A stretch of DNA of 64,000 nt, taken from positions 1 to 64,000 of the forward strand of contig JAULBX010010878.1 of assembly GCA_032358255.1 (NCBI GenBank). The letters are read 5' to 3'. Position numbers and translations under genes: made by a program. This document shows, piece by piece, positions 1 to 64,000 of this stretch. The notes under the pieces were generated by a model that saw nothing but the letters and a program-made list of their open reading frames with translations, searched no databases and was not told where the DNA came from. The first letter of the stretch is position 1, and each line of letters starts with the position of its first letter. The DNA comes from Heterotrichella gracilis. Lineage: Eukaryota; Sar; Xanthophyceae; Tribonematales; Xanthonemataceae.

Positions 1-68
1 TTGTATTACAGGTATGCACCCATGATAATACCTCCCACCAGCCTGCCCCCACTCCATGCTCATCTATA

Positions 69-116
69 AGCATCCCCCCCCCCCCCCACCCCCCCCCCCC
101 CCCCCTCCCCACCCCC
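69..116. repeat. C-rich homopolymer tract before a 3' splice site
   Basis: An almost pure run of C, broken by single A and T bases, ends directly at the AG that precedes the first visible exon of the methyltransferase gene. It probably acts as an extreme polypyrimidine tract of an intron. Runs like this are prone to length polymorphism and sequencing error, so the exact length should not be trusted. Confidence 0.8.
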
Positions 117-118
117 AG

Positions 119-3100
119 GTGGGCTGCGGCGTGGGCAACACCGTGTTCCCCCTCCTGGAGCTCAACCCCCTGGCGACAGTGTACGCCTGCGACTTCTCAC
201 CCACAGCAGTGGGCCTGGTCAGGGCGCACCCGCAGTACGCCCCAGGGGGCCGGGCGCACGCCTTTGTGGCGGACATCACGTGCGACCCGCTGGTGGCGGA
301 GGTGCCCGCGGGGCGCGTGGACATGTGCACCATGGTGTTTGTGCTGTCGGCGATCGCGCCGGATAAGTTTGCCGCGGTGCGTGACAGTGGGTAGGGAGGG
401 AAGGGTAGGCGGGGGGTGGTCGGGAGGGGGAGGAGGCTGAGGATAGGGCGGAGTGGCTTGCTTTCATGCATCTGGAATTGTGGGCAGGCCATGTGCTCAT
501 GCGTGGTATTGGGATGTAGCATACTCTGCGCTGGTTCAAGGTGCCTGACCACGGCGTCCCTTACCAGGATCGGCGATTACCCTTCAGCATGGCATTACTG
601 GTCGTAGCCCTTAAGGTCATGCCACCCGAATCGTACCCGCATCCCCATACCCGCACCCAAACCCCCCATACCCTCCTCACCACCATGCGCACGCCCCGCA
701 GCACAGGCCATCCAGAACGTCGCCAGCACCCTAAAGGTGGGCAGCGGCCGTGTGCTTGTGAGGGACTATGCCTCAGGTGACCTGGCGCAACAGCGGCTCA
801 CAGGGAGGCGGCAGCAGCTGGCGGACAGGTTCTACCTGCGGGGTGACGGCACGCGCTGCTACTACTTTGGGGAGGTAAGGGGGCAGGGGATCGGAAACCT
901 CATCCAGAGTTTGACTTGTATAGGCAGGAGGGCTCTCACTGAGAATGGCATGTGCTGTTGGTCCTTGGGAGAGAGGCTGGGGCTGGTACATTCGAAGGGT
1001 TAGGGAAGGGTTCACGGCGGCCGGGAGATGGCACATCGCACGGATGTGGATGATGTGGCGACCCTGGTGTCTTGCCACCTGTCACATGGTCTGTATAAAA
1101 ATAAAATAAAAGTGGCACGGTGTGGTGCTGTCTGGAAATGGTCACATAGGGTACAAAATGGATCTAGTGCACAACATCACCCTGCAATGTTTAAGGGGAG
1201 CATACAGCTGGGTGGCGTGGCTTTTCTGTCTGATGCTGTGGAGAGGCAACGCGGTGAGACCAGGGGTGTGTGTGCTTGCAGGGGGAGCTGGCTGAGCTAT
1301 TCAGGAGGGAGGGTTTTGAGTGCGAGGATGTCCATGTGCATGTCAGGGAGGTGCAGAATCGGAAACGAGGGGTGGTCATGAACCGCAGGTTTGCCGAATA
1401 GCACTTGCTTTTGCTGGCAGGGCTTCCTGCTTTGATATGGTCATGCACGCCCTTGCAGACTCTCACATGCTGTGTAGTACGATGAGTGGACATGCCAAGA
1501 TGACGTGCTTTGGCAAGCATATTTCATTGTAGTTGAAGCTAGCTGGTGCAGGAAATAAAGGTTTGGTGCTTGGCTGGGGAATGTCCTCCCTGTGACTTTG
1601 TTTGTATATTGGACTGGGGTGAGGCATACCCAGGTATGCCTATCTGGCTTCCAAGAGGGGAACGCACATACTTACATTTTACTTTGTTACATCGCAGGTG
1701 GATTCAGGCTGTGTTTCGGTACATTGGGGAGCATGCAGCTCCGGCCAATCACGGCAGTGACTCACCAGCAGCTGATGCAGCTGGCAGCGCCGCCACTGAG
1801 CGTGCTCAGCCTGTGCTTGCAGCCGGCTGCACCAATCACAGCAGTCAAGGATGCGTTCCACCAGGCCAAGACCAGCCCTCAGCAGGGTTTCAATGCACAG
1901 CTAGCCAGGATGTGCTAAGTGAGGGTCCCTGCCAGGTGGCATGCTCTGATGCATGTGAACCAGCATCAAGCGGTTCTCTTGCTGGTGGTGATCTATCTCT
2001 CACTAATGGGAATGGGAATGGGAACGGGCATGCGCATAGGCACAGCCCGCCAGACCCTTCTTTAGGGTATTCAGCCTGCCAGCCAACCCATAGCAGCCAC
2101 GTGGCGGGGCAGGAGCATTTGCCAGGTGGCTCCTCATGTCCTGAGGGGGACAGTGAGGGGGAGTGTTATGAATGGGAGGAGGGGTTGCATGGATCTTGTG
2201 AGGCTGCCGGGCTGGCAGGTGAGTAATCGTGATCCACCAGGAAGCTTTGATCAATATCTCACAGTTGACAGTTACATAAATACATGCGTGGCCCCCGGGT
2301 GGCTGCATCCCTCCGCCCGGAGCCACCTGTTATGCATTCCTGTCCCCAGCACAAGTCGTTAATATAGAACGTGATGTACTAAAGCCCTCCTGTATCTATT
2401 GTCTCTCCGTACCAGGATTTTGTTGCCACGATTGCCCCTGATAACATCCCTGCCCATCCAATGAGCGTGCCAGTGTGCACACAATCACCCCCCTCCCCTG
2501 CCCAGGCACCGGGTCCCTTACACCCAGCCGCACACGCCCATCCCACCCAGTGCATGCGTACACCATCCCAACCAACCAACACCCCATCTCCTCACCCCAG
2601 GCATGTTCCAAGAGGAGCCAGAGCACGTGGATGAGGTGGTCGACCTGCTTGGCTGGCAGGTGTGCGTGCGCAGCCTGAGCCGCGCCAACCGCAACGTTGC
2701 GCCCCACACGGGGCTCATGCTGTGGGAGTCGTCGCTGCCGCTGGCAAGGCTGGTGCTGGCCTGCCCCCAGCTATTTGGAGGTGCGCTGGCTGTGGATGTG
2801 GATGTGGATGTGGATGTGGATGTGGCTGAGGTGGTGCTGGTGGTGGCAGTGGTAGTGCATGTTGGCGGTGTGGGGCGGCAGGGGCCAAAGGGTGCAAGTT
2901 GTTTTGGGTGACCAAACATTTGGAAAATAATGGTTTGTGGGCCATGGGCATATGCCAGACCCTACCTTTGGCGTATGTGTAAGCAAGGTCTCATCCCCTG
3001 CACTACCTACTAGCTAGTAGCCTTCCCTGTGCATGATAAATTGCTCTCGGAGTCTCCTGAAATTGCCGAACTTGCGATGGCTCGTTATTCAATGCCATTC

Positions 3101-3721
3101 ATGCTGATCTGGATGTCCAGGTGCAATGCATTTGACTACCTATGCAACCAAGCCATACGCCTTCATCACGTCTTTGCAGGCAAGCCGGTGCTGGAGGTGG
3201 GCAGCGGAGGATGTGGCATCGTTGCCCTGGCAGCTGCCCGCCACTGCCGCAGGGTAGTCGCCACCGATGGCAGCGCACAAGCCCTGGCCATGCTGGTCCC
3301 CAACCTGGCCCGCAACGCACACAAGGTGGTCATCGAGAGGCTAAGGGTGCGGCAGCTGGTGTGGGGGGATGCGCAGCAGCTGGCGCAGGCAGTGGAGGCG
3401 GGCCGGTGGGGCGGGGAGCAACACCCTGCCGAGGGTTTTGACCTGGTGGTGGGTGCGGATGTGGTGTATGTGGAGCGGTATGTGCCTCTGCTGTTCCAAA
3501 CTATGCATGCGGCCATGAGGAAGAGTCCGCATGCGCTGGGCATGCTGTGCCACATCACCAGGGGGGTGTCGGAGGATAGGATACTGGAGGAGGCGGGGGC
3601 TGCTGGGCTGGAGCGGGTGGAGTGGCCTGCCGAGGTGGCGGCTGCAGCAGGGCGGGTGGGGCTGAGGGAGGGGCCCTGGCGCCTGCTGTGCTTCAGATTG
3701 CAGAGCTGTGTGCAGCCTTGA
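119..3721 (+). CDS. Tandem methyltransferase fusion: METTL2/6/8-like (tRNA m3C) domain plus METTL21/family-16-like domain, 5' partial
   Basis: Exons: 119-376, 707-874, 1282-1388, 1698-2218, 2601-2780, 3180-3721; phases close at every junction, giving at least 591 residues. The first exon lies upstream of the window. The N-terminal half opens with the SAM-binding loop VGCGVGNTVFPLL and continues with the acidic ACDFS, DITCD and SAIAPDKF segments typical of the METTL2/6/8 (Trm140) family, which makes 3-methylcytidine in tRNA anticodon loops. It ends in a WIQAVFRY-type C terminus. A low-complexity linker of about 170 residues, rich in Ser, Gly, Asn and His, lies in exon 4. The last two exons carry a second Rossmann domain with VLEVGSGGCGIVAL and VVGADVVY, as in METTL21-type protein-lysine methyltransferases. 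I recall the same two-domain order in an Arabidopsis Trm140-type protein, so I infer a green-lineage fusion. Substrates of either domain are inferred from family only. Confidence 0.85.
2789..2826 (+). repeat. TGGATG hexanucleotide microsatellite in intron
   Basis: About six consecutive copies of a TGGATG-type unit lie in the intron between the last two exons of the methyltransferase fusion. It would encode Val-Asp repeats if read, but it sits outside the phase-consistent exons. Confidence 0.8.
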
Positions 3722-4497
3722 GTCCCGGGCGGGGTCATGAGAGGCGGTATACAAGCACCACTTTCACCACCGTATGTATGCACCAACACCAAGTGCATCA
3801 TCTTCATTTTAGAAAACCTAGGGCAGACATCGCAGCCACCGAGATTTGTGAGCTGCACATAGAGTAATTATTTATTTATTACCGTATTCTTGACTGCAAA
3901 GCAGCACCGAACAAGGTTTTTTTTCCACTTGATGAGCGTCAGCTGACAGCTGCCCGCATGACAATTGGTACGACACTTCGCAGCAAACAAAGCATTGCAA
4001 ACTCAAAGCATCAGGGCAGGAGCCATGACACTGCCCTGACTCTTGTGACAGGGCCTGGCGGCATCAAGAGTCTTGTGTTGGTGTTCAGTAACCAGCCAGA
4101 AAACCATGCCAGCAGCTGCATTGTGCCCAGAGGGTTGGAAAGCTTTCGGCACTTGAGTTGCCAGCAGTAGGGTTTTACCTTTCGGGATCAACCCTAACAG
4201 AGGGTTTGGGAATGGGGTTTTCCACCGGAAGGGTGCTCAGCATGTGCCGCATCAACTTGTGAGCTTTCGAAGGTGATAAGTAGCTGAGGACAAACGGTCC
4301 CTGGCAGCCAGACCAGTGTTTGGCATCGACTGATCGACTTTTAGGCAACACCAAGGCCTATTTTGGGTATCGTGGTCGAGGCTCTTTGGGGGGCAGATCG
4401 CATTGTGTGCCGAATATTACTCCGCCCCAAACCACAAGGTCGAATTGCTATCACATCCGTTCAAAACCGTGGCCACCAGGGCTGCCGCTTCGTCGCC
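3722..4497. other. Intergenic: 3' flank of methyltransferase gene and upstream region of DGAT2
   Basis: Tandemly oriented genes flank this interval. The first ~180 bases are probably 3' UTR. An in-frame reading frame extends upstream from the DGAT2 ATG at 4498 but contains no earlier in-frame ATG. I see no other gene or clear promoter motif. Confidence 0.5.
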
Positions 4498-6537
4498 ATG
4501 GTTGTAATTGAAACGCAGCAGTCTCAGACAGGCTCAGTGGCCAAGAACACAAACCTGTGGACTGGTGTCCAGTCAGCATGGCAAGGACTCATAGAATATC
4601 TTGCTCTTTCAATATGGATCTTTGGTTTGGTGTTTTGGACGGTAGGATTCGTGGTGGCACTGGCTACGCTTCCAAACCCTTACTCGATTGGGTTCCTGGT
4701 GGTGCAGGTAAGCATAGCTCTCAGTGTGTTGCCTAGGGGTGTGGACGGTGGTGGCGTGTGCACGTTATTGGCAGTGCCAATTCCTTTGTTTTTTGTGGTG
4801 CTGGCAAGGCTCTTGTGCATCAACTCAAGCGCAATTGCCTCCTGTCATCGGTTTTGGGTTGCAGCAGATTAAGGATTTCATGGCTACCTTGACATCGGGC
4901 CCCTATGAGCTGCCATATAGTGCTGCCACTCAGTGCTGATACGCATATGCAGGGCACTCTGTTGCTCCTGCCAATGGACGGCAAGCCACCAGCAGAATGG
5001 ATAGACAAAGCACTTCAGTTTTCAGTCCAAACAGCCCTGCGGTACTTCCCCATCACGCTCAAATTTGTTGACAAAGACGCCTTCCAAGAGGGCCAGCCTT
5101 ACATGTTTGGTGCGTGCAGGTCATGAACTGCAAAGGTGGTTCAATTGCTCTTGTGACTAGATGCATATGCCTGTTCAACTATCACTGTCCAGTGTGGTGT
5201 GGCTGTAGAAGCACACACTCAGCACTGTTGCAAAACTGTGGCGCAGGGTATGAACCACATTCGGTGCTGCCTTTCGGTATCTGCATCTTCAGCAAGCAAA
5301 CAGGGGCTATGCCTCCGTCACTGCAGAATGTGAGAATACTGGCGTCATCAGCGGTACGTATCACAAGGCCTTGGCTGCTACATTTCCTACTACATTGGCT
5401 CGATGCGCTTTGGCTGCTTGCATCATTGGTTGTACTTCAGCCGCCAGCACCGATTAATGGTGTATCATGCTGCTGCAGGGCTTTTGGTGCGCCGGCATGC
5501 GCCACCTATGGTACTGGTTGGGCATCCGGCCAGTGTCCAAGCCCGTCATCCGCAAGCTGCTAGCCAACGGGTCCTCCTGCGTGCTGTGCCCTGGGGGGGT
5601 GCAGGAGTGCCTCTACATGCAGCACGGGTACGAGACCGTGTACCTGAAGAAACGCCACGGGTTCGTGAGGCTGGCACTCGAGGCAGGCGCCCCACTGGTG
5701 CCTGTGTTTGCCTTTGGCCAGACAGGCATGTTCCGCTGCGTCAGGCCCTTTCTGGACTGGCCCAAGGGGCTGGTGCCCAAGGCGTGGTTTGGCAAGTTTG
5801 CTCGCAGGGTGGGGTACGTGCCGATGCTCATCTTTGGAGCCATGGGGACGCCCATGCCAATCAAGGTATGGTCGGTGCACCCCTCTGGCAGAATCCCGTG
5901 TGTGCATGGCTCCTGGCGACATTTCAGCCGCTACCTACCTGCTTGCCAGTGGTTGATTGTTGCACACAACTGATTCCAATGGAGACATGGCCCATGCCGG
6001 TGTGGCCAGGGCGCCATTCCCATCCCCCAATCATTACTGGGAAGTCCCCAGCTCCCCTCACATGGCCGCTTTTAAATGCATCTCCACCTGCATGGGCATT
6101 GTGCCATGGCCATTGCCGCTGTGGCATTCACAACACCCTGCCAACGACTAAAGCAAGCCACGCCGTCAATTTACCCCCCCATGCATCACCAGCACCCAGC
6201 ACCACCTTTCCAGGCTGCCCCCAATTCCATTTCGCGTGGATTTGGCTTGCAAGCACTGCTGCATTTCATCCACACCACTGCTGCCACTGATTAAGCCATG
6301 CCATTTCATCACCCACCCATGCAATCCAGCACCCAGCACCAACATCCCTCCCCTACTTTTCCGCAGAGCCCGACCACCATTGTGGTGGGCCGCCCCATCG
6401 AGGTGCCCAAGGTGGAGAACCCCACCCCAGAGCAGGTGGACCAGTACCTCAAGCTGTTCATCCGTGCCATGGAGGAGATGTTCCACACATACAACAAGGA
6501 GGCGGGCCATGCATCCACCGACCTGATCGTCTACTAG
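4498..6537 (+). CDS. DGAT2: Diacylglycerol O-acyltransferase type 2 (DGAT2)
   Basis: Five exons: 4498-4707, 4953-5109, 5247-5353, 5479-5865, 6367-6537; phases close and give 343 residues, normal for the family. DGAT2 is an ER membrane enzyme that transfers an acyl group from acyl-CoA to diacylglycerol, making triacylglycerol. Two hydrophobic segments near residues 32-70 are the usual N-terminal membrane hairpin. The YFP motif is at about residues 101-103. The active-site EPHS (plant form of HPHG) is at about 125-128. The RHLWYWLG, CPGGVQEC, RHGFVRLALE and VGRPIEVPK blocks follow in canonical order. The start is the first ATG of the frame; the 45 codons of open frame upstream lack an ATG. Green algae usually carry several DGAT2 copies, and this sequence cannot say which subgroup it belongs to. 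Confidence 0.93.
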
Positions 6538-8054
6538 CTGCTCTTTGATGGATCGTCTGTTGGCTGCCTTTGATTTGGTTGTCTAGCTGCTGCTCTTGAT
6601 TTCATTGTCTATTGCGTGCTTTCCAGCGACCTTGTTGGCCACTAGGTGCAGAAAAGTGATCTCCAGGGCTCTTTTATGTCTTTCGGTGACCGTACTTTGT
6701 ACTAAGTTTAGACATGTGGTTGTGGGAGCGTGGCGCCAAGGGGTGCCTGGCTGCTGGTGGGTTTACCTTGGTGCACTGGAGGAGAATCTTGGTGCAGCAA
6801 TAGTGGGAGTATCTTGGTGCAGCAATAGTGGGACTGTGTTGCACATTCTTGGGGACCCTAAAGGAGGGTATTGGTAGGCGTGTGTGTCGGTGTGTCGCCG
6901 GCATCTCTGTATTCTAGCGTTGTTTGATTTTTGTGTAGCTGCTGTTTGGTTGTCAATGTAGTCAGGATAAGCAGTGCCTTGCTAATCCATATATGTATAG
7001 GGCAGTTTTGGAATTAGAGCACGGGGTCATTCCTCGCGCGCCCTCAGTTATTTTCCATTACGCGAGTACTATTTGCTTTAGTGTGCTTGCAAGGGCTTCA
7101 TGTAGTTATTAGCTATCGATTTTATCGTTTCATAAAAGTGGTATATTATCACTGTGTAGCTCGGCATCTAGCTCTTGGAGGGCATGCCTGTATTTTGGCT
7201 GGAAATGCCATGTCTTCCTTGCATACCAACAGTACCTGGTACTGTAGTTTATCGTCCGTAGTAAGCTCAGTCTTTGCAGGGTACCTGCTATTCAGTGTCA
7301 TGCTGAGGTTTTCACAGAGTGGGATTACCAAATGTAAACACCACAAGGTTTTCCCGTAGGCCCGCCAGGAAAGTATTTTACTTTCAAGTGCTTGAGCTCG
7401 CAGCAGCTTGTAACGAAGGGTGTCTTACACAAAAGCTGCTTCTATAAAGCCAGCGGTAGTGCGCCGCGCTTGGGAGAGTATATGCGCACAGATCTTTTCA
7501 ACCATATCCTATAGGTTCTCACCCTTGCACTGTGGCTTGGAATGTGCCTGGTCCACTCCTATCTGGGATGCTTGAATGAACACCGGACGTTAAATTTTCT
7601 TGTTCTGGTCGTGTTCGATTGGTAAAGAGGCTACAAACATATTTCTGTCCAAGTAACATCCTCTTATTTGTGCAAGATCGGTCCCAGCATATGCATGCAT
7701 GCATGCATGTGGCACTGAGCAGTGTCAGGTGGGAAGGGCCGGCTTTCTGGTGCCACACTAGTTGACGTCGGCATATGAAGCACATTAAACGTTGTGCTAT
7801 ACGTACGCCGGGGTGAAGTCCCTTCTTGCAAGCTTGCCCATGTGTTTAACATCACTGTTTCACGGCATGCGCTCCACCACACAAACGCAGAAGCCTGGGC
7901 AGCTGGGCAGCTCGCTGCTACGCACACACTCCAGAATTTCGTGACCAGATCCCAGAAGGCACGCGTCTTCCATTCCTGTACTCTTTTCGTCTCGCCACCC
8001 ATGGCTGTGGTGGTGGCACCACCACACTAGCCCAGCCAAGTCACCCACCAAACC
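6538..8054. other. Intergenic: DGAT2 3' flank and HDAC upstream region
   Basis: About 1.5 kb without a supportable gene. The first ~500 bases are T-rich and include repeated short phrases, consistent with a long 3' UTR. A 19-bp ATGC tetranucleotide repeat lies at 7691-7709. No coding exon with both splice sites was found. Confidence 0.5.
6786..6835 (+). repeat. Two-copy 25-bp tandem repeat in DGAT2 3' flank
   Basis: Units at 6786-6810 and 6811-6835 differ by a single base near the end (GGGAGT versus GGGACT). A partial third copy of the first half precedes them. Probably transcribed in the DGAT2 3' UTR. Confidence 0.85.
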
Positions 8055-10470
8055 ATGATCTTGGGGGCGCGCCACTGCACGAGTGGTCTACGCTCACACA
8101 GAGCAGCATTGCTGTATGCATCGAACACGGCTTCCTTCGCCCCCTGCCGAGCTGTGTCAGCAAAAGGAGGCAGCCCTAATGTCCCAGGGGCAGCCCCACC
8201 CACCCATAGCCACCCCGTGGTGTACCACCCTGACTTCCAAATATCCCCCCTGCCAGACGGCCACAGGTATGCACTGCTTGCCCCTGCCAGTGCTGGTGGA
8301 TGTGCACCTGTGTAGGGTGCGCCATGCGGTCTGTAGGTATGGGCGTGAGTGGGTGTAGCCACTGTCTTTGGACCCTAACCCTAAAGTCATAGCATGACCA
8401 AGCGGGGGGCGCCTAGGCTTGTGTGCCTAAGGTTAGGCATGGCTAGGCTAGCGCGTGTTTAGGCTAAACATGGTGTGTCTAGCCAGGTGTAGCACAGCTA
8501 GCATGTGTGTTCAACCCTTCACCCACCCACTGCCACCACCCCTGCAGGTTCCCCATGCCGAAGGACCACCTGCTGTACTTGCGCCTGCAGCGCGAGGGGC
8601 TGGCTGACCGCACCTTCACTCCCTGCTACCCAGATGCAGACACCCTGGCGCTGGTGGGTGCAAGGAGGCTGGGTGGGGGCGCTCGTGGCTGAACCCTCGC
8701 GCAATCCGTTTGGGTGATGGGTTTAGTGTTCGCAGCCATGATGCACCCATGCGCAAGGTCCCTGGTTAGGGTTTAGGGTTCAGGGTTTACAGCCACGATG
8801 CTCCCATGCACAATCCCTGTATAGATAGCATGAATTAGGGTCTAGGAATTCAACATGGGATCAGATGGTCCAGTACCTGACCACATGCTCTGATCACACG
8901 CTCCACCACCTGATCACATGCTCCATCACGCCGCACCCCCTTGTCCCACCGCACTCCTCGTCTATGCCCCCCGATCACTCACCCGCCCTCCCCAGGCCCA
9001 CGACCCCACCTACATCCAATCCCTCCTGGAGGGCACCATCTCCCCCCAGGCCATGCGCAGGATTGGCCTACCTTGGAGCACCAACCTTGTGCGCCGCACC
9101 CTCATTGGCACAGGCAGCGCCATCCTGGCGGCCAGGCTGGCAATGGAGTACGGCGTTGCGTGCATGACCAATGGCGGCACGCACCACGCGCACAGGGACT
9201 ATGGCACAGGTGTGGGAACATTTTGCATGCCTTGCATTAAAAAAAGGTTTAGGACTTTCAACACTAGAGTGGCTTATTTTAGGGTTTTCAAATCAATACC
9301 ATGCGCACAGTGGCAACTGCACAGGTGCGGTGACCGGGATTGTAATACACAATTTGGAACGTAATGCGTGCGTGCATTTGCTGGCAGAATTTGTTGATTG
9401 AGTCACCTATTTAATGTATTCATGTAGATTATTTATGCGGTATACTAGTCTATGCTTGCAACCCCCCAGGCTGGTGCGTATTCAACGACCAGGCAGTTGC
9501 AGCACGCGCCTTGCAGCGGGACCGGGGGGTGCGCCAGGTGATGTTCATAGACCTGGACGTGCATCAAGGGGATGGGACAGCAACCATCTTTGCAGATGAC
9601 CCCACCGTGTTCACCTTCTCCATGCACTGTGGGGACCAGTCCTTCCCCCACGTGGTCCAGGCCAGCGACTGCAATGTGGCGCTGCCGGCTGGGACGGGCG
9701 ATGAGGCGTACCTGCAGGTAGGGGTAGAGGTGCAATAGGATTTAGGGTGTGTGGGTTAGGGTTTAGGCTGCATGCCGGGCGGATGATGAGGAGCATTTGC
9801 AGGTACCTGTTTTCTTGCATGGTGTGGGTGGAGGTGGAGGTGGGGACAAGGTACTGTCCCCATCTTGTTGGCGCATCCCTGAAGCCTTAGCCTCAAGTAT
9901 GCCACATATGACTGGTGAGGCTCTCAGATTGGATCCAAAGCATGACCATGTCACACGTGATCCGTTTTGCCAAAACTCTGGATGTTGGATGCATGTTGCA
10001 TTGACACTACCTATGTGCACTGGTGCCTGCCGCATGACACCACACATCCACCGTGGCATAGCAAATCTTGGCAGATTGCAACTTGCAAGCCTCAGGCTGA
10101 TTGATTGACCGTTCTTCCCGTTCCGCAGGCCCTGAGCGATACCCTGCCTGCCCTCTTGGACCGGGTGCGACCCGAAGTGGTGATGTACAACGCGGGGGTG
10201 GACGTGCACGTGGGGGACGCACTGGGCAAACTGGCCCTCACAACCGCAGGCATCTACCGGCGGGACTGCACCGTGCTGCAGCTGTGTGCGGCAAGGGGGG
10301 TGCCGGTGGCATGTGCCATCGGCGGGGGGTATGCGCCTGACCACGAGGGGATTGTGGATCGGCACTTGCAGCTGCATGTGGCTGCCAGGGGGGTGATGGC
10401 ACAGGTGGAGGAGGGGAGGTGGCTGGGGGCGCGGGGGAGGCAGGATGCTGTGCCAGCCCCAGGCGCCTGA
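8055..10470 (+). CDS. Histone-deacetylase-fold zinc amidohydrolase, bacterial/class IV-like, with organelle-type leader
   Basis: Five exons: 8055-8266, 8548-8653, 8996-9209, 9470-9717, 10129-10470; all phases close, giving 373 residues. Catalytic features are complete. The paired histidines are in THHAH (about 169-172). Zinc ligands are Asp and His in DLDVHQGDG (about 207 and 209) and Asp in NAGVDVH (about 285), and the catalytic Tyr is in GGGYAPDHEG. The wording GWCVFNDQAVAARAL and VMFIDLDVHQGDGTATIF is closer to bacterial HDAC-like deacetylases than to Rpd3 or HDAC11 enzymes (recalled, not searched). The first ~50 residues are rich in Arg, Ser and Ala and poor in acids, as in a chloroplast or mitochondrial transit peptide. 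I therefore infer an organellar or non-histone deacetylase; histone activity is unproven. The ATG at 8055 is the first of its frame. Confidence 0.85.
9768..9803 (+). repeat. Degenerate copy of HDAC exon 4 3' edge with its splice donor
   Basis: The end of exon 4 (about 9680-9722) is echoed in the following intron: GGGCG.GATGAGG...TGCAGGTA is conserved, including the CAG|GTA donor. A short TTTAGGG-type stretch (about 9743-9768) separates the two copies. Confidence 0.7.
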
Positions 10471-11855
10471 CTGGTTGTGGATGTTGAGTACAGTGCTGCC
10501 TGCCATGCCTGTATGCAACATAGGGGTGGACTGAAAAGGGAGGGTCGGGGGGATCTCAGTAATTACTGAACAATTAATTGTTCAGGACTGCAAGAACTAC
10601 CAGCCATCGTTTGCATATTTTTATGACACTACTTGTATATTGGATCGGATATTAGGCTACGCAAATTGAATCACATGTTGGTACTGTTACAGCACAACTC
10701 TTTTCATGCAACGTTGTTAACATGCATTGTACTAACAGCTGCCACAGTGACTGTTTCCACCATCACCCAGTTTACAGATATCAGCTTCAAAGCTACAAAA
10801 CTGGTCATCAATGACGCAACCACCAAGGCGCCCACTTATTAGGTGCATACATATGCGCATACAACCTTCATCCAAATTTTTTTAGTTTGCTGCCTCGTCT
10901 GACTCGCACCTCATCAGATATGTTATTCACTAATACCAACAAAGCACCATCAGCATATCTGTTCAACAATGACACGTGCATCAACTTTCCTCGCCTCACA
11001 CTGTTGTAAACAAATGCAATCTCCATTCAACAAAAACAAGTAATGATTGAGTTGCACGGTGTTGCTCGTATGATGCATGCATCCATGTCTACATGAGACT
11101 GTACAAATGCAAAATAGGCCCAGTGGGCAACCCGCAGGGCATGACTGTACAAATCATGGAAAGGTACAACATATCCATGCAAGTTTGCTTCCCTTTTTTA
11201 AAACAGTTGTACAGCCCTGGGCCAGTGGTATAGACAAATGCAGGCACAGGTTGCAGCTCTAACTGAGAAACTTTGGGCCGCAGCAATCAGGTGCACATTG
11301 CAAATTCCCTACCGAGTAATCGCTGATATGAAACTTTTGGCCAATACTAGTACAAATTCTGTGTTGCCAAAATGGATAAGTGTCTGGGCTATCCTGTACA
11401 GCACCTGCCCACATCTGCTAAAATCGTTAATCTCCATAGTCTGCAAATTCCCGGCAATTATGTCACAATTGTTGAAGAAGACCTATATGATACAGCCATT
11501 CAGGCGTGATATATGGCACAGCCTTTGCGTTCCTCTCCTCTCAATTCCCCATATGCGCTCCTGTCAGCACAAATGTGAGTGCCCCAACCCTGCAGCCAAG
11601 TCCCCACTGCCATCTGATGCTAAATTTGGTACCATCCTCAACGGGTGACAGTGCACCATCAGCTGACCTCCCAAGGACTCACATATTGCTAACACCACTC
11701 AATCACTCTGCGTGTTACATGTTTCCCCGCTTCTACTACCTCCACCGCCAGCAGCAGCTCTAGAACGCCCTCCTTCCATGCTCCCTCCCATGCCCCCCTT
11801 CATCTCCATCTCCTCCAGGCCTGGGTAGGGTACCCTAGGGTATCCCTAGGGTACC
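10471..11855. other. Convergent intergenic region, no gene seen
   Basis: About 1.4 kb between the HDAC stop and the stop of the minus-strand dioxygenase. The region is markedly more AT-rich than the genes. Open frames here are short, lack splice-flanked structure and show no family resemblance. Confidence 0.5.
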
Positions 11856-14315
11856 TCAGTTGTTAGCGCTGAGCAGCACCCACAGCGCCCTGTCCATCCC
11901 CTCATGCGGCAGCTTCCCATGCTGCACCTGCCTGTGGACCATGAAAGCAAGGTGTATGCTTCAGTGACTTGACAGGCTGTCCTCCATCGCTAAAGGAACA
12001 TGTCACTGCACTCGTACAAGAACACTTTTTCCTACATTGTTTTTACAAATTTGATTTTTATTTACCTGTTGTCCATGACCAGCAGGTCCCCAGCCTCCAG
12101 CTTGAGTGCCACTGCGCAGCGCCACATGGCGGCGCGAATGGTCTCAACCAGCCAGTCGGGGATGGGCTCCCCATTGCCGCAGCGCGCGCGGAAGATGAGG
12201 CCGTCAGTGCCACCGGACAGGCCGTTGTAGAAGATTGGCTTGCCCGTTGAGGGGTCGGGGATGGTACCTGCATTTGTAGTCTTTTAGTAACATGGCCTTA
12301 CAGTCAGCCAAGCTGTTACCCGTTGTACAGCTTGCCCACTATGTTTTTGGTTCTTATAAAACCTTTCACCTTCAGATCAGAACATGCCATGTGGATTGTG
12401 CGCGTATCCATATGGATTCAGCTGGACCACCGTAGCAGTGGAGATGAGTGCAGCTTGATGGGTGGCGTGACAGCGGGTGCAACAGGACAATCCATTCTAA
12501 GTAACCTATTATGGATCACACACTGATGTGGGTTCCTCCCTACCACCTCCACCACCATCACAGCCCCTTCACATCTGCATGCATCTCCTACACCTTAAAC
12601 GCATCCAGATAATGCACCACCAATGCCATTTTGCTGAATTTGCTGGATTTGTTTTCCCCTCTGCTCACCTGGCATGACGCTGCTGATCTGCAGGCTGCCG
12701 TCCTCCTCCCACTCAAAGTCAGTGAACCCACCCCGCTCCCGCCAGTGCTGCTCGCACTCCGCCCTGTCGCTGGTGCCCGCAATGTCCTCCCAGGCATCCA
12801 GGAAGTGGACCACCCAGCCGGGGTCGGTGGGAGGCAGCTGCGCGGCTGCGGCCTTGCGGGCAGCCGAGGGCGACCACAATGAGGTGCGGATGCCCCCCTT
12901 GGAGGCCAGGAGGTCCATCACCTGTGCAAACAGCCAGCACATGGTACATGAGTAACGCTCATTGTTGCATGCGCACAACCCAGCATATGATACATGAATC
13001 ACACTCATTATTACGTGCATTGCTGGAAATGGTTGACCTGGCTCTTGAGCTGAATTGTGCAGGACCTTTCATCCATATAAAGTGCATGCCGAGGCATCAA
13101 CGGGAGTTGATGACACAGTGGAAGTGCACACATGCATACAGGTAAGCAGATTGATTAGTGTGTGTCATGCGTGGTGTAATTTACATGCCCAGCAATGAGC
13201 CCAGGCGCCGGGCAGTCAGCAAACAGGAAGTAATATGCCATGCATATGATCTGTGCCGTGCAGAGGACAAACATATATGCCTAGAGCGATCCATGGTACT
13301 GCAGTGCAACCCCTGATTTTGATCCAACACAGCCCATGGCGTACGCTGCCTGCTAATGAGTGCCATCAAATGGTGCCACGCACCTGCTGGCCCAGCTCCC
13401 TGGTGAGATCCCTGTTGCGCAGGAGCAGGCTCTCCCCCCCCACTTGCGCGGGCTGCTTGCAGTAGAACATGATGGTGCCTGGGTAGTCGGGGCGGTAGAA
13501 CAGCTCGTTGTGCAGCCCGCCAAACACCATGCCATCGGGGTTCTGGAAGGTGACCTCATACACATCGTCGCCCAAGACGGACTGCAAGGGGAAGATGGCA
13601 TTGAGTACCTTGAGGGTCTTTAACAGATAGGAAAGCTGCCCAGCCTTGCCACACCAACGCAGGTGTGTTGCTGCCATATGGTTGGTACAAGGGTGCAGTT
13701 TGTTTGTAATGCAGGACAGTTGACAGCTGTTGGCGGGGACAGTGTGCAGCTTTGTTGCAATGCAATTCAATTGGTGTTTTCAGCTGCTGGCGAGCGGCGC
13801 AGGGTGAGTGGTGTACAAGAAGGGGGAGCGCGGCAACGCACCCTGCGCCTGTTGACACCGTGGTAGTCGCTCAGGGCAAACCCTGCTGCAATGGCAAAGT
13901 CCTTCAGCTGCTGGGCGTCGTCAAAAAAGAGCTCCCGCAGGAGCACCGCACTGGACTGGAGGTAGTTCTCGTCCAGAATATCACGAGCAGCGCTGCCCAG
14001 CTCCTTGATATCACCCTGCAAGTTGTAACAAACTGTGAGTTTAGCAGAACGCCTTGGTGCACGAGTGGGTCACCTGCCTCCATCACCCAGGTATAAGTGT
14101 GTACAGCGGCTCAAGGAACTGCTCAGCCTTGCCTTGCCAAGGGTGGCGCCTTTGATTGCCTTCTTGGGCACAAAGACAGAGGGAAAGGAAGTGGGGCTTG
14201 GGAAGTTGTCAGGGATGGTCTTCCAGTTCTGCTTGAGGCGCTCCGGTACTGGAACCCTTGCTGGCCACGCAGGCTTTGTGCTGACAAAGCCTGGTTTTGG
14301 AATAGCTGACACCAT
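11856..14315 (-). CDS. TauD/TfdA-family Fe(II)/2-oxoglutarate dioxygenase (clavaminate-synthase-like)
   Basis: Six exons on the minus strand: 14315-14133, 14015-13842, 13581-13384, 12921-12669, 12267-12066, 11931-11856; about 361 residues. The closest remembered relatives are plant clavaminate-synthase-like proteins. These share the GGLHNE...FYRPDYPGTIMFYC core, the VGGES turn and the LEAGDLLVMDNR segment. Iron ligands are His and Glu of HNE (about 143 and 145) and the distal His of QHGK (about 341). Arg in MDRALW (about 351) should bind 2-oxoglutarate. The physiological substrate is unknown. The first intron needs a GC donor (AAG|GCAAGG) to keep frame, since no GT in the right phase exists before the in-frame TGA; the exon 1/2 join is therefore the least certain part. 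The N terminus, before NFPSPTSFPSVFVPKK, has no clear targeting signal. Confidence 0.8.
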
Positions 14316-15349
14316 GGTGAGAGCAAGCCCCCCTTGACACGACGTGCAACGACTACCCAGGAGGATTTTCCTGCGCACAGGTACTTGTAGGTGTTAGAAA
14401 TCAAATACAGACCCAACTGCATTACTGTGTATCACGAGGGGACAATAGTTTTAGGACTTGTGCGGTCACTTTTGGTTCCTCGTGAGGTTTGAACTGTTGG
14501 TACCCTCGAGAGATTTGAGATCAGAGTGGGCAGGAGTTGGCGTTCTCTGGTAAACAATACTGGGAGGTGAACGTGCTATGCAACCCCGAGTCCCATGTCA
14601 AGCTAGATAGTATACGAGGCCATGGGTCAAGGAGAGCGCTACAGGTCAGCAACCAACGTGGGCGCCCATTGTTTGTTTTCTCGAGCAAACAACATGCATG
14701 CTAAACAGTCTTACTCCAACTGTAGACGTTTTCCACCCACAAAAAGGAACTTTCTGCAACCCACTTGCCAAGAACAAGCAATCGCGCACTCAGAACATTT
14801 GTGGCCATGTCGGGGGATCTGCAGACATGCCGCAAATCAAGCGTACCTGCGTTACCAGTTGCGTTCGCAAAAGCACCGGCCGCGGTCGAAACGATATTAC
14901 GGCGAAAGGCACCACGTCCAGATGTGCTTTGTAAGCCAATGAAAATGCGTTTTGGGTTGTTTTTGGGCAAAGTTTATCAAGGTGGAAAATTGGGGTGCGT
15001 GGGTTCTCAACAAGTGCCTGGCAGTTTGCCACTCAGACCAGTGCAAACGGTGTAGGGGCTTCTAAGCCACGAAATTGTTCGCTGAAGGACCTTGGAAACT
15101 CGTTTCTCATCAGAGCCGACGTGGCAAAGCAGTGGACAGACTTTCAGTGGGTATCAGTTTTGCCTCTGCTTCGCCCAATTTGACAGTGGCAGAGGCAGTG
15201 ACTCATGCAATGCCACAGATGCACTGACAGGGACCACTCTTTAACATGCGCCAGTTGCAACTGAGAATGATAAATACTATCCTAGCAGATTGACCTGGTC
15301 TCTGCTGCATCTTGCTTCTCGTGGAACACATGTGTGTGGTTGCCCACCA
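14316..15349. other. Interval upstream of the dioxygenase; possible short transcribed frames, unresolved
   Basis: About 1 kb between two minus-strand genes. Plus-strand frames near 14807-15055 and 14995-15183 are basic and Ser/Ala-rich, reminiscent of a targeting peptide, but I could not find phase-compatible exons that make a protein before the WDR53 gene. It may be promoter and 5' UTR of the dioxygenase. Confidence 0.3.
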
Positions 15350-17244
15350 CTATCCCTTCTGGCGGTACACAGCCACATGTTTCGACGTGTCTGCTACCAC
15401 CACAGACCCATCCTCCATGCTGCACACCCAGTTGATCTTCCTGCCATGGTTAACGCGCTCAACCAGGCCCACAGGGGGCACCTCATCCCCAGGCCCCGTA
15501 CTGCTGATAGAATCACCATCTGGAAGCTCTTGCCCGGGTACCGGCGCTGCTAGCTCGGGGTGGTCGCTGGAGCATGCTTTTTGCCAGTCCCACATCAGCA
15601 GCTGCCCATCGTTCCCACCAGATAGGAGCAGCATGTCTCCGGAGGGTGTGTAAAAGCACCTGCAGAGGGGGACCGCATCAGCGCCTGAGTAGGTTCGCCT
15701 GGCGGGACAGCTTCGCAACATTCCAGCAAAACAAAGAACATTCTATTACTCTCAATAATCAGGCAACAATTAGCTGGCAGAGCATCCACTGTGCATTGTG
15801 CTAGGAAGGCACTACATGGCGCAGTCTTGGGAACAACCCCAGGCAGGGTGCTGCGCTGATCAGACTCACACAGAGCTGACGGCCCCGCTGTGGCCCCCCT
15901 CCAACCGCACATCCGTCTGCTCCCCTTGCCCCTCCACAGCGCCACCACCCCTAAGGCTGCTGCTCCCACCGCCGCCGGACTGGCGCCGCCGCTCCTCCAA
16001 CACCACCACCTCCACAGTGCCATCCCCACGCGCTGCTGCCGCCACGTGGCTCGCGCCACGCGAATCAGTGTCCGGCACCGCCACGCAGTGCACAAAGGGG
16101 GGGTTGATGAACTTGCCACCGCTCGCTGCCTGGGTCCCGTCCCACGCCTGGAGCACCCTGCTTTTGGAGAAATCCCACTGCACCACCCGGCAGTCCAGGC
16201 CACCCGATAGCAGCTGCCAAGGGCTGTGCCTGCACCACCACAACAGCGATCTCATTGGACCGTGAACCCTACCTGTTGCGCAGCGATGCATTGCGTGCAG
16301 CATGCACTGCTAAGTGCATGTGTTAAGCATGCCGTGGGGCTTTGGATGCGCTGGGATACCTCCGGAACGCCACGCTGCTGGCGATGTTCGTGTGGCCTTT
16401 GTTTAGGGTTTTGAACAGGGTTTTGCCCCGCAGGTCCACCACTTTGATTTGGCCGCTGTCGTCTGCTGCAGCCAGGTAGGTGCCCCGCGGATGCACCGCC
16501 ACCTGGTTGATGTCATCGGTGTTGAAGGAGAATACATCCGCCGCACTGCATGCCTCGTCGCCCTACACACAGTGGCACCGCTGCTGGGAGGCGGTACACT
16601 GCTGCTGCCAGTGCTTCTGGTAAGGCACAACCCGCAAGCAAATGCAGTGTGGTCTCACAGATGCAATAAGTTTTGAATTGTGCAGACGGGGACTAGCAGG
16701 GCAAGTGGGCAACTGTGGTCGCATACCTTTCTCAAGTCAAGCACTTGCACTGCAGCACCGGCAGAGGCGTACAGGGTGGTGGCAGCTTGCGGGTCAAACG
16801 CCACAGAAGTTGCAGCTTCTTCTGAGTGGATTTGGAGCCTTGATACCAGCTCGTTGGTTCGGTGGTCAAACAGGCACACGGCACCATCCTGGTGAGGGCA
16901 AAAGCAAGCAGGCGTTCAGTGTGGCAATGTGCTTGGCGGGAACACAGTCACTGTGCATGCAAGCAAAAACGCTTTCCTCAGCGTGAATGGGTCGTTGGCA
17001 GAGTCGTTGGCGTGAGCGTGACGCGCAGCTGGTACTTCTCTAGCCGAGCATTCACATGCATGCATATGTAGGCATGGGGGTGCATGCCACATGCATGCAG
17101 TCGCAGTGGAGAACCATAGCCACTCTGCAACTATTTGTGAGCACCCACCTCGCCACTGGATGCTATCACCTGCCCAGAATCGTGGCTCGTGCAGCACAGT
17201 ACAGCGTCGCTGTGCCCAACGAGCCTTGCAGACTTGTGGAGCAT
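15350..17244 (-). CDS. WDR53: WD40-repeat protein WDR53 orthologue
   Basis: Five exons: 17244-17149, 16888-16727, 16562-16360, 16229-15870, 15659-15350; every phase closes, giving 376 residues (human WDR53 is 358). The order of blocks matches WDR53 throughout: LVGHSDAVL at the N terminus, LYASAGAAVQVLDLRK, DINQVAVHPRGTYLAAADDS, GHTNIASSVAFR, LLSGGLDCRVVQWDFSK, GHSGAVSSVCF, LLSGGNDGQLLMWDW and the terminal INWV...VVVADTSKHVAVY. These form a seven-bladed propeller; a Gly/Ser-rich loop in exon 4 and an acidic loop in exon 5 are insertions. Mammalian WDR53 is a DDB1-CUL4-associated protein, so a role as ubiquitin-ligase substrate receptor is inferred, not shown. It is transcribed divergently from RPN2 with about 430 bp between start codons. 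Confidence 0.9.
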
Positions 17245-17672
17245 GGTGGCCGGTCAGCACAGCAGGGAACAGCAACAGGCAGCCAGAGCATCCTTCTCCA
17301 TTTCACACCTCAACGTGAGCGGTATTGTAGACCTTGTGAGTGCCTGTCGACCATCTTGAGAACGAATTTTCCTCCCAAAACTTGAAGAACCGCCGGCCGG
17401 TCTGTGCAGGCCGCCTCTGCCGCCGTTCTCAAAGTGATTGGTCTGATGGGCAACACAAGAGCAACATACAACCCATCACAAGGGTTGCTGCGCAAGTTGA
17501 GTGTGCAAATTTGTGTGGTATTGTATTGCACTTGAGCCCTGCAAGTGGGCTTTGAGGGTTTAAGCTGTATCTGGCTGGGCGCCTTGCATCAGTATAGACC
17601 ACTGATTTGTGGCGAACGCATGACCTGGTCTCGCTAAACACGCTTGGCGACGTTTGTGAAAGGACAGCAGTC
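17245..17672. promoter_or_regulatory. Shared divergent promoter region, WDR53 / RPN2
   Basis: Only 428 bp separate the two start codons, so 5' UTRs and core promoters of both genes must fit here. I see no unmistakable TATA box. The call rests on geometry alone. Confidence 0.55.
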
Positions 17673-20600
17673 ATGCCTGCGGTGACGAGTGCAGCTGGAC
17701 TGCTGGCCCTATTGGAGGAAGACGATGACGCTTTGAAACTGCATGCACTTGAGAACTTAAACAGAGTTGTGAACGATTTCTGGTTCGAGATTTCTGGCTC
17801 TATTGCTGTAATCGAGGCTCTGTATGAGGATGAGGAGTTTGGGCACCGGAGTCTGGCCGCTCTTGTGGCATCAAGGGTGCGATGGCGGGCACATGTCATG
17901 GAGTTGATGGGCTGGTAAACGTGATGTTGCTCAAACTGGTGGACCGTTGCAGGTGTTTTACTACCTGGGAGAGCTTGATGATGCCTTGGTGTATGCACTG
18001 GGGGCTACCAAGCTCTTTGATGTTACAGAGAAGTCGGATTACGTCCAAACCATATTGGGTATGTTGTTTGATTTCAAGCTGCACCTGTTGACATGTTGCC
18101 AAGCCACCACAAGCCCATTCACCCATTGACGTCTGCCTTGACAGCGAGGGCAATAGACCAATACATTGCCAACCAATCAAAGGCGAGCGAGGACAGCAAG
18201 GCTGATGAGAGTGATCCACGCCTGGTTGCTATTGTGGAAAGGATGTTTGACAGGTAACAATGCATATGCATGCGCATGAGCCAGGTGCTCCTTCAACGCA
18301 GCCCATCACGCTTCCAAAGGCACTGTGAGGTTTGTTTCTGACAGAGTTTTATGTGGCAGGTGCTGTGAGGATGGCCAGTTTGAGCAAGCCATTGGGATTG
18401 CATTGGAGTCTCGCAGGCTGGACAAACTGGAGGACACCATTACACAAAGCCCTGACCCCAACAAGTCCCTCGCATATTCATTGCAAGTCTCTCAAAAGCT
18501 TGTTATGAACAGGGATTTCAGGCTACAGGTAAGCAATTTGTTGCGGGTTTTGTTGGGTCACACACGTAGTAATCCAATATTAATGCGTGCTGAATGCTGT
18601 CGACTGTCTGCAGGTGTTGCGCCTGCTTGTCAAGCTGTATGAAAACGTTGAGAAGCCCGACTTTGTCAACATCTGTCAGTGTCTGATGTTCCTTGATGAC
18701 CCAGAAAAAGTAGCAGTCATCCTGGACCAATTGCTGCATGGCAGCGAGGTAAGTGAGAAGCTGCGGCAAGTGGCTGTCAAGAGTCATAACTACAATGTCA
18801 TTACACTGCACCAGCATAACCATCAGCCTTATTGATCTTCATTGCACTGCAGGACGACGTGCTTCTTGCCTACCAAGTTGGATTTGACCTGGTGGAAAAC
18901 GAGATGCAAGCCTTTCTGCTCCAGGTATGGCCCCGGCAGTGCATCCACATCCACGGTCACCAGCTGGCATTCTCCCGAGGCTTTACCAGGCACAGCACAC
19001 CTCACCTGCTTTGCAACACCCCATGCAGGTGCAGCACAAGCTCGAGGAGCTTGCGCCACCTGGCGTCGTCCTGCGCGCCGAGCCAGCGGCCCCCGCCCCT
19101 GCGGCAGCCGCGGAGCCCGCACCAGCAGCAGACGCCGTGGTCCCCGAAGCCCCAGAGGCACCCGAGGCCAGCCCCAGTGGGGAGGAAGCAATGGAGACCG
19201 ATGACCCTGAGGTGGCGGCAGCCAGCAAGCAGTATGGCGAGCGGTGGAAGAAGCTGCAGAGCATCATCTCGGGAGCCACGCCCATCGGCCTGTACCTCGA
19301 GTTCCTCTACACGCGCAACCACTCCGACCTCCAGATACTCAAAAACATCAAGAACGCGGTGGAGTCCCGCAACTCGGTGTGCCACTCCGCCACCATCTTC
19401 GCCAACGCGGTGGTGCAGAGCGGGACCACGGTGGACACCTTCCTGCGGGAAAACCTGGACTGGCTGTCGCGCGCAACCAACTGGGCCAAGTTCAGCGCCA
19501 CCTCGGGGCTGGGGGTCATCCACAGGGGCCACCTCACCCAGGGCAGGGCGCTCATGGCGCCGTACCTGCCCCGCAACGGCGCCTCGGGGAGCCCCTACTC
19601 CGAGGGCGGCGCCCTCTACGCCCTGGGCCTCATCCATGCCAACCACGGCCAGGATGTGCGCCAGTTTCTGCTGGAGTCGCTGCGCAGCACGCAGCACGAG
19701 GTGATCCAGCACGGGGCCTGCCTGGGGCTGGGCCTGGCTGCGCTGGGGACCAACGACGACGAGCTGTTTGAGGACATCAAGGGGGTGTTGTACGCGGACA
19801 ACGCGGTGTCTGGGGAGGCCGCGGGCATCGCGCTGGGCCTGCTGCAGGTGGGTGGTGCTTGGGGAGGGTGGCTGGGGGGTGGGTGCGGTGGGTGCGGCTG
19901 TGTGAGGCGTGGAGCGCTGCTGGTGATGCGATGTGGGTGCACGCTTTGTGGTGCTGTTCAGGGCTCAGGCGTGAATCTGTGAGGATAGCGGGGTGCTCAG
20001 CATGTGCACAGGTGGATGCTTTGGTTTCACCAGGGGTGCTTATATATACACCAGGAATTCCTTTCTGGTTCATGTTTTAACACCCCCGGTTTTACGTGCC
20101 ATCGCCCCTCCATGCCCCTGCACATTTGCATGTCATTTGTCCCCACCCTCACATGCTGTGGAAATGCTTTCCATGTCAAAGATCAAACCTCGCACACACT
20201 TGCACAGCAGATGCGCACACGCTGCCCCTCTCCCCCACCACCCACCCTCACCATCCTCTCCCTCATACCCACAGGTGGGCACCGCCTCCGAGAAGGCCGC
20301 TGAGATGCTAGCTTACGCGCACGACACCCAGCACGAGAAGATCATCCGGGGCCTGGCGCTGGGCCTGGCGCTCACCATGTACGGGCGCGAGGAGGGCGCG
20401 GAAACCCTGATCGAGCAGATGTCGCGGGACCAGGACCCCATCCTGCGCTACGGCGCCATGTTCGCCGTCGGCATGGCCTACCGCGGCACCGCCAACAACT
20501 CGGCGGTGCAGAAGCTGCTGCACTTTGCGGTGAGCGACGTGAGCGACGATGTGCGCCGCGCCGCGGTCATGTGCCTGGGCTTTGTGCTCATGGGCGTGCC

Positions 20601-23600
20601 CGAGCAGTGCCCCAAGATCGTGTCCCTACTGGCCGAGTCCTACAACCCGCACGTGCGCTATGGCGCGGCCATGGCGGTGGGGATCTCGTGCGCGGGGACC
20701 GGCATGCGGGAGGCGGTGCGGCTGCTGGAGCCCATGATGGGCGACCCCGTGGACTTTGTGCGCCAGGGGGTGCTGCTGGCCATGGCCATGGTGCTCATCG
20801 AGCAGCCGGAGTCGCGGGTGGCAGGTACGCTGGCTGCAAAAACCCTAACCCTAAACGACACCTTGGCGTGCAGATTTTCCATGTGCACAAATGGCATTAG
20901 GCCTAGTGCATTGGGGTTGTGGACCTCATTGCCATGCAGGGCAGCTGCTGGGAATGTTTCCTCTGCAACCTTTTCTGTCCTGCACATGTACCCAGTTAAA
21001 TGCAGCCAGATGAACCAGTCAGCTATGCACAAGCAGTAGGCCTGGCACAAGCAATGAGCTGTGGTACTTCCTGACTGTGGTGCCTCCCGACTGCAGCACA
21101 CAATTCCCTCCATCCCCGCTTCTCCTGTGGTTATGCCCCATGCACTAACCTCAGCCACCCCCACCCCCCACCCCCCGCAGCCTTCCGCAAGCAGCTTGAC
21201 AAGGTGACCAAGGACAAGCATGAGGAGGTGATGTGCCGCATGGGAGCCATCATGGCCGCAGGCATACTGGACGCAGGCGGGCGCAACGTCACCATCGGTC
21301 TGCGATCGCGCTCAGGCACGTGTGACCTGTGGCACTTATTGTAGGGCGCCTTAATATCCAGGCCCTGTTCCTTTATCTAAGATAACACCTTGCATCCCTT
21401 TCTTGTCTATGGGTAGCATGCTTAGTCTGCTGTCATGACTTCACATTTTCTAGCCATGTACCGTAGTAGGCAACATGTGTGGTTATTGAAGAAGAAAGCT
21501 GGACCAGCAGAAAAGTGCTGACCAAGCAGTGTACGCCTCCTTCTATAGCTTCAGAGGCGTAAAGCCGCCATGCAGCAAGATTGTCAAGACCTGTCCCCTT
21601 GCGCAGGCTACTTCAAGCGCACGTCAGTGGTTGGCCTGGCCATCTTCACGCAGTACTGGTACTGGTACCCGCTGTCCTACTTCATCAGCCTCAGCTTCCA
21701 GCCAACTGCACTGGTGGCGCTCACTGGCGAGCTGCGCATGCCCAAGGTGCAGCTCACGTGCGCGTGCAAGCCAAGCCTGTTTGCCTACCCGGCGCCCGTC
21801 ACGCACGAGGCCACGACACAGGTACACGTTCTATTGGACTTTACAAAACCCCTATGCAGAACCCCGAAACAGGCTCGGATGTGAGTGGATACTGGGGCGA
21901 CTGGGATTTTCCATCTGCAGGAACCCTGTAGGATGGTTGTATATAGAATATACGGGGTTCTGACACCATCATCAGTAGTTTGCTGTACTGAAATGATCGT
22001 CATCAGTGGGCTCCCTGGTCTACCCGGCACTCCATTTTGCCCGCCACTAGATATCAGCACTGGCCCCTCACTGCTCTCCCCTTGCAGGCTGTCAAGGTTC
22101 CCACTGCAGTGCTGTCCACCACCGCGCGCGCCAAGAAGAAGCGGCAGCAGAAGGACAAGGGCAAGGAGTCAGCGGTGGCCATGGAGGAGGACGCAGCAGG
22201 TGAGGTTTGAGGGTTTGGGGTTTACGATTTAGGAGTCAGTGGTGGCCATGTAGGAGGATGCAGCAGGTTCGGGTTTGGGGTTTATGAGTCAGTGGTGGCC
22301 ATGGAGGAGGACGCAGCAGGTGAGGTTTGAGGGTTTGGGGTTTACGATTTAGGAGTCAGTAGTGGCCATGGATGAGGACGGGTAGGGGGAGGCCATGGGG
22401 AAGAGGCGGGGGGAAAGGGGTCAAGGGCACCCACATCGCCACATCGCATGTGGTGTACACTATAATACTGCTCAGGACCCTGTAGAATCTCTTCAGGCCG
22501 CTGCCATGGTGCTGCGGGGTTTGCATGACCTTCAGGATTGTCACTGCAATGTGGGCATGATTGCAGTTTTGCGCGTTCCTTTTCTTCTCTCTTTCTTCTG
22601 ACTATTCTTGATTATTTGATGTATGGGGCCAGAACGATGTGGTTAAGCCGGTGGTCGTTCTGGGAGCTATTTCTGCGATTGCAAGTAGTAGAGGTGCCAA
22701 TTACCAATATTATCTGCTAATCTGGCTGTACTGCTGGGACGCATGTGAGTTGCGCCAGAGATGCCAACAATTTTAGCCTGACCTGGTTGCTCTGTTGCCT
22801 GCCAGCTGACGCCACCGCCATGGATGTTGAGGATGGTGCCAAGGAGGAGGCCGCTAAGGAGGAGGCTGTGGCACCGGAGGCCACCTCGCACACCCTGGAG
22901 AACCCTGCTAGGGTCATCCCGCCGCAGGAGAAATATGTGTCCTTCGATCCCTCCAGCAGGTCAGTTTTGCGCCAGACCCATTTCAAATTCAGCCAAGCAT
23001 CGGACCATGCCTACCAGCAAAGTTGGGGGTTGGGAAGGCCTTGTATCCATACCAGTATGGATACAAGGCCTGCAGGCACCATCACCAGCGCCTAAATCCT
23101 AATCAGCTGGCATGCAGGCGGCCTTGGTAACGGCCCTGGTATAATCAAGACATGCTGGCTCAATGCCCTGACATCTGGTTTGAGTTTTTAAGGGGATGTG
23201 CAGAGTCCACTGCATCCAGTCTTTGCGGCGATTGCATCTGCCCATGTGCTCATGTCCCCACTGACAATACGATGCACCATTACAACTAGGCTTTCAAGCC
23301 AAACACCCTGCTGCCACACATGGCGGAGGCTCTTTTCCAGCGATTGACTAAGAGGCTTTCCTGTCATTATGCATATACAAAGCTGTAGGCTGTCCCTTCT
23401 CACCCTACCATTACAAGATCGGCTTCGGCGGAGCTCCAGCGCACGCCATATTATTCTGATGGAGCAAATAATAATATAATACCCTGCTCCGTTGCCTGCA
23501 GGTTTGTGCCCTTGCGGGAGGTTCCTGTGGGCATTGTGCTGGTGAGGGACACGCGCCCGGACGAACCAGTGGAGTATGTGACGGTGGGAGGGCCATCGGC

Positions 23601-24045
23601 GCCAGCCGCACCCCCCGCACCAGCGGCGGCGGCGGCGGCACCCGCGCCAGCTGCACAGCTGGAAGAGGATGAGCCACCTCCACCAGAGGCTTTCGGTAAG
23701 TGTTGAGGGCGATGGTGCGCTGGTGTGAGCTGGCGAGGTGGTGGTATACCATAGTAGTGGGCAGTGGCTTTCAGGAGGGTATGTGTGAGGGAGCGCATAG
23801 CTGGCAATCGCAATGTCAGATGGCGTTGACCAGGTGGAATGCACTTGTTGAGGCCACAATGTAGATAGCCAGTTGTGATCAGTGACCCACCTGCATGTGT
23901 ACCTTGCCAGCACCTTTGCAAAGAGAGACATGGCCTGCAGCCACATGAAGAACAGCCAATACCCAGTGTTATGTAGTTGGTCTAAGCAGAAGCGGATGCT
24001 GAACTCTTGCATTTGTGTTTGGCTGCAGAGTACGTGCCTTCCTGA
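17673..24045 (+). CDS. RPN2: 26S proteasome non-ATPase regulatory subunit 1 (RPN2/PSMD1)
   Basis: Fourteen exons: 17673-17876, 17953-18058, 18145-18253, 18360-18528, 18614-18748, 18853-18924, 19029-19847, 20275-20824, 21181-21315, 21607-21821, 22088-22199, 22806-22959, 23502-23695, 24029-24045. They total 996 residues, against about 1004 in Arabidopsis RPN2a. RPN2 is the large scaffold of the 19S base; its PC repeats form a toroid that holds RPN1, ATPases and the deubiquitinase module. Near-identical blocks include [59 protein letters not shown] and the PC-repeat core from [17 protein letters not shown] to [22 protein letters not shown]. The C terminus is variable, Lys/Ala/Pro-rich, and ends in a five-residue last exon (EYVPS), matching the plant EYTS ending. 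Intron 9 uses a GC donor (TCAG|GCACGT). Exon 11 has donor-edge repeats downstream. Confidence 0.97.
22165..22380 (+). repeat. Tandem copies of RPN2 exon 11 3' edge and donor
   Basis: A unit of about 55-66 bp covering the last ~35 bases of exon 11, its donor and the TTTAGGG-like start of the intron recurs with starts near 22165 (real), 22231, 22285 and 22351. The third copy keeps the exon sequence and GCAG|GTGAGG donor essentially intact at 22319/22320. Using that donor would add 120 bases but meets an in-frame TGA just after the true donor. Confidence 0.9.
23036..23071. repeat. Perfect 17-bp inverted repeat with 2-nt loop in RPN2 intron 12
   Basis: Arms 23036-23052 and 23055-23071 are exact reverse complements separated by CA. 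It lies in the intron between RPN2 exons 12 and 13, so it could fold in the pre-mRNA or extrude as a cruciform. Confidence 0.9.
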
Positions 24046-25363
24046 AGGGGGCAATGAAGGGCCGCTCTGGCAGTGGCGGCTAGGGTTTCACGGGGTTTCC
24101 AGGAGCAGGGCACCGCCGGGGCATAGGGGGCTGGGGTTGGCGGTGGGCTGGGTTCTCGGCAGGACAGGGGACAGGGCTTGATGGGGGTGGCAGTAATCCA
24201 GCTTCAGCAAGATTAGGGAGCACCGGGGGGGAGGGATACTAGTCACCTGGCTTCTTCACGGGCTGAATCGCGGCACATAGGGGGCAGGGTTCCATTGGGT
24301 TTGCCGTGCACAGACTGCACAGCAGGATGCGGCACGGGTTTAGCAGTGGTGCCAGGAAACGCAACAGTAGGGTGACAATGACATGCCTTGGCACTTCATG
24401 CATGGGACGTGGGTCTGCATGCATGCTGGGCGGGCGCTGCTGTTGAAAGTTGGTTGCTGATTATGAGACACTGCCTCTTGTACACCTGACATGATGACTG
24501 CTTCCAGTACAAGCATGTCGTCAGCGGCAGTGGCCTAGGGTGTGGACTGAACCCAACCGTTGCTGCCCAGCTGAGTGCTCACCTGTTGTTACTTTGATAC
24601 AAGCTGGGAGCTTGGAGTCGCTGACGTGGGTGTACAAGACGCCTTATCGGCAGACAATACTCACACTTGCAAGCGTGGGCTGTTGGTACACCAGCTGTAA
24701 CGCTCATGATTCATACAGCCCGCTGCCGCATGATGTTGTACAGACAATTTGGGGTGCAGCGTTACACCAATAACAAATCAGACAGCAAAACCAGGTCACA
24801 GCGTCAAAACGTGGCAAAATCACTCAGGTGCTTAGTAGGACACTCTATAGCCACAAGGGGATGTGTGAGTCTTGGAAGGGTGCGGCCATATGTTCATCAT
24901 CCTCCAGCCCAAGTGGGCAGGAGGGCCTCTTATCACAGACTCAGTGGCGTTCAATCCACAGCAGGCAGTACCAGGTAAAAGCAAAAAGGCCTGTCCATTG
25001 CAGGCTTGCAACCATTATTATATGGTCACATCATATTAGTTCCAACTGTTGATGTTCACCACACACACGCTCACAAAGACACACACACATTCATAGAGCA
25101 GACACAGGTCTGCATACACTTTCCCACCTCACAATTCACCCAACGCTGCACAGGAACAGCGTGCGTAGTTATTTGAAACCATAAAAGCCATACTTGGCAA
25201 CGCACTCTCGCAATACGACCACTCGTGGGGCATTACCTCGCCCCTCCATGAAATGGAGTGGGCACAGCAAAAAAAGGGGCCCCCAAACACACTCGGTTCA
25301 AAAACACACAAACCCATAACTCGGACAGTTGCGTCCATACAGCTCCAACGCAGGGCTAGTGGT
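24046..25363. other. Convergent intergenic region, no gene seen
   Basis: About 1.3 kb between the stops of RPN2 and the minus-strand bHLH gene. It presumably contains both 3' UTRs. Short open frames here lack splice-flanked, phase-compatible structure. Confidence 0.5.
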
Positions 25364-26469
25364 TTAGATGCTGACTGATGCTCCCAGCTTCCGCTTCTTG
25401 ACTGGCACGCCATCGTCAGCCTCTGAGCTCGTGGGGGAGGGGGCCTTGTCCTCGGCAGCAGCCACCTCGCCATTGGACGTCTGGCTGGGCAGCATCGGAG
25501 GGGTCCCTGGCTGGGCGTTGCCCCGGTGGGCTGCTGCTTCCACGCCGTTCAAGAGGACTGGCTGAGGCCCTGTGCACAAAGGAACAAATAAGGGTGGAAG
25601 CTGGAAAAGTGCCGGTCACAGAGCAGGCTTCAGAAAGACACAAGTGGCGCATCTCGGGCAGACAAAACTGAGCCGTACCTGCCTCGACGGGCTGCAGAAA
25701 CCTCACTGTGTCGAGCCTGCCTGCGCCAGGGATCAGCTCCTGTTGCTCCAGGACACGTGGGACGGGTGGCTGGGAGATGGCGTGCGCATGCTGTGCCTCC
25801 AAGAACGCGAGCCTGGCCCTCATCTCGTCGATGTACTTGATAACCTCCTCCAGGAAGGTGGCGGTGTTGGACCGCTCGGCGTGGGGCACGATCTTGCGCA
25901 GGGCCTCGAGCCTGCAAGCACATTCCACACGAAAATGTTGGTCAGCCAAAAGTTTGGGTAAGGAACACGTGAAACACGGTTACAGCGGAGGTACCGCCGG
26001 TTGGCGAGGGGAATTGGCAGGCAGCCGCATGCGTGGCTCACCTCTCGTTGATCCTGGTCCGCCTCCTCTGCTCAGCAGCCTGGTGGCGTGAGGCGTACGC
26101 CGATGAGGTCCTGCTGTCCGATGACTTTGTTTTGCCACGTGATGTGGCCTTGCCTGGGTCAGCAGCACCGGTCGCACCCCCTGCCGCATTCTGCTGAAGC
26201 CGGGCAAATTCTGCCACCTGGGGGAACAGCTGGCTGAACTGGCTGAAGAGAGCGATCTCCGGGTACAAGCTGGTGGAGGGGGGGACGGCTGTGAACGCGC
26301 TCCTCACTCCTTGCAGGCCAGAAAGCCCAGCTGCTGCTGCTGCGGCTGCCTGGTGGGACTGCAACGAGTTCATGCCGGACAAGCCGGCCCGCGCGGCTGC
26401 GGCGGCGTCCATAGCTCCTTGTCCGTTGGGGAAGAGTGCCAAAGGCCTTCCAGGCATTGACGGTTGCAT
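25364..26469 (-). CDS. BIM-like basic helix-loop-helix transcription factor
   Basis: Three exons: 26469-26042, 25911-25679, 25569-25364; 288 residues from the ATG at 26469. The exon 1/2 join falls inside the DNA-binding domain: SRHQAAEQRRRTRINER joins LEALRKIVPHAERSNTATFL. The basic region has His, Glu and Arg in the H-x3-E-x3-R pattern that contacts CACGTG G-boxes. The helix-loop-helix runs to about residue 175 and flows into a coiled region (YIDEMRARLAFLEAQ). Plant BIM proteins, partners of BES1 in brassinosteroid signalling, share this EQRRR..INER and loop layout; a brassinosteroid role in an alga is not implied. The N-terminal 125 residues are Ala/Gln/Ser-rich, and the C terminus holds a PVKKRKL nuclear-localisation-like motif. 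An AG acceptor just upstream of the ATG leaves open an additional 5' exon. Three G-boxes lie in its own upstream region. Confidence 0.82.
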
Positions 26470-27917
26470 CAGATCGGGGGAGTGGGACTGGTTCTGCAAG
26501 AGCTACGTTGTATGACTGCATATAGTTCTTTTGGTAACGTGCGAAACGGGGCCCGTATTTCAGTGGTCCACATTGCGGGCACCGCATAAATTGTGCAAGG
26601 TCTGGGTCCCCGCATTTCGATACCATATTCAGGAATTAAACTGGGGTGTAATTAATCTTGGGCTAAACGTCGCTTGGTGACTCTCAGTCATTGCAACGCA
26701 TTTGTGCGGTGCCTCAGGGGGTGCAAAAGAGATGCCTTTGCAAATGCAGAGAAATCTGGAGAGAATCTTTGAAATCCCGTGAATCACAAGGCCAATCTCG
26801 TGGGCACTCCGACACCCCCCAACACAGACGACGGACGGCGGGAAAGCGTCCATTGCGTCGTGGGATTTTGCAGCACCGATTTGTAGGGGGTCCTGCCACA
26901 TCTATGCTGGATAATAGATTGGTCCCTCCACAAAGCACTGCCATTTCGAGACATTCGCGAGCTCCTGCCACAAAAGGTGGCCGTCAAAGGTGGCTTTGTC
27001 ATGAACGCTGACGTGGAGGGGCCACATGTCCTGACTCCGGTACACAATTGACAAATTGGTACCGTGAAAGGGGTCCAGAACTCAACTGCCTGAGTCCAGT
27101 TTCCAAACACGTGATGCTCTGAATATTCGACAAGTTGACGTGCAGGCAGATACGGCGCAAAACCAGCCTCGGAGTGGCGGATCGGCCGCATGTGACTCAT
27201 CACGTGTTTTCCCATCCGCGCGCGCGCGGAGGGCTTCCCCGGTTTTGTGCTGTCTTGGAGCTCCGGAGCAGCTGCCAGCTGAGTTGGCCGCCAGCACGTG
27301 AAGCATATGACGCACGCGGACCGTAAATGACGTAATTGAGAGCGTACACGTCTGCAGCTACGCGGCGTCACCGGCGCAAGCCGCGCGGGGATCAGGCGGG
27401 GACCACCCTTGTCCCCATCTGTTCAATACTGTTTTTAAATCCACAAACCCTGGCCAAAGGGACCAGTCCTTGCTGCCTCAGCAGCGTCCTGGGTGCGAAT
27501 ACAACGCAAGCAGGTGCACCGTTGGTGCATAAACCTGGTGGAGGCTGTAGGCTGGTCGCATTTGTACCTCCTTTTCTAGTGCGCAGGTGGTTCTCTGGCT
27601 GAGCACCGCACTGCCTTTTGGCGCGACTTCCAAGCTGAACCACGAGCTATTGGCGTGACAGTACGGGTGTGGCACCCTCGAACACGATCTGGGCTATCCT
27701 GTATCACTTGTAGTGTATGTTATTGCGTTGCGATAGTGATTTTGAAGCCTGTACAGTCATGCTGGTAGTAGGTTGAGCCTGTGGTTGAGCAAGCGCACCA
27801 CACCTGGGTTTCAAACGCACTGATACACAGTGACGACTGGCATACTTCAAGCAGCGCAAATTTACAGCATAAAACGTTCGCTTCTGCTATTTTCCGTGAC
27901 GACAGACGACAGGGCAA
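26470..27917. promoter_or_regulatory. Divergent intergenic region bHLH / Deg1 with three G-boxes
   Basis: CACGTG occurs at 27108-27113, 27201-27206 and 27295-27300. The first two extend to a 12-bp inverted pair: AAACACGTGATG at 27105-27116 and CATCACGTGTTT at 27198-27209. About 0.35 sites would be expected by chance in 1.4 kb at equal base use. The neighbouring minus-strand gene encodes a predicted G-box-binding bHLH, so auto- or cross-regulation is a reasonable inference. Confidence 0.6.
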
Positions 27918-32871
<4,954 letters not shown>

Positions 32872-35079
32872 GGGGCAAAACCCTAGGGCAGGGTACAACC
32901 CCTTAGCGAGGGTGCTGAGGGAGAACGCCAAGGACCACGTGTCGGTGCGACTTGGGTCAAGCGAGTGAGGGGCGGAACCCTAAGGCAGGGTATAGGGAAA
33001 CGTTGCAGGCTGGTCCAGCTTTTCAATTGGCAAGTGGTGTGGGGATGTGGCAGTGAGGGAGTGTAGATTGGGTTTACGACGCTTTTGTACCATATGGGGT
33101 GAACAATAGGTCCCTGGAAGGGACATTTAGGCAGCCTTTCTTCAGCATTGTTTTCAGCATCGTCGTGACCCAGTGGGGTCCGGACTGGTATGGACTGTAT
33201 TCGTCAGGGCGTTGATCCACTTCAGTATACATGGGTAGTAAAATGTATCAAGACATGCGTGACGTGTGGCACAATCGAGGTGTGAAGCACTGGGGTATAC
33301 TACGTTTGGTAATCGCACAAAGACAGGATTGGCATGGATTTAAAACTGGTTAACCAATTGCCCTCAGCGCACAGCAGTGCCTACTGAAAGCAATGTACCA
33401 CTTTGAAGCACTTGGCTAATGCTTGGACCCTGGTCCACAAAAAAACGGTTTCATTGTCATCACAGTGTATTCAATGTAAAATATTTTCTAAAATGTTGCG
33501 CTGCCGGCAATGACACTGGGAGTAGTACCACCTACTAGCTGGTCTGTGCAGTGTGTCGAAGACTTTGTAGGGCACCACCGATGCGACAACACTGGTGCCC
33601 CAAACCGGGGGCCCTGTTGTAAACACCATAAACCCTAAGCTTGATTGATGGTCGTGATCTCAGTCGCAGGCACAATGCACCAGGGTGGTTTGCTCTCTGA
33701 AATTTGCCTCGTCAAGTTCTTTCTGAATCAGGCCATGTTCCTCTGGTTGCTGCCTCGGGCTGGCCTGTCTGCGTTTTCAATGATGGGCCCATTGGCCTAC
33801 CAGTACGTTGCTGGCTTGTGGTGCACATGTGCCGCTTTGGATTCCATTCAGTGGAGGGCCCGGGGGTCCTTTTGTTTCTTCCTTCTTTTGCCAGAGTTAA
33901 ACTTTGTTACAAAACCCGTCCAACCGATGACTTGAATTTCAAGGGCTGTTGATCATTAATACAAAATGAATGATTGGAAATAAATTGACCAGCTAAACCA
34001 CACAGCAAGCATGCATGCTACGCACCACCAGGTTGAAGCAACCAGACAGTCATTTCAAGCAGAGCGAGGAGACGAAGAAATGGAAAAGGCAGAAGCAACT
34101 AAATTGCTTCCTGGACAGACCCTTCAAGCAGTACTCATCTATAGACAGAACTGTTACATGCCCAGCCATGGCTGAGTCTGGTTGCTAGGAGATCAACCCT
34201 GTGTCACATCCAGTAAATGCATGGGTTGTGCTACTAGCTCCCCTAGCTCCAGATGATGCACAACCATATGTGTACTGCAACGATTGCAGCTCAAACCCTG
34301 AACCCTCCACTTTACCTTGGGTGCCCATAATGTCAATTACTGCGGTTACCGTAACCATTGGATTTTTTAGTAAACTATGAAGATGTAGCGTGTTAAGCCT
34401 GAGGGTGGCAACCGACAATGGTTGTTGCTTGTCCCCTCAGGCAAAACACACCACATTTTCATAGTTTACCACAAAATCATATGCTACACTCCTATTCTCC
34501 CCTCCCGCGTTGGTTTATCTATCCAAAATGGGCTAACTTACCCTTGCAAAACAAATGCACATATTCACATTCTTCAATTACCCTTGGAAAATGCCGAGAA
34601 TGCTCAATGTCCCCGCAATTGGTCAAACGTGCCCTGTCCATCTTTCTTACTGAGCTTCCCAGGTACGTGTGTAAATTTCACTGCACAAAACTGATGCCAT
34701 AATGTATACTTACACCTATATGAATGCTCCAAGTAAGACCCAATCATCCTTGCTCAAGCTGTTCCATAGGTTCATCAGTACTCCCCCATGGACTGCTGTG
34801 CTCCCCATTGTCAACAATTGTCCAGTATTGTATCGCATGCCACCTCCAAGCTGAATCAAGCCCATCTCCTGCACAGACGGCAATCCACACTCTTAATGCA
34901 TTGGCATCCCCTTCACATGTACCACATTCACCGGACAATCGCACCATGCACACCCACCTACACCTGCCACACCATCCCCAACTAACATAATTCACATTTG
35001 ATTTATTTGGTTAATTGTTTGTTGAATTTATTTTCATTCTTTTTCCTTGCATTGACACAACCTGTCTTGTTCTGCAGCA
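32872..35079. other. Intergenic, 2.2 kb, no supportable gene
   Basis: After the terminal-exon copy, the sequence is AT-richer and holds overlapping open frames around 33645-33952. These have no recognisable domain and no clear splice context. The last part is upstream of the small membrane-protein gene and may hold its first exon. Confidence 0.45.
32909..32992 (+). repeat. Near-identical copy of the Deg1 terminal exon including the stop codon
   Basis: The last coding block of Deg1 plus 3' flank (about 32814-32900) is repeated 97 bp downstream with roughly ten differences in 85 bases. The copy preserves the reading frame VLRENAKDHVSVRLGSS and ends in its own TGA. It lies beyond the true stop at 32869-32871. 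Confidence 0.95.
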
Positions 35080-36180
35080 ATGCAGGTGAAGGTGCAAGAT
35101 ACATGGGCCACAGTAGCCAATCTGCAGACCACAGCGGTGGAGACGGAGGCCAAGGTGGACAAGGTATGTTAGGAATTGGCATAAGGGGAAATGAGCATCA
35201 GTATACCTCTCCTCGTGACCTCCTGACTGGTTATCTTGTGTGAATGGTCTCGTTCTCTTGGATAAATAAACAAACAAATAGCTACGCAGCCTGTCCTTGA
35301 ACAAGCGCGTTGGTTAAGGAAGAGGATTTAGCAGAGAGTAGGACAATGCCCTCATGTCCACTGTGTCCTCTACCATGAACTCGTCCTCTCACATCTACAC
35401 AAAAACGACGTGTTACAATTGGGTGTGAAACATACTTGATGTGGGGTGTCTCAAGGTGCAAGCGCAGACAGGGGGGTGAAGGAATGGGCAGACTGCTTGC
35501 ACTAGACCAGATGCTGTTGGAACATGCATGGCTGGCATTGTGTCAGGTGCCAAAATGTCAAGCACAGCTCAAGTTAGGCCTCACTACAGCCCACACCTCA
35601 ATTCCATGTAAGTGTGCAGCAGTTTGAGTGAGAGGGATGACGATGTTGCCGCATAAGTACACTGCATATTGCCCTGTGTGTGGCATGTGTGATATCAGCT
35701 GTGCGCATGTAGGTATGCATGGACATTGCCATCTACTCTGAAATTGGTGGGGAAGATGTCGCAGGTGTTGTGCGTGTGCTGCATGCACTTGTACATTGGG
35801 GTGGTTTGTACATGTCCAGGTATTGATTACTTTGTGTATTGCCACTCTTGCAGCTGCGGCAAGTGGGGGAGGCCTACACGGAGCTGACTGTGGGATTGTG
35901 CCTGTGGGGTGCAATGTCATTGACCTGGGCTTTTGCTGGGCTGGGGCTGTACCCCCTCCTGCGCAGGGAGGTGGATGAGCAGGTGTTGGTGCTTGTGATG
36001 GTGGCCGGCTACTGGGCCATCAACATCCACCTTCTCAGCAAAATGGTGTTCACGCCATGGCTGAAAGTCCTGAAGCTGACAGGACAGGTGGTGGTGTTGG
36101 AGAGGGCACTGTGGGCAGCACTGGGGGTGATGGTGGTTGCTGTTGCTGCCAAGTTGGTCAGCAAGGAGGGGGGCAAGTAG
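35080..36180 (+). CDS. Small unrecognised membrane protein
   Basis: Two phase-compatible exons, 35080-35163 and 35854-36180, giving 136 residues from the ATG at 35080. A strong acceptor (TTCTGCAG) ends two bases before that ATG, so one or more upstream exons are likely and the true N terminus may be longer. The first ~35 residues look like an amphipathic or coiled segment (TWATVANLQTTAVETEAKVD). Three hydrophobic spans follow, at about residues 38-62, 72-96 and 111-130, with a short basic tail (KLVSKEGGK). I do not recognise the family. The Thr/Glu/Val-rich coil followed by membrane segments would suit an organelle membrane protein, but that is speculation. Confidence 0.6.
35264..35380 (+). 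repeat. Dispersed repeat, copy 2
   Basis: AATAAAC-rich start, GCAGCCTGTCCTTGAACAAG, then GTTAAGGAAGAGGATTTAGC and ACAATGCCCTCATGTCCAC. The same order of blocks occurs at about 50985-51095. It lies in the intron of the small membrane-protein gene. Confidence 0.6.
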
Positions 36181-37505
36181 CTGGTAAGCTGATTGAGGGA
36201 GGAGGGGGGAGTGGCGCAGACCAGGGCCAGGAAGGGGTGGAATATGCCTTCGTTTTACAAGGTGCAAGTACTCCAATTTGAGTGAGCTTGAGCAATGATT
36301 GGGACGGGATTTGAGGGGAAGAATTTTGAGTGTGAGTACGGAAATGTAGCAATATTGCGGAGGAAACTGGGAGTTGGTTTGTAAAAGGAATGTGGGCTGG
36401 TTTCTCGAGGAAAATTGTAGGGGAATACTTTTGAGTAGGAGCATGACACAAATTAATTAGTTTTGGGAAATCCTTCTTTCCATGGCATGCATTGCACTGC
36501 TGCTGTTCATCCTGTTACAATTGCTCTCACAATTGTGCATTTGGGCAATAGCTATCTTCAAAAAATGAACTAAGACGCTCAGTCTGAGCAATATTGATTG
36601 TTTCCATGAATGTCTGTGGTTTTCATCATTGCTGGCTAATGTGTGCTGCCGTGTGTGGGTTTTGGAACGATTGGTTTTTTCTTCTTTCATCAAATAGATT
36701 TAAGATTTCGGTTCATTTGCTCAGCGCTGCGCAGTAGAACCGCAAACAATGGGGTCACCCCATGGGGTCACACCGTGTGCATGCATGTCACTAGAGGGCC
36801 AAGTTGGACGTGTGGTGCAGTCCGGAACACTCCGTGTGCTGGCGGAAGTTATGTTTATGTGCATGATGTTGCCTCGAGAAGGACAGTCCTTCTAAGTCAC
36901 TTACACTGTAATACTATGTTGCATATATGGTATGTAAACAAAAAAGAAATTACGAGAACGCAGTGACATCGTACATGACTCTTGAAGGGAAGGTGCTCAG
37001 TTTGCACCCACAGCTGTGTGCGGAACTACCAAACACAACGTCAAAAGAAAGAGTGGAAAATTTGAATTATTAATAACAATTCATACATATATCATACATA
37101 TTGCCTTTCCAGGGCTACTCCATTTAGCAGGAAAGAACGGAAAAAACGACTTTAGTGGACCATCTAAAACAAATAGTAATACGGATTGCGCCTAGGCATC
37201 TCCTATTGCAAGACCTGGTCAAAATTTGATTTAATAAGGCCCTGTTGAGGGTCCTACTCCTCCTCTAGCTAGGTCCTCCTCCTCCTCCTCCTATAGGCCA
37301 GGCTGGAGCATATCACTGCTAAGCATATCACTGCTGATCATTGTTGATCCCTGATGATTACTGCTAATCACTGCCACAGTGGTCGCTAGGCTGAGCGCAT
37401 CACTGATCACTGCGACCCATCAATTATCACATCACTGATCACATCACTGCGGCGCATCACTGAGCGCATCACTGAACACTTGCAACACGCGCGAGGCACG
37501 CACCC
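36181..37505. other. Convergent intergenic region between membrane protein and MSH7
   Basis: About 1.3 kb. It includes the two 3' flanks and, at its right end, short-period repeats. No coding exon is supportable. Confidence 0.5.
37309..37480. repeat. Degenerate ATCACTG minisatellite
   Basis: An irregular array of ATCACTG/ATCACTGC/TGATCAC variants spaced 8-14 bp, preceded by a CTC/CTCCTC tract at about 37257-37292. It lies immediately downstream of the MSH7 stop codon on the minus strand. Confidence 0.8.
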
Positions 37506-40500
37506 TCAGCCTGTTCCACCCGCCAGCGCGGCAGTTTCCTGCCGCAGCGCAACGATGGCGTGCAGCATGGCGCGGTCGTGCTGCCACCTGCAGCAGCAAA
37601 AAAATGACTAGTTAGCCCTGAAACAACAGACTGCCCGCCATGGCCAGCGGCAACTCGCAGGCGGGCATGCTGCCATCTGAACGCATGCACATGCCACATT
37701 GGTACCAACCGCTCATGGAAGTGATTCATTGAGTGGGGCAGTGCCACGTACAGGCCCTTGGTTTGCTATGGGATCCAGGGTTTGCTAGGGTGATCTAGCT
37801 ACAGCAACAGAAGGACTGGTCCGCATGTGAATGTGCTAGTTGCACACACAGCGCAACGTGCCAGGGGGTGCATGACATTGAACCCTAAAGCACACTGTTT
37901 ACTTCCTTTCTTTCACAAGAGTTTGCAGCAGTGTGCCAGCGTGCAGGCCCTGGGTTTGCCATTGTGATCTGGGGTTTGCTAGGGTGATCTAGCTGCGGCA
38001 ACAGGAGACACAGTGCGCCGTGGGACAGGCGGCGCCAGCGCTTGCATGCAGAGAGCCCACCAGGAAGTAGCCAGGTCAAACACATGCCCTACATCACTAT
38101 ACCACCCACCACTCACCACACCACCCACCACACCACCATCCGCTAGTCACCCACCCGTGCCGCATGCGAGTGGCCTCCAGCAGCTCCCCCCACCCCTCCA
38201 GCACCAGCCGCTCCTCAGCACCCACACACCCCACCCGCCCCCCACGTGGCGCCGTACCCCCCACCACTCCCGCCCCATCCTGTGCAGCCTCCCGGCTCTG
38301 GTGTGGGGTGGTAATTGCGCCCTGGTGGGGGGCGGCGATTGAACCCCGGTGGGGTGGGGTGGCTGCTCTCTGGTTAGTTTGGGTGGTGGCTCCCTGTATG
38401 GCTGCCATGTGAGATTCCAGCGCTCGAGCTGCTGCCGCTGCGCGGGTGAGGACTGTGGGTGGCAGGCCCGCTGCCCCAGCTACTTCAATTCCGCAGCTGC
38501 CCTGTGACCAGGGTCAAGCGGATGTGGGTGGAGGCAAGGCGGAGGCATAGTCAACAATGACACAGAGTGCCATCTGCACAATGTGTACAGATGGGACTAT
38601 GTGTCAATGTGCAGCACAATTCTCCCTCAAGAAGCAGCAAAACACCCTAGCTAAGGTCAAGTGGATGTGGATGGAGGCAAGGCCGAGGCACGGCCAACAT
38701 TCACACAGTGCCATCTGCACAACCCTAACTTCTAAGCAATGATACCTTAGCTAGGGTCATGTGAATGCAGATGGAGGCAAAGCAGAGGCATGGCGAACAT
38801 GACACATGGGGCCACCTGCACAAGTTCAAATCTTAAGCCCAAAACCCTGGCTAGGGTCCACCCCACCTGCGGCGCCGGCCCCTCCCGCAGCCTGTACAGC
38901 GGCACAAACCCTTCCCTAGGGTCCACCTCGCTGGCCATGTGCCCCAGCTGCACCCTCCCCGCCAGCCCCGCATCCCCCGCCAGCCCGTGGTAATGCGTGG
39001 CGAACAGCGCGCGGCACCCCACCCCCGCCAGGTGTCGCGCCACCGCGGATGCGATCGCGTGCCCATCGTGGGTGGCTGTACCTCGACCCAGCTCGTCCAG
39101 GGCGAGGAGGGATGCGGGGGTGGCGGCGTGTAGCATGGCGGAGGTCTCGGTCATCTCCACCATGAAGGTGGACTGCCCTGCGATGATGCGGTCGTGGGCG
39201 CCTGCAGTACACGAGGAAAGGGATGGGGTTTTATAATGGAGAATTCTTTACAACGGATAAAAGTCCATCACTGTGGGATTAATGGAAAAAGGAATATATT
39301 AAGGGGGGGGTGCAGGTCTTTCCTCCACCGTTTTGAGCATTATTGTAAACCCCTCACTGGTACCGTGTCATGCTGGCGTGCAAAAGAAAAAAAAGGGCAG
39401 CAACGATGGTGCCCAGTTGGTGGGCACACCTATGCTTTTGAAAATCAACTGGAAACCCTAAACCCTAAACCCAAAAAATGTTTTCCATGTCCCACAGGGG
39501 CGCACCTATGCGTGTGAAGATGCGGTCTGTGGGTGACAAGCGGGCGGTGGTTGCGGGCACATAGCAGCCCACCTGCGCCATGATTGCTGCCAGGCAGGTG
39601 GCACGCAGGAGGGTGCTCTTGCCACCCATGTTGGCACCTGCGCACCAAGAGGAAGTATATTTCTTGGTGCATTTGTATCCCCAACCTCAACGCGGGTGAT
39701 TCTACCACCACCAGGCACCTGCGCATGTTGGCACCCATTCACCCACCATGCTATTGGAGTGACTGTGGACCATGTCTCCCAGCGGCCACGTAACAAATAT
39801 ACGTAGACCTACACTCATATAACAGAAGTATGTATGCACTCTAGAATATCATAACCAGGTTTTGCATGCATAATTATAACTGCGCATAATCCCCACCAAT
39901 TGCACAAATCTTGCCAACCCCATCGGCATACCGGTCAGCAGCAGGAACGGGTGCTGGTCACCCCCCAGCTTCAGATCGTTGCACTCAATGCCCTCGCCCC
40001 TTCCCAGCTGCCTGGCACCAGCCAGTGCCAGCAGTGGGTGCCACAGCCCCCGCAGGTCAAGCACCCCCCCCTCGCCCCCCCTCCCACCCCCCACCACCCC
40101 CACCACCCCAGAGGTGAAGCTGGGGCGGCAGAAGGAGCATCCCGGGGGTGCGTTGCCGGGATCAGTGGCGTAGGCCAAGCCTGCCAATGCGTCCAGGGAG
40201 GCCACTGCGTCTATGAGGTTGGACCACAGGGGCAGGCGCTGGAGGAACGAGCCCGCGACCTGCAGGAGGTGGGCGGTAAATAAACTCATTTTATTACAAC
40301 AAGATAATATATTTTAAATAAAGTTGAATGAAATACTTAAATAAAGGTGAGCGGCATGTTGCATGGCTCATGTGGCACTGGCATGCAAGTGGAAGCCTTT
40401 GGGTGGGTGTGGAGTGTGGGGCAGACCAGTCAGGACGTCAATGGCGGCCACTCCCGTCTATTATATTGGATCACAAGGGATGGGGCTGGGCAAACAAGCC

Positions 40501-43500
40501 CATGACCCACAGCAGGAGGGCGGTATGTCACACAATGGTGCACAGATCGCATGCTTCATGTTGCTGGCATTCAGATGGGGACGCCACATTGAAACTCCAC
40601 CTAATAGCTTCTGATCGACGGATTATGCGCGGCAGTCATGCCTGTACCAAGAGTTTAGGGTTTAGGATTTGTTTTTTTGGGTTTTGTAGAGTACACAAAC
40701 ACAGAGTACCAAGGATTCGCACCTCTGCCATGACGCCAAACAGCACCTCCCGCTGCGCGCGCTGCGCCTGCCTCAGCCTGTCTGCGGCCGCATCCAGGTG
40801 CAGGCATCCGTACCTCAGCGCTGCCTTGGTCTTGCCCACCTCCACGTGCCCTTGGGGCAGCGCGTGGCAGGCCTCTCTGGGCACCTGGAGCTGCCACTGG
40901 TCTGCAAGGGAGGTGGGTGGAGTGATCGGGCGGTGATGGTGGCGGTGAAGGGGGATTGAAGAGAACAGGGATGAGACATAATTGGACATGAATCTTGTTG
41001 ATACTTTTTTGCGAGTACGCCTGTTACTGCAGCCAGGTAATGAAGCAGCGCTTTTATCCATTTTATTCCATTCTGTTTTGTAACAGGATTTGATTTATTA
41101 TTGAACAGGGTTGGGTACAGTGGGTATCTTACCTGTTGCAGAGCAGTGGTGCTTAGGAGGTGGAGCTTGGCAACCCTTCATGATACCCTAAAGAAAACCC
41201 TAGTGCCTCACCTGTTGCCACGCAGTGGTGCAGCTTGACCTGGCCGGCCACCTTCCCCGGCACGCCTGCTGCCGCCAGCTGGCGCTGCTCCTCGGCGCAT
41301 GTGGCGCGCAGTTGGGCGCTGCACTGATGCACAGCCTGGGTGGCGTGGTCGTACTGACCGTTCACACCCTGCGCGAAGCAGAGTTTCGGTTACAATTTCA
41401 GCTGCTATTCCATTTACAAGCTCCAATCACATGCGCCGCAGTTTGAGTTACATTACACTTACCTTCACAATTAATCGCACCCTGCGCGTAGCACATGGGG
41501 TGTCAAATCTGAAATCAGCCTGGAAAATCTTCCTTTCTACATAAATAAGGATCAGTTTGACGTTCAGATTCTCCATACCGGTATGTGTCGCCAGATTGGC
41601 ATACCTACCTGGAACCCACCAGGATGACTGAAATCGAAACAACCTGCATTGATGTATTGGAAGCAGTTTCTTATATCTATACAACCGTGAACGTTGCAGG
41701 TGTTGATGGTCAAGTACTCCCTCCCTCCCCCCAACCTCACCACTTGGAAACGCTGTTCAGGGTCTGGTTTAGGGTTTAACATCACCTCTGCCAGCATGAC
41801 CTCCTCACCCCCTTCTGTGAACCGCTGCGCACTGAACACCCCCACCAGCTGCTGCAGCCCCCCCTCACCACTCATGGCTTGCTCGGCGGCTGACCATGCG
41901 CGCTGCAGGGGTGGTATGCCCTCCCCTCGCACACCCTGGGAGTGCAGCGCTTGGTGCAGCTCAGCCAGGGCGGTGCACATGCTGCGGCAAGGGGGGGTAT
42001 TTTAGGGAATTTGTGGGCAGGGAAATTTGATCTATTAAATGTCTTGGCTGGAGAGTTCATATTGCAGTTGGGAATACCCTCCCTGTGCAACTTGGCCAGG
42101 GCGGTGCACATGCTGCGTCAAGGGGGGATGTTTCAGAAAATTTGGGGGCAGAGGAAGTTGAGTGCCTTGGCTGGAGGACTTCACAATGCAGGTAGGCATG
42201 CCCTCCCCTTTCTCGTTTGGCAGAAAGAAGCTGGTGCAGCTCGGCCAGGGAGGTGCCCATGCGGTGCACCAGCGATGGTCGGATCACCGGGCAGGATACT
42301 GTGCGGAGAAAACAGAGTCTTGGTGCAGGTGGGTCAGAGCCCTCCTTGTGCTTCAGCAATACAAGAGGGGTACATGCTACAGGCAGGTGTTAACCTTCAT
42401 GTGGGGATGGGGCAATATCATGGACATTTGGGCTGAGGCGCACAATCGTATCTTATTTTGGAGCTGCAAGGTGCTCATGCAAGGGCCATGGCGGGCGCTT
42501 GGCCAGGGATGCACTGCTTACAAAAAGGGCTAGATTTTGGTAAAGGGCAGCGACGGTCACCATGGTTTGATGGCTGTTACCTGTCTAACCCCGCAAACAG
42601 ATTGGCAGCATGCACCAGGCTGGCTTGGCTGGCATCCACCACAACCGGCGCAGAACCCTCATTAGGGTGTAGCCCCTCCCCCCCACCCGTCGCGCCCCTA
42701 GCCACAAATTGCTGCAGGATGGCTGCGGCCTTGGGCAGCAGTCGCTCGCAGTCTGGCAGGGGTGCGATGGCATCTTGAAAGGCTAGGGTGGCATCGGTGT
42801 GCACCATGAAGCACTCCACTGCCAGCAGGCGCTGCTCGATCTCGGAAACCCTAGCGGTTGTGGGAGAAGTGGGTGGATAGGCTCCGGAGGGCGGAAGATA
42901 AGTGGGGAAGTATGGTCTATAGACCCTGGAGGGTGTAGAGAGGCGCATTTTACCATTTTCTTGTTCAAGATTTAACCTTTCCTTCCCCCCACCAGTGTGC
43001 GTTCTGGTAGGGTAGGAGCTGGTATGTAGGCCCCACGGGCTCAGCCCGACTCTACCCAGCTGGACCTCAGGTTGCGCATAACAAAGAGTGTAACACTCCC
43101 AGGACCATACTGCAGTCGGGTTCCCGCAAATGTAAGGCTGCCTGCTAATCCTGGCTGTATTGTTGGAATGCGTTGAGTTATTTGCTCACCTGAACAGCGG
43201 CCTGCACAGCCAGCTCCTTACCCGCCTGTGTCCAGCGGGAGTGGCTGCGTAGTCCAGGAAGGATAGGAGGGAGCCTGGAGGGCCAACACAGTATGTACAA
43301 TATTTTGTAGTAACAAAATATAATGCATATATTACGGTATTCTAACAGCATGGCGTCAGCACAGCGGTATCTCATCAATGATTGCCCACGATGCCTAGGT
43401 CAGCCTCACCTTTACATTAAAGTGCAGATATATGCGCTAACAGTGGCAACAGAGCCACCCAGCATTGCTATGCAGGGCAGCATGCAACACTCAAGTCCCT

Positions 43501-46353
43501 ACAACCTCATATACCCACCAGTGCGTGTGCCATTTGAGCCCTGCAGCAGGTCCAGTGTGGTGGTGGCGCGCTCATCCAGCAGCATGGCAGAGCACTGGCT
43601 GAGTAGGCCGGGCTGCAGGGGGGGCAGCTCACAGAAGGTGGCACAGGGGAGGGAGTGGGAGGCGCTGCCGGTATCCTGCACCAGAAGGGGCAATGAAGGG
43701 GTGTTGAGCTGTGGAAAAGATCAGAATGGGGTGGAATGGAGGGGACGGGACCTGTTGTCGATTCTTTGTCCTTTTCTGCCACTGCTCACAGCCAGGGTAA
43801 TTTCTTGTTGAATTCTTTTTAAAAAGCTAGCCACGTTTTGCGTGAAGCTTTGGATTTGGTTTTGTATTTCATATTTGGTATGATGTTGTGCTTGTTCCGC
43901 CACCAGTTTTTCTTTTTGGTGCATGTGTGCGTTCCCTATTGAATGAATGATTTTCATGTCATTTATCATTGATTGTTTGGGACCATGTAATCCGCACCTT
44001 GAGATGGCGCACGCACAGCGCCAGCGCCAGCGCGGCCCAGGGCTTGTCAGGCAGCACCGCCCCCAGGTGCTGCAGCGACGCGGCGCTGTGCGGGGGCGCC
44101 ACCTGGCGGCCTGCCTGCTGCATGCGCGTGCCCGGTGCGGCGGCGCACAGCTGGTGCAGGTCCTGCATCACGCTGCGCACTGCGCTGTGGTCTGCTGTGA
44201 GGTGGGAGTGGGGGCAGTCCAGGAGGCTGATGGAGATGGCCCTGTGGGGCGGGCACAGGCGGCTTTAGGGTTTTCGGGTGAGGGTTTAGGGTTCAAGCTG
44301 AGGATGGGATGGACATTTCAAAACGGACATGACTGATTGTGCAGCTTCTGAAAGAATGATGGTGATGGGTACTGCTGCTGTGCGTTGGATCATGATTGGT
44401 TCATGATCTGCAACATGCGATAATCTGTGCTTCAAGCATTGTACCAGGAAAACACCATCACTTACCAGTCTGCATCGTACCCATTCCCCTTGTGCAGCTT
44501 CAGCACTGACAGGGTTTCTGGTGTCATATTCCCCTTGTAGCAAACCACCTCCACTGGGTTGCTGTGGGCCAACAGCGTGCTGAGCATCGCTCGACTGGAG
44601 TCATCCACAAACTGCGCCAGCTTGAACTGCCTGAGGGCTACATCCAGCACCACAGCCCCCACCATGTTGTTGAGACCTTCCACCAGGGCAAGCAGTGGAC
44701 AGCCAGAGTGGCTGTCGTGAGTGCCCTGCATGCAGCAGAGCGCCATTGGCGGTTGAGTGGATGCGGCATGCAGCGGAGTTTGAGATTAATGTGTTCAGTG
44801 GTGTTGATTGGCACTTGCAATTTGTCGCATCAGGAGTAGTGCAGTCTTTGTGTGTAACATGTAGACCGCGATTGCCTTCACTTCGTCAGTTATTTGCTTT
44901 ACTTTTTGCATTTCACCTTGTTCGTTTCTTTTCATTTTTCTTTTGCCACTGTTTATACCAGGAGTTATTGTTGTGGAAATAGGAAAATGAAGGTCCTGCT
45001 GGTACACATCAAGCCCATGTGCCCTGAATCTACCTACCCCCTGTTCCCATGGTCCCACACCCGCCACCCAGCAGCCTGTACCTCGAGCATGCCTTCGATG
45101 GCCGTCCCAGGCGTATACACCCTTGCAAGCACCCTCTTGACCAGCCCCGATGCCTCCTTCTCGCCAGGGCACTCGTCCACACGTGCCACATTGTGACCTA
45201 ATGCCAGCACCTTGGCTGCCCATGCCGCAAAATGGTCCTTGTGGCAGCCCACTTTCCACATGTTGGCGCTGGCCTTGCCAGAGAGGTTGAGGCCAACCCG
45301 CATGCCGATGTCAGCGTCGATCTGCATCACATTGTTATCAGGCATAAGGGAGCATGGTTGGTCCAGGAAAGGATATCAAGGTCAATAAAAGGTGGATCTT
45401 GTGTGAGGCCATGATCAATGGACTTGCAACAATGCAGGCCTCGCTAATTATGACAAAGTCGAGGCTCATGTAGATGTCAGCTGTCCAGTATTGGGCCCAA
45501 TCGTGTAGGCCATGCAATGTAGCATGCAGATCCACTCACATCAAACATGTTGTAAAAGGAACCAACTTGGATGAAGTACACCACGTCCATCCTCTTGCAT
45601 TTTAGACTCCAGAACAGCTTGTTGAAGGCATTCAGCTTGGCAAATTCCGAAGGCGGGATGCGCAGGGTGGTGGGGTCATACTCTGGCTCCCCAGGCCGCC
45701 TCCCATGCTGATCCCTTCTGTCCTCTTGCATCCAGGACCAGCGGGTTTCCCATCCACCTGACCCTCACCTACACCAACCAAATGATAATGATGGGCATTT
45801 GTGAAGTGTGAATCATGATGTGTGCTGCATGATGAAGCTGAACCATGTGCTCAGGTCATCCTGTTTGTCTGCAGGACGTGTGGGACCTACCCTGTGCCTC
45901 CAATTTTGCCAACAGCCTGGCTCGTTTCTGGCCTCCTGGATACTGCTGCAGCCTCTGTTGACCTGCATGTGGCAATGCTGGCTGTGTACCGGCACGTTTA
46001 TTGCCAGCCCACTGTGAAAGCCTTCCACCTGAAGGGTAACACGTAGGGTTTGTTACACTGTTTCCGCTGAACTGCCGATGGTAGTACCCAACCTGCCTGT
46101 CCAAACTCGAAGACAAGGCTGCAAAGCATCTCAACACGCCAGCCATACCAGATTCTGGGCACTGCGGTAACTTGAAGCCATCCGTGATCAGTGAGGGTTC
46201 CTGCAGTGAACAGGGCTTTATGTACCTAGTCTGCATACAGTGCACTTGGTGCTGGTTTGGCTCAGAGAGTTGTAAGTTGACCTGCTGTCCCTTGACCCTA
46301 CTCACCTCAAATATGTCCTGTGCCCACTGCAAGTGGGGCTCACTCACAGCCAC
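37506..46353 (-). CDS. MSH7: MutS homologue MSH7 (or MSH6-type), 5' end unresolved
   Basis: Minus-strand exons: 46353-46306, 46200-46093, ~45945/45962-45891, 45757-45540, 45321-45082, 44725-44466, 44241-43998, 43675-43519, 43274-43190, 42850-42581, 41981-41786, 41368-41212, 40901-40723, 40259-39932, 39637-39506, 39201-38867, 38501-38155, 37587-37506; about 1150 residues. Domains in order: [18 protein letters not shown] and mismatch-binding domain; connector ([19 protein letters not shown]); core with [21 protein letters not shown] and [10 protein letters not shown]; ATPase with Walker [10 protein letters not shown], signature [14 protein letters not shown], Walker [12 protein letters not shown] and [15 protein letters not shown] before the ATPase and the [10 protein letters not shown] tail favour MSH7 over MSH6 (family memory, not searched). 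MSH7 pairs with MSH2 in plant mismatch repair. Oddities: the recognition motif reads SFYNMF where F-x-E is expected, and Walker A has Ala for Pro. The third exon's acceptor and any upstream start exon are uncertain. Confidence 0.88.
37751..38006 (-). repeat. Two-copy direct repeat in the last MSH7 intron
   Basis: About 60-bp copies at 37751-37811 and 37946-38006, sharing GGTTTGCTAGGGTGATCTAG and flanking phrases. Spacing about 195 bp. Confidence 0.85.
38512..38826 (-). repeat. Three-copy ~70-bp direct repeat filling an MSH7 intron
   Basis: Copies at about 38512-38580, 38655-38722 and 38755-38826 share AGGGTCA.GTG.ATG..GATGG, AGGCAAGGC.GAGGCA and GACACA...TGCCATCTGCAC. They occupy most of the 365-bp intron between the ATPase exon and the following exon. 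Confidence 0.85.
42050..42270 (-). repeat. Two degenerate copies of the MSH7 exon edge near 41981
   Basis: On the minus strand, the 5' edge of exon 41981-41786 (ATGTGCACCGCCCTGGCTGA with CTGCGGCAAGG before it) recurs upstream in the same intron at about 42060-42125 and 42220-42268. GCACC.CCCTGGCC.AG.TGCAC is conserved, and the nearer copy keeps a related acceptor context. Confidence 0.85.
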
Positions 46354-47074
46354 CTGTCAAAGAACACCGGAAAGTGGGTATGTATAGTAGTATATGCATG
46401 CATACCCATGCGCCTTGTCACACTGGACTATACAGACCTGCATATGCTTTGCTACGGATACTGCCTGACTTTTAGACTGATATTACAGACATACATGAAG
46501 AAAAGAATAAAGCAAGATGGGTTGGGACATTACGAATTTCACCTCACCTGAAAAATAGCTCCACGTGAGCTGTCTGAACTTAGTGTCATCCCTGGTTACC
46601 TTTCTGATTCGGCATAACAGCCGTAGCACGTCTGACCACGTTTACGCATCGCTGTGCGGGTCAAACCCCTGACCACTCTTGAGCCTCATGGTTCGCTTTA
46701 GCGTGTTCGCATGGACCTAAGAACCAACTCTTTCACAGCTGACGAAGAGGGAAAGTAATCTTGCTTGTTGGGTAGTTCAGCTTGTTGCCAGAATACTCCG
46801 TTGCACTGGTGGTTTTGAGAATGCTGTTCAAAAATATTAAACGCTTAGGTACTGGGCAGTAACTATTGCATAACCCACTTAAAGTACTGTAGTCCAGACA
46901 CCCATGTATTAGAAGATCTTTGTTTTGCAGTGCAGCCCTTGGCAAGATTTATGGCCAATTATCACAGTTTCATATAAGTTGTGCATCGTGTAATATGCAT
47001 GCAATGCATGCATGCATTGGGTTTTCAAATTCCAGCCGAGTAAGCGTTACCACAACCCCCGTAGTGGTGCACGC
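46354..47074. promoter_or_regulatory. Divergent intergenic region, MSH7 5' side / small plus-strand gene
   Basis: Likely holds the MSH7 promoter and possibly its first exon. An ATTCCAG acceptor just before 47036 suggests the plus-strand gene also starts inside this interval. No convincing first exons were identified. Confidence 0.4.
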
Positions 47075-47520
47075 ATGAATAATGAGCGTTTGACTTTAAA
47101 GGAAGCGTACCCTGATACGCACTGCTACGAGTACCGTATTGACGCTGTGACAACCACCAGATGCATGCATGGGCGCACAATGCTATTATCAGAGCTCCAC
47201 TCCTCAGGTAGTTGGGTGGGCACACTCGTGACTACTAGGAGGATCCTTGGCCTAGTTGAGGGTTACGCAGGAGACACACTGTGCCAGATTGCGGTGCAGG
47301 ACGGCCTGTCTGTCTGGAGGCTTGCAACCCCCAAGGTGAGTGCCGAACCCATATATAGGCTCACGAGTTGTAAGGGCTCGGTAACCGATGGTTTTGAACC
47401 CTTGCCAACCTCCACACGCTCTCTCATTGGCAGGCTCACAGTTGTTATCGTGTGCTTTGTATTAGAACGTTTATTGTGTTCTAGGCACTGCTAGGCTACC
47501 AGTTTGTGGTTGGCGCCTGA
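47075..47520 (+). CDS. Unrecognised small protein, two exons
   Basis: Exons 47075-47335 and 47485-47520, joined in phase (AAG|GTGAGT donor, TTCTAG acceptor), give 98 residues from the first in-frame ATG. The frame remains open upstream to an AG acceptor at about 47035 with basic residues (PSKRYHNPRSGAR), so the real protein may begin in an earlier exon. The sequence is mixed alpha/beta-looking, soluble, with a Thr/Arg-rich middle and a short hydrophobic ending (ALLGYQFVVGA). I do not recognise a family or motif. It is divergent from MSH7. Confidence 0.45.
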
Positions 47521-47682
47521 CTGCTCAGCTGGAAGCTACAACCCACTGCGCAAGTAAACTCGACATATAGTGGTATATCGAAGCACCTGGCGTCCTTAGA
47601 CGTCACCTGGCCAACAACGTTTGGGTTCAACTGCTAGACCGTGGTGCGACATTTGGGTGTTTACCCAGCTGCAGTTGCCATG

Positions 47683-47756
47683 GCTTCACGAAACAGACAT
47701 GTGAAGGGGACCGCTCTAGCCAGAGCGGTCCCCTTCACATGTCTGTTTCGTGAAGC
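47683..47756. repeat. Perfect 35-bp inverted repeat with 4-nt loop
   Basis: Arms 47683-47717 and 47722-47756 are exact reverse complements; the loop is AGCC. The pairing stops sharply at both ends. An ATG in good context (CCATGGCTTC, ATG at 47680) begins just before the left arm and reads through both arms without a stop, but no phase-compatible donor links it to the gene downstream. Confidence 0.95.
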
Positions 47757-47831
47757 TTTTGGGTTTCAACTCGGCAGTAGTCACGCCATAGGGCCACTAA
47801 GCCTTCTCTGATACAGTCCGTTTGCCTGCAG

Positions 47832-49179
47832 GCTGCTGCCAATAGCAAGAACGTCCAGGTCTAGAGCAGCTGCGCCTTGCGATCCTGCAGTGGTGGCAGG
47901 TAACTTGCCGTACCTTGCCAGCCCAACAGCCCAGGTGGACAACGCCACTATTGCCAGGAGCGCCACGGTCTGCCACCGGCTGAAGAAAAGGAAAGGTACC
48001 TGTATGCCCCATGGGCCATTATGCGCCAAACGTTCACATTTTATCTTGAACAAACTTTGACTGAAGAGGTCACTAATGGCTTAGAATATTCAATAGGCTA
48101 AGCCATAACAAACCTTGAACCTACCTGTGCAGCCGAGGGGGGTCCAGTGACAGATGACGAGCTAGCAAGCGCAGTCATAGAAGAAAACAAGGCAGCGTCA
48201 AGTGCAGGTATGTGTTGCTTGCTTGGCCCAGCTAGATTGGAGTGGTTTATTGCCAGTCTGTACGTCAGCACCTTTTACTGTTGTTGTCTGGTTCTCTGCT
48301 TTAGCCGGGCTTTTCCTCATCTTGCTTATTATGTTTGCACACTGTCCAGGATCCCTGAGGGGGGGACCCCAGGAAGCGCTCTGAGGAGGATTTATGGTAG
48401 TCCTTGCAGTACCTGCTGCACGAATGTAGCCAGGTACATTCAAACCCGCCGGTTGAAAAATTAAAAGAAAAATTTATACTTCTTTGCTTTTAACTAAATA
48501 ACTACAATACATAATACAAATATTACAAATAATAAAAAATGATTATTATGTTTACCGGGTCCCGATTCAGTACTGATGCGCTGAAGTGCCTTCACTTGCA
48601 CCAAGGGTGGCGCACCTCCACGGCATCACTCAGCGACTCAGTGACTGACTGAGTGATGCACACTCGTGCAGGACAAGCAGCCATTGTGGAGGCTATCAAC
48701 AGGCTGACAGCGGCTGTGAACAACCAGGCGCAGACCCTAGCTGCGGTTTCCTACAATTCCAGGATACGGGCCCACAACAGCCGTGCGGTCGACGGCTCCA
48801 GAGTGCTGCTTGTCGTCCAGAAAGAGAAGGCTGGTGGACAAAATGCTGTAGGCTCCTCTCCAAAGGTGAGGTCTTGAACCAACATGGAGCTTTTGAGTGT
48901 AATCCTTTCTTGCATCACGGACCGTAAGAATGTCATTGGCACTTGGCACTTGTGGCCAATTCGAAAGCCGCTTGGCAATAAGAGCTGCCGTTGTGACTGC
49001 AGATGCAAGCTGAAGGGGGGTTGTTCCCTGGTACTTTCCGGGAGTTGGCATTCCTCTCCCATGCACAGCTGGACTCTCTGGCCTCCTGGCTTCAGGAAGA
49101 TTTTGGATCAAATCCCGGAGATAGCCTTGATAATCGACGGCGCCATTTTGCTCTATTTGTGGGGACGCCTCTGCCCTGA
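47832..49179 (+). CDS. Unrecognised nuclear-type small protein, 5' end unresolved
   Basis: Exons (about 47832)-47995, 48133-48207, 48672-48865 and 49003-49179 join in phase with GTACCT, GTATGT and GTGAGG donors, giving at least 202 residues to the TGA at 49177-49179. No start codon could be assigned. It has a basic RLKKRK patch, a helical amphipathic stretch (AIVEAINRLTAAVNNQAQTL), then YNSRIRAHNSRAV, and a C-terminal GLFPGTFRELAFLSHAQLDSL. The last two elements remind me of a short module (aromatic-N-S-R..., then FP-T followed by a Leu-rich helix) seen in many small fungal proteins, but I am not certain. Function unknown. Confidence 0.5.
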
Positions 49180-51647
49180 TTATCCATCTTCAAAGCCAAA
49201 TAGACCTTTCAGATCAAATCAGCTGTGACAGTATGTATGTAGCTTACTGTATGTTTCAGAAGTCATGTCTGCATTGTAGTAAGCAGAAGTTTACATTGAA
49301 CCAGGCCTGGTTGAGGCACTTGGTGTGAACAAAGAGGCATAGCTTCAGATAAGCATAGCAGGAGATCACGCTGTCTCTACTAACACTTGGGTTGAATCCA
49401 ATAACATCGGACTTTTTCTGTCGCTATACAGGTCTAACTGTAATTGTGGGAATATCAAGAGAGAACGCGAGAGAAAGCTGTCTCATGCTGTAACCTTGCT
49501 GAGACAAGCTTGGGATGTAATGACATTTTGCTGTAAATACCGTGTGATGTAAATTGTGAGAAAGATAAACAGTTGGAAATTCCTACAGGTCTGTACCATA
49601 CATAAAGCTGGCCCATATACTCGCTGTAATGAGGCATGCTTGGTTGTGCTATCATTGAGACTGTGGAATAACGTTCAACTTACAAATTGTTGGAGCATTT
49701 TGTCAAGTTTGAACAGGAGGATTCTCCCCCCCGCCAAAAAAAAGTGGAAGATGCTGCTGTTGGACAGTAAAATGGTAAACTTGTGTGCTGTTGCTACTGG
49801 CAACCGATTGGTAAAATATGTGGAAACGATGGAATGCGGTGAGCTAGCTGGAACAGGCCAGAAAAGCACCAACAGGGAAAATAGCTGTGTGAGGTGTCAA
49901 ATGCCGAATACTGTTCGTTGCTGCCACTGTCAGGCTTGGTGCTCACACAGGCTCACAAGAGCATACTCCCTTATGACAGGTATGGCAAACGCAAGATCCC
50001 CACTTCAAAGACTGGTGCAAAGCTTGCGACACTCGGCCTGAGACTCAACAAGTAATTTCAATCAGTGATTAGTGAACATGTTCACTGCAGTGGCAAACGT
50101 GTGATGCAATATGACCCACCTGGTCCGGACATTACTCAATTATCATCTACCTTCCATTTTGCACACTGTCATAATGCGGTATCATGTCCCAGTATCTAAT
50201 CACCAGTGTGGAGCTGCCTCCGTAAAAGAAAAGAAAAGAATGCAGACGCTAACGGCGTAAAGAAGGCGGCATAGCATCCCTGTATGATACTGTCTTGGCG
50301 CAAAACGTTGCATGGGCCAGGCCAATCAGCCCAGTGACATCCTAAACTGTTCGCTCATTGCCCTGGGCATGGCGCTGCTGCTCCCTCGTGCCACAACCGG
50401 TTGTGTTGCCGCCCCTTGCAGGCCCCCATCCTCTGCCAAATGCGCTCCATCCCTTGGCACAACCCTACATGTGTACAACCAGTTATATTGGAATTTCAAC
50501 GTGCTCGCTCAAGAAGAATCAAAGCGTAATGCGTTGCTGACGCATGTTGGCTTCGGCAGGCTCATGGCACGTTATTTAACCCCCCATGATTATCTCTAGA
50601 TTTATATTGAATTGGGATTGTTGCCCTGGTCACCCAGGCAGCCAGGGGTGCAACCGATGAAGGGAAGGCAAAGCATGCAAACATGCAAACTACCATATAC
50701 ACAGATAATTCATGGTGTATTGTCCATATTAGGGACACAAAATGCCCGCATTTCGTACCTGTGTGGTACAGCCGTGGTCTCCATCCGTGACCTGTGCCTT
50801 TCTTGGGTCCCCACGTGGTGCGGCGGCATCACCCAGGACTGCGGGTCAAGCAGCGTTGACCACAGACCCACACGCTGCGACCTGGAGGTACCAAACAAAA
50901 CACATATAGAAATATACCAATATGTGTAGTTAAATACACATGTGAATACAATGCATATGTAACATGTACAACACATGCACAAAAATAAACGTAAAGGTGT
51001 GGGGTAACTTAATAAGCAGCCTGCCATTGAACAGGCGCATTTGTGAAGGAAAAGGAGTAAGCAACGAGAATGGCATTGCCCTCCTGTCCACAACACTTCC
51101 CTACCGTACCTGGAGGTGCCAAGTGGCGCGGCCTGGGGGTGGCGGTCGAGTGCGGCTCGCGGGTGTGGCGCGTGGGTTGGTGATGGCACCAGGTCGCGTG
51201 GCATGACTGCCGAGAAGGGGTGGTTGGTGCCGATGGGGGAGGGGCCTGCAGGGGGGTAGCTGCACACTCAATTGCGAAGGGGAGGGCATGGCCGCAGCAA
51301 GGGAAGTGCAGGTGCTTTCAATTGGGGAAGGGGGATGTGTGGGGTGTGGGGGAGTACGTGGCATGCAATTTGGAATGGTTTGCATGGAGATGGATGCAGG
51401 GACCCATTCAGGTTGCAGGATCAGCCTTGCTTCCCGATATGTGTGCAAATCCTGAGCCACGCCTGTTCTGTGTTTGCACCACCTCTGGCGCCCCACATCG
51501 TGTGCACTCAACCACCCGTGTTGGTTCCAACCCTACACGCATCCCCACCAAACCCTACCAGTTCCTCGACCACAGCCACCTGCCGCAGAGTGAGTACTCG
51601 CCAACCCAATCCCTCATCTAGGCACCTGCCTCGGCCACCAAATCCCC
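49180..51647. other. Convergent intergenic region, 2.5 kb, with dispersed repeat copy
   Basis: AT-richer than genic DNA. It contains a short AAAAG microsatellite near 50227 and a copy of the dispersed repeat at about 50985-51095. Open frames are overlapping and lack splice-flanked structure. Confidence 0.5.
50985..51095 (+). repeat. Dispersed repeat, copy 3
   Basis: AATAAAC start, GCAGCCTGCCATTGAACAGG, AAGGAAAAGGAGTAAGCAA and GGCATTGCCCTCCTGTCCAC occur in the same order as in the 35264-35380 copy. The copies are diverged, so the element looks old. Confidence 0.6.
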
Positions 51648-54600
51648 TCACTCACCCAGGCCCCCTCCTCTACCGCCCCCCCCCTGTAGCGTGGAATAGT
51701 AGGCAGGCGCGGTGGCCGCATGCAGCGCTAGGGTGTCATAGTTGTGGTTGTAGCTGTCAAAAAAACCTAGGTCATCATTCCTCCTTGGTGTGGGCCGGGT
51801 GCGCACAATGGGCATCGGTAACACATGTGCTGATCCATCCTCAATCACTGGAGCCAGAATGTGAGCTGCCAGCTCCTGTTTCAGCTTCTGGGCTTGTGCA
51901 GCGTAGGAGGACCCCTGGGAAAAGGATGCGCGAGACCGGGGACTTGAAAGCTTCAAACCAGGGGGCGGGTGGAAGGCATGGGAAAGGCTTGTGGCACGGA
52001 TGGGAGGGTTGCGCAACGTATCTGATGGTGCAACGCTTTCCAGTGCCAACATACTGCGGCGGGAATGAACAGAACTGCACTGCACCGTATTAGGGTTTAG
52101 GGTTTAGGGTTTAGGGTTTAGGGTTTAGGGTTTAGGGTTTAATACAAGGAGCCACTAAAGCTCCCTGGATGGCACACCTGGCAGATAATGTGGTACCACA
52201 TTGCAGGACATTTAATCTTCCTTATATCCATCCATGCGCCCATCCGGGTGGTTGGAGCACACCATGAGCACCCCCACCACCCACTCCCACCTTATGTCCC
52301 CTGACATCATGTCCCTTTGGCTTGCTTTCCCCCCACCTGAGCAAACATGATGGTCCCCACAAGCAGCATTGCAAAGCCGCCCAGCACCACCCATGAGCTT
52401 GCATCCCACGGCTCCCCAAAGGCGCCTCCCCCCATATGCAGGTAGAACAGCGCCAGCTCACACATCCACACCAGGGCAGTGCGGGTGGTGAGCAGCACGG
52501 CGCGGAAGACGGACCCTACACAAGGGTTTATTAATGTTGTTGAGGGTTTCAGGGTTTTGGATATAGGGTTGTGCGGGTGGTGAGCGGCATGGCGCAGAGC
52601 ACGGACCCTAGGAAAGGGCTGAAGGAGAAGGATCTCTTTGACTTGTCATAGCGGAGTTGTGACCGTGATTAACATTGTCATTCACACTTAATGTAAGCTG
52701 GTGGTGCAATGCGAGGGCAAGCCACAGCCCCCAGGCCTCAGGGACTGTTATCAATGTTGAAGCCGACACTGTAGTACCGAGAAATGTAAGTTGTAATGCT
52801 ACATTAACAAATACAGCCCTCATGCAGAAGCCAGGTGACAGCATTCCCATACTCTCCCCAGGTTCTATCATAGTATGCCACTTACCAAGATGGCTGGTCA
52901 CCAGCACGCCGTACAGGTTTGTGCCCACCACCGTCAGCCAGTAGATAGAGTTCCACAGAAACACGTTCTTGTTGTCTGTCAGCATCACCAGGCTGTCCAG
53001 TGTGTTCTCCTGGCGGTTGTCAATGTCCTCCCCTGCAAGGGGAGATATTTTATCATCATTATATATTATTAGTAATATTGTCATTGATAATTATGAACAT
53101 GATTATTGACAAGGGGAGAATGTGGGTAGGGATTTCCCAATGGCAGGGGTTCTATGCTGCAGACTGTCCAAGCGCATAGCAATGGCTTTTGCAATGCCAG
53201 CGTGGCAATCTACGGAAGAGCAGATGACACCAACAGACCAGCACACACCTGCGCCCCAACAACACAAACGCATCCCCAACCAGCAACCCACAGGCAACAA
53301 ACCCTGAAGGATCACCGTACCAATCCTCCTCCGGCCACACACCCCTGTCCCCACTCCCCACTCCCCACCCCCCAACTGCCCCCACCTGGCAGCACCCACG
53401 CCAGCGGCATGAACACCAGCCCCATCCACGCCACCGACACCACCCCCTCCCACCCCACAACCTCCATGGGCTCCATGTGGCCGCCGCCAGGCGGAGCAGC
53501 GCCATGCGACACACCCAGCAGCACCTCCTCAAGCACCAGCTGGCCAGCCTGGACGACCTGAAGTGGGTGGTGGTGGTGGGTGGTGGGGGGTTTGGGCTTG
53601 GACAGGGGGGATTAAGTGGGAGTTGGGTGGTCCAATGGCTTGGTGGGTGCAATGGTAGCGAGGACTTCGCGCACGTGGCACGTATTGCGCCATGAGGTCA
53701 TCGCCTATATTCCATGGCGCTCACATCGAATGAGCTCAGATGAGTGAATGCCCCAATCATGGTGTGCGCGGCCCTCCTGGGAAGCAAAAATGCGGGCAAA
53801 TTCACCCTTGTTGTGTGCTACTTACCTGGGATGTGAGGATGAGCGCAATCCCAATCATGGTCTGCGTCGCTGTGGGGGTGGGGTCTGCAATGTCTTGCCC
53901 TGTGGGCGCCCACATCCCCTCCTCGCCCTCTCGTAACAGCAGCACCTTGGCCAGGGACACCACCATCACACCCACCAGGGTAAGCACAATCCCTGGGGAG
54001 GGTTCGTGAAGCGCGTCAGATGTGTCAAGGGCACAAGCTCGGTGGGGTACTGTAGAGCATTTTGCCAGCAGCACTCCAACACAAGTGATTTCTCAGAGCA
54101 CATGCGCCCCGTAACGCATCCGTGCACGTGAAGAAGTTCCAATATGAACCAACCCCATTATCATGCAATGTCCACAAGCGGACCACCCCTCATCAAGCAG
54201 TGCCAGGATAGGTCCAGCATTGGATGCACTGTATGTGACTGTCAATCTTACTGATGCTGGCCAACATTGGGCGTGACATCACCACTGCAGTGCTGGTGCC
54301 TCTACATGTGCAACAGTCTTGAACAAACCCTCTAGTACAACCCTGCCCCCAACCCCAGCGCGCCTCTGTTTAGGGTGTAGGGTGTAGGTTTTTTCGCCGC
54401 ACCCATGACGTGCAGCCAGTTGAGGCTCTTCTTCAGGAACAGCACCGACAGCGCGGCTGTGAACACAATGCAGCTGCCGGCAACCATCTGGTTCATCGCA
54501 GCTGACACATATTTGAGCCCCACGCCCTGGATGATGAGGCACAGGCGGCCCAGGAATGCGGGCCAAATCAGGCGGGTGAGGCCCCACCAGCCGACCCAGA

Positions 54601-56014
54601 TTGCGCTGGGGGGCTGCGTGAATGCGTGCACATCTGGCTCCACAATTGCGGCCTGTGGCAAGGGGATGTAATGTCACGCGATGGCTGAACTGCAAGCCGC
54701 GAGTTCTGATTGATTGGTGGCAATGAGCGTCCAGACATTGCGCCATTCCCTGCTGTTGAATACTGTACACTGTCTGGACATGCATGAACTGGCAGTCGCA
54801 CCACACCTGCGCTCCCCCGATTCATAATAAACATGCATTTTTGCCACCCGCTTAGGTCACGCTGGTGGGACGAAGTCGCTGTATACATACACCTCCCCCC
54901 TTCTGCAGCACATTTCAGTCGAAACGCACCGATTTGCCGTCCTTCCCCAGTAGCGGCTCCTGCACGCTCCCCCCCTGTGTCTGCGCCTCATACTGCGCGA
55001 TGAGTGCCTCCCGGGTCCTGGCAATGGCGCGCCGTCGGTGCCAGTTGAAACCCATCTGGAGTAAAAGCATACAGTTTCAATTTGATGGACGGACAAAATG
55101 GAAACTGCTGCATGCTGAGACCACTTGAGGCAACTATGGTACCCAGGTGCCACTCCAAGTGCAAGCAAACTAAAGGCTAGAGACGCAGACACTCAGCCAA
55201 AGGGGGCGGTGCGCAACTTGAAGGCGTGTAACCCATTTTCAGGCTTCTGGTCACTAGGGTCTGAGTGGTTTGTGACATGGTTAGGGTTTGTTAGGGATTT
55301 GTTAGAAATGTTACCTGGAACAGCAGCCCCATAGCGCATGCCACTGCGGAGTCAAAGGTTGTGAAAATGGGCTTCTTGAAGGTGTGCGCGATACCATGGA
55401 GGCCGACGCCAGGTAGCTGGAAGAGGACTGGGGGAGAGGGGGGAGGGGGGAGGAGGTGGGGTGAGTGACAGCGGCTGGCGGGAGCAGAGTTCCTTGGTGC
55501 AGGTTGCAGCAGCAGTATCAGTTGGCTTTTATCTGGCGTTGGCACAGCGCAAAAGAATATATATGGTAGCGGTTTGGTATGGCCATGTGTGTTAGCCAGG
55601 CCAATAAAGACCCTAGTTGAGGCTGGAGAACATCAGCTTGGTACCAGGTGAGAAACAGCCTACCTTTTCGTAGGAGTGCAGATCCGGTGCCGGATAGCAA
55701 CAGGCCTGAAAGGGAGGGGGGAGGGGACTTTTTAGAGGCATGGGTCGTCGTCATATGTATAACCCTAGTGCTAATGGGAAGGGTGGCCGAGCATGTTTGT
55801 TGACCTGCCACAGATACACACACTGGAAGCAACACATGCAGCAGGGTTATAACCTGCTCCAACCAAACCCCAAGGTATGCCTGAAGTCAGGCTGCACTGG
55901 TGCCACCGATACGCCCCTAGCTGGCTAGTAGTGGGCGTATGGGTGGGGCTTGTGCATTCTGTGTTACCCACCTAGCACAGACAAGAGCGCCCAGAAGATA
56001 CGTGCTTGTACCAT
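51648..56014 (-). CDS. DMT-superfamily transporter, SLC35F6-like
   Basis: Ten minus-strand exons: 56014-55972, 55705-55664, 55427-55315, 55055-54930, 54652-54403, 53992-53826, 53557-53386, 53032-52886, 52515-52337, 52079-51648; all phases close, 556 residues. The N terminus (MVQARIFWALLSVLGLLLSGTGS) is the first membrane helix with the TGS motif of the SLC35F6 group. FKKPIFTTF, GLKYVSAAMNQMVAGSCIVF, SLNWLHVMGIVLTLVGVMVV, EVVGWEGV and VLLTTRTALVWM follow in the order of the ten-helix fold. A cytosolic insertion of about 45 residues sits in exon 4, and the last exon adds a ~140-residue Ser/Pro-rich tail with no membrane span. Substrate unknown; SLC35F6 in animals is lysosomal/mitochondrial. The start ATG at 56014 opens a short exon in phase with exon 2. 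The last intron carries a telomere-like array. Confidence 0.87.
52091..52140. repeat. Interstitial telomeric array, seven TTTAGGG units
   Basis: Fifty bases of perfect TTTAGGG repeat lie in the last intron of the SLC35F6-like gene. On the coding (minus) strand it reads CCCTAAA and ends about 12 bases before the 3' splice site at 52080. Genes continue on both sides, so this is not a chromosome end. Confidence 0.97.
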
Positions 56015-56969
56015 CCTGGCGTCGTTGACTCAGGTGGACCGGGTGTCCGTTGCCTCCCAGGAGTTGGGAGGTAACCAGCCAGCTAAGTCCGAGGTGGGTC
56101 ACGTCCGAGGTTGGTGCCAGGTACCCAAGGTTGGGCCTTGGGTAGATGCCGGTAGTTGAGAGGCGTTTGACTGTGTGACGGCGGAAGCGGGTGCCTACGA
56201 AGTCGTAAGGTACAACAGTTGCAACCTTTGGTTGGTTATGGCAAGCTTGCTTGATTGCAAGCTGGTAGGAAACGTCCCACCCAACAAAACCCTGAGGTGG
56301 CCCCAGGACAGTGCGGGGCCCAAAACTGCGCCAGAGAGTTAAGCAAACTACCGGTGCTTGTACATTGATCAGCACGACAGGCTTGCGCGTGGTTCTTGCG
56401 TGGATATGGGTGCTACATTGGCACCGAGTGGTCACGTTATGGGTGCACAAATGCATGCATGCACTCCCGCTCCGGAGTATTGTGCCACACCAAAACAGTG
56501 CCCACACAGTCAGAGGCAGTTTATCCAGATAGGCCTACATAGGCACATAACAGGAAACGACCTGGGTTTTGAACGCCTACTGGCAGCGATGTAAAGGAAG
56601 TTGCCGATGATGCTGGATGATGGTGTTTTTTTCTGAAAATGCCTGGAATTTCAAACACGGGAACGATACTGAACGATGTGCGGGCAAGTCTGGCCACTGA
56701 AAAACACGCGCTGACCAGCATAACAGCATGACGCAAATGCTGCAGTAGAAAGCCAGTACAACGCTGCCAAGCCGTTGCACATGCACTTGGGACGTTCTTG
56801 CTGACCGCAGTGTAGGCTGTCGTGCGCTTGTGGCAGGCTGAACACCAGCAACAATTGAACAATGGCACTGACAGTCGCTGTTATATTTGTGCTTTGAGAA
56901 GGCTGGAATGCGCTAGGGGCCCTTGTAGGTGATATATCAAGTGCCGAACTTGCTGAGGCACGGGTCAGC
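56015..56969. promoter_or_regulatory. Divergent intergenic region between two DMT-family transporter genes
   Basis: 955 bp separate the start codons of the SLC35F6-like gene (minus) and the TPT-type gene (plus). It must hold both promoters. I see no decisive motif and no gene. Confidence 0.5.
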
Positions 56970-59625
56970 ATGGCGGATCAGGACGATAAGAAAGTCAGGA
57001 AAGGCTTCGGCTCGGCGTTCTGGTGGCAGGTTGCGGTGGCCTATGGGTAAGTTGGGCCAGCATCATCACCACTCAATCACCTGGCCTCAAGTCAAGCGTT
57101 CTCCCACCACTCCTGACATACACGGTTACTGTCCGTTGCATCCCAGCCTGCCCTCGTGTCTGCCACGCATCACCTGTCCAGATGTTTGGTTGCAGCAATT
57201 TCCCCTCTCAGATCAAACTGTATAGCACAACATGGTCCTGGCACAAACTCCTTGGGGATGTTGCTGGTGTGTAACCTCCAACGTTTCTCAACTTGCAGAT
57301 ACGTTTTCCTATGGATCTCGTTGAGTGCTGCAGTCATCCTGTACAACAAATGGATGTTGTCAGTGTTCCACTTCCCGTACCCTATTACACTCACAATGTG
57401 GCACATGTTCTTCTGCTCCACCCTGGCCTGGGTTATCATCAAGCTGCGCTACGTTGAACCTATCGGCATATCCACGGAAGTATACTTCAAGTGAGTTTGG
57501 AAGTCAAAGGTGGGATGGTCATGGGAGGGCCATGTTCAAGCACAGTGAACTTGGTCAGTAGTTACATAGCGGCACACCTTCAAGGATAATAACAAGCCTT
57601 TGCAAGCGGCAGCAATGAGTTACATCCTAGCACTGTTATGCCACCTGCTGACATTGCGCAATCGAAGTCTGTCAGTCCAGAATCCATAAATAGGACAGTG
57701 CAGGACTGTGCTGCGTGGCTATGGTGGCCAAGAAGCAGTACCCTGTATATGCACGCCACACTAATTTTATGGGACATGCGTGGCTAGCTTGCCAAAGTTA
57801 GTCCCTGCACGGGCAAGGTGTTGATGGGTGCTGGGATGCGGTCACTTACTTTACTAACTGTGTGCAGGGCGTTTGTTCCAATTGGAGCACTGTACGCGGG
57901 CACCTTGTGGCTGGGCAACTCAGCATACCTTTACCTCAGCGTGTCCTTCATCCAAATGCTCAAGGTACGCGGTTGCTTTCTTGCCAGGCTTGTGAACCTC
58001 CTCCTGCGGTTGCTTTCCATGCAGCTCCTGTTGTGCTGTCCACCCAGCCTGCTGTGCCACCATAACCCACCCCTCACATGCCATCACCAAGCACACCACC
58101 ACCGGCCACCATTCCCACCACTCCACCATGCACCCGCAACCGACATCTTGCCACCATGCAGGCGCTCATGCCGGTGGCTGTCTTCTTTGTGGGCTGCCTG
58201 TTCGCCACAGAAAAGTTTGGCTGGGTGTCCCTGGGCATCATGATGGTGATTGGCACAGGCATCTGCATCGCCGCGTACGGCGAAATCAACTTTGTGGTGA
58301 CGGGCGTCATGCTCCAGCTGGCCTCCATCGCCACCGAGTCCACGCGGCTCACCCTGGTCCAAATCCTGCTCCAGCGGAGGGGTCTGAAGCTCAACCCCAT
58401 CACCACCCTCTACTATGTGGCCCCAGCCTGCTTCCTGTTCCTGCTGCTGCCATTTGCAGTCATCGAGGCGCCAAAGATATTCCAGGACCCGGAGCTCAAC
58501 CTGGACCCGCGGGTGTTCCTCTCAAACGCCGTGGCAGCTTTTGGTGGGTGAAGGGTGGTGTTGCCATGCATTTAGCCGGATTGACAGTCAGCCAGATGAA
58601 GTATCAGCAGTGTTCCAGCCATGATTAAAGCTGGGCGCATTTGGGCCTGCACCGGCGCCAGCAGCAAATCTGTCTGCTGCATACATTGCGCAGCGCCAGT
58701 CTGCGCAGCGCCTTGCACGTCTCTGCAATGTCCCACATTTAACCTGGGGTTCCACGCATCGGCAGCCACCACACACCGCAGCGTGCTGCATCAGGCCCCA
58801 CGCACTCTCCCCTCCCCGCACGCATGCTCCACCTCCTTCACCCTTTCCCTCCCCTGCCCCAGGCCTCAACATGGCTGTGTTCCTGCTCATTGGCAAGACC
58901 TCAGCGCTGACCATGAACGTGGCGGGGGTGCTCAAGGACTGGCTGCTCATCGGGCTGTCGCCGCTGCTGTTCCAGTACGTGCGGGTTGCCGTGGGCCTAG
59001 GATTTGTGGGCCTAGAAGGGGGTGGGGGGAGTTAGGGGACGTGCCAGAGGCGCGTGGGCTGTTCATAGTCCTGTTGAAGCTTGAGCTGAATAGGAGCGCG
59101 TCATGCGCTAAGGGTTCGCGCTAGGCATGTGGCGTGGGCTGTCCCGCACAGCTGCCCTTCTTAGTTGGCATGGGTTTATTTTATAAGAGTATCGGTAAAT
59201 TACTCCCTAGTCAGCATGGTGTTGGTCATGTGGGCATTTACAGTACTACAATCCAGTCAGCATGTGCTTGCAAATTGTGGAGATGACATCGACTGCCAGT
59301 ACAGAACTCGCTGCCTTCGGGAGCCATGCTGGTGTGGCAACAGCAATTGATCAGCCACCTTGACCACGCGTGGCTGGAAATCGTTGCACCTGGCCATGAG
59401 TGCCACCGCATGGCCGGCCGTCCACTAACCCCTGTCTCTCCACCCTGCCGCAGCTCCCCTGTCACGCGCATCAACCTCATTGGCTACAGCATCGCCTTTG
59501 GCGGCGTGTGCCTGTACAACCTGGAGAAGCTGAACGCAGCCAAGCGGGCAGTCACCTCCATTCCCGTCTCAGGGGCGCCGGTGGATGAGGAGAAGCCAGG
59601 CAGCCACAACGCAAAGGGGTCGTAG
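56970..59625 (+). CDS. TPT/NST-family sugar-phosphate/phosphate translocator
   Basis: Six exons: 56970-57046, 57299-57490, 57868-57964, 58162-58543, 58863-58974, 59454-59625; phases close, 343 residues. It resembles the plant family of probable sugar phosphate/phosphate translocators (KV/A/G subgroup), which lack a plastid transit peptide. The N terminus here is a short charged cytosolic tail ([13 protein letters not shown]) before the first helix. Key blocks: [98 protein letters not shown] and [17 protein letters not shown]. The first and third are near-invariant in the family. Ten membrane helices are expected, probably in Golgi or ER membranes. The exact substrate cannot be read from sequence. 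Confidence 0.93.
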
Positions 59626-61620
59626 GCGATACAGCCGCTGGAGCTGAGTGTGACCACGCGGGTGATCATGCACAGCCGCAGTGGGTGAGGAGAAGCCAGG
59701 CAGGGCCAATACTGGGGCATCATAAGCCAATGCTAGGGCAACATCACACGAAAAGGTCCGAGGGGAGCCCTGCGGGAGCAAGGGAGGCGGCCACTGCAGG
59801 GGTCCAACGCCAGCACAGGGGGTTGGGAAATCATGGGTGTTGTGGAGCTGCACTGGAGCGCTGGGTGAATGGTTCAGCTGGGGCTGGCGCGGGACTTTGG
59901 GCAGCTTGCAACCGGCCACGCTGGGGCCCTGGGCCAACGAGGGTGGTGTGCCTGCATGCTCCCCCTTGAACACATGATGGCAGCTCAGCACACTCACTGA
60001 CACGGTCCAGCGCTGGCCAGCATAGGCACCATGGGGTTGATCAACGAGCCCTCCTGCACCACATCCCGCGTTCTGGAGTGGCTGCAGGAATAGAATGTGC
60101 CTGGCCAGTGCGTGGCAGCGGGGGTTCAATTGACCGGGGGGGGTATTACGAATGACGCTAACTGATGTGGACTTCGTGTTTTTATTGGTGCGTTAGGGTT
60201 TCTTCACCTTGTGCACACAAATTGCATGTTGGGTATGCAGCTGGGTTCTGTACCAGGGTCTTCTCTGGGGCAGGGGATTTTCTGGAAGGCTGCATGGTTT
60301 TTTTTGTCTCAGTCAATGATGACCAGTTGGATTGTTCAGTTCAACTTGTTTATAGTCAATTAGTTCAAAAGTCCTTGGCCAATCTCCAGTCTGAGGCACC
60401 GATTACGTGTCCGACGTCTACCACTTGCAAGCACTCCGTGGCTGTCGGCAGCTAAATGACCATGCCCCTGCAGCTCAGCCTGCATGACATTCAATGTGCA
60501 ATTTGCAGAGCAGTGTGTGCATGCTGTCGCCCAGCACCTGCAGGCGCTGCGCTCAAGTTGGTATTATTATCAGCCTACAGGCAACACGTATTACAGCTGG
60601 CTTGTAACAAACAGACTGTCACTTTAAGTTGAGAATTTGGCCCAAGAAAGAATGCAAACAGCTTTCGTTTTATTTCCCCCGCCAGCTGACGGCACGTTCA
60701 CTGAAGTAAAACATACTACCAAGCTTGCCACAAGTAGCTGGTGCACAAATCAGATCCTCACAATCTCCACTGCCAGGACACATCCAATTGGCCCACCGCA
60801 ATGATTACCAACTTGGATTATGCAGCAGTGACATAGCATGAATCATCCTGCGCATGCATGATGCCCAAAGATCTGATCACGCTACCGGGTAACCTGACCT
60901 TGGTCCAATTGAAACGCAAAAAGAAAGAAATAATTAGAGACAAGCATCAACATAGGCATGCATATTACGTCTGCGCCCTGCCATTTGTCAGCCTGCCAGC
61001 AACTTTGCAAATGATCCTCTTCAGGTTTGTTTCTTTCCAGCTGGGCAGAGAAGCAGCTTTGCAACTGGGCCACTTTGAACCTTTGAGCACGAGTGCATGC
61101 AGTGCCTACTCGGGACCAAGCTGGGTGTTCACTATGTGCTGGATTGATCCTTTGTCCCTGTCTTTGCAACCCAAAATGGACCCCAGCACTGGGTCGGAAG
61201 CCAGGTGCCTGGAACGCAGTGCCTCATCCCCCTTGGGCTGGCAGCTGCGCTCACAAGACGTGTGACCCCCCTCCCTCAACACGCCCCTTTCCCCCTCTTC
61301 CCCCTCCCCTCCCACACGAGCGCCGATAGCGGAGGCGCTTTTAAGCCTGCCACTACTGGTGCTCCCTCGTCGCAAGCAGGGCAGCTCCACGGCATTAGCA
61401 GCCACATTCACCTATGGCCGCCGCGGGTGCCGATGGCGGAGCGCCTAGACTTCCTCCCCTGTCGGTGCTGCCTCGTTCCCCTGCCATGACCCTATTAAGC
61501 GCCGCAAATGCCGATAGCGCTGGCGCCCCAACATCTCCCACTGCTCTCACTGCTGTGCAGCCTTGGGCGCGGGCAGTGCACATCCATGGCAAGTTGCGGG
61601 AACCGGGAGCCTTCTGACCA
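59626..61620. other. Convergent intergenic region, no gene seen
   Basis: Two kb between the TPT-gene stop and the TMEM115-like stop. It starts with a short echo of the TPT last exon (GTGAGGAGAAGCCAGGCAG at 59686-59704). Its right end (61318-61530) holds degenerate copies of the TMEM115 terminal exon edge. A plus-strand frame at 60858-61265 has no recognisable content. Confidence 0.45.
61318..61530 (-). repeat. Degenerate copies of the TMEM115 terminal exon edge
   Basis: The GC-rich phrase GGTGCC.ATGGCGG....GACTCC from the last exon (about 61635-61660) reappears at about 61320, 61425 and 61507, at spacings near 80-130 bp. All copies lie downstream of the stop in the presumed 3' UTR. Confidence 0.65.
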
Positions 61621-64000
61621 TTACACTATGGGCGCTGCGGGTGCCAATGGCGGGGGTGACTCCACGTCATCCGCTGCTGCTGCGGGTGCTGCCTCGGGCG
61701 CCAACAATGGCTTGAGGCCCAGCCGCTCCTCCAGGGCGCGTGCGCCTCGCTCCCTGCGGTGGGGGATGGGGGGTGAGGGGTGAAGGGGATGGGGAGGGTG
61801 AGGGGGAGGGTGAGGGGCGCGGGGAAGGGGGGCACACTTACGCGCACCATGTGGTGGTTTGGGCGAGTTGGGATCGCGGCTGGGATTGGGTTACTTTCGG
61901 GTTGGGGTCATGATTGGTTGGGATCCCATCGCTTGGGATCAGTTGGGATCAAATGGATTCCAGGTGTGGGATCGTGATTGGTCATGAAGTGCCCGGGGTG
62001 GTGGGATCATGATTGGGCGCGAGGCAGGGGAAGCATATGGCAGCCTAGACTGCAGGCATTGCCACCACTGGCCTACAGCACTGCTTATTCCCACGGGACA
62101 ATGCATGGAGACACTGGTGGCTTGCACTATCGAGCATGGGCATGCCCGCACACAGATGACACGATGCTGTATAGCCTTATCAAGCCACGCCATGGTATCG
62201 CCACCATGTGTCCACGCCAAGCAGACCACCACCCCAGCCATCACAGCACGCATGCCCCACATCCCGCCCCCCCCACAGCAGCATCCAAACCCCGCTAAAC
62301 CCTAAACCCTACACCCTACCTGCGCCTGCTTGCCTCCACGTTGTCCGACCCCGGCAGGGGCGCTGCCGCCTGGAGCGCCTTTGCCTTGCTCTTCTGCTCC
62401 TCACTAAAGCTTAGGCGCAGCAACTTGGCCAGCAGGCCAGCTGGCAGGTCGATGGCCGGCGCCAGGAACCAGGGGAAAAAGGAGGAGAACTTGAAATCGT
62501 CGCTGGGGTCCCCGCTGCAAAGAGGTGGGTTGCATTAGTTGCAGGTATGAAGCCAGTGTGTGGGATGGCCGGGGGGTGTGTGGGGTGAACCCGCAGGGTT
62601 TGCGACACACACAACCACGCATACGCAGCAGGTGGAAAGCCAATGGGCTGGGCAGCGGTGGACTGAGCTGCAGCTAGCCAGCTGGCTTGGAATGGGACCG
62701 TGTCAGCGGGGGTGGGCCAGAATGCAGATGCTGTAAGACTACCCTAACATCAGTCGAACCCTAACCCGAGACCTAAAGCTGTTTGCACTGGAGATTGCTG
62801 TCCTTGGGCTGCAGGAAACGCAGGTAGAATCTGAAACCCTTGCTTAACCCTTCACAGTTAAATAACCTTAAACCCTGGATGCATTTCGTACCGCAGCTCC
62901 CCGCCCTTGGGCTGCAGGCAACGCAGATAGAACCCTAAACCCTACACACAGCCATACCGCAGCTCCCCGTCCTTGAATTGCAGGAAGCGCAGGTAGAACC
63001 AGGCGATGTATGCGCCAAACAGCACATAGGGCAGCACCATGGTCGCCTGCTTGAGCACCACACCCACCACGCAGGCAACCACCAGGTACATGCACACCAG
63101 CCACTGCACCAGGGGAGGGGGCACAAGGGGGTTAACGACTCGAGTGCGATCACCAAGCTGGGTTTAGGTTTAATAAGGGTCATTTACAAGCTAGCCCTGG
63201 TAATAGATGACAATGACGTGCGGAAGGAAGTGGTGCGTGTGCAGGGTAGCGACACACGCCTGAATAGGTTATGGTTGAAAGCCATGTATGTAAGGAAGAG
63301 GTATGCAAGCGGTCTGTGTATTGGCTGAGACCCCGTGCGGTGGGCTTTGGGGCTCGTATTTTGCCTTTGATAAACCCTAAACCCTAAATACTAAACTCCG
63401 TGGGGCTCGTACCTTTGCTTTGAAGCGAATGAAGCCCAGTAGAGTGACTTCGTTGTCAGGCATCACCTGCTTCACCCCAACCAGCAGCCCGCTGAACACA
63501 CCATGGAAGCCTGCTATCTCCTTAAACCTGCACACCACCAGAGGGTCAGAGAGCTCCCACAAGGCAAAAAACCAGGTTTTGAGCAGCCTTGAGGGATACA
63601 ATTTGTTTGAGAAACGTACAAGATTTGGCCCGAGATCTCGTCGTTCCCGCTGGTGGTCATGAAGAGGATGATGACCAGGATGAAGGTGGCGATGTTTGTG
63701 AAGACATCCACCAGGATAACAAACTTGAGGTACTCATTGGAGCCCCACACAGGCTCGATCAGCCGGGACAAGAAGAGGACACCCAGCACGCTCACCACCA
63801 GCTGCAGCCATTGGGTATTTTTTGTGTGTGGAAAGCATAATGGGCTACCTCAATCCCCTAGAACAGCTGCAAACAGGCCCAGGGCAGCACCAGCAGGAAA
63901 TTACAACTCGATAGTTGTTTGTGCAGTACTTACCGAGTAGACTGATAGCTCAATGAAGCCTGCTGTGAGTACGTTCCATACAAAGGGCAGTGTCCTGCGA
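61621..64000 (-). CDS. TMEM115-like rhomboid-fold Golgi membrane protein, 5' partial
   Basis: Visible minus-strand exons: (64000)-63934, 63801-63620, 63527-63413, 63103-62958, 62514-62320, 61753-61621; phases close. The 5' part lies beyond the window. FVWNVLTAGFIELSVYS, LLVGVKQVMPDNEVTLLGFIRFKAKW, LPYVLFGAYIAWFYLRFLQ and the landmark RGDPSDDFKFSSFFPWFLAPAIDL match the plant and animal TMEM115 family. This family has a rhomboid-like fold but no catalytic Ser-His pair and acts in Golgi organisation and retrograde traffic. The C-terminal ~100 residues are an Ala/Pro/Glu-rich cytosolic tail. Exon 4's donor edge has two copies in the next intron. Six to seven membrane spans are expected; four or five are visible. 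Confidence 0.9.
62802..62936 (-). repeat. Two copies of a TMEM115 exon donor edge in the following intron
   Basis: The 3' edge of exon 63103-62958 (plus-strand phrase TACCGCAGCTCCCCGTCCTT then TTGCAGGAAGCGCAGGTAGAA) is repeated at about 62889-62936, nearly whole and with an equivalent GTA donor, and at 62802-62832 in part. TTTAGGG blocks lie between the copies. Confidence 0.9.

Follow-up and report, generated by a model that had tools for sequence, protein, structure and literature searches.

Why do the edges of exons, complete with their splice sites, recur as copies in the neighbouring introns of this DNA from Heterotrichella gracilis, and does some process in the genome prefer such edges? 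Within the window (the whole 64,000-nucleotide stretch analysed) we counted ten exon-edge copies, one of them weak, in six genes (Table 1), which bears out the claim of a first-pass annotation that at least nine cases recur in six unrelated genes. The histone deacetylase gene matches PF00850 (9.1e-23), and RPN2 was identified by the match of its joined exons to RPN2/PSMD1; the PF00488 match of the MutS-family gene lies on a different predicted exon from the edge at 40190-40259, that of the DUF1751 gene (PF08551) on another exon of the gene, and that of the EamA-like gene (PF00892) on another exon and under the cut-off. The E-value of the weak histone deacetylase copy (0.14, for 75% identity over 40 aligned columns) comes from a 1.2-kb self-search with a search space of 4 million. 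In the DEG1-type protease gene, the exon junction at the 29960/30187 site is contiguous (DHTLTT/GVISG), and the exons at 31283 and 32224 are each supported by their protein sequence. The spacers of the top RPN2 pair and of the EamA-like copies are rich in GGGTTT and AGGGTTT, respectively, and GTAGGGTTTAGG stands immediately before the first copy in the DUF1751 gene. Two further duplications lie inside introns of our own gene models, so edges are not involved every time.

Table 1. Exon-edge copies and related features of the window, in order of position
Gene	Region or exon	Edge or unit	Copy or copies	Strand	Remarks
Histone deacetylase	exon 9472-9717, region 9472..9805	3' edge with donor, 9681-9720	9767-9805 (intron, weak)	+	
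RPN2	exon 22088-22199, region 22088..22400	3' edge with donor	repeated in intron	+	top pair 22166-22258 / 22286-22378, 96%, period 120
DEG1-type protease		3' edge with donor, 29960-30022	30187-30256	+	73%
DEG1-type protease	exon 31283-31361, region 31126..31361	5' edge with acceptor	31135, 31186 (upstream)	+	local repeat pair 31135/31223
DEG1-type protease	exon 32224-32406, region 31970..32406	5' edge with acceptor, 32219-32252	31970-32003	+	85%
DEG1-type protease	region 32791..32992	last-exon end, stop codon and some 3' sequence, 32814-32895	32911-32992 (tandem)	+	90%, period 97
One predicted gene	region 37741..38823	intron-only duplications	37741/37933; 38512/38655/38753	.	
MutS-family		5' edge with acceptor, 40190-40259	40436-40525	-	74%
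MutS-family	region 41952..42262	5' edge with acceptor	41954-42083, 42085-42207, 42232-42262	-	
EamA-like transporter	52090..52141	perfect TTAGGGT telomere repeat		+	7.4 copies, inside predicted intron
EamA-like transporter		5' edge with acceptor, 52473-52526	52565-52618	-	
DUF1751 membrane protein	region 62782..63000	3' edge with donor, 62931-63000	62864-62934, 62782-62840 (intron)	-	

Scale of local duplication and fate of the copies

At a pair threshold of 38 bits, with families merged by overlap and only the best pair retained, the window and 19 loci (254 kb) held 89 local duplication families, and 14 later loci, analysed with a model trained on the window and those 19, held 15 more (L002 was excluded from every count). 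Local pairs scoring 38 bits or more numbered 145 in the 254 kb, whereas chance would give about 0.2 pairs scoring 36 bits or more in an equal area (scaled from 19 locus-versus-next-locus comparisons), so that local duplication is indeed unusually active here. Its density was very uneven, with no local pairs in 5 of the 19 ten-kb loci and 33 in L018. The copies were local and direct, measured tens to a few hundred bp and mostly lay 70–250 bp apart, and recognisable duplications overlapped 100 of 522 predicted introns, or about one in five; the gene models were our own RNA-free HMM predictions, introns under 50 bp being beyond the gene finder. Thirteen families were intron-only (in 160 kb) and two were intergenic-only (in 75.6 kb); the scarcity of the latter hints at a possible link between duplication and transcription. 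For nine CCT-gene loci, picked by Pfam PF00118, manual reading against the HMM-placed exons assigned the 11 families to eight splice edges, two gene ends and one intron, and automatic classification of the same families gave four splice-edge, four both-exon, one exon-interior, one gene-end and one noncoding; the shortage of noncoding families was non-significant alone, both there (p 0.061) and in five random loci with four families (p 0.139). The gene-end class (3/89 families in the first set, 2/15 in the second) is an unsure one, and its family L007 9530 resembles a missed donor. When 8 kb of the window were compared with phage sequences, no match emerged.

After duplication, one copy continues to serve as exon while its partner degenerates as intronic sequence: in 66 exon/intron pairs counted at 40 bits, differences by codon position numbered 130/92/194 and 32 of 33 indels were frame-breaking, as expected of decaying intron copies. 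The earlier view that direction can be read from the sequence is likewise supported, the working copy being the one attached to the exon body, and splice sites do travel with the copies, the dinucleotide having been retained in 52 of 62 tested intron copies. This retention, together with the gene finder's labelling of many intron copies as mini-exons, would fit a reading of the copies as alternative exons, and one lipin copy, with mostly silent differences, hinted at codon constraint; the overall codon-position and indel pattern tells against such constraint on both copies, however, and alternative exons are highly improbable; the proposed seeding of new exons is likewise unsupported. We give even less credence to assembly artefacts, such as two haplotypes placed in tandem. 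The assembly does have 903 contigs, one of them Bacteroidota-like, but the copies differ by about 3–31% with one-sided neutral decay, the DEG1 reading frame is intact through the affected exons, and an artefact would not respect exon borders. Scars of intron birth, in which a duplicated exonic segment gave a new intron both donor and acceptor, are known in other eukaryotes (PMC4974935, PMC3443670); here the layout with matching junction offsets, donor in the first copy and acceptor in the second, occurred in 0/104 families (judged by eye, introns under 50 bp not being callable), and the copies sit near one and the same edge, so we consider this origin very improbable.

Edge preference before and after exon masking

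The raw counts suggest a strong edge preference, as the first-pass annotation had proposed: 13 of the 89 families were noncoding-only against 49.7 expected, and copy coverage was highest over the outermost 20 bp of exons. Both observations, along with the paucity of intergenic cases, favour a dedicated process of exon-edge copying linked to splice sites or to spliced RNA, such as cleavage of RNA:DNA hybrids at the limits of exons. When exons were masked and duplications detected from intron sequence alone (at 34, 38 and 44 bits for the stricter classification, 36 and 42 for the simulation version, and 36 for the tract split described below), much of this preference disappeared. In the main version, for which 28 short predicted exons on duplication copies were relabelled as intron, 22/47 families were edge-spanning against 24–33% simulated (p 0.03 to 0.0004); with the models as predicted the count was 26/47 against 27–35% (p 0.004 to 0.0001). 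At 42 bits the corresponding values were 18/40 against 22–32% and 21/39 against 27–36%, a further version gave 32/48 against 39% (p 0.0001), and the stricter classification gave 12/42 against 28.5%, both with the same relabelling, which also underlies the tract split. The edge odds over chance fell from about 5–10 in the raw data, a range set by how 29 both-exon families are counted, to 1.8–2.9, or to 1 by the stricter classification. The annotation had named duplication of deep-intron segments as often as edges as the result that would tell against it; masking brings the data close to such equality, and a 1.4–2-fold excess in edge fraction is left.

We conclude that the preference for exon edges is largely a by-product, most of it explained by selection against within-exon copies, short introns and longer-lived exon halves. 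That an excess persists in most exon-masked versions argues against a pure by-product and for a dedicated edge process, but the excess is small, or nil by the stricter classification, and donors and acceptors were hit alike (54 and 43 pairs), which also speaks against such a process. The structure of the duplicated unit bears on the same choice. Whole-unit tandem duplication predicts that the intron part of the unit is copied with the exon part, and in the 41 families with a period (P) below 145, 91% of the expected intron part was aligned. In the 34 families with P of at least 145, 26% of the intron half was recognised, with significant gap-to-outer similarity in just 12/33; their copies often ended within 10 bp past the junction (16/30, or 13/30 after extension, compared with 10/41 and 7/41 for the shorter periods), as a dedicated edge process would have it. 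Low intron complexity was rejected as a cause of fast loss, introns being no lower in complexity than exons, and the loss of the intron half in the long-period class is therefore unexplained by small tandem duplication. Young copies gave a divided answer. Similarity was lacking between gap and outer stretch in the young long-period families L006 802, L019 2528 and L007 6990, a point against whole-unit duplication; a similar intron half was found, despite an apparent stop at the junction, in L007 9530, L020 9138 and L004 7658 (p<0.01) and, judged by eye, in the young copy L006 9695, a point against dedicated edge copying. Taken with the tract-free families described below, these results lead us to rate a dedicated edge process as improbable. 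The periods appear bimodal, at about 100 and 190 (tested post hoc, after the data had been seen), and in the second, small set 0/15 fell between 125 and 160; simple random breaks do not predict this pattern.

Telomere-like tracts and the origin of the duplications

TTTAGGG is the telomere repeat of this genome, several contigs beginning with it, and tracts resembling it occurred in 31 of the 47 exon-masked families. Tract-bearing families were edge-spanning in 17/31 cases against 31.7% expected (p 0.006), and in 14/25 against 37.3% (p 0.044) when the tracts were masked too; tract-free families were edge-spanning in 5/16 against 28.4%, a chance level, which speaks against a dedicated edge process. 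The residual edge excess is thus seen in families with a tract and is absent in those without, the two groups not differing significantly (Fisher p 0.22). The tracts lie 20–60 bp inside introns, also where no duplication was seen, and in 273 duplication-free introns of at least 200 bp they were enriched near edges with a ratio of 3.4 (95% 2.1–5.7).

These tracts might themselves drive the process, with telomerase or telomere fill-in machinery making duplications at intronic TTTAGGG/CCCTAAA. In favour of this, besides the tract-family excess, the tracts near duplication-free edges and the identity of the repeat, the telomere-like word ranked first among 151 periodic 7-mers tested in introns, 44/81 edge footprints carried a tract against 17.1 expected, and in 32/97 pairs, against 3.9% at random intron places, the intron copy had a tract just beyond its exon-side end. 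A higher tract density in the gap (0.164) than in the outer stretch (0.031) in 11 two-copy intron-only families also favours it. The position of the tract beside the copy at first pointed to filler added when the duplication arose, and the intron-only families leave this a possible origin. In 50 two-copy edge families, on the other hand, the gap and the homologous outer stretch were equally dense (0.078 and 0.070), so the tracts may simply have been copied along. Of the 81 edge families, 37 were tract-free, and tract orientation near acceptors follows the splicing sense rather than an obvious break-end pattern, which weighs against the break-repair account below as well. On balance we think it rather unlikely that the tracts are the driver.

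In the account that we favour, with moderate confidence, small tandem duplications arise very often, probably through break repair; selection filters them, and telomere-like tracts anchor them in part. Duplications would originate in repair of staggered breaks, both ends being filled in and then joined, or in backward template switching. Selection would remove those inside exons, and those spanning an edge would do no harm, as splicing could go on using the first donor or the last acceptor. Telomere-like tracts would be preferred break or fill-in ends, so that a unit of about 100 bp ending there would take in the exon edge. A known route of this kind begins with 3' overhangs, which CST-Pol alpha-primase fills in, and ends in small tandem duplications (PMC8355091); a CTC1 profile search gave no match in this genome, nor in any control genome. 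A bolder and rather unlikely version is that tracts 20–60 bp inside introns are fragile or prone to fill-in, that each break copies about 100 bp with the edge and splice site, and that telomere machinery in this way lengthens introns and adds decoy splice sites.

The system resembles several known ones. The duplications of PMC8355091 are likewise local and direct and, if the reading above is right, share an origin at break ends and the telomere fill-in machinery; they are reported from mouse and human cells, on induced breaks with overhangs of about 50 nt, with junctions described without telomere-like sequence, whereas here the periods are mostly 70–250 bp and tracts are common. Intron gain by tandem duplication (PMC3443670) also crosses the exon-intron border and copies splice signals, but there a new intron arises, and here an existing intron grows while the copy decays. 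Direct repeats near splice sites (PMC11782384) also lie at intron-exon borders; they are given as 4–30 bp at or near both borders, in contrast to the mostly 30–110 bp at one edge, in the same intron, seen here. Introners (PMC9860276) change introns genome-wide as well, but are described as dispersed similar introns, and in our 19 locus pairs neighbouring loci shared almost no similar sequence. We found no prior account of telomere-like tracts with intron duplication in the open-licence literature; what is new here is the connection with telomeres.

Most surviving copies leave a spare, decaying piece of exon in the next intron, often adjoining telomere-like DNA. The longer life of the exon half can strongly skew repeat surveys toward exon edges. 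Intron copies that keep their splice dinucleotides offer a natural test of how spliceosomes separate real sites from decoys, and a genome in which duplications overlap about one predicted intron in five offers one of intron growth. Should telomere-like tracts indeed bring about the duplications, intron evolution would be coupled to the upkeep of telomeres.

Exon-edge copies in the window and in further loci

The first-pass annotation had described recurrent duplication of exon edges, splice sites included, in six unrelated genes, and comparison of the window with itself recovered such copies in those for a histone deacetylase, RPN2, a DEG1-type protease, MutS (which also holds intron-only repeats), an EamA-like protein (the name rests on a match below cut-off) and a DUF1751 protein. 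The working copies are clear in DEG1, because its three splice-case junctions fall in ungapped stretches of the alignment to its nearest match, the chloroplastic "Protease Do-like 1" (3qo6, which we take to be the Arabidopsis protein); the single gap in this alignment, of two residues, lies within an exon. The RPN2 junction falls in a variable region of its alignment.

The window (49-59% GC in 4-kb steps) is contig 109 of an assembly with 903 contigs and 68.5 Mb, from which we fetched 34 further loci, leaving out L002 as bacterial-looking. This locus (contig C1, 894 kb) has a GC content of 36%, carries long ORFs and weakly matches nadB and one other Bacteroides-group plasmid gene; it looks like a Bacteroidota-like contig from a companion bacterium or a contaminant. 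Exons were called by a gene finder that had been trained on the same sequences (454 in the first set, 254 kb including the window); the second set comprised 14 loci, including nine CCT loci picked by Pfam search and not by repeats.

In the first 254 kb, 145 local pairs scored 38 bits or more, against a chance expectation of about 0.2 at 36 bits or more. The pairs merged into 89 families: 38 at a splice edge, 29 with both copies in exon, 13 noncoding, six exon-interior and three at a gene end. Fifteen more came from the second set. Many both-exon families look like edge copies miscalled as mini-exons by the gene finder, since the predicted proteins carry repeats (e.g., AVGLATNNPVMIV...SPLM twice) and relabelling shrinks the class; with 28 short exons relabelled, both-exon families went from 34 to 10, edge families from 48 to 69 and intron-only families from 13 to 16 (104 families). 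Density across loci was very uneven, with 33 local pairs in the 10-kb L018 and none in L005, L009, L016, L017 or L021, and few duplications lay in intergenic DNA. The distance between copies, P, peaked near 100 and near 190 bp (Silverman p 0.02 for the families, 0.005 for those with two copies); periods of 125-160 bp were few across all loci and absent from the 15 families of the second set.

Preference for exon edges

When families were shifted at random and any placement that put exon in both copies was rejected, 49.7 noncoding families were predicted and 13 seen (of 89), and 26.8 splice-edge families were predicted and 38 seen (p 0.004), the both-exon class not being counted. This raw test would be unfair if exon-derived sequence stays recognisable longer, so exons were masked and duplications were detected from intron sequence only. 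Of 47 families found in this way, 22 reached over an edge (12/23 at 85% identity or above), compared with 32.7, 28.2 or 23.5% for simulated random tandem units of equal periods (p 0.03 to 0.0004). Gene models as predicted gave 26/47 against 27-35% (p 0.004 to 0.0001), and a stricter classification, which loses edge families with an intron part set apart from the exon, gave 12/42 against 28.5%. A test requiring just 25 bp of intron-to-intron similarity gave 32/48 against 39% (p 0.0001), and 9/19 at 85% identity or more. Most of the raw excess thus disappeared with masking, and 1.4-2 times the expected edge fraction was left.

Some young families show part of the reason. In L007 and L020, for instance, the sequence separating the copies has significant similarity to the outer intron, although the main alignment ends near the splice site. 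Such similarity was found in 12 of 33 families with P of at least 145, a group in which little of the intron half is seen, and is absent in some young families.

Positions of individual features in the window and in loci of the same assembly
Locus	Position	Feature
Window	52090-52141	Perfect 7.4-copy telomere repeat within a predicted intron
L007	9530	Young family
L018	6457-6907	Lipin exon edge
L020	9138	Young family

Telomere-like tracts and candidate mechanisms

TTTAGGG arrays begin within the first 4-7 bases of at least seven contigs (C70, C140, C526, C609, C717, C770 and C824), which identifies TTTAGGG as the telomere repeat. Other contigs, e.g., C46 and C120, carry perfect arrays well away from their ends. 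Tracts, defined as windows that match (CCCTAAA)n at 11/14 or more, make up 3.8% of the bases in introns, 0.94% in intergenic DNA and 0.17% in exons. In introns, CCCTAAA ranks first when set beside 150 randomly drawn periodic 7-mers (151 in total).

Of 97 edge pairs, 32 had a tract no more than 12 bp beyond the intron copy's exon-side end, against 3.9% at random intron positions, and footprints contained one in 44/81 edge families (17.1 expected), 5/13 intron-only families (2.4) and 2/10 touching intergenic DNA (1.9). In the exon-masked set, families with a tract divided into 17 edge and 14 intron-only (31.7% edge expected, p 0.006) and those without into 5 and 11 (28.4%, p 0.49); compared directly, the two groups did not differ significantly (Fisher p 0.22).

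Tracts were also denser 20-60 bp from exon edges (3.9% vs 1.1%; ratio 3.4, 95% 2.1-5.7) in the 273 introns that measure 200 bp or more and hold no duplication pair, a placement that could stem from old duplications no longer recognisable. Both orientations occur near donors; 20-60 bp from acceptors tracts are almost only in CCCTAAA sense (0.044 vs 0.001 at 20-40 bp). Under splicing rules TTTAG is a possible false acceptor and CTAA a possible branch point, and the orientation near acceptors is as expected if either acts as such.

Since CST is a telomere complex, a link between tracts and duplications is attractive, and here it stands as an association only; a CTC1 profile search gave no match, either here or in any control genome. 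In mammalian cells, as outlined in PMC8355091, CST and Pol alpha-primase fill in 3' overhangs, and end joining then yields small tandem duplications. Template switching at tracts, the alternative to fill-in, would look the same. No one explanation offered fits all of the two period peaks, the scarcity of the intron half at P of at least 145, the uneven density and the few intergenic cases.

Fate of the copies

In 66 exon/intron pairs, some of them non-independent, differences by codon position numbered 130/92/194, and of the 33 indels within the exon part 32 broke the frame, a combination that fits a constrained exon with a freely decaying intron copy. At the lipin exon edge, the intron copies diverge mostly at silent positions, against the general pattern. 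The alignment takes in the junction in 62 families; of these, 27/32 donor and 25/30 acceptor copies retained the splice dinucleotide, and 32 of the 62 copied sites differed from the real site by no more than one unit in score. Judged by sequence, the splice sites of the intron copies are potential decoys.
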